Shown here one piece after another: positions 1 through 64,000 of a stretch of DNA of 64,000 nucleotides; the first letter of the stretch is position 1, and every line of letters begins with the position of its first letter. The stretch comes from Lutraria lutraria. Its lineage: Eukaryota > Mollusca > Bivalvia > Venerida > Mactridae. A program made the translations under genes and the position numbers. Under the pieces are notes generated by a model. It searched no databases. It saw only the letters and a program-made list of their open reading frames with translations, and was not told the DNA's origin. The stretch is taken from positions 4,759,029-4,823,028 of the forward strand of contig OZ026843.1 in NCBI GenBank assembly GCA_964023205.1, given 5' to 3'.

Positions 1-107
1 ATATCTCAGTATGTAACTCCAATCCTTAGTTAAACGACCACCTGTCTTCAGAGACCACATTTTCATTCTCCATTGAGTGGTCGCTTAAGACAGGTTTTAC
101 TGTATTG
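1..107. repeat. Terminal-repeat-like remnant of a DNA transposon
   Basis: Two opposed blocks, a 'gaccacctgtcttcagagaccac' style block near 28-60 and 'gagtggtcgcttaagacag' at about 74-92, end in 'tttactgta'. A similar 'accacctgtca' block lies near 988-998, on the other side of the transposase relic. These may be the degraded ends of that element, but the window starts inside or next to it, so the boundary cannot be fixed. Confidence 0.35.
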
Positions 108-184
108 TGTAATATTTAAAAAAGAACCGACTTATAAATAATGGGCAAAATGACTTTCGATTTCCCCCAAAGTACTTCCCGTGG

Positions 185-965
185 TTAGAAATACGAAACT
201 TCTGTCTGTGAATACATTTCTGAAATGCGTCACGGATGACTGATTAGGATATACCTCAGAGACACTGACAAACAGCTGAGCCAAGAGCTTGGTCTTGAGT
301 GATATCGTCAGGGAGCAAGATCGGTTGAGTATGGTATGTGCGACAAGACGGTTACCTTTTCCGACTTGGTTTATAATACCAGATGAATGAGCTGGAACAT
401 TATCATGCAGTAGGCAAAAATGTTGAAAGCCAGAGCCTGGATGTCATTTTTTTTGGATAATATATCTTGAGCTTTCTAAGAAAACATCACGGTAATACCG
501 ACCAGTGCCACGTTTGCCATTAGGCATAAAAATTTGTTTGGCTATTCTGTCACATGAGAAGAATATGGCATAGATAGCCTTTTTTGCTCATAGCCCTTTT
601 GACAACTACAGGCCGTTTACCGCGTTTGATAAGCCATATCTTGTTTCCAATTTTTCTAACTGTCTATAGTTGAAATTTGGAAACTTTTTGAGCAATTGTT
701 TTGCCGTTTGTACGCGTATCCTTTTTGATCATCTGTCAATAGAGGGGGTATCCATATATTAATCCATTAATATTTAGTACTTAAAAATACTCTTCAGAAT
801 GAAATTTACTCTCAATAGTGAAATACCAACAGCTTTGGCAACATCGCGAATCCTATATCTGCCATCATCCCTTTCAGTCATTTCCCTGACTTTGGAGACA
901 TCAGTTAATCCTCTTGCAGTCACCGGTCGTTCTGATTTTGCAGATTTTTAACTGCCTCCGTACAA
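185..965 (-). pseudogene. Mariner/Tc1-type transposase relic
   Basis: Reading the minus strand from about 960 down to 190 gives, in shifting frames, a helix-turn-helix region (VREMTERDDGRYRIRDVAKAV near 905-840), a central block with GKRGTGRYYRDVF (about 535-490), and the catalytic block LLHDNVPAHSSG (about 415-380). The LHDN-x-x-x-H block carries the second catalytic aspartate of mariner transposases. Stops and frameshifts break the frame repeatedly, so no full protein can be made. The family is DDE/D transposase of the mariner superfamily; the subfamily is not resolved. There is no sign of host use. Confidence 0.7.
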
Positions 966-1324
966 AAAACAAAACTCATTTTCAAACAACCACCTGTCAC
1001 ATAAGATACCTTAAGGGAACCATAAACCTACCGCAATTAGTTAAAAATTAGCTTCAATGAATGACCGAGTTAAAAATACACAACACGCTTTCCAACATTT
1101 TTTCAATAGTGGTCAACCAGTGGCTCTCTTGAAATAAAGATTCTTGACAATTTTGTGTTGAACTTAATATTCATGTACATACATTTGTACCATCGTAAAG
1201 GTATTGAATAGAGCTTTCCAGACGTATCAATATTAGTGAAATCGTACAAACTGTTTCGTGTTCTAGTACAATACACATTACATATCGAACATCCCTCGTA
1301 GTATTTAGATAGAACCAACGACTT

Positions 1325-1530
1325 ATCGTAAGCTAGTTGGAAAGTTTCCTCCTATGTGAAATGGTCCCGGTCGTGAGATTCGAACTCAGAATGGTTGAGG
1401 GCTAAAGATAACTATCCACGTGGTCACGAACACTTGGGTCACGGAGGCACGTAATTAGGCTACCAGTCCATTGGATAAAGTCCCAGAAAAGTGTTTAGGT
1501 GAACCGGCCGTCGTATACTAGTATAACAAA
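1325..1530 (+). repeat. tRNA-derived SINE-like repeat
   Basis: A B-box-like motif (gattcgaactc) lies near 1378-1388, and a tail block 'ttaggtgaaccggccgtcgt' at about 1495-1514. The same tail, 'ttaggtgaatcggccgccgt', occurs on the minus strand near 61070, next to another tRNA-like head. The shared head-tail layout suggests a pol III-transcribed SINE family. Confidence 0.4.
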
Positions 1531-1557
1531 ACTACTGTTGAACTCACTGACTGCATA

Positions 1558-1755
1558 TACAGTATACCCTCTCCACAGCGGCCCTCTCTTTATTAACAAC
1601 TTCCCTTTAGCGACAGCATGATTTTTTCCCAATGCATAATTACTATTATATCACTGCATGTATTAATTTAACCCCTCTAGAGTGACTACCTTTCAACAAC
1701 AACAACCTAATTTTGCTGCTTCCAAAATGTGTTGCTTTCGAGAGGTTACACTGTA
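1558..1755. mobile_element. MITE family A, copy 1 (TACAGT...ACTGTA ends)
   Basis: It starts TACAGTATACCCTCTCC and ends with gagaggttacactgta, so the ends are inverted repeats of about 17 bp. It holds a central block with 'cctctagagtg' and 'caacaacaacaacc'. Four more copies lie at 6558, 10614, 37307 and 38755. A TA target site and CAGT-type ends suit Tc1/mariner or pogo-type mobilisation; that assignment is inference. Confidence 0.7.
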
Positions 1756-2067
1756 ATGTTATAAATATTTGAATGGAATGTAACTTAACTTAGACCTCAC
1801 AAAATACAGTAAATAACAGTTGAAATAAAAATTAAGCCCGAACACGCCCTTCATTAAATCGTTGTTATAGTCATAATGAAGTAATCATCCGGGTCCACAG
1901 GAAGTCACTATAACCATGCTCTACTGTATATGAAAACGATTAAAGTTTGTAAGTTGCGCTCACGAATTTTGTTGTGCTCAATTTTTGACTCATTTTATTT
2001 TTTGAAACCATTTCAGGAAAGGATTTGTTAAATTGATTATAAAGACTATAAAATAATCTGTAGAAAA

Positions 2068-2948
2068 ATGGACAAGAAGAAAGGCAAGTATAGTACATAA
2101 AGTAATAAGTTATTGAATTAATAAAGTAAAATTATCATTTTTATTGAAAATTGAGAAGCTAAGATTTTGATAGTGACCAATTTTGGACGGTCGAGGGAGA
2201 GTTAGTAAGAGACAGAGACAGAGAAAGAGGAGAGGGAGCTGGATGAGGTATGGAGAGGGGGATGAGAGAAAGAGGGAGGGAGATAGGGAAGTTGGAAAAG
2301 AGTGGGAGAGGAAGGAAGAGAGGGAGATATTGAGGTAGTGATAGAGAGGGAGGGGAGAGGAAGGGAGGGACCGAGGGAGGTAGAAAGAGAGAGGGACACA
2401 GGGAGGGAGGGAAGTGGAAGAGGAGTAATAAGAGAGGAAGGTATGAAGAGAGTGGGAGGTAGGAAGAGGAGGAGATATTTGGGTAGGGAGAGAGAGGGAG
2501 AGAGAGAGGGGGGGAGGTTGAAGGAGAAAGTTGGGGATGGCATAAGGGAGGTACGGAGGGAGAGGGAGGATGATGAGAGAGGGGCATGGGGGGAGCGAGG
2601 GAGAGGTAGACCAAATAATTTTGAAACAAAAAGTGGCAATTTTGTCTTGTTGAATTGTAAATAAATAAATAAATATTGAAAACCCATCCGAAGAAAATCT
2701 TTTGATGAGCTAGTTATTATTTTATGTCGTTTTGACGATGCAAGTACGTATTTGAAAGATATGAGTTGTTATCTGCAGGTGGAAAAAAATCAGGCGGTGG
2801 AGGAGGTGATGGAGGAGGTGGTGGTGGGGATAGCGGCGGAGGTGGATGTGGTGATGGTGGTGGTGGCGGTGGTGGCAGCGGTGGAGGAGGCTGTGGAGGA
2901 GATGGTGGCGGTGGCGGTGGAGGCGGTGGTTGCGGTGGAGGTGGTTAA
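2068..2948 (+). CDS. Candidate spliced glycine-rich small protein
   Basis: Exon 2068-2083 opens with ATG and encodes MDKKK plus one base. It ends AAAG followed by gcaagt, a perfect GC-type donor. After a 695-bp intron, an acceptor (ttatctgcag) leads into exon 2779-2948, which restores the frame exactly and ends in TAA. The predicted protein is 61 residues: a short lysine-rich start, then almost pure glycine with scattered D, S and four C, in GGGGCGDGG-like repeats. There is no signal peptide, so it should be intracellular if real. An acceptor-like 'accatttcag' upstream of the ATG (near 2018) hints at an earlier 5' UTR exon, and AATAAA follows at 3026. The function is unknown. The main alternative is a chance reading of a (GGN)n microsatellite; the matching phase and polyA signal argue moderately for a gene. 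Confidence 0.4.
2190..2612. repeat. Purine-rich (GA/GGA) low-complexity tract
   Basis: About 420 bp of almost uninterrupted A/G on the plus strand. It lies inside the proposed GC-AG intron. Long open frames on both strands here come from composition and are not genes. Confidence 0.9.
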
Positions 2949-3025
2949 CGTATGGCTGTATTGGTGGTTGCTGTACAAGAATGTTTGTTGTTTGCGAAAC
3001 AAAGTTATGACAAAACAAATGTGAT

Positions 3026-3031
3026 AATAAA
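3026..3031 (+). terminator. Polyadenylation signal AATAAA
   Basis: AATAAA lies 78 bp after the stop codon of the glycine-rich reading frame, at a distance usual for animal mRNAs. Confidence 0.45.
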
Positions 3032-3821
3032 ACGTAATATGCAAATACATGAAGTTTATTTTCGTTCATTTTATAAAAGTACATATTGTAAAAGCTGAGA
3101 CGTTATGAAGGATTACGAACGACAACTCTGGAAAGAAATTTAAAAAAACTAAGCTTTTCAAAGAGCTGACGGCTGATAGTATGTAACACATAGTTCCCAC
3201 ATCTACAATATTTAATTCCCTTAGCGGCCATCTTGCTTGGCAAATTCAACAGGCATTGATAGAAGATATTTATATTTTTGTTTTGATAATTCGGAATATA
3301 GGATATTCATATGTGATAATGACATTTTCTTAAATCTGATGTGCTTATGGCATAAACAACTTCATGATTAAATTAACTTTTATAAAATGAGTAGTTTAAT
3401 AACCAATTTTCAGATTTCTTTGTATTAGGCACATAAGAAATTTGCCTAGCAAAATGGCCACCAAGGGAGGTAAATATTGTAGACGTGGGAACTATGATCA
3501 ACCTTTTTTCGACTGTCTTTAATCAAAGACTACTTTATCTATACTGTGCAAAAACAATATGTGTCCCTTCCCTTCAATGTGTATGTCTATAACTCTTTGT
3601 ACATAAAGACGAAGACACATAAGTGTATATAAGTCATTGATAAAGAGAAAAAACAACATGAAATCGATGGAGCATGTGTTTGTTCACTATAACTATCACG
3701 GCAATTTAGGAATTTCCTAAAATCATACTTATGGCTTTAACTGTGTTAATAACATCAAAGAAACGTCACGACTGACTATCTTTTTTGAAGACATTTCTTG
3801 TTTTGACCTAACTAAATATTG
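3032..3821. other. Gene-free AT-rich stretch
   Basis: I see no coding exon, RNA gene or clear mobile element. A loose inverted match, 'cacatagttcccacatctacaatattta' style at about 3187-3215 against 'aaatattgtagacgtgggaactatg' at about 3472-3497, with 'gccatcttgcttggca' and 'gcctagcaaaatggcc' just inside, suggests a small foldback element of about 310 bp. Confidence 0.5.
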
Positions 3822-4033
3822 TTAACATGATCCGGTAAATAATTCACATTTCCGTCGTTCTTCTTCGGAAAGTAGTTCCCTCATATTCTTCCGCGTGACG
3901 TAAGTTAACTTCCCACTGTCATGAAAATACACTTGCGACTTGTAAACCTCTGTTACTTTGGTGTTGTCTCCAATATTTCGAATTCTTTTGAACAAGACTG
4001 GTCTCTCTATCGACTTCTTCATCGTCCAGGCGT
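3822..4033 (-). CDS. Candidate terminal exon, unknown protein
   Basis: The minus strand has a good acceptor (ctgatattcag, exon start 4033) followed by an open frame of about 66 codons to a stop at 3822. The predicted segment is basic and non-repetitive, with patches such as RKNMRELLSEEERRKCELF that look like a real soluble helical protein. An ATG lies 11 bp inside the exon (4022). I do not recognise the family, and no upstream exon is evident. It could be the last exon of a host gene, part of an unrecognised transposon, or chance. Confidence 0.25.
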
Positions 4034-4039
4034 CTGAAT

Positions 4040-5560
4040 ATCAGATAAAACAGTTCAGTCATCATATTTTAACTTCTTACATAGTGCGATTTATTTGAGT
4101 CTCAAAGTTGAATAATAACACGGTCGCTGAAAACATTTGTTTTACAGAGTATAATAAACTAATGAAATTGAATCGAAAAAATAGGCATGCTGCAAACTTG
4201 CAAATATTTTTTTCTTCGATGGTCTTTGTTTAGTGATGTGACTGTATCTCTTACCCCGATGATGTACGGACGGTACACTCCCCATTGTGACTCCAAATAT
4301 GTCAATAACTCGTCATGACAATATCCATAGTCCCGTTACACAGACAGTCTGAAAATACGGCAATTATTTGATATGCATGATTTTAAAGCATGGTATAACA
4401 TGATCTCTAGAATCTGGTGGCTGTTGCTCACAGGTTCACCTGTACTGAAACCCTCTGCTTAGAACAGTTTTAGGTTTTAGGATTTGAGTGATTTTCCAAT
4501 TTGAAATAATATACGACGAAAGGTTTTATTTAACAATGTACTTTTTTTCGGATGAGAAGGGTTTGTTTGAGGTTAACCTATCATAGATTGTCCAAATTAA
4601 GCAACACTTCGTTTCATTGGTTGAATAATTAAAACTATCGACAAATACCACATGCGATAGAACATATGAAGTGGTCTTTACTCAGAAATTGAAATTAAGC
4701 GCTAATGTTTATGTTGGAAATAAAAATATTGGTCTTTTGTACTTGGTGGTCTCTATTCATAGGTGATCAAATCTGGGTCAAAGGTCACCGATAAATATAA
4801 GTAACCCGTGAACAATGGTCACTCTTGGACGCAAGCTAACTGATACAAAATATTAAACCAGTCCACGAAAAAACGATAATTCAAAATTAATGCCACATTT
4901 CTTCGCTTCTTTTGATGGTCACAGTTTACGGGTTTACTGTATTCCTCTGGTATCATTATTCGTGACACTTCACCCTTTTAAATAAACAGGTAGGTATAAA
5001 AGACAGACAACACGTATTGTGTACTGGACGTCTTAGACTTTTTGCACATCTACTTAGTCAAACAAAATGTACTTAACTCGATTGTTTGATTTTCAAAAAT
5101 TTGAATAAAAATCCACACTTGGCCTGTGACCATACAAATACTTGAGAGATCGACCAATACACTGATATACATGTACATGAAGTTGATTTATTAAAGTCCC
5201 ATTAGCATATAAATTTATGGGTCGTAATAGTTTCTGTTAGTCCTATAACAGAGGAATCTGGTGTGTTTTCCTCACGTGTATACTTAATAGCAAGAAAAAA
5301 TGTTTCCAAAACCAGTATTGTATTTTTTTCAATATCATTGAAATAAATACTATCTAACCCCAAAAATAAAGACTGTACACAACGCCATACTGCAACCCCG
5401 CTTGGATTAATTAATTCCTAAGATTTATAATCTAGTTTAACGACGTTTTTTTACAGTATTTAAGTTAAATACTCGCGCGTAGTTAAGCTAAACAGTTTCC
5501 TGTATTACGCACCTGTAAAAACCTTGGTCTACGCACTTACAAGTTCTCAAAATATGTAAC
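4040..5560. other. Gene-free stretch with a dispersed repeat
   Basis: No gene is seen. About 4741-4945 holds a copy of a repeat rich in 'ggtcA' words (ggtggtctctattcatagg, ggtcaccgataaatataag, ending in tttacgggtttactgta). Related sequences occur near 12785-12870, 13556-13640 and 33235-33320. Confidence 0.4.
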
Positions 5561-5720
5561 AACAGTGGTGGAGGACGAATGGTCTAAACAGAATATTGTC
5601 ACAGAGGACCAGCCCCGCACCAAGGGTTCGAACTCAAGAAACCGACCCTAATGACGCGAGTTTATCAGACTGACTTCCAAAGTCCTTCAATTTTGGTTCA
5701 ATTCTCGGGTACATTTGTTC
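5560..5720 (-). repeat. tRNA-like SINE fragment
   Basis: The minus strand contains gagttcgaacccttggtgcg (5617-5636), a near-ideal T-arm/B-box. No cloverleaf can be closed around it, so it is a SINE-type relic and not a tRNA gene. Confidence 0.4.
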
Positions 5721-6557
5721 TCTATCTTACCCTACAGTAAAACTGTCAGCTAAAGTACTAGTCATGATTCGTTTCATTTAAAGGGGCATATCCTACAACT
5801 TGGTGCATCTAGAATCAAGGCAAAATGATGATAAATTAGAAGCTTGTAGAAAAAAGCCGACTGAGATTTTGTTTTAAAATGTACACTAATTATTCTGAGA
5901 GAGTATACTGCATAACATTTCAAAGTCTCCAAGTAATAAATGTACATTTATTGTCAGTCTGTATACCATTACTAGAAATGATTTTGCATGTTTTCAGTAA
6001 GCGGGTTTTGTGGTAAGCATGTTTACTCAAATTTTTATTGCCGCGAATAGCTAACATCCAACAAATCCCCGATCATTTCTAAAAATCCATAATGAATGTG
6101 GTTGTTATAAATGTGTGAAAGTTTGTCTCCCCGAAAATGCCGACGTTCTAAAAAACGCAAAATAATGTAACCACGAAAGTTTCTAGTAATACAGTAATCC
6201 AGAAATTGATTTTCATCTCATGTTTTTCTATTCTATATCAGTATACTAGAACATCACACACATCTTAATACATTTCCACATAATCTAAATGATCAATTCC
6301 TGTTAAAATCTGCGCATTTATTTTGCTGAGTTTCATGTTCGGTTTTGAATGAGGCCGTTTGTAGATCAGATAAATACAATCCTAGAAATTTCAGTGATAA
6401 ACAGGAAAATTTATTTAAGTGTTTAAAGATGGTACATCCTGTTATTTGTGATGAAACAATGATAATAACATTTGTACATTGACATTGATTTACAATATAC
6501 AATATTAAATTTCAATTAGTGTCCTGTTTAACACAAAATCATGTGATTTTAAATAAG
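5721..6557. other. Gene-free stretch
   Basis: I see no gene. 'ttaaaggggcatatcctac' near 5779 resembles one end of the TTAA-flanked MITE found complete at 54107-54308, but the partner end is not visible. Confidence 0.4.
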
Positions 6558-6737
6558 TACAGTAACACCTCTCCAGAGCGGCCCTCTCTTGAGCGACAAT
6601 CCCCCTTTAACAACAGCATGATTTTTCCCCACTGTATGATTACACTATTAACTTAAACTCTCTACAGCAAAAACTTCTAAACAGCGACATAATTTTGCTT
6701 TTCCCAAAGGGTGTTGCTATGGAGAGGTCACACTGTA
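6558..6737. mobile_element. MITE family A, copy 2
   Basis: TACAGTAACACCTCTCCAGA at the left and ggagaggtcacactgta at the right form terminal inverted repeats. The interior matches copies 1 and 3, including 'cccaaagggtgttgctatgg'. Confidence 0.75.
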
Positions 6738-7242
6738 TATAAACTATTTGAATTACATTGAGAAAAAATAAGCTTTTGCTATCTATTTCGAAGCTAAAGT
6801 TTAATTAATTTTTATTTTACATTTGTAAATACATGCTGGGAGATTATTTACCTCTTTTTCGGGCTGTGTACTTTAGATAGTGACAATTGTTGACTAAATG
6901 GGTTGAAAATCACAAAACTTGAAATTTATTTCCAAGCTTTAATCTTACGTTTTACATACATTATATATATGTGTTCGTTAAGAAAACATTGGTTAACAAA
7001 CTGTAAACTGTAAAACGAGTCACAAGATAGAGTACATTTACATACATACTCATATATCACAAAACATACAGTAGGTCTGAAAATGAGAATTTAGTAAATA
7101 GAAAAAAGTATCTAACCAATATAAAGCGATTTCTTACTATATCATTCCACGAAGTTATTAGTTTTTGGCCTACATGTATTTAATGCCAGTTTGATGGTAT
7201 ATATTATAAATCTTAGAAAGACATGTTACTCAGAATAAAATA

Positions 7243-7580
7243 AAACTAGAGCTGTCACAGAAGTGACTAATACAGCCGCTGCCGCTTTGACGCTAATAAT
7301 GCAATAGTACACTAACGGTTAAGTTCAAGGGGACATAACTCTGCAATGAGTGAATCGCTGGGCATGAAAATGGTGTCTTGCACATCTACGCTTGATGTTG
7401 ATAACATATTTCAAGCTTTATTGCAATCGCAAAATAATGTGGAAGTAGTTCGCTCCACAAACTTTTATGTGGACGGACGGACCGACCTACCAACGATCGA
7501 CCGACCAACCGACAGAGTGACTCCAATATATCCCCTCTCTAACTTCATTTGCGAGGGTATAATAATACCTCTGAAATTAA
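7243..7580. repeat. Dispersed repeat with GAGCTGTCAC head and GGAC/CGACC tract
   Basis: It begins near 'agagctgtcacagaagtgac' and holds a 'ggacggacggaccgacc' tract at about 7472-7488. It ends near 'gcgagggtataata'. A second head, 'agagctgtcagtaagacagc', starts at about 7672. I know this pattern as a repeat type from bivalve genomes, from memory only. The 79-codon open frame inside it is not a gene. Confidence 0.5.
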
Positions 7581-7740
7581 TTTGAAGCATAACTCACATG
7601 TCAGTTATAAATATTTCAAATTTTAAAACTCTTGACAGCTCAGATTTCTAAGTCACTTTTAAAATATAACAAGAGCTGTCAGTAAGACAGCATGCTAGAT
7701 TGTTATCATGCAACTGCCATGGTAACTGCCTGATAACACA

Positions 7741-7771
7741 TGACCTGAGAACATTATGTGTTCTCAGGTCA
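7741..7771. repeat. Perfect short hairpin
   Basis: A 13-bp perfect inverted repeat (tgacctgagaaca and tgttctcaggtca) surrounds a 5-nt loop. Confidence 0.8.
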
Positions 7772-8111
7772 ATAGGATGCTATAGTAGCATGAGAACACT
7801 TTTTGGCTCCGCCCACTCGACTATTTAAATTAATGCGCGTATGTTTTTGTGTATTCAATTGTTGTTTTGAATATTTTTCACCAAATTTGTAATTGTTAAC
7901 AAATGATTTCTTTAATGTGAAATTAAATTTTGTGATCCATGGGAGTTTTTTTTATTATTTCGCCCAATTGTAGTGAACTATTTATCTGCGGATGTTGACT
8001 GTTTAAAGTGTGATTTGCCGGGTGACCGTTATCATCACACTAGCGAATTAAACGCTAAATTTTAGGTGAAATGACACTAAATTATGCTCCGAAAACTGAG
8101 TTACATGATAA

Positions 8112-8259
8112 ATAGAAACTCGGGTCACTGTCCGGTGAAAACAATGTTATCAGACTCGGCGATATCGTCCAGGGTGACTCGCTAAAGCTCGCCACCCTGG
8201 ACGATATCACCTCGCCTGATAACATTGTTCTCACCGGACAGTGACCCGAGTTTCTCTAT
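8112..8259. repeat. Long near-perfect inverted repeat (hairpin, arms about 65 bp)
   Basis: The left arm 8112-8176 and right arm 8193-8259 are reverse complements with only a few mismatches and two small indels, around a 16-nt loop. The arms run from 'atagaaactcgggtcactg' inward to 'gatatcgtccagggtg'. The RNA would fold into a pre-miRNA-sized or longer hairpin. The simplest reading is a foldback transposon or a collapsed palindromic repeat. Confidence 0.85.
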
Positions 8260-8339
8260 TTCTCACTGACTGATATTAAACAAAAAGTTGTCTAAAAGAC
8301 AATACCAATGTCTTTCTAGAAAGTATATTGAACAAGGAC

Positions 8340-8645
8340 TATAATTTGGGTTAAATCTGATAAAGATAAAGAGTTATCTAATTTGTGTGTCTGATACATA
8401 CCTCTGAACACTAGAGTGAAGTTCCAAGTAAATCCCATACATGGTTACTCATATACATGCATAATGGTATCTTCCATGCAACCACATTTTCATAGTCTAA
8501 AAAGGGGCCATAATTTGGCTACAATTTAACCAAGAGTTATCTAACATGTCTGTCTGATACTCTTCGACATTCACATGAAGTTTCAAGTCAATCCCATAAG
8601 TAGTTACTGAGATATGTGCATAATAATAACTCAAATGCAAATCTT
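8340..8645. repeat. Two diverged direct copies (about 165 bp apart)
   Basis: The words 'ataatttgg', 'agagttatctaa', 'gtctgata', 'gaagtt', 'aatcccata' and 'gttact' recur in the same order at about 8341-8460 and 8510-8625. This is a degenerate tandem core of the kind found in mollusc interspersed repeats. Confidence 0.6.
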
Positions 8646-10613
8646 AACCATATATGCAACATCAACGCTGACACTAAGGCGACTGGAATAGTTCTCCATA
8701 TGTTTCGAATAGTCAAGCTAAGGCAATGTAGAGATTTTATAACTCCAGCATTTACAAATACTGTACAGTCTAGTTAGAATGGGTAAACAATAAAATTACA
8801 AAACTTATAACATTTGCACTAACTGTGAATTGCCTGCTCTTTGGCCAGGGAGTACGTTAACTATGTTTAGGCCATCCTAACTAATGGAAGTCTAAGGTAT
8901 TGTAGCTGACATTATTTCTCCTTCGGCTGATCTTACCAAGAAAATCCTTGTAAATCTAGTGTCAAGAAAAGACATGACAGAATTTTTCAGAAATGACATT
9001 TAAAGATGTTTCTGATAGTGTGTGGAGGGGGGGGGGGGGGTAAAACACTCAATGCTGCAGCAATATTCATAAGCAGTAAAATAAGACAATAAAAGCATAT
9101 GTATGGGCGTGTGTCAAGCATACTTGACTCCGTGGCGCTTTGTTTAGCCCATATATGTTTCATTTAAACTTTTTATTTAGATATTGTCATTAGGCTTTAT
9201 TCAGTAAAGCTTCCTTTTGTTATATATGATTTGTTAGAACCTTATACTGTGTATAAGGTCTCTGGCTTTACAAAATAAAGCCCTTTCTCAATTCAATTTT
9301 GTGTCGTTTTTCATGTAACATACAAGCTTCACCAGTCACCAACACCATGAGGATTATAAAAGCATAAACTAACTCCCAGCAAATTGCTGATGAATTCAGG
9401 CACCTAAAATCAGGCCATTAGAATAAAGAAAATAATTAGTATACATAGTTACATTATGTAAAATAAAATGAAACAAGATTAACTGCAGTTTACATGTATA
9501 TTCTTGTTAGAATGTAATAACACACATAGAAATCACCTTATTTAAAATCAAAACAATACAATAAACATCTATGATAAACATCAAATTAAGAGCTCCGTGA
9601 GCTGCGGAGTGCCAAAGCTCGTCTATTCACTGCCTCAGTGAAATCTATCCATCTATGAAGTTTCATGTTGCTATCTCTTATAGTTTCTGAGCTACATTAA
9701 AGTTTTGCACAGACGTAGATGACACAGTGATCAGAACAGCTCTACATTTTCGTCTAAAACAGGCCAGCTAAATATAATTCCAAATAAACAAAATGTCATA
9801 CAAAAATGACAATAATATTAGTAATAATTTACTATACATAACACTATATTAGATAATAGAAAAAACACAAAACCACTAAAAATGTGTTTTAATCCATCAC
9901 TAATTCATGTTGATCATGAAAAAATTAAAATGTAATTCACCAAACCATGTTAGCAATAGTAACCACTCTCTTGCCTAAAACAGTTAGACACAAACAAGCT
10001 CTTTTGTGAATTACTTTATTAGATATCCCATAATGGAAAATTGCATAAAACCATATTATTTTCAATTCTGTTTAAACCTTTAAACCTCCTTTCCCTAACG
10101 TTAAAGAAAGTACAATGTGATATCATATTCTACAATAATTTATACTTCATGTTCAATGAATTAGTACTGTACATTTTGTATGTGAATTACGCTACTTTGA
10201 ACCATGTTAAAAAACATGTCTTTAACCGCCACTAAATTGTCCTAGAATAAGTTAGCGGCGGAATGCTTATCTACAAGATAGAATGTTTTGATAACATAGG
10301 ATGGAAAAGGAGATGAACAATTAATTGAATTGAGGGGGGTGGGGGGCGGCTGCATATGGTTACTTTGTGATGGCCTCATTGGCAGGGTCAATGCAGTGTA
10401 CTATATACATGGCAATGGCAAAATTCTCAAATATTTCTCAACAGTTGGTTAAAGTTTTTTTTCAATTAGATAAAGTAAAAATAGCAGCTAGAGACACAAT
10501 TTTACCTAGATTGCAACAATCCATAATGAATACATTGCGATCACAGTGAACTGATACACATGTACAATTCAAAGCACTTATACAATGAGCAACAATAATC
10601 AAATTGATACATA
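8646..10613. other. Gene-free AT-rich stretch with minor repeats
   Basis: No gene is seen. It holds a run of 14 G at 9027-9040, a small hairpin (accttatac and gtataaggt near 9239-9259) followed by 'aataaagccctttctc', which could be a retroelement 3' end, and an 'agctccgtgagctgcggag' repeat head at about 9590. A related 'aactccgcgagtcgg' occurs near 12541. Confidence 0.5.
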
Positions 10614-10795
10614 TACAGTACAACCTCTCCAGAGCGACCCTCTCTTGAGAAACAACCTCCCTTCAACAACAGCATGATTTTCCCCCACTGCACGATTTAA
10701 ACTTTTTTTAACCTCTCTAGAGCAACATCTTCTCAACAACATCAACATAATTTTGCTACTCCTGAAGGGTGTTGCTTTGGAGAGTTTGCACTGTA
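10614..10795. mobile_element. MITE family A, copy 3
   Basis: TACAGTACAACCTCTCCAGA at the left and ggagagtttgcactgta at the right are inverted repeats. It is the cleanest single-unit copy in the window. On the minus strand its interior contains the block (ctctagagaggtt, cgtgcagtg, gggaggttgtt) that is amplified at 37.4-38.6 kb. It lies just 3' of the last PARP exon. Confidence 0.8.
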
Positions 10796-10901
10796 CATTA
10801 GTATTCACAGCAGTGCTTTAAAATAAATGTGTTTATTGAATTGGACGTTCACACAGTATTTGGTTCACAACATTCACATAATATGCATCAAGATATTGGA
10901 A

Positions 10902-11179
10902 TTATTTAAAAGTTATCAGAAATGGATATGCCCGTGAGTTGTGGAAAATAACAAAGAAGTTCGGATTCTGGACGTTGTCAGTAGAAGAATCACAAGTTCT
11001 GTCAGGTGCTTTTGGACTTAAAGGTGGATACCTAATTCCTTGGGAACCAAACGCATAATCACCAGTCAGTACGTGTGCAAAGTAAATGTACTTTTGGCCA
11101 ATCACATCTTGACTACAATATCCCTTAACAGTTGTTGAAGCGTTCACAGCAAATTATACACCAACACCATGCGAGGCTC
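10902..11179 (-). pseudogene. PARP catalytic domain, last exon
   Basis: The acceptor cttcctgtag precedes 11179, and the first two bases complete a glycine codon begun in the previous exon. The translation runs GASHGVGV, TAA (11156-11154), FAVNAS, then the YFAHVLTG strand and a DNVQNPNFFVIF / AYPFLITF ending with a stop at 10902. The family has tyrosine (of H-Y-E) exactly where the TAA stands. Confidence 0.75.
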
Positions 11180-11522
11180 CTACAGGAAGCTTACATTGTG
11201 TAATATAGACTTGAACAGCAACATGGCACGGGAACTAGTTTAACAATTACATGGCGGACTTAGAAAAACATAGTACTTTGGTTGGCTATGAAAAGCTGAA
11301 CTATTGTTCAGTTTCTAAAAATGCTACAGAGATAGGACAATACTGTATGCATGTTTTATATCTATGAGGGTACAGGAACAGTTGTATTTTAATAGCAGAA
11401 AATTCTTACAATTTTATTGTCATAAATTACAAAGATATATCTATTATATAAAGAGTAAATATCATTCAAATATGAAGAAAATGATAAATTCTGAGTGAAA
11501 GATAAAATAAATAATGCAATAC

Positions 11523-11688
11523 CTGTATTTTAATTTCGATCAAATTCAAATTTGTTTATCTTATCAACGGCTTCTCTAATAGTACCATGCAGTAGGAATT
11601 TTTCCACGTTTTCCCCGCCCAATGCATTCATTTGTTTTTTCTTGCCCATGTATTGGGTGTACAATGTAGCATTTTGTATCTGCTCAAT
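11523..11688 (-). pseudogene. PARP catalytic domain, middle exon
   Basis: 166 nt between gttag and the donor ACAG/gtattg. It encodes IEQIQNATLYTQYMGKKKQM, then FLLHGTIREAVDKINKFEFD. The histidine of LLHGT is the NAD-binding H of the triad. TAA at 11532-11530 follows FDRN, where family members carry tyrosine or a similar residue. The exon ends in phase 1, matching the next exon. Confidence 0.75.
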
Positions 11689-12262
11689 CTAACATGAAGA
11701 ACAAGAATAGTATAAGTATCAGTTTTTTTGTTTATATTTTGTGTCATGTAGTTCATACAAACTAGTATATTAACCAGTATAAATCATATAGAATAGTATA
11801 ATCGTCAGCTCTTGGTTTATGTTCTGTGTCATGCAGTTATATTAATCAGTATGAATTATTGTCAGTAATTCAGTTGATCTACTCAGCTCTTGGTTTATGT
11901 TCTGTGTCATGCAGTTATATTAACCAGTCTGAATCATTGTCAGTTGATCTACTCAGTACTGCACTATTTCCTACAAGTTTAATTCTGTTAAAAAGTAATT
12001 TGTCAACTACTATGATGTGTTAGTCTGCGGATATGGTCCAAAGACCTTGGAAAAGAATTCTGAAGTTTGAGTCTCACCTTGGTCTCAAATTAACAAGCAA
12101 CTCTTGATTAAACTCCTCAGCTCAGTTCCTATTTAATTCATTACATTTTCAACATCTACTTAAAGTTTTTGTGCAGAATAAAAAAAATACAGAAAAGAAA
12201 TAAAACAATTTGCACAAGAGGAAAATAAATCTAAGAAGGAAAAATGCTGATATATTTTGTAC

Positions 12263-12405
12263 CTTTAAAATATTTATGGTATGTAAACCAGTTTCAGCCA
12301 CAAACTGTTTAGCAATTTCTATATAGGTTGGATCTGTAAGCTTTAAAACGACAGCTTTAAACACGTCAGCTGATGACACTGGAGTCCATCCTCTAGGCAA
12401 TGTCA
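12263..12405 (-). pseudogene. PARP catalytic domain, first exon block
   Basis: The translation includes VTLPRGWTPVSS, KLTDPTYIEIAKQF and TGLHTINILK, the known N-terminal strand and helix of the PARP14-type catalytic domain. The donor TTAAAG/gtacaa ends it at 12263 in phase 0, matching the exon at 11688. The 5' boundary (AAG/TGACA) is less sure. Confidence 0.65.
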
Positions 12406-13249
12406 CTTCCAATAAATAAACATGATGTAAATAGTTCACTAAAGAATTTTAAAGGGGTTCAACTCCATATATAAGAAAGCCACACAATGTTACTTTTTAA
12501 GGGATGAAGAACACCATAATTACAACCATCTCAGTAAACTAGAACTCCGCGAGTCGGATGTGTCTCCTGACGCTGGATAGTTTACATGACATTTGAGCAA
12601 AAATGTTGCAAAGTGCACTTAACCTTGCTTTAATGTAGAATATTGTGTGCCTGTTAACATTGTCTGTAAGAAATGCTCTAATAAAATCTATCAAAGCGGA
12701 ATAATTAAAAAAATCACACAACTTAGAGTTACGGTTCTTGCGCACTGCACTAAATACTGTCATTGATTATTTAGAACAAAATAACTTTCAAATAATGGCA
12801 ACCTGTCAATATAGGCCATATTATATATTTCCCACAGGTGGCCTGACTGTTCACAAGTTTGACTGTATGGATAAATACAAAGTACATCTATGAAACCAAT
12901 TAGCATACATACAGGACACTTCATTGCTGAGGTCACTCAAGAACATAATGTAACATTTTATACATTACCAGCTGGGGAAGTTTAATCCCTATAATGACTA
13001 TTTCCTGCTACAAACTCTTCAAGTATACAGTACATGTATGCTGATTAACATCTAATCATCATATATTATATCTAATATATTTCTGCTACTTGATTTGAAT
13101 ATGCTAGTCTTGGAGACAGAAAATGAGGTCATTTTGGCAGTTAAAAATATACATAGTGCCAACTCCAGAATCTACCAATTTAATAAGAAATTATTAGAGT
13201 GTGAAATTTTGCGACCCTAGAAATAAAGATTTATTCTGAAGATGAAATG

Positions 13250-13455
13250 CAACAGAAGTCTCCATCCATCAAAATGATTGCTTTACCAGTTTCATCTGTA
13301 TGCATTGCAGCATCAGACTCAATCTTGTCCACACATCTGCGTGCTTAATTCACAGCCGTGTTCGCTTTCCTCCCAAAACCAATAATAAGCACTCGACCAT
13401 TTGATATTTCAACATTTACTCCCAAAGTTCGTTTTAATGAAAGTAGCTCTTCACA
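13250..13455 (-). pseudogene. Possible upstream PARP-gene exon
   Basis: The acceptor ttcctcag is followed by CEELLSLKRTLGVNVEISNG and RVLIIGFGRKANTAVN, then TAA, then VDKIESDAAMHTDET. This resembles the helical and KH-like linker upstream of the WWE and catalytic regions in PARP14-type proteins. The 3' end is not fixed, and assignment to the same gene rests on position and strand. Confidence 0.4.
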
Positions 13456-13555
13456 CTGAGGAAGGAAAATTAGTAGTTGTCATTTTTTATTTTTCAACAA
13501 AATAAGCACATGCTTAATCATACTACATGTAAATATAATATAGTCATACACGAGA

Positions 13556-14240
13556 TTACAGTAACCTGTGAATAAAGGTCAACTTATAGCACACATTACT
13601 ATGACAATCCAAATAAACCTCTAATTAAAGGTCATTGTTGTTTTTGTTTATCCTTTGCTCATATGTTTTATTGTACAGAAAGACATTGTTACAGTGAGTT
13701 CAGAGGGACTGGAATAATTCGTTCTTTAATTACATCAATATTTCCCGATGTCCATAACAACGAAACAAGAAAAGCATGACTGGCCAAAAATACTTTATAA
13801 TATAACCGTATTTTTAAATGCATTGTCTTAATCATTTGGAGATTAAATATTAAATCAATATACTATTTATTGAGCAATATTTGAGGTTTCAAATCTAGGC
13901 CTTTCACGATCTTATTGATGAATACTTTTGTGTTACATATACACTTGACATTTATCATAGTTGTATCAAATAAAGATATTACAAGTAGTTTTTTTCTTTA
14001 CTTAATAATACATTCTTTTATTTGTAGTGGATTGAGTATGTAAATGAGTGACACTCCTAGAATTTTAAATGTATAACAAATTAACAATATGTGTGTTTAA
14101 CACACTCAGATCAACAAACGTGACTTATAAACAATAGCGTCCATCGATTTATTCATTTCCTTCAGAAAAATACATAAACTCTTTTGTAATTAGTGAGCAT
14201 TCTGCTCTTCAGAAATATTTGATAAACTCATATACACTGT
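13556..14240. other. Gene-free stretch with a 'ggtca' dispersed repeat
   Basis: It opens with 'cagtaacctgtgaataaagg' (13559), another copy of the 'ggtca' repeat family seen near 4.8, 12.8 and 33.2 kb. The rest is AT-rich and shows nothing recognisable. Confidence 0.4.
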
Positions 14241-14254
14241 ATATATAAAACTTG

Positions 14255-14790
14255 TTTATTATGCTCTCCGAAGGGTGAAACATATAGTCACCGCTTTGTC
14301 CGTACTTCATTGGGTTAGGGTAAGTACAAGTTGACGTTATGGGGTTCCAGTACGAACAAACCGCCGTTGTGGGGAACATTTGTGATTATTGGGTGCAAAA
14401 GATCAAAAGAAGATCAAAGGCGGCACCCTACAACGTCACATAAGTGAGTACATCCTTCCCTCTGTCCGTCGCTCTTTTTGTCTGGAGCGTAACTCCAAAA
14501 GTGTCAGATAGATCTCATTGGGGAGAAGTGCATTGCACAAAAACTGTGACTCTGGACATCTTTTTGGAGTTATTGCCCTATGTTTCAAACTTAATTTTCA
14601 TCCGGAGCATAACTCTAGGCTATGAAAGCTATGAACTTGAAACTTCAAAGTTATAGATAGATTTCACTGGGGAGAAGTGCAGAACACGAGAAACGTTACT
14701 CTGCACTTCTTAATTTTGAAGTTTTTACCCTTTGTTATTTTTTTAAAATTTAATTTTTGTCAAGAGCATAACTCTTCGACTATAAGAGTT
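14255..14790. repeat. Dispersed repeat with two diverged direct units
   Basis: The 'ggagcataactct', 'agatttcactgggga / agatctcattgggga' and 'gaagtgca' words recur at about 14483-14605 and 14604-14740. It begins near 'gctctccgaagggtgaaac'. Confidence 0.55.
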
Positions 14791-14791
14791 G

Positions 14792-14820
14792 TCTATCTAT
14801 CTATCTATCTATCTATCTAT
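14792..14820. repeat. (CTAT)n microsatellite
   Basis: About seven uninterrupted tetranucleotide units. Confidence 0.95.
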
Positions 14821-14869
14821 CGAACAATGATGTATATTGAAAACAGTTGAATTAGGCGTAGCTTATACT

Positions 14870-14917
14870 CCGTTCATCATGAAGGTGCTCTTTTGCGCAT
14901 GCGCTCCGTCTTCAAAA
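14870..14917 (-). repeat. Distal fragment of the left arm of the inverted duplication
   Basis: The minus strand reads ggagcgcatgcgcaaaagag then caccttcatgatga. This matches 56239-56275 on the plus strand (ggagcatgcatgcgaaaaag, then caccttcgggatga). It lies immediately left of the Ty3 element, and the rest of the same arm resumes to its right at 24889. Confidence 0.6.
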
Positions 14918-14930
14918 AGTTTTGCGTTTT

Positions 14931-15449
14931 TGTAACCGGGTCGGTAATTCTTTGAATGTCTTTTTTTAGGTCCGATTTATTGTGATACTTTTCGTTTCTC
15001 TAGTCTTTTCTGTACTTTACGTTCTTGTGGTCATTTCGTTATTTGTACCAGTCAGTCCGTGTTTTGGGTGACCAGTCAGAGTCGTGAAAAAGCCCGCTCT
15101 GGAAAATTTAGTCGCCTTCAGTATTTTGTTGAAGTCAGATGTGTTTTTGTGACTAGATTTCAGTAGTCATGCACTAATAGTCACATGACTGAGAGATGAG
15201 TGAGGAGATTTAGTTGTACCTTATGACTTTGTGTTCTGTTCCACAAACTGGACACTGTCTATGTTAAACTGACGATCACCCTGAATTGATATTATATGTA
15301 TAAAATTACCTTGAATACATATGAAGTGTACAGAGACGAGTGTATTGTTGTATTTTCTTAACTTCGAAGATTCCTGACCTGTGTAATAAGGCACAGGAAC
15401 CCACGACCGTGGTTTGGCCTACCACAATAACATAAACCAGAAGGCTACA
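14931..15449 (+). repeat. 5' LTR
   Basis: 519 bp, TGTAACCGGG...GGCTACA. It holds 83 bp (15051-15133) absent from the 3' LTR; the missing piece is bounded by the 5-bp repeat GTCAG, the mark of a slippage or microhomology deletion in the other copy. As in any LTR it should carry promoter and polyA functions, but I cannot pick the exact sites. Confidence 0.95.
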
Positions 15450-15450
15450 T

Positions 15451-15463
15451 TGGCGCCCAACGT
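15451..15463 (+). other. Primer binding site (tRNA-Lys type)
   Basis: TGGCGCCCAACGT begins 1 nt after the LTR. It matches the 3' end complement of the tRNA-Lys(1,2) primer used by several retroelements for the first 13 positions, then diverges. Confidence 0.85.
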
Positions 15464-18131
15464 TTGTTATCTTCCAAGGACCAATTTCTTCAAGAACGTT
15501 ATCATCAGGAGACGACATCCCATCATCATTATATGACATTTATTTTCTACTTTGTGATATGTGTGTGACAGTTGACAGTGATAATTGTATACACAGTTCT
15601 AGTGGTTCATTCCAGTGGTTTCATCAGATTTGTGAGTATGAATGTATTGTATGATATTGTAACTATGAGAGTGTCCCTGTTTACACAGTAATTTATTTTC
15701 TTAATGCATGAATTTTGTGTCGGTATATTGACTTAATTCATTTATTAACTTAGTAGCCTCCATTTTCAATCGCAGCTATTACAAAATTTTGATATTCATA
15801 GCAATATATAAGTTGCGAGTTGTCCGCTTTATATATTTTGAATTGATTCGTGATATTTATCATATAGGGTATTAAATTTTAATTGCGTCCATTGATATTA
15901 TAAGGGTCCTTTATTTAATCTATTGTGTGAGTTGCATCCTTGTTTATTTGGAACTGATTTGACAGTTGGGTTTACGCTTGAGATCATTGTCTGAACCTTT
16001 TTGTTTACATTTTTTACTTGATTTTCATGGTTATATGGATTGAATCTTGTTTGTTTACATTGGAACTGACCGTGACCTTGAGTTTGACAATATTTGACAG
16101 TGTAGGCATGAATGCTTTAATTTGAGCATTTGTAGGGTAGTTTAATATATTATAATTTATACATGCATGTAGCATAGAATATTTTGTGTACAGTACAGCG
16201 AATACAGTCAGAACACGCATAGTGACATATTGGAATTATACTGTTAATATTTAAATTTATATTCAACAGATTGACAAAATTATTTGATGTTATAATACTA
16301 TATCGGGAATTTTGTTAATTAAGATATATTTAGCGCATTTTCGTGAGATACAACAGATAAAGAAGGTTGTTCGAGCCATTTTGATGTACCAATGAGGAGA
16401 GGTAACATTTATTATATTATTGTTCAAGGTCCATGCATTTAATTTAATTGACATTTAATTGTCAACATTTGAATTTATTATTTGCCATTTATGAAATTTA
16501 GGTGAAACCAGTACTACATAATATTACTAGACTGTTGGTTGAGATCTTAGAAATGATCTTGTGTCATTGATGATTGAATATTTTATGATCATATAAATGT
16601 GAGTTGATTGTTGGCTGATATGTGAACAATAATTTTATATAATACTTATAGTTTATTTGATTAGATTGTGGTCATCCAATTACCACGTAAATCATTAATT
16701 GTTTGAAAATAATTTTAATAGTGATAATGTGATGATATTGGTTTGTTATACATAAATATAATTAATCCTTGTGTTTACATGATATTAGTAAATGTTTTCA
16801 TAAATTATAAGGATAAGCTGATAGTTGTCCAAAAGGGCTGTCCCGATATTGCTGCGTACCGGTACAGTGCTGAACAATATGCGTATCGTATCGGAAGGTA
16901 TCGTATCGGCCGTATCGCGGTTTTTTATTTTATATTAAAAAAAACTCTTAGAATGTTGAACAACTGAACTAAATTTGCGAATTTACTCTCGTGTCATCGT
17001 CGACAATGCTTACTCAACTAATATCCGGGATTCCACACTCTATTTATGGACATTAGCAGTGTGAGGTAAAGCTAGACAACGAATTCGATTCGAATACTAG
17101 TACTAGTATTTAGATTTTATCAAGTAGAAATTGACTTATAATTTGTATTACGCCACCATGTAATTTTACATAAAATATGGCAGCATTTTGGTTTGCCGAT
17201 TATTGAAACAAGTACGTAGTTGTCAGTAAGAAGTGTCAACGCGATGTCAAGTAAAGTGGTGGGACTAGCAACCTTAGAACAAATATGTCTCACCATCATA
17301 TGATTAATTATTCATTATTAATTTAGTATTGTTAATCAATTTGGCAATCATAACCCTTATTTTTTAAACAATTTTATGTGGCTAGGTTCTATTCTTGATA
17401 TAAGGTCATTTATGGGACAGAGATTAAAACTTGCTTCTGTTATAATATTTCTCATAATTATTTAATTTCCACAAAATCAACTAACATAAATGTGAATCAA
17501 ATTGATGACTTTAAGTACAAGACAATTTTAGTTTTACATCTTTTTAACAGTTAAGTAGGACTTTCTACCACCAAACAAGTATGCAGAGTTCCCAAAAAAC
17601 ATTAATATTACAACGTCTTTGATCATTACTTTGAAATATTTTTATATCGTATCGTTGATATCGCATATCGCTAGTACCGTATCGCAATACGTATCGTATC
17701 AGCTGAGATCTGTATCGGGACAGCCCTATTGTCCAAACAGATCCCTTATAAATTGTCCTTTTCCGTTATACATAGTTACTTGGATTGTACCAGTGAATTA
17801 TATAGTCAAACACAGTAAAATTGTGTTTATAAAAAAAAAAAAAATATTTATTTGTGTTTGTATAAATTGTGTTGCTTATTACAAAGGTTTACATATATGT
17901 GTAATTGGTGTTAATGTGAACATCAGTTAGTGATTTGTCCATGAATTACTTGTATTACCATTGTAATGGTTTAGTACATTTTAATTGATTTAGTTTAGTA
18001 TTAAATTATAGTTGAATTATTGAATTTTATTTATATTATGTAAGTGTTTCATACAATTATATTGAGTGGTCAGTCAGTGACAGGATAGTCCTATGATATT
18101 GAATATTTTGATATTTGAGTTTTATTATTGA
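15464..18131 (+). other. Untranslated leader of the Ty3 element
   Basis: About 2.7 kb between the primer site and gag, of which 896 bp plus an 8-bp duplication is a nested MITE. About 1.76 kb is native leader, AT-rich with no open frame. That is long for this family. Confidence 0.7.
16833..17728. mobile_element. hAT-type MITE nested in the Ty3 leader
   Basis: The ends AAGGGCTGTCCCGATA and TATCGGGACAGCCCTA are inverted repeats (15 of 16 match). Exact 8-bp copies of TTGTCCAA flank the element at 16825-16832 and 17729-17736. An 8-bp duplication with TAGGG-type ends is the hAT signature. The subterminal regions are rich in gtatcg/cgatac words; the middle is AT-rich and non-coding. Confidence 0.9.
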
Positions 18132-19463
18132 TTGTTTAGTGCAATACTAAATGTGGATGATAAGAATGAATTAAGTGATATGGCATGTGGAGATAAAGAG
18201 GAGGAGAAGGAAATTAAACATTGTTTGGAAGCAACATCTGATGAAACTAAATTAATAAAGATTCTAAGACACTTTAATATAGAACCTAAGATTGAATCGG
18301 AACATATGATGTTGAAATTAAAGAAGATTTTTCAAAAGGAAGAGGAAACAAGTGATGAGGGATGTGGAGGTACAAAGCCTAAAGTAAAACAGACTAAAAG
18401 TGATGCAGACTTAATGGAGAGGAGGAGAGAAAGAGATGAATCATATGAAAGAAGGAATGAAGAAGAATTAAGGGAAAGAAGGAGAGAATTGGAGGAATTA
18501 TATGAAAGGAGGATACAAGATGACATTTTTGAGAGGAGGAGGCAGAGTACTGCTGACAACTTAAGAGAAGAGAGGATTATGGAGAGAATAAATAAATTGG
18601 AAACCAGTAGAGGAGATACATTGAGCAGGAATAGTTACGGTTATCCAAAGATATCAATATTTTATTGAGAAAAGGGTAAAGGAGAGGTGACTTGGCCAAG
18701 CTTCAAGTTTGAAGTGGAGTCTCTGTTAGCAGAAAAGATTTTTACAAAGGAACAAATCCTACTTGGTATGAGGAGAGCACTTAAGGGAGTGGCTAGTGAC
18801 AAGGTCAGACGATTAGGACCTAATGGAAGTATAGAGGAAGTTATGGGAGAATTGGAGAGTTCATATGGAAGCATGGAGTCAGAACTAAGTGTCATGAAGA
18901 AGTTCTATAACTGCTGTCAGAACCAAGAGGAATCGGTAGAACAGTATGCTTCGAGATTGGAGGAACTGTTTTGTCAAGCTATTACATTAGGAGCAGTTAG
19001 AAGAAGTGACACTGAGGTATTGATTAGAAAACTACATGGAGGATTGAAGCCGGAATTAAGACAGAATTCAAGAATGCTGGTAGAAGGAGAGTTGGATTAC
19101 AAGGGATTCAAGACAGAACTTAGAAATTTAGAAGTTGAATTAACAGAAGACAAGACCATAACAAGGCCAGGCATGGAAAGTAAACCAGTAAACATTATGA
19201 CGAAAAGTGAGGCGAGTGAATTGAAAGAAATGAAGGATCTTTAAATGAAAATGAACGAAAGAATGTCAAACTTAGAAAGGGAGCAAAGCAAAGGTAATTA
19301 TAGACCGCAAAGACCTTTAGGAAGCACTACATTTACACCAACATGCTACTACTGTAACGAAAAAGGGCATACTAAGAGGAATTGTCATCAATTCAATTCA
19401 TCGATAGTTTGTTTCAGATGCCATGAAAAAGGACATAAACAAAGGGATTGCCCAAAAGAGTAA
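18132..19463 (+). pseudogene. gag of the Ty3 element
   Basis: One reading frame throughout (first ATG at 18180), interrupted by TGA at 18666 and TAA at 19242, and ending with TAA at 19461. The N-terminal part is acidic, then strongly charged with RRRE / ERRREL-type repeats (likely coiled coil, about 18400-18570). The middle (18687-19200) resembles a retrotransposon Gag/capsid region: WPSFKFEVESLL, SYGSMESELSVMKKFY and EEELFCQAI-like helices. The C-terminus has two CCHC zinc knuckles, C-x2-C-x4-H-x4-C at about 19350 and 19416, for RNA packaging. Two internal stops without frame change mean a decayed copy. Confidence 0.9.
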
Positions 19464-19494
19464 GTGCTCCTGTTACAGGGTCAAATGTGAGCAC
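19451..19494 (+). promoter_or_regulatory. Predicted -1 ribosomal frameshift signal (gag to pol)
   Basis: The heptamer C CCA AAA (19451-19457) is in the gag frame and fits X XXY YYZ. It lies two codons before the gag stop and just after the second zinc knuckle. After a 6-nt spacer comes a 6-bp perfect stem, GTGCTC (19464-19469) with GAGCAC (19489-19494). The pol frame, open from 19451 on, is exactly -1 relative to gag. The whole layout is that of a programmed -1 frameshift; activity is inferred. Confidence 0.75.
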
Positions 19495-20041
19495 CAATAT
19501 TGTTGATGGCCCTAAATTAATTGGCAATACTAATGAGGCCAAAATTGTTATAAATGGTATTCATACTACTGCATTGTTAGATACATGATCATTTGTTTCT
19601 GTTATGTCTGAGTCTTTTTATAATACGCATTTATCAAGTTTACTTCTCAGTTCATTAGATGAGATTTTGTCTGTTAAAATTGAGTGTGCTGATGGACAAG
19701 CGTTGCCTTACCTTGGCTGTCTACAAACAGAACTGTTTATATCTGAAGGTTTACCAGATCGTAATCCAAAAACATGTGTTTTTTTGGTAACACCAGACAC
19801 TCAATATTCTCAGAATACACCTATTATTTTGGGTACCAATATTTTGCAGGAATTTTTATTAAGCTGTAAGGAGATGAATGGTTGTAAATTTTTACAAAAT
19901 TCAAATCTATATACTTGTTGGTATTTAACCTTTAGAACTTTATATATCAGGGAAAAAGAACTTAAAAGGAATAATGATAGAATTGGTATAATTAGAAGTG
20001 CAGTGCCTGAAAAAGTAGTATTGAAACCAAATTCTGTGTGA
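19460..20041 (+). pseudogene. Aspartic protease region of pol
   Basis: In the -1 frame, ALLDT is followed by TGA at 19586-19588, where the family has glycine of the D-T/S-G active site. The frame then continues with SFVSVMSESF and reaches the IILGTNIL motif (about 19823-19846), the second conserved protease block. The stop at the catalytic loop alone would abolish the enzyme. The frame changes near 20038. Confidence 0.85.
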
Positions 20042-21160
20042 AACAGATAAAAGGAGTTATTGAAGTACTAGTTGATCATCCTTCAACTACGGCTATTATC
20101 CAAGAATGTGATTACAGTAATATCCCTTCACATATTGAAATTGCACCCACTGTAATTCACCATAGGCATGGTAGTAAATTTACAGATGTTTCTGTGACAA
20201 TGTCCAATTTATCAACTGATACAGTTATAATATCTCCCAGAACTGTTATAGGAGAAATGCAGCCTGTCAAAATTTCTTGTGACCTTTTAGATGACAACAA
20301 TGATCCAGTAAAGCATGATATTTTGGATAAGTTAAACATAGATGACGATGGCATTTTAGACGAACAACAGAAGGATCAGCTTATTGATTTACTGAGACAA
20401 CATGAACATTTATTTTCTGTTGATGATACTGACATAGGAACATGCAACCTTATGAAACACCGTATAGACTTGTCCCATGATATACCTTTCAAACAACGTC
20501 ATAGACGGATACCACCTCACATGTTAGAAGAAGTTCGGCAACATATCCAAGAATTACTGGCCAGTGGTGTTATTAGACAGTCAAAATCACCATGGACTTC
20601 AAATGTGGTTTTGGTCAGAAAGAAGAATGGAAAGTTAAGGCTATGTGTAGATTATAGGATGTTGAACAGTCGTACCGTGAAAGACTCATTTGCATTGCCA
20701 AGGATGGAAGAGGTATTTGACTGTTTGCATGGTGCTAGATATTTTACAACGCTGGATATGAAAATCGGGATATCATCAAGTGGAATTGGAAGAGAACCAC
20801 AAGGAGAGAACAGCGTTTACAGTTGGCTCAATTGGCTTCTTCGAATACAACAAAATGCCTTTTGGACTTACCAACGCACCAGCCACTTACCAACGATTAA
20901 TGCAGGAATGTTTAGGAGACCTTAATATGAAAATTTGCGTGATCTATTTGGATGATATTATAATCTTTAGTAAAACATTTGAAGAACATCTTGAACAAAT
21001 CCAGTTAGTACTTTCCCGCTTAGCAACGTGTAATTTGAAAAAAGCTCCTGAAAAAATGTAAATTCTTCCAACAGAAAGTCGGTTTTCTTGGTCACATAGT
21101 TAGTGGTGAGGGCATCGAGACAGATCCATCCAAGATTGAGAGAGTACAGAATTGGCCAAC
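20038..21160 (+). pseudogene. Reverse transcriptase region of pol
   Basis: The order of motifs is right: SGVIRQSKSPWTSNVVLVRK, KLRLCVDYRMLN, LPRMEEVFD, FTTLDM (catalytic Asp at 20755-20757), a one-base shift just after it, then FEYNKMPFGLTNAPATYQRL, the YLDD catalytic box (20945-20956), and, after another one-base shift in the A6 run at 21051-21056, VGFLGHIVSGEGI. The catalytic residues themselves are intact. Both shifts look like single-base gains in A-rich runs. Confidence 0.95.
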
Positions 21161-21164
21161 TCCT

Positions 21165-21705
21165 ATGAATTCAGATGAACTTCGATCCTTTCTTGCATTT
21201 GCCGGTTACTATCGAAACTTTGTAAAAGACTTCAGTAAGATTATCAGGCCACTTTCGGAACTTCTACCTCCCACTAGTACAAAGAAGAGCAAGAAAAATA
21301 ACAGCAAACCTTGGAAATGGACCGACATTCTTGCTTACCCGGATTTTAACTCACCTTTTATATTACATACAGATGCATCGACTAAAGCTCTAGGTGCAGT
21401 TCTCTATCAACAACAAGAAGGAAAGAAACGCGTCATAGCATATGCCCGTAGAGCATTATCCAAGGCGGAGAGGAATTACAGTGCCTTTAAGCTAGAGTTT
21501 TTAGCACTAAAGTGGGCGGTAACAGAAGTTTTCTGAATACCTTGCAGCCCAGCACTTTTCAGTACTTACTGACAATAACCCGCTGACATATGTTCTGAGT
21601 ACTGCGAAGCTAGATGCCACTGGTCAGAGGTGGGCGTCGGCTTTAAGAGAATATTCCTTTGACATCACCTACAGGGCAGGTGTTAACAACGCAGATGCTG
21701 ACGGC
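21165..21705 (+). pseudogene. RNase H region of pol
   Basis: This follows RT with LRSFLAFAGYYRNFVKDFS and then ILHTDAS (catalytic Asp 21372-21374), LGAVLYQQ and the YSAFKLEFLALKWAV helix. The usual linker between WKW and ILAYPDF (about twenty residues in relatives, from memory) is missing, which suggests an in-frame deletion near 21328-21336. A one-base gain in the T run at 21529-21532 moves the frame; the match then continues with [13 protein letters not shown] and DADGMSR. Confidence 0.9.
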
Positions 21706-23112
21706 ATGAGTCGCTACCCTCATGAACGTTTAAACAATGAAATGGTCAAAGCAATATGTGCAGACTCAGGAGATTTATGCTTGATCGAAAATATACCATC
21801 TGCCAGTTTGAATTTAGTGGAAGCAATTGAAGAATCTGGTCAAACACTTGCACAAAAGGAATTTAGAGAGATAAGAAGAGCCCAAAGGAGTGACCCTGTA
21901 GTAGAATTGTGGAGAAGGGCTGTGATTGACCAGGCAATTCCGAAGAAGACTCTAACCAAAGACAACCTTACAATGAGAAAACAGTTCAAGAACTTGAGGA
22001 TGAAACGGGGAATGTTGTATAGAGTGGTCCAAGATGATGATGAGTTGGTGGAACAGTTGGTTATCCCTGAATGCTACCGTCAAGAGGTACTGATGGGCCT
22101 TCACGATCATGTAGGACATCCAGGTGTGGAAAGGACCATTAGACTGATACGAGAGAGGTTCTACTGGCCCGGAATGTCCAGCGATGTAGAAAATCACGTG
22201 AAGCGTTGTGACAGATGTATAAGAAGGAAAGACAAGAGTGGTCAAAGAGCTCCGTTAGTAAGTGTACAGACATCATATCCTCTGGAATTAGTCTGCATGG
22301 ACTTTTTGACCTTAGAGCCTTCTAAAGGGGTTGGTAATGTATTGATCATTACTGACCACTTTACGAAGTACGCTGTCGCCATACCCACTAAGAACCAGAC
22401 GGCCAAGACTACAGCGGAAGCTCTGTACGACCACTTCATTACAGTATATGGAATACCTACTAGGCTACATTCGGATCAAGGGGCAAATTTTGAAAGCCAA
22501 CTTATTAAAGAACTCTGTCAGCTGATGAATATTGAAAAGAGTCGAACTACGCCGTATCATCCATAGAGTAATGCTGGCCCTGAGCGGTTTAACAGAACCA
22601 TTCTAGAAATGTTAGGAACATTGGAGAACCATCAAAAGAATAATTGGAAATCCTATATTGGCTCGTTGGTGTATGCTTATAACTGCATACCCCATGAGAC
22701 AAATCGCGTATCACCATTTGAGCTGATGTACGGACGTAAACCTAAACTACCAATTGACAATGTTTTTGAGAACAGCAGAAGTAATGATAATCCAGTAAGA
22801 ACTACAGATGAATACATCATGGAATTAAAGACAAGAATGCAAACCACCAGAGACCTTGCTCAGAAGAATGCAAAGAAAACACAAGCAAAGCATAAGAAAT
22901 ACTACGATAAGCGAGCCAGAAGTGCTAATTTCAACATAGGTGATAAGGTTTTGGTGAAGAGAACTAGCTTTGATGGCAAACATAAGATAGAAGACAGATA
23001 TGAATAGGAAATTTATACTATTACTGAACATCCAAACCCAGATATTCCAGTGTTTAAAGTGAGATGTGGAGATCGCACGAGAGTGTTACATCGTAATCTG
23101 CTGTTTTTTGGT
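21706..23112 (+). pseudogene. Integrase region of pol
   Basis: The zinc-binding HHCC domain is seen at about 22100-22220 (HDHVGHPG ... CDRCIRRK). The DDE core has Asp in MDFL (22300-22302), Asp in HSDQG (22474-22476) and Glu in GPERFN (22582-22584). TAG at 22564-22566, in a position normally glutamine (YHPQ), and TAG at 23005 cut the frame; both keep phase. The C-terminal part has the basic MQTTRDLAQKNAKK helix and the GDKVLVKR strand. A T6 run at 23104-23109 then shifts the frame into the tail. Confidence 0.95.
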
Positions 23113-24052
23113 AGAATCTACTGAGAAGGAGGAGAGTGAAGATGAAGAGGTTACTTGTATCACTCAGAGGGAGAATAGCGAAACAGTGAACAGTGTAGAA
23201 GAAGAGATGGATGCATCCGACGATGTAAGTGACGTCACAAGGGAAATTACAGATTCTGATAGTGAGAATGGATATGGTTATGTAAGCACTACATTTCATG
23301 TTGGGGACGCCCAATATTCTAATACCTCAAATCAGGATAGTCTAAGTGAAGATAGCATAGTAAGGTCTGAAAGTGCTGTTGAAGTAAATCTTCAGGGTGA
23401 AAGACTTAATGATAATGTAGATATAGGTGAGTATAATCCTACTGACTTGAATAGCTTTACTAATGTTAATACTGTTTTGCAGGCATCTGACGTGGAAGAT
23501 GAAACTGATGATACAACGAACGAGATACAACAGGATATGGTAGAAACTGTAGTAACTGGGGATATTGGAGAAGATGAAGACCATGATCGAGTTGAAGAAG
23601 ATTCTGAGACAGAAGAACCAGAGAATGATAGTATTGAGGAAGATTCTGAGACAGAAGAACCAGAGAACGATAGTAATGAAGATAATTTTGAGACAGAAGA
23701 TCCAGAGAGTGAGCGATTACAAGAAGCTGCTGAGACAGAAGAACTGGACACTGTTGAAGTAAATCCTGAGATGGAAGAAACAGAGATCACAAGGGTTGAT
23801 GAGAATGCTGCTACCGCAGATGAACTTAGAGAAGAAACTGTGAGAGTATCACCCCCTGTACCATTACCTAGAAGATCTGTTAGAGACAGACGGCCACCTC
23901 ATATATTTGGGGATTACTATATGAGTATGATGGTTGCTAGACCTGTTGATACTAAGATTGCAGCTATGAATACTATTGTTGAATCTGGAGTGTTAAATAA
24001 TATTGATTCTGAGACTGCTCATAAGATTTTGGCTGCTATTTTTAAACCTTAG
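23112..24052 (+). pseudogene. Acidic C-terminal extension of pol
   Basis: About 310 residues after integrase, in one open frame to TAA at 24050-24052. It is very rich in E, D, S and T, and the unit EEDSETEEPENDS occurs about three times (about 23595-23705) as tandem 60-bp repeats. It ends with a basic RRSVRDRRPPHIFGDY motif, the kind found at the very end of integrase or Pol proteins in many Ty3 elements. No signal peptide or membrane segment is present, so it is not an envelope. Confidence 0.75.
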
Positions 24053-24436
24053 ATTTTATTGATTGTTTAGTACTGTAAAAGTTTGTGTTTGTTATTCATG
24101 AGTTATGTATGATGAATGTGAGAGACACACATTTGTTTTTTTAGAGGAATTGAATTATTACACTGTGGTTTATGCAATAAAACTATGGAAATGTTATAAT
24201 TCAGTATGGTGTTTGTACTTTTTAATATTGTTGTATGTGACCATGTCACAGTTTATTTTATTGAAGACATATAAGTTATACATGAATTACCCTCAGGAAG
24301 CACTGTACTTGTAGATACTAGTAGGTAGCTATGTATAGTAATATTTACTGTAGAATGTAGTATTTTTGTTAGTTGTAAGTTTGACTACTATCGACATGGA
24401 TTTTTTTGGACTGTGGAAATGACGAGACGTCATTTT
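24053..24436 (+). other. 3' untranslated region of the Ty3 element
   Basis: AT-rich; contains a 69-codon open frame with no resemblance to a known protein, which I regard as chance. Confidence 0.6.
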
Positions 24437-24450
24437 AGGAGGAGGGGGAG
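24437..24450 (+). other. Polypurine tract
   Basis: AGGAGGAGGGGGAG, two bases before the 3' LTR; the expected plus-strand primer site. Confidence 0.85.
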
Positions 24451-24452
24451 TG

Positions 24453-24888
24453 TGTAACCGGGTTGGTAATTCTTTGAATGTCTTTTTTTTAGGTCCGATT
24501 TATTGTGATACTTTTCGTTTCTCTAGTCTTTCTGTACTTTACGTTCTTGTGGTCATTTCGTTATTTGTACCAGTCAGATGTGTTTTTGTGACTAGATTTC
24601 AGTAGTCATGCACTAATAGTCACATGACTGAGAGATGAGTGAGGAGATTTAGTTGTACCTTTTGACTTTGTGTTCTGTTCCACAAACTGGACACTGTCTA
24701 TGTTAAACTGACGATCACCCTGAATTGATATTATATGTACAAAATTACCTTGAATACATATGAAGTGTACAGAGACGAGTGTATTGTTGTATTTTCTTAA
24801 CTTCGAAGATTCCTGACCTGTGTAATAAGGCACAGGAACCCACGACCGTGGTTTGGCCTACCACAATAACATAAACCAGAAGGCTACA
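24453..24888 (+). repeat. 3' LTR
   Basis: 436 bp, identical to the 5' LTR except for three substitutions, two 1-nt indels in T runs, and loss of 83 bp between GTCAG repeats. It ends GGCTACA and is followed by the TTTT target duplication. Confidence 0.95.
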
Positions 24889-25248
24889 TTTTCTTTGTAG
24901 TAGGAGAAGAATTTTAACAACTCTTAAAGTGTTTCAATATGTAAATATATGTTTTAATTAACGGTTTATTTATATATTTTTCTAAAAATGAAAACAATAT
25001 AAATTACTCAAACAACCATCACATCAATAAAATCGTATATCTAACATCGTGCTAGTTTTTTTTATTAATAGATAAGTACACTATCTATATAAACATGTAT
25101 ATACAAAATATACAATAAGTCACGTTGCACATGGATATTCTACCACTACAAAACAGAGATAAACTCTTCAAATGATTATGATTTAACAGTGAATGGTGCG
25201 ACGTGATTTTATTCACTGTACCACCATGTCCGCGAATACGTATTTCGT

Positions 25249-25470
25249 TCAGTGCCCATATCGGAAAATAAATGATTTTAGAATGCGAATTTTTTGTTTC
25301 CTGCCCCAGTGCAATATCTCGCTTTCTTCACATTTACATGATGTTCTTTTGCGTAGAAATTTGATGTTGCATTCTACAGTACAGTCGATGTACACGGAAG
25401 CTGCTGTATGCAGGTGACATAACACTGTGACTGCTATGATTACCATAAATCCGTAGCTGGATGGCTTCAT
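25249..25470 (-). CDS. Secreted four-cysteine basic peptide, copy A
   Basis: 73 residues. The start ATG (25468-25470) follows the acceptor ctggttttcag by 7 nt; an upstream in-frame start would lie in the intron, so I reject it. Residues 1 to about 26 form a signal peptide (hydrophobic MVIIAVTVLCHL, then HTAAS). The mature part begins near YIDC. Cysteines 30, 34, 45 and 47 make C-x3-C-x10-C-x1-C, the spacing of the helix-to-strand half of cysteine-stabilised alpha/beta peptides. After an acidic stretch come HWGRK (54-58) and a basic-hydrophobic tail QKIRILKSFIFRY, then Gly-His. Copy B at 55.5 kb is 64/73 identical. Unrecognised family: a host-defence peptide and a peptide-hormone precursor both fit. 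Copy A ends GH where copy B ends GR, so amidation of copy A is doubtful. Confidence 0.75.
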   Translation of the reverse strand: MKPSSYGFMVIIAVTVLCHLHTAASVYIDCTVECNIKFLRKRTSCKCEESEILHWGRKQKIRILKSFIFRYGH

Positions 25471-26355
25471 GGTTAAACTGAAAACCAGAAAAATACGCAT
25501 GTATATTAATTTCAAGGAAAACTAGAGTTTTAATATTAATGTCTTATAAATTATCAAAGGATCGACGCATAAGATGATTAATTGAAATAGCTATTTTTGT
25601 TTAGCATATTTTACCTTTTTTTTTTAAACCTTATTAACAACAAGAAAATGGTGAGAATTGTGCTTTTCACTTGTAGCTGCAGATTTTGCTGGAATAAAAT
25701 GAAATTGACATCAGAGACAGTGCTCCGAATCCGAATTTGTGGCAATTGACCGCCACCATGGTGATATCTCGCAAAGACAAATACTTAATTTATCAAATCA
25801 TAATTCATATACAAAATGCAGTGGAGTTGATGTATTTCACAGCCACATTTTAAATAAAATTATTGACAATCAATTGAAATAAATCCTCAATGTACTATAT
25901 GTTTGTTTGCACCAAAATTACAATCTAAAAAGCAATTATTTGCCACAATCACGAGTCAACAGCAGTTTAGTCAATAAATCACACATTGTCTTATCGAGAT
26001 AGAGTCTAAAGTGTTATCCGTGAATGTAAAAATCTAACTTGATAATTTGCCGCGATTTTGACTTTTTCACTGTAATCTGTTCTATTTCAGAGGACTAAAC
26101 TAGTTAGGTCACTGTTCAGAAAGACAAAATTGGGTTGAGTGTTCTTACTTCGCGGAATCCAAATCTTTCTTACTACATGTAGTAATTCAGCAGGAAATCT
26201 ATGCACGGACAGTTTTCTATCATTTTGTTTCCAACAAAGTCAGAAGTAGCAGGTACGCGTTTCATATCTCTTAAAGAAGAACAATCAAGCGCGGATACAT
26301 TATGTTTTTTTAAAGCCATATCAACAAGAACAAACTTATTACATTTTGTACTTAC

Positions 26356-26405
26356 CTTATTATTGCTGTCGGATAGTTCCTTTTCTACCAAACTATTAAC
26401 AGAGT
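26356..26405 (-). other. Non-coding first exon of peptide gene, copy A
   Basis: It runs from about 25-30 bp after the TATA box to the donor AATAAG/gtaagt (exon end 26356). The intron is 26355-25478 (878 bp), ending in ctggttttcag. No ATG-initiated frame continues through it into the peptide. The start is estimated from the TATA box. Confidence 0.6.
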
Positions 26406-26430
26406 CCTGTAGTCTGTCCCTCTTTTACAG

Positions 26431-26458
26431 TTTATATAGCGTTGTGATGACGTTACGC
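26431..26458 (-). promoter_or_regulatory. TATA box and conserved upstream element, copy A
   Basis: The minus strand reads gctatataaa (26440-26431), preceded by aacgtcatcacaac. The same order, aacgtcaccacaac then gctatataag, precedes copy B. The shared AACGTCA resembles a CREB/ATF half-site about 11 bp before the TATA box. Conservation between copies supports a real core promoter. Confidence 0.6.
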
Positions 26459-27308
26459 AGCTATGTAAAGAAAGGCAATTAGCGCTCCGTTGACGAACGG
26501 GTGACTTCAAACATTAGTCTAGCTGACATTATAGAAGCATTTGATAAAACATGCTCGTGTGTATATTATTTCAATCACATCGATAGCAGAGTTGATGAAA
26601 TGTGGTAGGTATAATAATGTCAAATGAGATAGGTGCATTCGTCAAGTCTTTTATAACTGTAAAAATTTAAAATATGTTTTTGTGTACATCAAGACAATTT
26701 ACCTCAATAGATAGCAGCGTCCACCACAGTGTTCTTTTAAATAGATTGGGATTGTATATCCATTAAATCAGCCTCCGATTAAAAGAAGTATCGGTTTAAG
26801 GTTGAAAACGCCATTTTACACTGAGAATTTTAAATTGTGATGACTCTTAGTCTACGGTCTGTTCCACTCGTATGAAAACTAATGGGATGATAATATCTGG
26901 TAGGTTAGTGTTGCCTCAGCATGTGGTAGAATAGAACAATTTATGACTATTTGGGTTGCTTTTAGGTCGTTGTCGCTCAGTCGAGAAAGTATTGGTAATG
27001 TATAACTACCATTTCCGTGCATGTTCGTGTTAGAATCTCCTCGGTTGTTTAAGGATACATGATTGGATCACGGACATTTTCAAATCTAACCCATTTAGAG
27101 ACACTTTAGTCAAGCCATACTAATATAACTTATTACGGTACTTGATGACAGTGTAAAATCAGTTTTAAAAATAAATTTCAGTTATTTGTTGCTCTAATTA
27201 ATATAAACCCATATTGCATGTAAGTTGCGAAATTTCGAATAGTGTGTTTAGTTCATTTTTCCACGAAAATGTTCATTATATGTCTTGGCTTGTTTATTGA
27301 TATGCATT

Positions 27309-27464
27309 GGAGGGAACAGTGTCTCAAATTTTGAAATACCCCCGTTCTCGAGATATTTGATTTTTAAGGTATTTTAGCCATTCAAAAGCGCCGAAATTTA
27401 CGTAATACTCCACAGATCAATAACAAAATCAAATATAAAAAATCTGAGACACGATTCCCTGCCT
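27309..27464. repeat. Foldback element, 156 bp
   Basis: The ends ggagggaacagtgtctcaaa (27309 on) and atctgagacacgattccctgcc (27442-27463) are inverted repeats of about 24 bp with a few mismatches. Confidence 0.6.
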
Positions 27465-28307
27465 CTAACCTTATACTACAAAATATCGAAACCCGCTTTG
27501 AAATCCATCACCAAATAATGCGGCAATCTTTATTCGGAAATAACATGTTCAGCGATACTTCAACATCCAGATTCACTAATCTTAGTACTTGGCTGCATGA
27601 ATGTACTAACAAACTCTTCTAGACATTATTTGATTACGAAATCATCGACGATAACTTCCCAATCACGTTCCAAGCATTAATCAGGCGGTCTGTCCACAAC
27701 AGCTGACCTTGCGTCAAGTGAAAACTAGGAATTTTTGTTTGAAGGTAAATTATTTTTTATTCAAAATCAGCCCACTGTAATTATTGTTAATGCAATCTTA
27801 TCTGTTATATCGTGTATTCATATCATTGCATACATCTCCATAACTTTTTCTGTACTTATTGTACAAGTATGACCGCTACATTTATGTTTTTCATTATCAC
27901 TTATAAGATGTGTGTAAACTGTTGTATATGTTATAGTTGTACGTAGATAATATAGTAAAAGTTCATGTCTTCAGCACAGATGTAAAGCTGGAAAGACACA
28001 AAATGACCCCAGCTATTGGTGCAACATTACACATCAGGGAAAACAACTTTGACATTTCATCATTTCATCGAATTAACACGTACAGCAAAGAATAGAAACA
28101 ACATTAGTATGCATTAATTGCCTCAATGATACACTACACCGGAATTCTTAAGGGTGAAAAACTTTTAAGTTAGTGCTATCCCCACTTTCTTATCCAATCA
28201 GTGACAAGGATATATTTACTTATTGACCTTCTTATCTTAATAGAATATAAAACCGACGTTCTAACTTCTTAGTTTCGAAGAACAACTTAGTACGCAATAA
28301 GACGGGT

Positions 28308-28409
28308 AGAATGCATACTAGTTTGGGTGTTCTTTGTAATAAGAAAGCTATAGTAGCTACCGCTCCTCTTAGCTGTCTAATTTACTAAGAGCACCCAAAT
28401 GTGTATTCT
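28308..28409. repeat. Imperfect hairpin, about 100 bp
   Basis: agaatgcatactagtttggg plus tgttctt (28308-28334) pairs with taagagcacccaaa plus tgtgtattct (28386-28409). Pre-miRNA-like in size, but the pairing has gaps. Confidence 0.5.
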
Positions 28410-28570
28410 AACATTTACCTAATGTACTGTGTTACTTGATTGTAATTAAAATCAATCCTGTATCATTGTACTGACACAGACAGGGGCTAGAACTATTAGA
28501 TAATTGTATTTAGTACAGCCTGAAATGTCAATAAATGAGAAAATTTGGGACCCGACCCAAACTTATAACA

Positions 28571-28604
28571 GTAGGTAGGTAGGTAGTTAATGTAGGTAGA
28601 TAGG
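28571..28604. repeat. GTAG/TAGG microsatellite
   Basis: Repeats of gtag around a short interruption. Confidence 0.8.
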
Positions 28605-29369
28605 CATTTTTGCTTTTTTGACATTATATGCTTTTAGGTGCTGAAAATGAAGCTGTAATAAAGAACGAAACAATCTGTTAAAGTCGTTAAAACTTATTTT
28701 AGGGAGGGGTGGGGCTGTGGCTTTTTAATGAGTATGTCGTGTAACCAAGAACTTTTATATCATGGCCTTTGTATTTTAGGCCGCATTATTTATTCAGTTT
28801 AGCGACCCGATATTTTTCGCAGATTATGTAACTATGTTTGTGGATTTGATATAGTCATAATGTTTTCCTTAAAACATCGTTAATTGCCCGTGTAAGTTAC
28901 ACTATATGAGCAAAGACACGGTATCGCCGATCTTAAAGATTCACTCACTACAAATTTAATGTAATGTTATAAAACTGATGATGCGAACGAAGCGATGAAA
29001 TAAATACCTGGAGCAAATTTTTCAACATTATTTTAGCTAAGACTCTATATTTTATCGTAACTTGGTTAAGATGGACCGTTTCATAAGTTGCCGTGAGAGA
29101 AAATCCGCGAGACAGTCTATGATCATTTGACTCATTACTCGTACTTGGTCTTGAATATCCAAAATCGAAAGTAAGCTTACAATAAATACGACTGCTAGTT
29201 AATTAATACAAGTGTAGGGTCTAATACAAAATGTATTATACTAAAATGGATAAAAATGCCATAAGAAACAGAAGTTTTCATTGAATATTTGAACATGCTT
29301 ATTTTCCATTGCCTTTGTGATAAGAGGGGAATGTCAATTCGAGTGTCAAGGAATCATCCATGCTGACTG

Positions 29370-29620
29370 GTCAAAGTCCAACGTCACCCCCTTGTATAAA
29401 AAGGGGACAAAGGTAACCTACCCAACTATAGACCTATATATCTAACATGTATCCTATGTAAGTTATTGGAACATGTTATAACCTCGACCATAAACCAGAC
29501 TGAAATGATTCAATGCAGAGCAAGGGCACTGGGTTTTTTGATAAATAAAAACGCGATTATTCTCCTTACAGCAGTGTCTCCAACATGACCAGTCAAATGG
29601 GATGGCGTTCCTTAGACAAG
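29370..29620 (+). pseudogene. Non-LTR reverse transcriptase relic, left part
   Basis: The plus strand encodes, in shifting frames, DWSKSNVTPLYKKGTK, a NYRPI-like block with LTCILCKLLEH-type residues, then, after an internal deletion, RDYSPYSSVSNMTSQMGWRS and LDKR. These are conserved blocks of the RT and C-terminal regions of jockey/CR1-type elements. The catalytic core between them is gone. The sequence is split at 29620 by the Helentron-like element and resumes at 31805. Confidence 0.65.
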
Positions 29621-29824
29621 AGGGCCATGATGGCCCTATAACTGCTCACCAGGAGAAAAGGTCATTTAGAGATTAACATAGTTGAAGTTTTCTATACGAG
29701 TCCAAGTAAGATCAAGTGACCCATCTGGGCCGTTTTTTATCCCTTGGCCATTATATGAACAGATTTAAAGGAGGCCTATTAGACAAATCTAGATACCAAA
29801 TATCTTAGCTCTAGGCCTTGTGGT

Positions 29825-31549
29825 TTCGGAGAAGAAGATTTTTTAAAATTTTCCTATATAAAATAGAATAAACCCCAGGGCAGAGCTAATTTTGACCCCG
29901 GGGCCATAATTTGAACAAACTTGGTAGAGGTCCACTAGACAATGCCACATACAAAATATCTAAGCTCTAGGCCTTGCAGTTTCGGAGAAGATTTTTTAAT
30001 TTTTCCTATATAAAGCTATATAAATCAAGTGACCCCCGGGGCGGGGCCAATTTTGACCCTAGGGCAATAATTTGAACAAACTTGGTAGAGGTCCACTAGA
30101 CAATGCTACATACCAAATATCTTAGCTCTAGGACTTGTGGTTTCGGAGAAGAAGATTTTTTAAATTTTCCTATATAAAATAGAATAAACCCCAGGGCAGG
30201 GCCAATTTTGACCCTAGGGCAATAATTTGAACAAACTTGGTAGAAGTCCACTAGATAATGCTACATACCAAATATCTTAGCTCTAGGCCTTGTGGTTTCG
30301 GAGAAGAAGATTTTTTTAAATTTTCCTATATAAAATAGAATAAACCCCAGGGCAGGGCTAATTTTGACCCCGGGGCCATAATTTGAACAAACTTGGTAGA
30401 GGTCCACTAGACAATGCCACATACAAAATATCTAAGCTCTAGGCCTTGCAGTTTCGGAGAAGATTTTTTAATTTTTCCTATATAAAGCTATATAAATCAA
30501 GTGACCCCCGGGGCGGGGCCAATTTTGACCCTAGGGCAATAACTTGAACAAACTTGGTAGAGGTCCACTAGACAATGCTACATACTAAATATCTTAGCTC
30601 TAGGCCTTGTGGTTTCGGAGAAGAAGATTTTTTAAATTTTCCTATATAAAATAGAATAAACCCCAGGGCAGGGCCAATTTTGACCCTAGGGCAATAATTT
30701 GAACTAACTTGGTAGAAGTCCACTAGATAATGCTACATACCAAATATCTTAGCTCTAGGCCTTGTGGTTTCGGAGTAGAAGATTTTTTAAATTTTCCTAT
30801 AAAAAATAGAATAAACCCCAGGGCAGGGCCAATTTTGACCCTAGGGCAATAATTTGAACAAACTTGGTAGAAGTCCACTAGATAATGCTACATACCAAAT
30901 ATCTTAGCTCCAGGCCTTGTGGTTTCGGAGAATAATTTTTTTTTAATTTTCCTATATAAGTCTATATAAATCAAGTGACCCCCGGGGCGGGGCCAATTTT
31001 GACCCTAGGGCAATAATTTGAACAAACTTGGTAGAGGTCCACTAGACAATGCTACATGCCAAATATCTTAGCTCTAGGTCTTGTGGTTTCGGAGAAGAAG
31101 ATTTTTTAAATTTTCCTATATAAAATAGAATAAACCCCAGGGCAGGGCCAATTTTGACCCTAGGGCAATAATTTGAACAAACTTGGTAGAGGTGCACTAG
31201 ATAATGCTACATACCAATATCTTAGCTCTAGGCCTTGTGGTTTCGAAAAGAAGATTTTTTAATTTTTCCTATATAAGTCTATATAAATCAAGTGACCCCC
31301 GGGGCGGGGCCAATTTTGATCCTAGGGCAATAATTTGAACAAACGTGGTAGAGGTCCACTAGACTATGCTACACACCAAATATCAAAGCTCTAGGAATTG
31401 TAGTTTTTGACAAGAAGATTTTTTAAATTTCCTATATAAGTCTATGTAAAATCAAGTTACCCCCGGGGCGGAGCCAATTTTGACCCCAGGGGAATAATTT
31501 GAACAAACAATGCTACATACCAAATATCTCAGCTCTAGGCCCTGTGGTT
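29825..31549. repeat. Tandem core of about 155/161-bp units with a higher-order repeat
   Basis: About eleven to twelve units, each with 'ttcggagaag', 'gggcaataatttgaac', 'acttggtagagg' and 'atcttagctctagg'. Two kinds alternate: about 155 bp with 'aataaaccccagggcaggg' and about 161 bp with 'aagtgacccccggggcgggg'. Units 1-3 and 4-6 form two almost identical blocks of exactly 472 bp (29825-30296 and 30297-30768). Later units lose regularity. Confidence 0.9.
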
Positions 31550-31767
31550 TCGGACAAGAAGATCTTTTAAGTTTTTTCTATTTGTTGTCATAGCAACCAG
31601 AGTTTTTAATGAAATTTAATTTTTTGAACAACTTTAAAAGGGGACCACCCAAGGATCATTCCAGCAAAGTTTGGTTGCAATCGGCCTAGCGGTGTAGGAG
31701 GAGATGTTGTTTTAAGTAAACATGGACGCCACGTAACGACGCACGATGGACGCAGGGCGATCACAAA

Positions 31768-31802
31768 AGCTCACCATGAGCACATTCGTGCTCTGGTGAG
31801 CT
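31768..31802. repeat. Terminal hairpin of the Helentron-like element
   Basis: agctcaccatgagcac and gtgctctggtgagct around a 4-nt loop, one bulged base; the predicted 3' end signal. Confidence 0.75.
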
Positions 31803-31804
31803 AA

Positions 31805-32065
31805 AAACAGAATAGCAGATGCTCAACTACTCATGCTTTACAAAATAGTGAATGGTCTGTTGCAGTGCCAATACCTAATTATGTCAAGCCACCATCTCGT
31901 CTAACTAGACAAAAGCATCCCCAGTCTTTCACCCAGATCCTCACTCCCTGTAATTATTTCAAGTAGTCCATTTTTCTCATCCACCTTAATCTTACGGATT
32001 CATCTCCCAGCTGAACTTGTATTGGTCAACAGCCCGGTTGAATCAATCAAGGTGTGACCAAAACA
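31805..32065 (+). pseudogene. Non-LTR reverse transcriptase relic, right part
   Basis: It resumes the relic broken at 29620: RIADAQLLMLYKIVNGL, then in shifting frames HPQSFTQI-like, FKYSFFP-like and LPAELVLVNSPVESIKV, the well-known C-terminal end of such proteins. Stops and frameshifts throughout. Confidence 0.7.
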
Positions 32066-35000
32066 AACCAAACAACTCAAACATGGTAACCTGTTTTTAA
32101 CCCCTTTTATCTGTATATTCTTCATTATATAACACTGTCAACTTTAAATCATGTCTTGCAAATACATTTGTGTTTACCTTTTCTCTCCAATCCATTTACG
32201 CTTTTAATTCCTTGCACAGACGCACACCTGCACATACTACAAGAAAGTGGAGTGTTGCAGTATATATAGATAGATAGTGCCGATGTTGGTGAGTTGAAAT
32301 AATGTACTCTCCGTTAGAAAAGCAAGCGAATACGAAATGGTTCATATACACACAACGTATATTAAAATGGAGTTTACAATGCACATATTGCGAGAGTGAA
32401 ATATTAGTTGAAAGTTATCATTAATATGGAAAGTGTCATGCAAACTTTAAGTACTGGTACAGTTGTAAGGTAGTATTATACGCACAATGTGTGTATCGAG
32501 TGGAGACCAGGGTATGTTAACAAAATCAGAGCTGAACTCAACATATTTATTGAAACGATAGACCAGACAAACGCAAATAAAGACCAATTGTCTATAAATA
32601 CCGTATTTTCTCCATCTTCTAATATTTCTCCCTTGTTAGTCACATGTACTTTTACATATACAACAACATTTTGTTTAACCTTAGGAAAGTACATGCTATC
32701 ACCAAATATGGCAGTGGTATCTAAATCAGAATTCAGACTGTCAACGTAAACATTCGTGATTTTCTTAGTAGTTCGTTGTAGTGTTAATTTTTGATAGAAC
32801 GTCCTACGTCGGTACACTCTTTGACACTAAGTTTTTGTCTTCAATTGTTCTATGTATGGATTTTGGGTTGAGGGTTCTAAGGAAAGGTAGTATTTTGGGG
32901 AAGGTTGGATGTTTTCTTGACTGTTTATTTTCGACGAATCCTTTTCTCATCTACATTTTATATCGCTTTTTGGAAACGGAATGATATTTCAGCTTTCCAT
33001 AGCCGACACTTCCTCGGCGCGCATGAATTTTGATGCGGACCAAAGTACTACGTTTATCAACATCCGCCATTCAGTTGTTACCCATGACTTAAAAAAGTAA
33101 ATGACAAATGCAAGCATATTCCGTATTTCATTGCAAGTAGGTTTGCCAGTAAACACTGTCTTAGCGGCCACCTCCGAATAAAGTCTACCTTGTGAATCGA
33201 GGTAATTGTTTTAAAACCGTCATATATTACTTAGAACAAATGACGTCAGAATAAGGGTCATCTGTCAATAAAGGTCATAGTTTGTCTTTCCCAATGGTGT
33301 CCTTTGTTCACGGTTGGTTACGTATACAAAATTAACAGAACATTTTATTTGCGTATACATTAACAAGAGACAAAATAAATTCTGATAAAGGTCACATTCA
33401 TGCTCACCTTAAGATGGTATCTCTTCAAATGTTTCACAGTACATGTACAATACGTGATATTAGTGAAAACAAAGAATCCATCACATCACCATCAGATATG
33501 AGTTTAAAAGTTCACTTACATTTTATTACATCGTAGTTCAGTTGCAATTTACATGGCAATAAGTTTAATCTATATAAGTCATGATATGTAACAAACATAA
33601 AACGAGGCATGCATTCATGCATGGAAAAAAAATATTACTAATTGTGATAGTTCATGTCTAAAATGATGCGGGAAAGAATCGGAACAAATGACTTGTTTTA
33701 CGGGATTTAAGACAGAGCAATTATGTTTTATACTATGGAATTTACACATTATTCACAACCTGAGTTTTTGTTGATCAGGCGAATTTTGAACATTTTAAGA
33801 CATCGTGCAAGAGACAAAGACTAAAAAATACATAAAACATCAAAAAGGCACACATCTTGTACAAATGGTATTTTGTTACAATGTATGAAAAAGCAAAAGC
33901 ATTTTGGCGTCGCGTCATGTTACATAAATGTGTACGAACATAGCGCGTCACGTCATTACATTTTTTACAATTATATGGGTTGTAATCATTCAGCATTGGC
34001 AATCATATTACGTATATTTGTTTTTAAAAAACCCGTAAATATATGTACGTATATTCACGAAGTACGTCATCGGTTGGTTAAACAAAGACACGGTAATACT
34101 ATGTATGTCGAATATATTTTTCTCATTAGAAGTGTGGAAAAACATTATATGTTATGTGTCATCATCTTCCATATGTTGCCATTAACTCTTTCTAGACTAA
34201 ATAAAAGGAAACATGATCTCATTGCGCTAAATACTAATAGTTGATGTAATATTTGAATCTTACAATCAACTTATTGCGTAGTGCAAATGTAAAACAACAA
34301 CAGCATTGTAAGAATAAAACAGATTATACACGGTTTCTTGTAGATATCGAACGCCGGCACGGACTTTGTTGTCGTCAAAGTCCATTTTAACAGTATAAAC
34401 ACACTTAATGAAAGTCAATGTACATGTATATGCGCAGCATGTTAAGAAATTAAATCGCGATGTATATTTAAAGAAATGATATATTTTCATTTCAAATACA
34501 TGTAGATCATAAAGTAATGTACCCGGGAGGACGGGCTGTAACATAAAGTAACTGTTTTCATATGTCCTTCAGAGGGAGTGAACCATTGTAATCTATACTG
34601 GAACAAAATAACGGCCCTGGATTGACGAACACAGTGTTAACGCACAAAATAGATGGACTGCATGCAAAGATCGACTTAAAGGGGACGGGCTTTTGCTCCC
34701 GTTTCCAAGAATCATATTATGTCATCTCCCTGAATTAAGATTGAAGCTAAAGTTAACTTAAAGGCACCAAGTTTGAGACTTAATTCCAGGGTGACAAACT
34801 CGAGGCTATCTTACTTTCGTCATGTAGTAGTAAGGTCTAAATGTGTGTTTCTGGTTGAATTAAACAAGTGAGAAAGATGATGTACCTTTACTCTGGTTGG
34901 ATAACCAAAAACAAACAAAAACATGTTCGTGCCTAATGGGATAGCATCGATGTTTTTGGCCAACTCGACGAGGTTGTTAACTGTCGATGTCCACGTAAAA

Positions 35001-36067
35001 TTAACAGATTACAAAAAAATATCAAGGGGATAAATGGGCTGACATTTACATCTTCCAGTCGGTTCAGAGAGAATGATTTACTATCCTTTTCAGAAAATCA
35101 CATAAGTTGTACCTATATGTATTGTTTAGAGTGCCTGTTTGAGGGGTTTTCGTGAACAAGAAAGCTAATAGGAGCGGTACTAAATATAGCAATAATCCTT
35201 TCCTTGGCAAACTTTGAACACGAATTGAATCTAAAATATAAAGACACAATTAATAATTTGCTACTAAGAAGAAAAAAACCCAGATTAAAGCAGTTCAAGT
35301 CAATTCAGTATAAGTTCATTACACTGATGGTCCTAACAGTAGCAGAAAGGGCATAGAAGTATATATAGGGACTCAATTAAACCAGACCTAGGTTACTTAT
35401 ATAGGCATGCCGGGGGGGATATCAGCATAGAAAGTCTAATGGTGAATTTGATATCTCCAGTCAGTATGAAAAATCTTAACATTATGTTAAACGCAAATGG
35501 AAAAGAACGTGATCAGAGAGAGAGACATAAAATTATACATATTTTGACTTGACTTGTTGTGAATATAAAATAATATAAAATAAAAAGTACCGCAACCAAT
35601 TGGCTGATTGTGATCAAACGTTAGTAATTTAAATAGGGAATATTGGTAAAAAAAGGACTAACTAATTTGGTTCTATTACATTGATATGATAGAAATGTAT
35701 GGACGTATTTTATCATCTAACAAATGTAACCTTACAAAACATTAATATCTTGGTTCATATATTATGCAAGATCAATTAAATGTGTCAAACAAATACTAAA
35801 TTGGATCCTTATAGTTTCAAAGATTTCCGGAAGTGAAAAAGGTATAGATACAGTTGAACACGATGACTAAGACCACCAATTTGAAAGGAATAAAAGACAT
35901 ATCGCCATTAATTGGGTCTTAATTCCTAGCTTTGTTTAGTTCATTATATTAAAACCCAGTCAATTAACGCCAGTGAATAATGCAACTTAGCAATTTTGCA
36001 ATGTATACACGTACACTATAGTGAGCGACGAATATACAGTAAGGCCTCTCTTAGCAACCATCTTAGT
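32066..36067. other. Gene-free stretch, 4 kb
   Basis: I find no exon I can defend. An open frame of 113 codons at 32817-32476 (minus) has no recognisable features and is open on both strands. About 33060-32990 (minus strand) matches 53961-54030 (ggcggatgttgataaacg ... catcaaaattcatgcgcg), a dispersed repeat. About 33235-33320 is another 'ggtca' repeat copy. Confidence 0.5.
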
Positions 36068-36300
36068 ATGTCAACATGGGAGAAGAAGTGGTATAGGGGT
36101 AGAGCATCGGATTTCTAAGCCGGGGAATTTTCAGGTTCTAATCCCCCCGTCCGAGTTTCGGAATTTGACCGGAACCTTCACAATCCCTTCTTTCGGCACG
36201 AGTACTGGCCAGAACCCAGGAAGCAGTCAATATGCTTAATATAAGTTGTAAGAACTTGCTCTACAATCGATGTAAAATAAATAAATTTAACTACCGTGTG
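36068..36300 (+). repeat. tRNA-derived SINE
   Basis: An A-box-like region (gtggtataggggtagagcat, 36089-36108) and a B-box-like region (caggttctaatcccc) lie about 35 bp apart, as in a tRNA head. A body and 3' part 'cttaatataagttgtaagaa' follow, ending in an AAATAAATAAA-type tail near 36290. The best-preserved SINE of the window. Confidence 0.7.
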
Positions 36301-36339
36301 GAATCATTAATTTTCATTGGGGATTTAATAGTGGATTTC

Positions 36340-37110
36340 GTGTAGTAACTAGTCCCAAAGATGGAGTTCACGGGTTTAACTTCCCCTTTCTTGTGCTCTG
36401 GCCCAGTAATTAACAACATGGGCCTTGCGCCAAATAGTCAAGGGAAGTACAACAGCCTCTATCTCCAGTTTATGGGTAGAAGTGGATCTCAGGCCCCCAG
36501 GGCTACCTAAGGGCTTGATATTGATTTTTGTCAAGTTTACTTAGTAGAGTTTGGGAAGCTGCGGCATCAACTTCTAATTTATGCTGTGGCTGGTCCCCAA
36601 ATAATATACCAGAGGTATAGATAACATCTATGTCTCTGAATATACCAACAGTGTATTTCTTTTGATATTTTGAATCCGAACTTTAGCCCATTCCAAAATC
36701 ATATCTAACTCTGTCTGTGCCTTCGTGGCCATAGTTTTAAGATTCAAGACTTAAGTATCCATGAGCCTGAATCCGATCTGCAAACTGACTAAGAGACAGG
36801 TTTGATTTTGAGTTGGATACAGGAAGATTATTTATTAGTAAATTAGATAAGAGAAAGAATCGTTCCTTGAGGGCACTTTCTTGGTCCGAGAGGACATTAT
36901 TCATCGTACGAGTAGTTTATTTGGATTTTTTGCCCTTGTAGGAAAGACCCGAGGTACTGGAAACAAGCTCCCGTTATACCATATCTTTTTTAGTTTGTAA
37001 AGAACACCAAAGTACCTTGTTAAAGCTCTAGATGTCACAGTTTTGATTGAATCTTCACCAAACCTGATTATTGAGCGAACTTTCACTATTTTTAACAATT
37101 TACAAGTCTT
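36340..37110 (-). pseudogene. Non-LTR (RNase H-bearing clade) RT relic, copy 1
   Basis: The minus strand has, in broken frames, a basic RT block near 37090-36900, an SLSQFADRIQ block (the FADD box region, degraded) near 36800, DAAASQTLLSKLD near 36560 and a LGQSTRKGKL-like end near 36380. The sequence parallels 41200-40955 (cttgtgctctggcccagta; cctaagggcttgat). Same family and strand as the relic at 40.1-42.5 kb. Confidence 0.6.
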
Positions 37111-37306
37111 TAGATATAGCCTTTTTTTTAAATGTGTTTAAAAATTTAACAGTACATGTTTAGGCTATTTTAAGTGAAAGTTTGTATGCTTGTATATTTG
37201 TTGAACAATGTTAAGTAGAAAAATTATTTGATCAAAGAAAGTAATTTCTATATTGTATACAAGTTTAACATATACGTATATTATCAGTATAGTTTCTAAT
37301 TTGAAA

Positions 37307-38628
37307 TACAGTGCAACCTCTCCAAAGCAACACCCTTAGAGAGTAGCCAATTTAAAATATGTTGTTGTTGAGAGGTTGTTGCTCTAGAGAGATTAAGTTA
37401 ATAGATAAATCATGCAGTGAGAAAAATCTTACTATTGTTGTAAAAATGGGAGGTTGTTGCTCTAGAGAGATTAAGTTAATAGAGAGAAAATCTTACTATT
37501 GTTGTTGAGAGGTTGTTGCTCTAGAGAGATTAAGTTAATAGATAAATCATGCAGTGAGAAAAATCTTACTATTGTTGTTGGGAGGTTGTTGCCCTAGAGA
37601 GATTAAGTTAATAAATAAATCATGCAGTGAGAAAAATCTTACTATTGTTGTTGGGAGGTTGTTGCTCTAGAGAGATTAAGTTAATAGATAAATCATGCAG
37701 TGAGAAAAATCTTACTATTGTTGTTGGGAGGTTGTTGCTCTAGAGAGATTTAGTTAATAGAGAGAAAATCTTACTATTGTTGTTGGGAGGTTGTTGCTCT
37801 AGAGAGATTAAGTTAATAGAGAGAAAATCTTACTATTGTTGTTGGGAGGTTGTTGCCCTAGAGAGATTTAGTTTATAGATAAATCATGCAGTGAGAAAAA
37901 TCTTACTATTGTTGTTGGGAGGTTGTTGCCCTAGAGAGATTTAGTTAATAGATAAATCATGCAGTGAGAAAAATCTTACTATTGTTGTTGGGAGGTTGTT
38001 GCCCTAGAGAGATTAAGTTAATAGATAAATCATGCAGTGAGAAAAATCTTACTATTGTTGTTGGGAGGTTGTTGCCCTAGAGAGATTTAGTTAATAGATA
38101 AATCATGCAGTGAGAAAAATCTTACTATTGTTGTTGGGAGGTTGTTGCCCTAGAGAGATTTAGTTAATAGATAAATCATGCAGTGAGAAAAATCTTACTA
38201 TTGTTGTTGGGAGGTTGTTGCCCTAGAGAGATTTAGTTAATAGATAAATCATGCAGTAAGAAAAATCTTACTATTGTTGTTGGGAGGTTGTTGCCCTAGA
38301 GAGATTTAGTTAATAGATAAATCATGCAGTGAGAAAAATCTTACTATTGTTGTTGGGAGGTTGTTGCCCTAGAGAGATTTAGTTAATAGATAAATCATGC
38401 AGTGAGAAAAATCTTACTATTGTTGTTGGGAGGTTGTTGCTCTAGAGAGATTTAGTTAATAGATAAATCATGCAGTGAGAAAAATCTTACTATTGTTGTT
38501 GGGAGGTTGTTGCCCTAGAGAGATTTAGTTAATAGATAAATCATGCAGTGAGAAAAATCTTACTATTGTTGTTGGGAGGTTGTTGCTCTAGAGAGGGCCG
38601 CTCTGGAGAGCCGCTCTGGAGAGGTTTA
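37307..38628. mobile_element. MITE family A, copy 4, internally amplified
   Basis: The left end tacagtgcaacctctcc matches the family; the right end (gccgctctggagaggttta) matches the family's subterminal part but lacks the final CACTGTA. Single-unit family members are 180-200 bp; this one is about 1.3 kb because its inner block is repeated 18 times. Confidence 0.8.
37374..38600. repeat. 18-unit tandem array (73 bp, with 59-bp variants)
   Basis: Unit starts (ggttgttgc) are at 37374, 37452, 37511, 37584, 37657, 37730, 37789, 37848, 37921 and then every 73 bp to 38578. Three spacings are 59 bp, from loss of 14 bp around 'ataaatcatgcagtga'. Units differ by few bases (ctctag/ccctag; attaag/atttag), so the spread was recent. 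The unit corresponds to the single internal block of MITE copies 3 and 5. Confidence 0.95.
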
Positions 38629-38754
38629 AATGTAGTAATTTAATAAATAGCTTTGTTCTGTTACTTATATAGCTATGTTGTTTCATTTTTTATTTTTACA
38701 ATATATCTATTAGATTCTTAGAGAACTATTATTATTAAAATAGGAATATAATGC

Positions 38755-38938
38755 TACAGTACAACCTCTGTAGAGCAACACCCCGTGGGAGCTGCAAATA
38801 TTGGCCATTGTTTAGAGGTTGTTGCTCTACAGAGGTTAAATTTATAGTAAATATCTGCAGCTTAGGGAAATGTTTAAGGTGTAGTTATAGAGGCTATTGC
38901 TCTACTACAGAGGGCCGCTTTGGTGAGGTTGTACTGTA
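38755..38938. mobile_element. MITE family A, copy 5
   Basis: TACAGTACAACCTCTGTAGA at the left and gtgaggttgtactgta at the right; one internal block with 'gaggttgttgctctacagag'. Confidence 0.8.
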
Positions 38939-38939
38939 T

Positions 38940-40099
38940 TTTAACTTAATAGCTTATTTTCTAAACATCAAATTTTCCTTTTTTGTGTATACAGACTTGC
39001 AGATTGATGTCAAAGGATAATTGGGAGTAGAGAAAAGTGCACTGTCAGCCTGATATTCATATAACTTGGATGATTTATAAGGAGTAGACATTTTTACCCA
39101 TTTGGATACCATAGTAAATACCTATAAGGTTCTTTCCGATATGTGGTTTGCATTCTCTTTTTAATACAACATATATAAGAGGATGCAAACTCTTGAATAA
39201 GTCTGATGTAGGGTATATATAAGCTTCATCATATATGATCAGACACACCTTTTGCAGCCAGCCACATTTGTAAGTACATGTATTTGATAAAAGGCTTTGC
39301 ATGAGACATACCGGAGATGTACTGGTTTAATTATTATAGAAAAATAACCCCAAATGTTTATTATTTATATATTTGTCAATTTTAAGATATGAGATATGCA
39401 GTACTGGTAGTTATAAAAGAATATAAAAGTCAAATTATGACCATGACATCTTGATCCTGTAATAACTTACATACTTTTTATGTTAGGTTGATGAAATTTG
39501 GTATGTAGATATATATGTGCATAAATGTATCACCAATAGATTATAAAAATGTAATATTTTTTAATAAAAAAAACACTATTTACTAATATGTTAACATATT
39601 CATAAATAGTGGTATATTTTTTTTTAAATCAGTATCTATTTATTATTCATTTATTTATAATCTATTCATGATACAGTTACCTGTGAAATAGATGGCTATC
39701 ATAATTGAGATAGTTTATGTTAGTACCTAAGTTTGGATATTCTCTGACTAGAGAGTTTCAATTAATTTTAGGATTTCTCCAACCATGCAGTCATTGTCAA
39801 GGCCCAACATGTAGCTAGGGGACTTATGTGTTGTTAATTATATAATCCAAGTCCAAACTGTCCTTGCCGATAAATATCATCAAGGACTTGTATATAAGTC
39901 CTTGATATCATAAAGTTAATTAATAAAATTGTCAACATTACAGTATAGACTCAGAAATATGAACATAAAGAAGTAAGTATAAACTTAGAAGTATGAACAT
40001 AAAGACTTAAGTATAGACTCAGAAATATGAACATAAAGAAGTAAGTATAAACTCAGAAATATGAACTTTTAAGACTTAAGTATTAATATAGAAAACAGA
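38940..40099. other. Gene-free stretch with small repeats
   Basis: No gene is seen. A hairpin at 39874-39908 (atatcatcaaggactt / aagtccttgatat) and a tandem of about four 35-bp units at 39942-40081 (gtatagactcagaaatatga ...) are the only structures. Confidence 0.6.
39942..40081. repeat. 35-bp tandem repeat, about 4 units
   Basis: 'agactcagaaatatgaacat' and 'aaagaagtaagtata' words recur four times with small changes. Confidence 0.85.
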
Positions 40100-42535
40100 T
40101 TTGCACCCAGACTGAGCAGACGGGTTATACATTTGTCTATCCTTTGAAGGAAGACTTCAGATCATCTGAGCCCCACTGAATAATGGACAGAATCACAGCC
40201 ACCCATCGCCATGCTAGAAAAGGGATCTCTGGACCAGAGCTTGAAGGGCCCGTGACCTGATCAATAAACTTATTTCAGTGGGTGAGAGTTTGACTTTTGT
40301 ATCAACAGTCACATGATCCAGGCCAGATTTCCCAGCCCTATCAGCCGCCTCATCCCCCCCCCCAACACCGATGTGAGCTGGGCACCACACTAAAGTAATA
40401 TTCAGACCATCTTGTTGGATTGGAATCTGATTTAGTATAATAATAGGTCCGGTTTGGATTTACAATGAATATTTTTAATTGACCACAGCGCCGAAAGAGA
40501 ATCAGAATATATAACTCTGTTTTTTGGTCTATGTTGAATTACTAGTAGCTCATTGGATTTATTAAAGCTATCATTTCTGCTGGATAGATTGACAAATTGT
40601 CTGAAAGTCTATCAACAGATGAGAAATTTTGTGAGGGAATAAAAAATGCTGCTGCTACTTTTCCAGATTGGGGACACTTTGATCCATCCGTATAAGTACT
40701 AAAATGATTGTAATATAATTTTCTTCTGAATATAGTTTTACCTGAATATTGCTTAAATGAGGGAGTTGATTTTTCAAATTAAGATTAGATAGGGTGAGGT
40801 CAACCTGAGGCGAGGATGTAAGCCATGGATGATCAATCTCTGACCTGAAGTCTGCTACAGTGTATGTCTCTGAGGACGAACTGACTTCAACCAAGTTTTG
40901 GGTTGAGGTCCAGAATTGGGGGGGGGGGGTATTATTTTAATCATACTCTTGGTGAAGTGTCCAGTCCCAAAGGTAGAGTTCAAAGGGTTATTTCCCCTTG
41001 TTTGTGCTCTGGCCCAGTATTTGACGACATGAGCATTGTGCCTGATAGCCAATGGAAGTACATGCACCAGCCTCCGCTTCCTGTTTGTGAGTAGGGGTGG
41101 AGCTCAGGGCCCCCATTGCTATCCTAAGGGCTTGATTTCGTATTTTATCTAGCTGAACTAGTAAAGATGAGGCAGCTGCAGTATAAATTTCAGCACCATA
41201 ATCAATTTTGGATCTAATAAGAGAGATATATAGAAGCAATAAACTTTTTTTATTTGCTCCAAAGTCAGTATGTTTTAGCATTTTCATCATGTAAACTTTT
41301 TAATTACATACTCAATATGAGGTTTAAAAGTAAGTTTTTTATCCAAATCATACTTAAGAATTTTGTCATTTTCTCAAATTTAATTTGTGTTACTACCAAG
41401 GTGTATATCTAATTCATGCTGCAACTGGTGCCCAAATAGGATACAGACATGTTTTTCTTTTGAAATTTTTAATCCCCAGTTTGAGCCCATTATCAAATCA
41501 TCTCTAACACTTTTTTAGCCTTTAAGTGGCCAAACTTTATCAATAAATTAAAAAGAAGAGGGGAAAGAATCGTGACTGAGGGGTACCTCTCGAGACACTT
41601 TCCTGGTTTTGAGAGGGTACCACTTATAGCCTATTACCCTTACTTGAATTGTTCACCAAAGTGCCATGTTAAATCAAATGCTGCCTGTAGGTCATGAAAA
41701 ATGGCTTACCTGTTTTTGGCTGCAATGATATCATGTTGTAAACGAGCAAGTTGGTCTAAAGTGCTCCTTCCCTTTCTAAAGCCAGACTGAGAGGGATCTA
41801 AGTAATAATTAAATTTAATATAATGATCTAAACAGTTCTTTACCATTGCCTCTAGCAATTTCCCAGAGTGTTTTTAACAGATATAATTCAAGCTTCATTC
41901 ATGTTTTTAAACATACTGTAGTTAATTTTGTCCTGTGCAGGGGCAGAGCTTTTTCTGTCATGAATGTATCTTTTTAGTTCTTTTAATGAAAATGTATGGT
42001 TTACTTAAAGGAGTGTCATTTAGCCCCAGCTTATATAATGCTTCGCGATGCTGTGACTCAAAATGTTTTGATATGCCAAAGTTTCAGGTGATAAGTTTAA
42101 CTCACTTGATACTTCTTTATAATGCTTTACTAAAATTTGAGCCTTTTCAAAGGGTGTTTTTGCAATATCATCTTTAAATTTTAACAACGGTACAGAGCTG
42201 ATTCTTTTGCCTGATAATTTCTTTATTTTGTTCCAAAGAGGCTTTAGGAAAAGTTCAGATACATAAGTACTTATACTTAACCATGAGTAGAATTGATTCT
42301 GTCAAATGTGACAGGTGATCATTGATGTCATCAGAGTAGACTTGATTTTGATTAAGTGAGCTTTGAAGAATTTTGAATCAGTAGAATTTTTACTATTAAC
42401 TGAGATTAAGATTTGGAAAATATCTGACCCCAGGGTATCTTAATGAACTCCCCAAGCTGAATATAAGGCAATTTTAGAGGTTCCAAAAGTTAAGTCAATA
42501 CATGATATGTAGGGCAAGTTCAAATATGGGTCATC
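40100..42535 (-). pseudogene. Non-LTR retrotransposon relic with RT and RNase H, copy 2
   Basis: Read on the minus strand, the order is: end of the endonuclease (DLTFGTSK, then a degraded GSDHFPI-like block near 42440), RT N-terminal block WNKIKKLSGKRISS (about 42230), KNTLG / SQSGFRKGRSTLDQLARLQH (about 41790), a long RT thumb with LLLLYISLIRSKIDYGAEIY and LDKIRNQALRIAMGALSSTP (41240-41060), and an RNase H domain with YTDGSK-like, YSDSLSALWSIK-like and APAHIGVGG-like blocks (about 40700-40370). A C-terminal RNase H points to an I-like clade. Frames are broken throughout. Confidence 0.7.
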
Positions 42536-42539
42536 TGGA

Positions 42540-43183
42540 TTTATAAACTAGGTCACTATATTGCTCACATGACAATTGTTTTGAGCTTGTGTCATGAGGT
42601 CTGTTGTTATCAAAGTTAAAATTCTGTTATTTGACCTGTTGACCTAATAATTAGACCCTAGATGACCCATGTCTGAACTTGTCCCCCAAATCATTAAGAC
42701 AAACATTCTGGTAACGTTTGGTGAAGATCCAATCATAACCGTGACATCTACATCCCTGACCTAACTCATGGGTCAAGTTCTTCACCAATAAATTGGTGTG
42801 AATTAAGCTAAGAAAATATACATATATATTGGCCTGCCATCTAACTCAATCATGAGCTCTTTTCCTCTATATTACTCTGTTCAATATTCAATACTCTTGG
42901 TATTTTTAAAACTACCTGTGGCTTTCTGAGGGGGAAAATATACAGTGCGATAAATCAGAAACGGGGGAAGTATGAAATAGAAACCATTCAATCTTTTTTT
43001 GTCAATTTCTTGACATAGCCTTTGATTTTGATGATTATTTTGCATTTAAAAGCCATTTTTGGTGATTTATTTTGCAATTGCTGTTTGTGGACTTCTTTGA
43101 TTTCTTTTCAATGGGAAATATCACTTGATTTGGGGAAAAATATATACAGCATTTTTATGGGGAAATATATGTTTTTGGGGCCC
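42540..43183. other. Repeat-like gene-free stretch
   Basis: It interrupts the endonuclease part of the relic next to it. 'gggtcatctggattta...' (42528) and 'agatgacccatgtctgaact' (42661) are inverted words around about 150 bp, so a small inserted element is likely. No coding sequence is seen. Confidence 0.4.
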
Positions 43184-43312
43184 AAGGGGTTTGTCACGAA
43201 AAAAAGTAAAAAAAAACCTTTTTTCCATGTAACCCATATATATAAAGAATTATATATATATGGGTTACATGGAAAACAATTTTTTTGGATTTTTTTCGTG
43301 ACAAACCCCTTT
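43184..43312. repeat. Long hairpin (arms about 60 bp)
   Basis: aaggggtttgtcacgaaaaa ... ccatgtaacccatatatata on the left and its near-complement on the right fold around a loop of about 9 nt (aagaattat). A few mismatches only. Confidence 0.85.
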
Positions 43313-43639
43313 GTTTGGGGCTAGGGGCTGCTAGGGGAAACTATAACTGTAAAATATACAAAAAAATCACTGAATTTCATGTGTGTAATTTGTAATTTGC
43401 TTCCATGTTTTATAATCCATGTATATGTGTACCTTTACCAAAAATAAATCAATATCAACAAATCAACTAATTAAGTTTAAACAAGCAAATTTGTTGAATT
43501 TCCCCTGTCAAGTATTTTCTAGCATGCCAGCATTAATTACAGGCCTGTGCGAGCTACAAATCCATTCCAAGCAACATATTACAGCAAACTACCTTTCAAA
43601 TTACTGTAAGAAACAGTAAAATTGAAACATTTTTTTCTA

Positions 43640-44400
43640 ATTAAAAAAGGGGGATAATTCTGTCAAAATGCATGATAGTTATAACAATTATTCACAATTA
43701 GCATATTTCCACTCATCACACTCTACTAATATTACTAAGCTGAGCAAAAAGAAAAAAGATATCACTTTAGAAGCAAAACAAAAGAATTGGCAAAACTTAT
43801 GTAAATCTACTAATCTTAAATAGTCCTAAAAGGCAGATAATTCAGTCAAAATAAAAGATATAGTTATGATTCTTGCTCTCTCTACACTCTACTAAGATTT
43901 TGAGTTTCATTCTGTTAAAATTCCCTTTGGCACTCACATTTAGTCATTGTAAGTAACAGCAAAAGTAACATTTTTTTTAATTCAAAAAGGGGTATAATTC
44001 TATCAGAATGTTTGGTAGAGTTATGGTTCTTGATCTGAGCGAGTATTTTTCCACAACAATCACACTCTACCAATATATATCATGCCTTTGGCACTTTCTT
44101 TTCAAATTATAGTGTAAGGTACAGAGAAAGTAACAATTTTTCCAAGTTGAAAAGGGGGATAATTTAGTCAAAATGGATGATAAGAGTTATGGTTATCAAT
44201 CAGTACTCTTCCACTCAGAAATCAGTGTGGTTCCCTATTGTACTTTCAAGTTATTGGAAGCAGGTATTGTTAGTATATTCATTAATATATGTGTACATGT
44301 ACTTGTTGTAATTTAAGTTACAGAGAAAGTGACATTTTTCTAAGTTAAAAAGGGGGATAATTTAGTCAAAATGCATGTAAGAGTTAATATGTTTCTTGAT
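43640..44400. repeat. Irregular tandem repeat, about 5 units of 150-190 bp
   Basis: 'aaagggggataattctgtca' or close variants begin units near 43645, 43828, 43984, 44150 and 44347, each followed by 'aaaatgcatgatag..gtta' and often 'cactctacta'. Diverged core of a dispersed repeat. Confidence 0.7.
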
Positions 44401-44921
44401 AAGTACACTTTCTTTCAGCACGCTGTACATACATATGTTTTAAGTTCCAAACAAAACCCTTCAAAAGTTTTTAAAGTAATTGCAAGATTCAAAAAGTGTG
44501 AAACTGGCCTTCTTCCATTTGGACCGTCTTAGTAGCAGACCGTCGTGGAAATCTGCCGCCTTTACACCTTCGATTATACCAGCGGTACATATATATATGT
44601 ACCTGATTATACTCATGCTCGGAATTTCCTTTCTATAACTTAATTAGCATATAACTTAAATTTAGTCCCAACTAATTAGCATTATATTCCAAAAATGTGA
44701 ACATATAGGCTTACATAGCCCTCATACTAATCACAGGGGGACGTAGTGTATCCTGCGATAATAATTTGGTCAATTTATGACGACGAAATTTATGTTTATT
44801 TATATATACATTATCCCTCTGTGGTACTAATTCGGCTTTCCGGTTGGCCGATTTTCATGAACGATTTCGGAATTAGGGCCATCCTCTCAGACTGTGCGGG
44901 ACGGGCAGAGTCAAAGAGTAA

Positions 44922-45897
44922 AGTCGTATGAACAGTAGCGGATTATGAACAATAGAGGGTCACGCGAATGGTTACAGTAAGATTTCTCCGCTGTCTTTCC
45001 ATATTATTTGATCAAACTTTACATTCCTATTCCTTGATATTTTTTGTCCTTTTCAACAAAAGATTATCTGAAAACAATGTTTTGATCAACTGTGTCACTT
45101 AGAGTATTGTTAAGCGTGTTTACATGAGCAAGATTGCCTAGCTTCGTTCTCATAACAACCTTCGCGCATAAAGATGCACTGCCAAATAATTTCGATGTAA
45201 AGGTAAATGATTTCTTTATGATCTAAATGGTCATAGCTTAACATTCAAATCATGAAAAGGAACTACATAATTTCTAATTATCATGTGTGCAAATGGAATG
45301 ATTATGTTGCAGGTCAATATAAATAATAAAGGATCACAATCAATTTGCATGAGGATTTCTCAAACTAGATAAATTGTGTTCTTAAATGGACTTGTAATAT
45401 AAATAAATTTGTATTGTTGTGTTATTTTGAGATGTTAAATAAATAATTCTCAGTGCCTTATGACTACCTTTTTCATTAGCAAGTGCTGTAAGCTTGCATC
45501 AGTTGCTATATTGACTTTATTCGTAGAGATAATAACTCAATATCTTTCTATTCATTTTTTTCTATGTAACACTACAAATAATGAATTATCATACAAACAA
45601 AGCTTTTACAAAGAAAGAAATGTATGATGATGACATTAATTAGTCAGTTTTGACAGGTCTGCATGGTGACCCGGCCCCTGTAAGAGAATATCATATGACC
45701 CTCTATTGTTCATATTGACTTGCTATTATACCAATTACTTCCATATCTGAAAGGTATGTAATGGTCGAAGTTTGTAGTTGAAAAGGCAATTTTGGTGTTT
45801 TTGTGAAGAAAAATAAATTTGCATTTGATCATTTTAGACCAAGATACTAAATGCGGTAATCGTTGACATTAATTAACACCCTACTGTTCATACGACT
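44922..45897. mobile_element. Candidate DNA element with 17-bp terminal inverted repeats
   Basis: AGTCGTATGAACAGTAG (44922-44938) is exactly repeated in reverse complement at 45881-45897. A second inverted pair, gaacaatagagggtca (44947-44962) and tgaccctctattgttc (45696-45711), lies inside. On the right the two blocks are 170 bp apart instead of 8, so about 160 bp seems to have been inserted there. No transposase is present, and no clear target duplication is seen. Confidence 0.55.
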
Positions 45898-46259
45898 GTA
45901 TCTCGTCGTCACAAACCAGGTAGTTGTATTTAATACAACTACCTACACAAACAGTCTAATTTATTAGTTGGACTAAGCCTAAGGCTTACCATTATCAGGC
46001 ATCAGGTGTCGTCAGTTTTTCTCTTCAAATATTCTTGAAAGATGGTGACAGTCTTATCCTCTGGTTTTGATCGTTTACTTTATGATTCATCTGGCATTTT
46101 GTACAATTAATAATCCAAACATAAAACGTCAACTTGTAGAAAACACTATGAAAACTACGAGCTCAAAGAGCCAAAATAAGTGGGTTACATTAAACTGCAA
46201 ACATCCATAATAAGTTTTTAACCGTATTTATAAGTACGAAGCAAAAGGAAGAGGGCGGG

Positions 46260-46682
46260 ATCCAAGAAGATCCAAATGAAACTGTGGCACAACTTAAAGA
46301 AAAAGTGAATATCATATTCAAAAAACATAACATATCCGTGGAAAATGCAGACATAATGGCGATTCATCGGCTCCCATCAAACAACAACCGCATCAGACCT
46401 GTTATAATAAAAACAATGAACAATGAAGCTAAATATTGTATTATGAGGAAAAGAAAGGAAATGAAAAAGGATGACCATAAAATTAGCGATGATGTCACAA
46501 GCATGAACTCTGGATTAATTAATAGACTCCTCAAGCACGATGAAATCAAATCCGCTTGGTTTTTCAACGGCTCAGTGTATGGAGAAACGACTAGAAGCGA
46601 ACGGGTGAAATTTAACATTTTTGACAATGTAAGTGAGACGATCACCACCTATAGAGATTACAAACTTCAGAGAGAAAAATAA
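46260..46682 (+). pseudogene. ORF1 of the L1-like element, N-terminally truncated
   Basis: An open frame of about 140 codons ends with TAA at 46680. ADIMAIHRLP, RPVIIKTMNN, KSAWFFNGSVYG and KFNIFDNVSE match the RNA-binding C-terminal half of L1/CR1-type ORF1 proteins. No in-frame ATG precedes this conserved region; the first is at 46356, in the middle of a conserved motif. The coiled-coil N-terminus is missing, in keeping with 5' truncation. Confidence 0.65.
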
Positions 46683-48429
46683 ACATCTAATATGACATCT
46701 GACTTACAGTCTTATCCTTCATAATGTATATGCAATGTCTGAAATACTTTATTATTATATATAGAGAAAAAAGATCCTGTTCTTTCTCTTGAAAAAAATG
46801 TTCCTGTTCTTTCTATTGCTGTTTTTCTTCCCCATGATTACCATAAAATGATATAGATGTATAAATTATATTGTTTCGTAACATGTGAGAAACGTTCCTG
46901 TTTTTTCTCTGGCTGTTTTTTCTCCCCATGATTACCTTTAGATGATATAGATTTATAAAATATTGTTACATAATATGTGAAAAATGTTCTGTTCTTTCTC
47001 TTGAAAAAATATTCCTGTTCTTTCTATTGCTGTTTTTTCTTCCAATGATTACCATAAAATAATATAGAGGTATAAATTATTGTTTCATAACATGTTAAAG
47101 ATGTTTATATTCTTTCTTTTGTTGTTTTCCCCCTCATGAGTACCATAAAAATATTACATGTATTGCCGTTGTAATGATTGATTGAGCCATTTTCTGCATA
47201 TGTGCATGTATAATATTCATGCTCACTCCATTCTGTATCAACCTTAACATGCTTTTGCTTTCGAATTCTGAAATGTTAAGGATATACACTATAATGGACT
47301 CAAAAACCATACGGTTGTTACTACATTTCTAATTTGCATCATATCACACAAATACAAATAATTTTATGAAATTAAGTCTTACTCCATTCCGTATCAATCT
47401 TTGGAGACTTTCGCTTTCGACTTACTCTAAAGAGTGTGCAATTAAATGGACACACCGACTATATGTGAAGGTTTATAGCATGCCAATTATAGACTGAAAG
47501 AATATGTTCAGTTTTATGTTAATTCACACAAACAATCTTACAAACAGCCATCCAGACTTACTCTAAAATCCACATCTGCACTCACTGTCTCACACAAACA
47601 TGGCTCTCATAGACAGAAACAATTACACAAGCATGCATTCATACGTGTAAAAGGATACTAATTTTTCCATTAGTGCTTCTTTTGGTACCAACAAGTATAT
47701 CTTTATAATAGCATAATCCTGTATAAAAAACATTCAAATATCTCTCTGGGAAGGACATTATTGTCAGATGTAGATACATGTATATAATTGTTCTTTTCTA
47801 TGTACATAGCATTTGTATTGTAAAATGTTTTGTATATCTCATCAAGACATATGAGATTAGAACCTTGAAATAATGAATACAATTGAAGCGTTGATTGTGA
47901 AGTTTTTCTTAAAGCAGATAGTCATTGTAAGAGTTTCGTTGTTAGTGCTAATCTCATTGCTGGTTATTATATTGTAAAGAACAATTAATTTGCTGTCTTT
48001 CGTTTAGCTTTGAAACAATGCACACACAGACCAATAAATATTATTTTTCTATTTTAAAAAGAAGTCAATTATTAGCTTTTTGTGAAAATGAAAATAATTA
48101 TTGATAACAATACTAAAAATTGTATAAAGTTTTTTATACCTTTTACACAATGTAATATCAAGTACATGAAAATTATTCCTTCATGGCCATATTTTAGCCT
48201 ATGTATTTGTATGTATTTATTATGTTCATAGAACCCACTGTAATTGTGGAAAACCCATACTGGATTTTTCATGTTTGTTCTTCACTCACTTTTTTACATT
48301 TTTTCACCACCTCATATGTATTGTCAGTTCCTGTCTTTTCTATACTTAAATGTATACTTTGTACCTAAACAATTTTATTCAACCCACATATATGTAATAG
48401 ATGAAAACTATAAAAAGTTCTCTTAAACA
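46683..48429 (+). other. 1.75-kb spacer between ORF1 and ORF2
   Basis: Non-coding. It begins with a tandem repeat (46765-47160) and has two diverged copies of 'cttactccattccgtatcaa' (about 47221 and 47380). The usual ORF1-ORF2 gap in L1-type elements is far shorter, so either the family has a long spacer or foreign DNA was inserted. Confidence 0.6.
46765..47160. repeat. Tandem repeat, about 4 units of about 105 bp
   Basis: Each unit has 'gttcctgttctttct', 'gctgttttttct', 'catgattaccataaaa' and 'atagatgtataaattattgt'. Pyrimidine-rich half and AT-rich half alternate. Confidence 0.8.
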
Positions 48430-51400
48430 ATGTCTGATCTAAGAATTTACTCATACAATTGTCGGGGCCTTAGAAGTGCCAAGAAAAGGATGGATATCTT
48501 AAATTTGTTTAAAGAAAAAAAAGTTGACATTCTTTGTCTGCAAGAAACCCATTTTACTAAAGAAACTGAAAACACAGTGTATTCAGAATGGAATGGAGAA
48601 TGTTTTTTTAGTCATGGTAAATCTGACGCTAGAGGGGTAGCAATACTCTTCAGACAAAATATGAACATAAAGATAGTAAATAGTAAATTAGATTCAAATG
48701 GGAATTATTTGATTCTAGAAATAGTATATAATGACACAAAATTTGTTCTTATCAATGTTTATACCCCTAATATAGCTGCTCCAGATTTTTTTAGTACAAT
48801 TTTTAAGGAAGTTGATTCTTTGGATACTACAGATATTATTATGTGCGGAGATTTTAACCTTGTACTTGACCCCGATATAGATTATAATAATTACAAATCT
48901 AAAAATCATAATGTATATGGTAGAAAAAACCTTCTAGAAGTAATTGAGGACAGAAATTTAGTTGATCCTTTTTGTGAATTCCATGGAAATCTAAAAAGAT
49001 ATACATGGAGAAGAATGAATCCTGTACAACAGGGCAGACTTGACTTCTTTTTAATTTCAAATAGCTTACTCAACTGTGCTAGGAAATGTAATATTGACAT
49101 CAGTTATAAATCAGATCACTCGAGTATATTCCTTGAAATGTGTCTTTCAACAACATCACATGGTAAAGGCTTTTGGAAATTCAATAATTCATTACTACAT
49201 GACATTGAATTTATAAAAAGTATTAATACAAAGATTGATGAAATCATTTTACAATATTGCTTACCTGTATATAATATAGATAATGTCTTAAACATGGACA
49301 GAACAAATATACAATTTGTTATAAATGATGAATTGTTCATGGAGACTCTATTAATGGAAATTAGGGGGAAAACAATTTCACACTCTAGCTACTTAGTAAA
49401 ACAAAGAAAAAATAATGAAGAAATACTTTTAAAAGAAATAAGTGACATTGAATCATGTCTATCTGATAATAATGACAGACTTGTCTTCCTAAAAAGTCAA
49501 TTAGAGGAATTACGACATACTAAACTTAAAGGCTCTTTTGTAAGGTCAAGGGCAAATTGGGTTGAAAAAGGAGAAAAGACCACAAAATATTTTTGCAACT
49601 TAGAAAAGAATTTTATTTCTAATAAAACAATATCATTTATAGAAAAAGAAGATGGTACGAAAATCTTTGACCAAAATGAAATTTTACAGGAAACTGGTAA
49701 TGTTTACAAAGCTCTATATAGTAAAGAATCTTTGATAGATGACTTTGAACTAGAAAATGAACTAGATGGATGTCATGTACAAAAACTGAATTCAGACCAA
49801 GCAAATGAACTTGAAGGTTTATTAACTTATAATGAAGAAGCTGAAACACTAAAAAACATGAAAAGTGATAAAAGCCCTGGATGTGATGGTTTTACTTCAG
49901 AATCTTTTAAGGTATTTTTGGGGTAAAATAGGACACTTCGTTGTAAATGCTATAAATTTTGCATTTTTATCCAATTCATTTTCAAAAAATATTAAGTTGG
50001 GAACGATAACCAGTATCCCTAAAGAGAATAAACCAAAACAAATTGGAGACAAATAACCCTATTAAATGTATTATATAAACTTGCCTCAGGCAGTATAGCA
50101 AACAGATTAAAACAAGTACTAAGTGTTTTAGTTTCAAATGACCAGACTGGTTTTGTTAAAGGTCGATATATTGGGGAAAACACTAGATTATTATATGACA
50201 TAATGCAATATACAGAATTAAATAAAATTCCTGGTTTGCTTGTACTGATAGACTTTGAAAAGGCTTTTGACTCAATATCTTTTAATTTTATAGAAAAAAC
50301 TCTCAGCTTTTTTAAATTTGGTAATATGTTTAAGAAATGGATCCAACTGTTCTTGAATAATACAGAAGTATGTGTACAACTAAATGGATATCTTTCAAAC
50401 TTCTTCAAAGTTGAAAGGGGTTGCAGACAAGGGGACCCAATATCACCATATCTTTTCATCCTATGTTCAGAAATTCTAGCTATTAAATTACGACATAATA
50501 AAGATATTAAAGGAATACATATTGATGGCAAGGAATATAAGATTTCCCAATTTGCAAATGACACTTCTTTATTATTAGATGGAACTGATATAATCATTAA
50601 ACTCTGCCCTAAATACCTTACATAGATACTCATTGATATCCGGCCTCAAAATAAACTTTGATAAGACAAAGTTAATCTGGTTAGGCTCCCTAAAATACAG
50701 TACTAGGTCAATCAAAACAAGATGGAAACTTTCATGGGGGGATACACAATTCAAATTACTAGGCTTAATTTTTGATGTGGACTTAAATAAGATGTATGAC
50801 TTAAACTTTAATGCAAAACTACAAAATATAAAAAATAGCATACTGTATTGGAAAAGACGTAACCTAACACCTATAGGTAGAATAACAGTGGTAAAAGCAA
50901 TGCTACTTCCCATATTAACTCATTTGTTTATAAGCATGCCGACTCCTGGCAGAATATTCATCAAAAATCTTACAGATATGTTTAATGAATTTGTGTGGAA
51001 GGGTAAAAATAAAATAAAACATACAATATTTATAAAAGATTATAAGGAAGGTGGCTTAAAAATGATCGATATCCCAAGTTATATATGCAGTCTAAAAATC
51101 AAGTGGTTGAAAAATTATGTCCATAATAGCAAAAGTAAATGCTACAATCTTGTTAACTCTATATTTGACATGGATAAACTTTTTAACTGTGGCAAATCAT
51201 ACTGTGACATCATCATTACAAAAATAAAGAACCCGTTTTGGATAGATGTGTTAAAATCCTATATTTGCTTTCTTAATAAATTGTCTGTTAGGGAAACATC
51301 ACAAATACTTAATATGCCACTTTTCTATAACAAAAACCTACTTATAGATCAACAACATATATATTTACCTTCCTTCTACAAAAAAGGAATAAGATTTATT

Positions 51401-52150
51401 AAAGATGTAATTGATGATCAAGGAAAGTTTGTTGACATAAAATATCTAGAAGAAGTAACAGAGGAAAAATTGAATTTTCTACTATACTATGGACTCAGAA
51501 ACGCTGTCAATAAATATATTAAAATGAAAAAAATACCATTAGAGAAAAATAAACAACTCTTAAATCCAAGAATGAATTGTTATATACATCCGATTCTAAC
51601 TAAGAAGGATGCAAATAAATTTATATATAAAACACTGATTAAAAATGATGAAATACCCACAAGCAAACCCAAGTGTGAATCTTTAAGTAATAACATTATA
51701 GACTGGGACTTCATGTATAGTTACGTCTTTAAATATACTAGAGACACATATATACAATGGTTACAAACAAGAATTATACACAGAATTCTAGCTACCAATA
51801 CGTTACTTTATAAAATGAAAATTAAACCAAATAACCTGTGTACATTTTGCAAAAAGCATGAAGAAACAATATCTCATCTGTTTTGGGACTGCTGCAGAGT
51901 AAGACCAATCATACAATTTTTAAATAATGGAATAATACATCTAGATCCCAATTTTAAAATGAATATGATAATTGTTATATTAGGATCTGGAAAAAAAGAG
52001 TCTATACCTATCGATATTCTTCTTCTAGAATTTAAAAAATATATTTACTTATGTAAAAGGAGAGAAATCTTACCTAGTACTGAAAGTTTAAAGAACAGTT
52101 TAAAACTCGCATGGGAGATATATAAAACATCGGGCATAACAGATATATAA
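48430..52150 (+). pseudogene. ORF2: AP-type endonuclease and reverse transcriptase
   Basis: The endonuclease (48430 to about 49140) is intact to the eye: SYNCRGLRS, LCLQETH, GDFNLVLDPD and YKSDHSSIF supply the N, E, D and H of this nuclease fold. RT follows with SPGCDGFTSE, frame changes near 49916 (+1) and 50035 (-1), FVKGRYIGENTRLL, LIDFEKAFDS (catalytic Asp), GCRQGDPISPYLFIL, then QFANDTS where FADDTS is expected, so one catalytic Asp is Asn. Another +1 change at about 50600 leads into a 505-codon open frame (50633-52150) with the RT thumb, CTFCKKHEETISHLFWDC (a C-x2-C...H-x4-C motif) and the stop. Three frame changes plus the Asn make it inactive. Confidence 0.9.
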
Positions 52151-52460
52151 TACAACAGATGGACAATTGTAAGACATTTTTGTTTTTAACCCTTGCATTG
52201 TTATTAAAGGTACACTCAAATATCATAATTACAAAAATGGTGGTGAAACTATGTTGTTGTTTCTTTTGTTTATTTATATATATTAAATGAGGTTTCTGTA
52301 TATTGTCTTACATGTATATAAATGTAATATGTGTTAGTTTTATCAGTAGGTAGTTCAAACTATGTTGTAGTCTTTCAAAAGCCTTTGAGCTTGTTTGTAA
52401 ACATGCAATATGAGCTGAACCAAATAAAATATACATAAACCTCAAAAAAAAAAAAAAAAA
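52151..52460 (+). other. 3' UTR and A tail of the L1-like element
   Basis: About 290 bp, AATAAA at 52423-52428 and A17 at 52444-52460. Confidence 0.8.
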
Positions 52461-52597
52461 GGGCGGGGTCAATTTTACTCCGCCTAAATTAACACGTGGG
52501 AGTCCGTGTGATGTAAACACATATTAAGTATAATATTGAATAAGAATATACATGTATATGACGTACGATAAGGATAATTGCATAATTGCACGACTCT

Positions 52598-52688
52598 GCA
52601 TGATGCTAAAAGTTTACAGCATCATGCTATAAGTTTTCAGCACCATGGTGAAAGTTTTTAGCATCATGCTGAAAATTTTTAGGATCAA
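52598..52688. repeat. 27-bp tandem repeat, about 3-4 units
   Basis: 'agcatcatgctgaaagttttt' with variants (gatgctaaaagtttac, accatggtgaaagttttt). Confidence 0.8.
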
Positions 52689-53010
52689 TATATATATGCT
52701 ACTTGTTTTTTATATACATATATAATAAACAAAACATGGCGTACAACGATATGGTATGGTAATTACATATATAATATAAGTAAGCATAATCCTATTGGAC
52801 AGATGATCCCTAGTTACCTGAAGTTTATATTGTTAATGTAATTTGGACACTTTTCTTGATTCTTTTTATTTTTATAAATTTTACTTATTCTACGATAGTT
52901 TGAGCAATTTTTTTTCAGCTGAATACTAGTTATGAATACTACATCAAGAAAATCATGCAATTAATCACCAACTTTATTAAAACATGGTAAATTACTATAT
53001 TATCAATATA

Positions 53011-53119
53011 ACCACAGCACTTAACCTAGCTAAGATATGATGTTTGGAGTAAAACTTAAGATATGATGTTTGGAGTAAAACCACAGCACTTAACCTAAGA
53101 TATGATGTTTGGAGTAAAC
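53011..53119. repeat. Tandem repeat of 'aagatatgatgtttggagta'
   Basis: Three copies, two of them within a 65-bp direct repeat that also holds 'accacagcacttaacct'. Confidence 0.85.
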
Positions 53120-53960
53120 ACGTTTGTTGAAAATTTTCATTAAAATATTACACAATTTAGTACATACATATATATCATGAATATTAGTCACCACGTATCT
53201 ATTTCATCGTTTCGTTTGCATCATTAATTTTATTACATTACATTAACTTTGTAGCGAGTGAATCTTTAAGGTCGGCGATATCATGTCTTTGCTCAAATAC
53301 TGTAAAATCCACGGGCTGTCAACGTTTTTTTTTATGAAACAATAATAATATTATATATTTCAACCATTATCGTAGTTCAATAACCTGTAGAAATACAGAC
53401 TATCAAGTCGTTAAACTGAATGTTGTTTTCTGTGTATCAAATATTAGGGCCTTCCTGATCGATTCATTAAAAAAATCCCCGATCCAACAATTGTCGTTCG
53501 GTATGAACACAACGTTAAGACCATTTCTCAACAGTCGGTAGGGTTTTTTCCTACATACCGAAGAACTTCCATTAACCATCCGCCTTAGAAAATAGTCTCA
53601 ATTTTTCAATTCAATGGCACAAATACAAATTCAAATATTACGTGCATTTAAGTCAATATCAGATGGCTATAAAATCGTGAACGAACAACAACAACAAAAA
53701 ACAGTCTTAAAAAGTATTGAACAACCCTCTACCAATATTTACTATCAGTACGCACATTTCAAGAAATGATGTCGTCATAATTCAGGTGCCAATAGTCTGG
53801 TTCCCAGCTTCTATCGTAAACATCTTTGTATACAAAGGGGCTGGTAGTCCAGACTATAATAATAATTGCTGAACTACATTGTACTTTTGATGATCAGAAG
53901 GAGGAACATAAATCAAAGTACTGAAAGCACATATGGAACTGAAACATCTTTAACAACTGC

Positions 53961-54035
53961 ATGGCGGGTGTAGGAAAGCATATAGTGCATTGGTCTGTAT
54001 CAAAATTCATACGCGCAGAGCCAGTGAAGGACTAT
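53961..54035. repeat. Dispersed repeat (ggcggRtgt...catcaaaattcat)
   Basis: Matches the minus strand of about 33060-32990, and its first half resembles 11252-11285. It is not a coding exon. Confidence 0.5.
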
Positions 54036-54106
54036 CGTTCAGTTTCCAAAACTCGATCAACCCAATACCTCACCCTACAAAGGATTTCAACTTTTGACTG
54101 CTTTAA

Positions 54107-54308
54107 AGGGGCATGCCCTGGAACTGAAGCGTCTCGAATATAAATCAAATTGGTATCATTTGAATGCCAAAATCAATTAATGAAAGTCCTGTAAAATATT
54201 TACGAAATGTCCCGCTATTTGACTCAAAAATACACATTTCAAGATTTACCAAACCTGCCGATTACGCCTTAGAAAATATAAGACACAGCAGTTCCTGGGC
54301 ATGCCCCT
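54107..54308. mobile_element. MITE with TTAA target duplication (piggyBac-like)
   Basis: 202 bp. The ends aggggcatgccctggaactg and cagttcctgggcatgcccct are inverted repeats of 20 bp with one mismatch. TTAA flanks both sides (54103-54106, 54309-54312). TTAA duplication suggests piggyBac-type mobilisation. Confidence 0.8.
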
Positions 54309-55114
54309 TTAATTGTAGTTCCAAACAACAGCAGAACCTTTGAATAGAGCTTTGATTTTTAATAATCCAGTTTTGACGGAAATTTATTTTTGGTTTCTTT
54401 TCTTCGAACTTTTCGTGTGCTGCATCTTCACGTTTAAATTCTATTCGTCCCCCACATCCAGCTTTTTGGATATGAACGCTATTTTCAGACCACCTCCGAT
54501 TCTTAGCAACAAATAATTATGAACTGCTCTATTCTTCTGCACTTACAGACAACACTTTTCTATCGGATAGAATAATCCCACAATACGCCATACGAGTGAT
54601 TTCACCCGGCTGACATTATAAAGTCATCATTAAAGTGTGTAAAGTTATATCTGGCCGTCCTATCACTGGCAGAATAGTTGTTTATATGTGATAAGAATCA
54701 TACCCAAGTACCTGAATTTAAACAATGAATATTGGAAGCGAACATGAGCAACAATAAAATTAATGGCAATGAAAGGGAGATAACTTGGAAATTGAACACT
54801 ACTCTGGTAACTTGTAGTAATCATGTTTGTTAAATTACAGGGACAGTTTTTGTAAAACTCTTTTAAGAAAACACTATATACAACATATACATACTAGTTA
54901 GTTAGCTTATGGAAACAATGTGACTTTACACTTTTGGGAATTTATATAGCCTTTCTTGTCAGATATATCTTGTACACTTTAATTATGTTTATTCTCCGTA
55001 AAATGGCCTTTTCAATGGCATTGCGTCAATATATAAAAAAAAACGATTCTTGTTATTATCTCGCTAATTTGCTTCTCTTCCTCGACAACTGCGTACAAAA
55101 ATGGAGGCGTGACT

Positions 55115-55143
55115 CTTACAACGTCACCACAACGCTATATAAG
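55115..55143 (+). promoter_or_regulatory. TATA box and conserved upstream element, copy B
   Basis: aacgtcaccacaac then gctatataag (55134-55143), matching copy A in order and spacing. Confidence 0.65.
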
Positions 55144-55166
55144 CAACATAAGACACTACAGAAATC

Positions 55167-55214
55167 AGTTAAAACTTTGCGAGTATTTAGGAACAACAAA
55201 AGATCAATAGTTAG
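55167..55214 (+). other. Non-coding first exon of peptide gene, copy B
   Basis: From about 25 bp after the TATA box to the donor AGTTAG/gtaagt (55214). The intron is 55215-55491 (277 bp), ending tttttctggttttcag, identical to the copy A acceptor region. The intron is about 600 bp shorter than in copy A. Confidence 0.65.
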
Positions 55215-55498
55215 GTAAGTTATATGTTTATTATTGGAGATGTATATTTTTTAATACTGTTCTACTATTAATTTACGACTGTTTCAACCTTAATCCCCAT
55301 AAAAGGAAATACTTTAATTAGAATTGACATTGTATGTTCTTGTCTGATACTTTTGTTTCAACAAAATTATGGAATCGAATGATAAAATTCTTTGTAAAAC
55401 AGTACGAGTAAGAATATGTGTATATACATGTAATAATGTATCACTAATTTCATAGCTGCTTGTATAAAATTAATATTTTTCTGGTTTTCAGTAGAATC

Positions 55499-55720
55499 AT
55501 GAAGCCATCCAGCTACGCCTTAATGGTAATCATAACAGTGACAATGTTATGTCACCTGCATACTGCAGCTTCAGCGTACATCGACTGTACTGTAGAATGC
55601 AACATCAAATTTCTACGCAAAAGAACATCTTGTAAATGTGAAGAAAGCGAGAAATTGCACTGGGGCAGGAAACAAAAACTCCGAATTCTAAAGGCATTCA
55701 TTTTCAGGTATGGCCGCTGA
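55499..55720 (+). CDS. Secreted four-cysteine basic peptide, copy B
   Basis: 73 residues; ATG 7 nt after the acceptor, TGA at 55718-55720. The signal peptide is residues 1 to about 26 (ending HTAASA). The mature chain has C30, C34, C45 and C47 in C-x3-C-x10-C-x1-C, with an LRKR basic site between the cysteine pairs. HWGRK (54-58) could be cut as a Gly-dibasic site and the chain ends FIFRY-Gly-Arg, the classical amidation signal; the last piece would start with Gln. The mature part has a net charge of about +8. Nine residues differ from copy A, five of them in the signal peptide; residues 27-51 are identical. Family unknown to me. CSalphabeta-like antimicrobial peptide or amidated neuropeptide/hormone precursor are the two readings; the sequence alone does not decide. 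Confidence 0.8.
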   Translation: MKPSSYALMVIITVTMLCHLHTAASAYIDCTVECNIKFLRKRTSCKCEESEKLHWGRKQKLRILKAFIFRYGR

Positions 55721-56280
55721 ACGAAATACGCATATATTCGTTTCAAAACCAATTCAGTCGATTTTACTGAAATATCGCATTTTGTACATTTGGCGGCAAA
55801 TGTATATCATTCTCTCCAAACGAACCATGCAACTGAATAAATCAACAGTGATAAGAGGGACAATGTGAGAAACGTGTGTTGCTTTACTGACCGTGATGTT
55901 CATGTCGTAAGATGAAGACGGGGTCATAGAAACATCTGAATGTGCATACGTGAAATATTACATAAACAAACTTCGCTTGCATGATTGTCGGCACAAGACG
56001 TCGCACGTACATTCACTGTTAAATGAAAATTAGTACATGTATGGTGTTAAATCACACGTGCAGTGTTATTCTTGTGACGACTGTTCAATTCTTTTTGTAT
56101 TATTTTCATTTGTAAAGAAATAAATCGTCAAATTAATCACATATTGTGTCTTATTAAAACATCTTTTGATTTTTAAATGTCCATCTTCCAAAATGCATGG
56201 TTATCCTTTACAAAGGTGGTGTACAATGTTTTTAAAGGGAGCATGCATGCGAAAAAGAACACCTTCGGGATGACCACAGC

Positions 56281-56687
56281 AGTTCTGATTTTGTCAATAA
56301 CATAACATCATAGAGCTGATGTATAATTATATCGATGTATTTTTTTATTGAAATATGCATTCAGTAGTCGAATATTTTATATTCTTAGTAATTATATGAA
56401 TATGTCATGTAAAAAACCACAAACAGCCATGTGAAGAAATCTACTACACCTGCCATGGCTAAGACTGAATCTGTTTTCTATCCTACAAATAAATGGACAG
56501 ATCGGCACATTAATTCCAGAAACTTTTAATTCTATTTTTGAAAACAAAATGAAGTGCACGGTATGACTGAATTCGTCTCAATAGTACTACAACATGTACT
56601 ACTGTTTGTAGCTCTAACAAAAAGATGGTATCTAGATTGTACCACTAACGTCTATGTTTCCAATTTTCTAGTGACCTAACAATCTAA
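56281..56687. other. Gene-free stretch
   Basis: AT-rich; nothing recognisable before the Harbinger element. AATAAA-like signals for peptide gene B lie earlier (for example gaaataaatcg near 56117). Confidence 0.5.
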
Positions 56688-58513
56688 AACCCCTGTCACA
56701 CTGGGCTGCGACCGTAAGCGACACACTTACGAACGGCATTCGCGAGATAGTTTCAAAACTGTCGCGAACGTTCTCAAGTTCTTCGCATGAGTCGCTGGCC
56801 CTCGTTTTCTTGTCTCTTGAATTTTCAACATGTTGAAAGAATTCGTGCGACAAACTTTCTCTCAATATATTCTCAAAATCGACGCGTAGGTCGCGAACCC
56901 ATCTCAAACTGTTCACAATATAGTTTCCGCGAATTTAGACTTGCGAGAAATTTGAGAACCTTTGTGAGTTGATTGCGACCTATGAAACTAAAATGCGACT
57001 GATTTCAGACAAGAAAAGCATTCAGATGGTCCGGGTACCGGACAGTCCTAGGACCTCAAGAAGAGAGAAATAATTGCGATATATTTGACAATAAATTGAA
57101 TATAAACTGTAATATATCTGCGACATTCCGCGCCTAAATTGCGACAGAAGAATTTGTAGAATTGTGTTTGATGAGTAACGCGCGAATGTCTCATTTTATT
57201 CGCAATGTCGCATTTATGTCGCAAATTGTTTTCAATTACGTCATTTTGACCCCGTGACACATTAATATATACTGTTTTCGCCAAGGGCTCGCGCTCTTTG
57301 TAAACGAGGAACAGCAATTTTCAATATGCCACGCCGATGTAAAAATGGCAAATCTCTCCCTGTCCCAAGATCCCCCCACCAAAGAAACTTAACCAGTATC
57401 AGAGTACTAGTATGCCCTGTCGGATCCGGAAGACTCTGATGCTGCTGTCGCCATTTCTCTCTTGGAATTAGGCTTCTTCATCCAACTTCTGATTGCAAAA
57501 GCGGCATCACCCACTAAAAAGTAGGGGACATCCGTGTCACTTCCGGATAGAGGTTCACTATGAGATAGATTAGCTTTACCCTTCTCCAGCGCATGGTATA
57601 GACCGCACTCACGAAACACTCCAGCATCAGAGTCAGCACCGTAGGCTCCCACATCAACATACATAAACTTGTAGTTGGTGTCTACAAGAGCCAGCATGAT
57701 AATGGAGAAGAAGCATTTGTAGTTAGTTGTACATAATAATGCCTGATTTCGACAGAGCTGCCATCGATGTTGCCACAGCAGTGATGAAAGTTTTTAGTAG
57801 TTCTGCTCTGAGAAAACCTGTGCCGCCACCTCCCATCCCTCTTCTGTAGTGATCGTATGTGGCCTGATACACTACTCGCACAACTATGGTGACGGTTTTA
57901 TGGGCCACCCGGAACCCATAGAACAGCGATATGTACGAATCCCCGGTGGAAAGCTACTGAGCGTGATGGCAAGCTTCAATCCAGTCGATAGTGGTTTTTC
58001 TGAAGTTTCTCTTGAAGGCTATGGCATAAATCTTCCACCATTTCCAACACTGGGTCAATCTTAACAAAGTTCTTGAAGGAAAGGCTTTTCATCAGTTTTT
58101 CTGAGGTGTTTCATAAGCTTCTCATACATCTCATTAAAAGTCATTCTCTCACCTATACACTTCTCCGTACCTTGACCTTTTTTCTCCGTTCTTTGGCTTT
58201 GGTCGTAGCTTTTTGGACAGGAGACATACTGTAGACTTCAGCATGGCATTGTCGTTTTCAACAAAAAGTTGATCCATCTCAAATGACGTCGTCTAACGGT
58301 TAAATAATTGCTGAAATTCGAGTATGTTGCATTTTTATTTTTTATTTCTTAATTGCTTTTCATTCGCGTAACATTCGGTCGACATACTCATTCATGTCGT
58401 TGGTATAAAGACGTGAAACCCGAGTGAGTTTTGTCGCTAAAATTCGCAAAATTTGCCGCAAATTTGTGTCTCAAACAGTTCTCCAGGTGTCGCAGTTCAG
58501 TGTGACACTACCT
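56688..58513 (-). mobile_element. PIF/Harbinger DNA transposon, decayed
   Basis: Inverted ends with gtcacactgggctgcgac on the left (about 56694-56711) and gtcgcagttcagtgtgac on the right (about 58488-58505), flanked by TAA (56685-56687 and 58514-58516), the 3-bp duplication typical of Harbinger. The subterminal DNA is full of gcgac/gtcgc words, likely transposase-binding motifs. It contains a broken transposase on the minus strand. Confidence 0.8.
57407..58110 (-). pseudogene. Harbinger transposase relic
   Basis: On the minus strand: KLAITL near 57990, FRVAHKTVTIVVRVVYQATY (57910-57850), a catalytic NIDGSSVEIRH block (about 57765, family AIDGKHV), then an open frame of 96 codons with MLALVDTNYKFMYVDVGAYG, SDAGVFRECGLYHAL and VPYFLVGDAAF. 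These hold the first two catalytic acids of the Harbinger DDE nuclease (D of IDG, D of YVDVG and GDAAF region). Frames shift between blocks. A leftover of the N-terminal region extends to about 58300. Confidence 0.8.
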
Positions 58514-58539
58514 TAACGTGAGCATATATACATACAATT

Positions 58540-59250
58540 ATATTAGACAGTTTAGACAGTTTATTTTGAAACAAAACTGGAAGGTCAAAGACCCCACGTG
58601 GTCACATATTTACAATAATTTACATGTCAACATGTAAGTACAAAAGAAAAGCATGAAAACAATGTATGTATATACAATCCATAAATGCATACAATAAACG
58701 TTAAGTACAAGTGTAATATCAACATTACAAATACATGTATATAATGATATAATAATACACTTTATTGCATGTATTGTAATAATTTTAATCAAATTACATT
58801 ATCAATTGAGGCACTGATATAACTAAGATCAAAATAAGCTCAAACAATGAGTAATGAATGAAACTTATGAAAATGTAAATTGTTTCTTATTTCAAAATGT
58901 AAATGCTTAAGTTAGTTATCTTTTTTTATTTTCCGTATTAAATAGCCCAATCAATTTAATCATACTAGGACTCATACGATAGTATAATGGGATACAGATT
59001 ACTCTAATATCTGAATATAATTCACATTCTAGGATAAAATGAAATTCATCTTCTAGTAAATGACATAATTATGCTACAGGTTCTTTCATTAATAGGTGTA
59101 GATCTTGGATGGTTCCATATGGATTTAATATGTAATCTATGGGAAGACATTCTAAGTTTTGATAGACCAAATCTAAATTTCTTAATGTTTAAAATTTCAA
59201 AGTATGGTTGTAACCTAAAAACTGACAAATATATATTGATATACATTACA
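58540..59250 (-). pseudogene. Non-LTR retrotransposon 3' end with zinc motif, relic
   Basis: The minus strand from about 59246 gives FGLSKLRMSSHRLHIKSIW and PINERTCSII, then broken frames with a FHFILE-like block and SMIKLIGLFNT-like end (about 58940). This is the C-terminal end typical of many mollusc non-LTR ORF2 proteins. About 400 bp of 3' UTR-like sequence follows to about 58540, right against the Harbinger element. Confidence 0.6.
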
Positions 59251-59299
59251 AAAGACGTAATAGAAGATTACCAAGAGATTTTGTATTGTTGATGCCGCT

Positions 59300-60075
59300 A
59301 AACAACAACATACATAACGGTGCAAAGAGAAAGAGGTAAATTGTTCAAAAGTGATGTACACTTTCTAGATCGAAAACTTCCTCGCATATGACATGAATAT
59401 AACATGAAGATGGAGGCGAACATACAATACTAAAATATATATTAGTTTTCATTTTACCTGTGAAAAATGTAGCGAACTATAGAAAACGTCTTAATAGTGG
59501 AAACAGTAATATTACCATGTGTGGGATGGTATAAGAGAATTTCAAAAGACAAATATGATGATTCTTAGAGAAAACATCAATACACATGGCTATCTAAATC
59601 TGATGATTCGTCCTGTGATTGTTCGGAACTTTACAATGTACCACCGCTTACTGCCTGACTAGGTAGTGCTTAATATTACAAAATAATATTAATAATGATT
59701 CAGGTTTCATTTTGGAGTAATATGCTAGTAATTTAGGTGCAGAATAGACAACCAACAGCACCGTTTACTTACATAAAAAAACTTTGGAATAAAAAAATAA
59801 ATTTGGTGTTAGATTGCTATTTAAGGCATTAAGATTCACATTTTTTAAAAATATTGGGCGGACAGATTTCGGAAATATTAAAGGTGGCATAGCACAGTAT
59901 CAATCTAATTTGATAAAAAATATAGGTCACCATTTATCAAATTAAATTGATTTTTTTCTATTTTTCAACGAGGGCAACAACTCTTTATATTATTTTGTAA
60001 TATCAACATTTTTGTGCAGCATGAAGCAGTAACATCAGTATTATGGGTCTACTAGTTTGACTTTCGTAATTTGGT
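59300..60075. other. Gene-free AT-rich stretch
   Basis: No exon or repeat recognised, apart from a small inverted pair around 'atcaatctaatttgataaaa' and 'ttatcaaattaaattgat' at about 59900-59952. Confidence 0.5.
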
Positions 60076-60490
60076 TAGCACATTATGATTTTGTTTGCTT
60101 TCCCCCGCGTGTCCTGATAAAAATGTTAAATAATTCGTTTTTATAGCATACGTTTTTTCATCCTATTTAAAGGGAGGCTATTCAATAAATTATTTCTTTT
60201 GATATGATTATACGAGTTGTCTCTCTTAGCATATTTTTGCTGTTATGCATTGTGTTGATATTTGTTGCCATCCTGAATCGAGGCTTTTCGTAAAGCACAT
60301 ACGATTTGTTTCCCTCCGTCTGATTAAAAATGTTAGCCTAAATCGTTTATTTTTATAACCAATTAACACTATGTACGACGTGTAATTAATCTTAGGCGAT
60401 TTTATTTAAAGGAAGGCTATTCGATATAGCATAGTATATTTGCTTTTAATGTGATTATACGAGTTGTCTCCCTTAGCATATCTATGTTCT
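60076..60490. repeat. Direct duplication, two copies of about 180 bp
   Basis: 'tgattaaaaatgtta', 'tttaaagg(g/a)aggctattc' and 'gattatacgagttgtctc' then 'cttagcatat' recur in order at 60110-60235 and 60320-60485. Confidence 0.8.
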
Positions 60491-61060
60491 CATACAATAC
60501 TGTTTAATCTCGTTAGACTAAGTGCGAACTCGTTGAACTCGATATGGTCGTTACATCGAAATTTTCCATCGAACACGAAGTATAACCTCGTTATAAATAA
60601 AATGTCGCCTAAGACGAATTTTCGTTTACTAGTTTTTCGTTACGTCATGGTTTCTTTCAAAGTCCCGAGTTCGCTCCTTAATTTTTTTGTTTAAATCGAT
60701 TTCGTATTTCATTCGTATTACCTGTGTTTTCACACATTCTTATTATTGATCAAAGTTTCATTTCAATCAATGGTTTATTAATGTTTTAAATAATAAGAAA
60801 AAGTAATTTTTCTTTGCATATAATACCACAGTACACGCTTGTTAACTTTCTTAACACCATGTGTATTGTTGTTATGCACACAATACAATGCACCTTGACA
60901 TTCTAACTGTTTTGAACATATTCGTATGAAGTTTTGTGTATCATCACATACTCAAGTACATAATATAAGTGTATGATTTTTTACGACGTATGACTTGTTT
61001 ATGTGTAGATATCTATTTTATTTATTTGTGCTAATCGCCGTTTTGTCAACAATTTTTAAG
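60491..61060. other. Gene-free stretch
   Basis: No gene seen; 'aactcgttgaactcgatatgg' and following resemble a dispersed repeat, and the remainder is AT-rich. Confidence 0.4.
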
Positions 61061-61064
61061 TTAT

Positions 61065-61240
61065 AGACGGCGGCCGATTCACCTAACCAGTTTTCCTGGA
61101 CTGTATTCTTACAAATACTAACTTACCCTTCCACAAGAAACGGACATCTTCTCCACATTAGGATGACAAAAAAACACACCAGGGAATCGAACCGCCGAAT
61201 TAAAAATCCAGTTCACTTACAACTGGACCATGGTTGCGGC
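61065..61240 (-). repeat. tRNA-derived SINE
   Basis: The minus strand has a tRNA-like head: ggtccagttgtaagtgaact, then ggttcgattccctgg (B box at about 61202-61188), then a body ending 'ggttaggtgaatcggccgcc' near 61075. The same tail occurs at 1495. Confidence 0.65.
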
Positions 61241-62830
61241 CAATGATATAATAATATTATTACTGAAGAATATTGCATAGTTTGTACACTTATGACGGAC
61301 GTTCGCCTTTTAAATTGATACCTTTTCTATTTTGTATGCATAAATGCCTTTATCACTTCTAATGTTATGCGATACGGTCTATAGATATATATTTCTATCA
61401 ATTAATTCTATCAGGCCATTATTGGGAAGGCAAAATGTGACCTAGAATGGCCTTTATTTGAAGGTCGTTTTGTTCTAAATAGAAAGGCCGTTATTCGGTG
61501 ATGACCACAAACACAGGTTTGACAGTAATCACATTTCATTGTTTATAATAAGCGAACTATTTTGTAAGAGAGACACGAGAGATAAGATACATGAAAAACC
61601 CGCCATTTGTAACCCTACTCTATTCGAAGAGTTTTCCTGGTTCTTTTTCGTGTCCGTTATAAATCACCGATACACGCCTTATCCGTGTCCAGTGTTTTCC
61701 TACATACTACCTGACTCGTCAGTTAAGATGGGGACATTTTAGTGCGTCCTTCAAGTATGGTGTAAAAGGGCGGATATAATAAATCAGTGTAATTTTATCC
61801 ACCAGAAGAAGCTGCTTTTATATTATATTTTAATATTATTCCTAAATTCTTAAGGTTGGTATATTATATTGTATGGATATGCATTTAATGTATTATATTT
61901 CATTCATGGACATCAGATAAGATCTGTATAGTATGTTCTTATGTTTCGTTTAAATTCTTGTTGGGCTAGATAGTGTGAGAAACAACCACGTTCATTCGTA
62001 CAAGCTATGGTCGATGAACATTTACAACAGTCTGGTAGAAATTGTTAAAGCGTTTTCATATATTGGTATGATAATTATTTAGCTATAGAGGGCCATGTGT
62101 CGAAACTCAATTGAATATTCATACAAATCTTTGAAAGCTGTATTTACAATGAATGCATACTTAGTAAATTTTGAAAACTTAAACATGAGCTTTTTTATAC
62201 TCTCGAAGTTCATACTTTATGTTATCACATACCCGTGCCGTTTTGGCCGTGTCGTAAAAACGATATGGCACGGCCGTGCACATAATATGTAAATGAGCCG
62301 ATTCACATGAACTTATTCCTACGCTGTTTTTCAACAAAATTTATAACTTCACAGGAGTAATGTTGAATTGATTTTAACAAATTGAGTGAGTAAAGATTTT
62401 AACAAATTGAGTGAGTAAAGACACTGTTTATGTCGTTAGATATGTTCCAAAATTTATTATTTATGATTTTTCAAAAATGGAACTATTTTTGTGCTCCTGA
62501 TTAAAAAGCCTTATAACGTACGTGTCACTCTTTTGTTGTTTGTAGCAATGTCAAACAGGTTACAGGTATATTGGTTTTCGCCGCATTTTCAACGCAAATT
62601 GAATTTGTTTACGGACTTCTTGAAAGATAAATAGCTTCATCAATACAAGATAAATATGAGGGGCATTTGTATGGCGTTGTGGTTGTATTCGGAATATTTC
62701 TGTATAAATGGTTAGTCCAACCCACCAAAGTACCCCCCCCCCCCCTTTACTCGGATGCACTTTTCGAGACACCGTATCCGCTCGGAAAATGCATTGCAGA
62801 ATGCTTCTTTAGATATAGTGCTTAGACACA
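61241..62830. other. Gene-free stretch with small repeats
   Basis: No gene seen. A perfect 25-bp direct repeat lies at 62371-62395 and 62396-62420, a hairpin-like 'ggccgtgtcgt / acgatatggcacggcc' at about 62242-62275, and a run of 13 C at 62733-62745. About 61430-61500 has 'aaggcc'/'aaggtcgtt' words of a dispersed repeat. Confidence 0.5.
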
Positions 62831-62900
62831 GGAAAAGTGCGCTGCCGACGGCATGACGGGATTTGAAGCGGCGACCTCTCATGTAGTTCTGTATGTATGT
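62830..62900 (-). repeat. tRNA-like SINE fragment
   Basis: The minus strand holds gcttcaaatcccgtcatgcc, a B-box-like motif, followed by a short body. Partial. Confidence 0.35.
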
Positions 62901-62904
62901 GGTT

Positions 62905-63751
62905 AGCCAAAATTTACATGGAGCAAGTAAGGACTTAATGGCGGATGTATCGAGGTTTCAATATTATTGTCGCTAAGGTAAGAAAGAACCACGACTGATT
63001 TATGGGTAGGTGCGTTGGTCACTTGATACCGCGCACACCGGTATGTGGACAAGCTGTAGCATAGTGCCCCACGACTTCTGAAAGCACGGAATCTCGGTAA
63101 TAGACTTTCGTTACACTCCTGCCCTCCGACACAGGAACGCCAGCCACAATTCCATGGCAATAAGAAAATTGTGCATACATGATGTGTTTTGTGGCACAAG
63201 CACTAAGCACAACTTTGTTATTTTCACCGATAAACACCTTGTTTTTCCTTACCCTCTAGTTCACAAATGTTTCATCGTCAGTCACGATTTCATTCACGCA
63301 TTTTGCTCATCATTTTTGTATCTATCGCGCAGCTGTGACGTTATTCGCACGCACACCCTCTTTTTGGGCGCCAGTGAGGATGTGGGGTACCCATCGGGCG
63401 CACAACTTGCATAGCTTTAAAACATCTGTAAGTATATGAAAAACTGATGACCAAGTAATGCTACATAAATGAGTTATTTCTTCAACTGCATTGCGGGTAT
63501 CTTGCTCTATTGCTGCATTTATCTCAGGAACATCACTTTCGGATGTTGCTGTTGTGGGACAACCAGACCGGGGCTCCTCTTTGATTTCCATCATCCCGAA
63601 TTTAAATAACCGAATCCATCTACTAAGTGTGGGATACGATATGGTACTGTCTTCATAAACCATTAATATCAGGCGTGGCAAAGCTAAGCAATGCGGGAAC
63701 TTTACAATACGCTATTTGTTCTTCTTGGACATTGTACTCCATTTCCGCCAT
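62905..63751 (-). pseudogene. Mariner transposase relic
   Basis: It starts at ATG 63751 (MAEMEYNVQEEQIAYCKVPA). A frame change leads to SYPTLSRWIRLFKFG, EPRSGCPTTATSESD and LKLCKLCARWVPHILT, the paired helix-turn-helix DNA-binding region and WVPH-L-T linker of mariner. Downstream are VTDDETFV (first catalytic Asp region), GIVAGVPVSEG and, near 63020, a NAPTHKSVVV block with IETSIHPP, corresponding to HDNA-x-x-H and the following HPPYSPDL box. The catalytic Asp before NAP is lost by an indel, and frames change several times. Confidence 0.8.
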
Positions 63752-64000
63752 TTTGAATCGCAGTGTACATAACCTTAGTTGGCTCAAGTAAAGATGTTAT
63801 TCACTGTGTAAGTTTATCCATAGTTTCTCGTGCACATACATGTAGAAGAGAGTCTAACTTTTCTATACATTTATAACACTTGTCCGATAGACTCTGACTA
63901 ACAGTAAAAAATTAGACTGATTAATATTTTTCAAATGCACCTCGTACGTATAATAAAAGTTTGGTTTAAAATGTCTCTAGTAATGGAACTAAATTAAGAA
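63752..64000. other. Gene-free end of window
   Basis: AT-rich; the outer end of the mariner element would be expected here, but I cannot identify its inverted repeat. Confidence 0.4.

Follow-up and report, generated by a model that had tools for sequence, protein, structure and literature searches.

Diverged copies of a probable four-cysteine neuropeptide precursor gene in the bivalve Lutraria lutraria

The window genes and their family in the genome

The window, by which we mean the whole analysed stretch of 64,000 nucleotides of Lutraria lutraria DNA, holds two open reading frames, one at 25249..25470 on the minus strand (the 25-kb gene) and the other at 55499..55720 on the plus strand (the 55-kb gene). 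Translation and pairwise alignment agreed with the original prediction: both frames are intact, terminate at a stop codon and encode 73 amino acids each, and they agree at 64 of the 73 positions, with no difference over residues 27-51. The proteins share one layout, namely a signal-like start (residues 1-25, a by-eye judgement), a four-cysteine HW peptide (26-55), GRK and a FIFRY tail (59-71). A Gly-Arg end had been ascribed to both proteins; the 55-kb copy has it and is amidation-competent, whereas the 25-kb copy ends in Gly-His.

Upstream of the 25-kb frame, all on the minus strand, a CRE half-site ACGTCA (26448..26453) lies 15 bases (start to start) before a TATATA box (26433..26438), followed by a predicted non-coding exon 1 at 26356..26408, the start of which is approximate and placed ~30 nt past the TATA box and the 3' end of which reads AAG/GTAAGT. 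The predicted 5'UTR intron (25478..26355, GTAAGT...TTTTCTGGTTTTCAG) has its acceptor 7 nt 5' of the ATG, and a candidate poly(A) signal AATAAA is found at 25208..25213. An in-frame ATG at 25500, which would open an 83-aa frame, was set aside as a start because it falls within this predicted intron. The 55-kb gene has the same parts on the plus strand: ACGTCA at 55121..55126, TATATA at 55136..55141, a predicted non-coding exon 1 at 55166..55214 (again with an approximate, inferred start), a predicted 5'UTR intron at 55215..55491 with the acceptor 7 nt 5' of the ATG, and a candidate AATAAA at 55836..55841. Mobile elements occur near the window copies.

What had been described as a gene pair proved to be part of a larger group. 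A search of the species' own genome revealed five family genes, all on contig C12. Four are close copies with intact frames, two of which lie in the window. The fifth gene is divergent and is matched at C12:501723-501914, 4.2 Mb from the window copies; it extends on the minus strand from C12:501929 to about 495,250. The mature part as the sole query returned the same five loci (fifth gene, E=3.2e-8, 48% identity). The last exon of the fifth gene lies near C12:495,320 and matches the C-terminus of the Mactra protein described below in a compatible phase (tblastn E 2.7e-5 in 30 kb); the window copies lack this exon, and their cut sites are altered. The spacing C-x3-C-x10-C-x1-C, reported in the original prediction, is present and is not a chance pattern, all five of its occurrences in 240 kb of this genome (~480,000 six-frame residues) being family members. 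The 5'UTR acceptor is positioned 7 nt 5' of the ATG in 5/5 family genes, and five of the six occurrences of ACGTCA-N7..13-TATATA in 240 kb (both strands) lie upstream of these five genes, a count to which the four copies do not contribute independently. The comparison for both features is with the fifth gene of this same genome. Promoter and exon 1 can be aligned across the four copies.

Relatives in other bivalves

Does the family extend beyond this genome? The profile search that the original prediction had proposed returned eight relatives among 39 candidates from a protein database, including Mactra antiquata ACF0H5_011779, Mya arenaria MAR_021261 and Dreissena polymorpha LOC127860937, which span three bivalve families (Mactridae, Myidae and Dreissenidae) and bear the database labels hypothetical or uncharacterised. 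The fifth gene as query yielded two proteins among two candidates. The eight database proteins and the fifth gene are hereafter the nine relatives, and together with the four copies they make up 13 sequences. When a profile of the four copies was compared with one of the nine relatives, the probability was 98.2 (E 3.9e-14), and a single BLASTP comparison of the 55-kb copy with the Mactra protein gave E 1e-15. A protein-database search with the 55-kb protein, which needs three shared 5-residue words, found no candidate; outside their own genome, no close relative of the copies has thus been seen.

Other searches were negative. No Pfam family matched the two window proteins or any of 11/11 family members, and a PDB sequence search gave no match to the family proteins. 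Scans with a query whose first row ran into the intron of the fifth gene gave 17 pattern stretches in a collection of prokaryote contigs and 83 in one of viral contigs, none of which was confirmed. A literature search on the Cys-core, HW-amide and LPTFRY strings of the family produced no relevant new match; for the HW-amide strings, the single relevant paper was already known.

All nine relatives conserve Y, D, C, MEC, C.C, HWGKR, APR and LP.FRYGKR. HW as well as FRY is followed by GKR in 9/9: a four-cysteine peptide ends at HWG-KR and the next peptide at FRYG-KR, and judging by these sequences the relatives look like peptide prohormones. The Y-to-W distance (29 residues) and the cysteine spacing are equal in 13/13. 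The window copies have in common with the Mactra, Mya and Dreissena precursor Y[IV]DC-x3-C-x10-C-x1-C, HWG followed by two basic residues, and FRYG; they differ from it in their length of 73 aa, in the absence of the C-terminal exon, in GRK instead of GKR, and in FRYGR-stop or FRYGH-stop instead of FRYGKR. Where the nine relatives have LP[TI]FRY, the window has FIFRY. Between the cysteine pairs, the loop reads FLRKRT in the window and FR[QKE]PT in the relatives (FRERT in 1/9), and its RKR, which had been singled out as a notable site of the family, is in fact confined to the copies (4/4, against 0/9 relatives).

All four copies carry HWG-RK, three end in FRYGR-stop and the 25-kb copy ends in FRYGH-stop; neither HWG-KR nor FRYG-KR occurs in them, and we therefore call them diverged paralogues and not typical members. 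Their processing sites are weaker than those of the relatives, with RK for KR past HWG and no KR past FRYG. In a tree of 49 columns (midpoint root), the fifth gene is placed among the nine relatives, apart from the copies, and the branches between copies and relatives are long (1.55 and 1.27 changes per column), so that the function may have changed.

Selection, homogenisation and the proposed products

An important question is whether the likeness of the copies reflects selection on the protein. Over the mature part (codons 26-73), Nei-Gojobori counting gave 8 synonymous and 5 non-synonymous differences between the window copies; the original prediction had the five right and put the synonymous ones at about seven. 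Synonymous changes are in significant excess in the mature part (Fisher p=0.001) and in the tail (codons 56-73; 7 synonymous vs 3 non-synonymous, p=0.0008). In the Cys core (codons 26-55), with 1 vs 2 changes (p=0.49), they are not; the boundary between core and tail was our own choice. Selection on the protein is detectable in the tail and not in the core. For the window pair, dN/dS is 0.19 (synonymous excess p=0.0003). The identity of residues 27-51 is a weak sign of selection because synonymous sites in that stretch have hardly changed either. The coding exons look homogenised among the four copies, probably by gene conversion, and this partly explains the low divergence between them. Near-identity of neighbouring copies may therefore, as a caution, stem from exon homogenisation and not from residue-by-residue selection.

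On sequence grounds, the window genes are diverged relatives of the fifth gene on C12 and of the genes in Mactra, Mya and Dreissena, and we consider it probable that they make amidated neuropeptides. Of the two options in the original prediction, a defence peptide or an amidated signalling peptide, the second is favoured by the GKR that follows both HW and FRY in 9/9 relatives, and the first gained no positive support, the Pfam and PDB searches being without a match and the seven Cys peptides with counted charge standing at 0 or +1. A duplicate of the parent gene likely dropped its C-terminal exon, acquired RKR in the loop that separates the two cysteine pairs and expanded into four clustered genes with homogenised-looking coding exons. 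We predict that the precursor enters the secretory route and loses its signal peptide; two disulfides would form within the Cys peptide, and a prohormone convertase would cut at WG-RK in the copies and at WG-KR in the relatives. Two products are predicted, a four-cysteine peptide of 30 residues with His-Trp at its end and a shorter one that terminates in Phe-Arg-Tyr. These would be trimmed by carboxypeptidase, have their Gly converted to an amide and act on RY/RF-amide-type G-protein-coupled receptors. A FRY-amide is expected from the three copies ending in GR and not from the 25-kb copy ending in GH. The PF03712 monooxygenase domain gave 29 matches; this family includes dopamine-beta-hydroxylase-type proteins too, so the matches do not single out an amidating enzyme.

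Could the cluster copies have left signalling, with their product secreted as a single cationic peptide of 48 residues that serves in defence or as a signal of epithelia or gametes? Diverged local clusters with homogenised exons are familiar from effector genes, and the four copies form such a strongly diverged cluster with apparently homogenised exons; in addition, their cut sites are weaker than those of the relatives, and the 48-residue mature chain of the 55-kb copy has a net charge of +8 (K/R minus D/E). However, HWG and FRYG are retained in 4/4 copies despite much change around them, the tail has a synonymous excess, no Pfam family matches (defence families included), and the copies still share their promoter module and the placement of the 5'UTR acceptor with the neuropeptide-like gene; we regard such a shift as unlikely. 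Slightly less likely still is that, within a four-gene cluster under exon-limited conversion, the new RKR made the HW-amide an amidated hormone of two chains joined by disulfides, an insulin-style maturation built from scratch; cutting at the loop RKR would leave two such chains.

That the copies are homogenised but unexpressed or decaying duplicates seems to us improbable to a somewhat greater degree. Mobile elements close by, the missing Gly-Arg end of the 25-kb copy and the part of exon homogenisation in the low divergence would fit decay, whereas four of four intact frames, the dN/dS and synonymous excess of the window pair, and the promoter module, splice sites and poly(A) signals in place argue against it. 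A cysteine-stabilised alpha/beta (CSab) defensin cut down to four cysteines is highly improbable: the C-x3-C plus C-x1-C spacing and a low-confidence Dreissena model (a helix, then two strands) point towards it, but relatives in Mactridae, Myidae and Dreissenidae keep the four cysteines and have GKR sites, the Pfam and PDB sequence searches are without match, and the AlphaFold models (mean pLDDT 54.6 and 54.9, one predicted helix and zero strands for the 55-kb protein) are too weak to judge a helix-strand fold. CSab defensins have at least six cysteines in the CSab pattern, and membership of that class was rejected for the window proteins and their relatives, which have four in the mature part.

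If the window genes are, as we prefer, diverged copies of an amidated-peptide precursor gene, bivalve genes labelled hypothetical gain a likely identity, tied to the little-studied four-cysteine FRY-amide precursors of molluscs, and one genome is at hand where the gene for such a precursor was amplified and acquired altered cut sites. The idea that a precursor of neuropeptides may move to a new secreted role with both end motifs kept is now testable.

Comparison with known precursors

Whitnin/PKYMDT, brought to mind by AVPYMNSD in the fifth gene, was rejected, that peptide being two-cysteine, ERYM-type and different in layout according to the partial texts of PMC3434067 and PMC5996578. Luqin/RYamide precursors resemble the family in combining an RF/RY-amide-type peptide with a Cys-bearing segment; they have two cysteines in a C-terminal domain (PMC4208409, in extract), whereas here four follow right after the signal-like start, and the number and place of the cysteines rule this identity out as far as that extract describes it. 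LFRFamide/short neuropeptide F precursors share the RF/RY-amide-type C-terminus but carry several short amidated peptides each, and the excerpted passages of PMC4200219 and PMC5996578 mention no Cys peptide in them.

The layout of the family fits the mollusc LFRYamide/PXRX precursors, compared by published description, as far as the extracts give it, and a precursor of this type is most likely the parent gene. The suggestion that the family has not yet been named is therefore right only in part. The PXRX family of conchiferan molluscs is described in part of PMC6425005 as having four conserved cysteines, with two likely disulfides, and four cysteines are likewise conserved in 13/13 sequences here. 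The P[FM]R[WY] (PXRX) motif occurs in 0/13; according to the same extract, two Dreissena rostriformis PXRX sequences also lack it, an exception that would fit LPTFRY of Dreissena polymorpha. In the LFRYamide precursor of oysters and scallop, an FRF/FRW peptide stands alongside a double-disulfide peptide (PMC4200219, in part); in the family here, a candidate amidated FRY peptide lies beside the Cys peptide (FRYG-KR in 9/9 relatives, FRYG-R-stop in 3/4 copies). FRF/FRY-amides are listed for the molluscan LFRYamide type in the available portion of PMC5996578, and the mature LFRYamide peptides given in these partial sources, SIKIPFRFa, LPFRFamide and LPFRYamide, can be set against LP[TI]FRY in the relatives and FIFRY in the window.

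Genomic copies and their surroundings

Translation and alignment confirmed that both 73-residue frames in the window, 25249-25470 (minus strand; the 25-kb gene) and 55499-55720 (plus strand; the 55-kb gene), are intact and stop-terminated, that 64 of the 73 residues are identical and that residues 27-51 are the same in both proteins. The original prediction was right in what it observed, and the frames are more than chance: all five occurrences of the C-x3-C-x10-C-x1-C spacing among 480,000 six-frame residues (240 kb) fall in family members. The genes form a pair only within the window (4,759,029-4,823,028 of contig C12), as a search of the whole assembly (728.5 Mb, 71 contigs) with the 25-kb protein revealed five places, two of them in the window. 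The others were two further close copies at C12:4700913-4701128 and C12:4705059-4705274 (both plus strand), which bring the close copies to four within 114 kb, and a divergent fifth gene at C12:501723-501914 (minus strand), 40% identical to the 25-kb protein. The same five places were recovered with the mature part alone (codons 26-73; E up to 10; fifth gene at E 3.2e-8) and with the fifth gene as the query (E up to 10), for which one extra match at E 0.74 was taken as noise. At C12:4696000-4708000, the two copies outside the window sit on tandem units with a spacing of 4,146 bp; the surrounding 3.6 kb align at 97%, and there are additional partial repeats.

Several repeats surround the genes. 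Beside the 25-kb gene are the remains of an LTR retroelement (18180-24052, plus strand) with three frames scanned against Pfam: one matched PNMA and a below-cut-off gag, one matched integrase H2C2 and core domains, and the third had no match. Also beside this gene, 24453-24890 recurs about 10 kb away (14931-15451) in two pieces with identities of 94% and 98%, which suggests a recent mobile insertion. A LINE-type element (48430-52150, plus strand), with endonuclease and zf-RVT matches in two frames, stops 3.3 kb short of the 55-kb gene's start codon. A fragment at 57407-57697 (minus strand) matched the DDE_Tnp_4 transposase (Pfam E 1e-8), and a frame at 63322-63663 (minus strand) resembles by eye the start of a mariner-type transposase, with no Pfam family. 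Two tandem-repeat arrays occupy 29780-31508 (unit about 155 bp) and 37419-38595 (unit about 73 bp). Elsewhere in the genome, the copper monooxygenase C-terminal domain was matched 29 times on contigs C9 and C20; 21 of these matches fall on C9, chiefly around 3.9, 6.5 and 20.2 Mb, and suggest that this enzyme family expanded locally.

Selection and possible exon homogenisation

For the window pair, Nei-Gojobori estimates were dS 0.296 and dN 0.055 (ratio 0.19; 0.14 in the mature part). The proposal that selection has kept the protein holds for the mature part and the tail (codons 56-73), but not demonstrably for the cysteine core (codons 26-55): the synonymous excess reached significance over the whole frame (p=0.0003), the mature part (p=0.001) and the tail (p=0.0008), whereas the core gave p=0.49. 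All these values are rough, as the core/tail boundary was set after inspection and sites were treated as independent. Of about 18 synonymous sites in the core, 1 differs, compared with 7 of about 13 for the tail (p=0.004, equally rough).

In coding DNA, the 55-kb gene is 96.4% identical to the copy at 4,700,913, whereas their intron ends (52%) and 3' flanks (43%) are at the level of unrelated DNA (e.g., 50% and 47% between that copy and the fifth gene); for the promoter together with exon 1 the value is 71%. Against the same copy, the 25-kb gene is less similar in coding DNA (93.2%) but better in its intron end (73%), 3' flank (67%) and promoter plus exon 1 (76%). Because coding and flanking similarities are incongruent between copies, exon-limited conversion is suggested.

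Relatives and the probable peptide family

No match to the 55-kb protein was found among 5.8 billion proteins in a search requiring three shared 5-residue words. The fifth gene retrieved two proteins, and a five-sequence profile retrieved eight among 39 candidates (E up to 10; weakest 5.4e-24; none discarded), including hypothetical proteins of Mactra antiquata and Mya arenaria and an uncharacterised protein, isoform X2, of Dreissena polymorpha, all three from the bivalve superorder Imparidentia. Identity to the fifth gene was 75% for the Mactra protein and 91% for another database protein. On these matches, the window probably comes from a bivalve, perhaps one close to Mactra. Conserved in all nine relatives (the eight proteins and the fifth gene) are Y, D, C, M-E-C-L-F-A, F-R, T-V-C-E-C, H-W-G-K-R-A-P-R, L-P and F-R-Y-G-K-R. 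None of 11 family members matched Pfam, and PDB searches by sequence gave no match to family members.

The fifth-gene frame reads MNNLSLLCVLVVSGLCVNINAAYIDCAMECLFADFRKPTVCECKSTRKLHWGKRAPRARTHKLPTFRYGKRAVPYMNSDVDD, followed by a splice donor, and is arranged like a peptide prohormone, with a four-cysteine peptide that ends LHW-Gly-Lys-Arg and another, of 14 residues, that ends FRY-Gly-Lys-Arg. A last exon is predicted near C12:495,320, where tblastn over 30 kb matched the Mactra C-terminus (E 2.7e-5), with a TTTTCAG acceptor in front and a compatible phase.

On alignment, the window genes are related to the fifth gene and its relatives, being diverged paralogues of the former. When the profile of the four copies was compared with that of the nine relatives, the probability was 98.2 (E 3.9e-14); common to eleven aligned sequences are Y, D, C, E-C, R, T, C.C, HWG, R and FRYG, and the Y-to-W distance is 29 residues in all 13. 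A 5'UTR intron acceptor 7 nt before the ATG and an upstream ACGTCA-N9 or N11-TATATA module (a looser pattern occurred once elsewhere in 240 kb, both strands) accompany all five genes, the four copies being non-independent witnesses of one another in these counts. Across the 140 bases of promoter and exon 1, alignment of the fifth gene to the copies reaches only 46-48%. With the acceptor position and promoter module, each window gene can be given a complete predicted structure, running from the promoter through a non-coding first exon, an intron of 878 nt (25-kb gene) or 277 nt (55-kb gene) and a single coding exon to AATAAA.

In the literature, the oyster LFRYamide precursor is described as encoding an FRF/FRW peptide next to a double-disulfide peptide (PMC4200219), scallop LPFRFamide and LPFRYamide are listed (PMC5996578), an LFRYamide family was identified in Lottia (PMC4208409), and members of the PXRX family are described as conserving four cysteines and, two Dreissena rostriformis sequences excepted, sharing a P[FM]R[WY] motif (PMC6425005). 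The D. polymorpha protein carries LPTFRY and would be consistent with that exception. Since these descriptions and LPTFRY fit, the fifth gene is probably the LFRYamide/PXRX gene; membership is likely, the published precursors having been compared by description and P[FM]R[WY] being absent from all 13 sequences.

Predicted products and divergence of the copies

Each copy most likely specifies a secreted precursor cut in two. The first product would be a 30-residue four-cysteine peptide ending His-Trp, amidated if GRK is used, and the second a 13-residue basic peptide ending Phe-Arg-Tyr, with an amide expected where the precursor ends in Gly-Arg. The predicted Gly-Arg end fails for the 25-kb copy, which ends Gly-His, so amidation of its C-terminus is not expected. 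Both peptides would act on receptors in a neuropeptide-like manner. AlphaFold models were of low confidence, with one helix for the 55-kb protein (mean pLDDT 54.6) and a helix, two strands and further elements for the Dreissena protein (54.9), and so speak neither for nor against a helix-strand fold.

In a midpoint-rooted tree of 49 columns, in which 5 of 10 inner branches fell under 80, the copies split from the relatives with full support (100/100), the two sides of the root measuring 1.55 and 1.27 changes per column, and the fifth gene grouped with the database protein P0003 (99/96). The four copies may be either young and fast-evolving or an old paralogue without a match elsewhere.

The RKR noticed between the cysteine pairs is present in all four copies and in none of the nine relatives, and is therefore not a family feature; RK followed by proline occurs at that place in two relatives (the fifth gene and P0003). 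Where the relatives carry the loop FR[QKE]PT (FRERT in P0008), KR after HWG and LP[TI]FRY, the copies have FLRKRT, RK (4/4) and FIFRY, and they end FRYGR or FRYGH without the last exon. Overall, the genes are best read as a mollusc peptide precursor of a known kind, here multiplied and re-cut into a new form.
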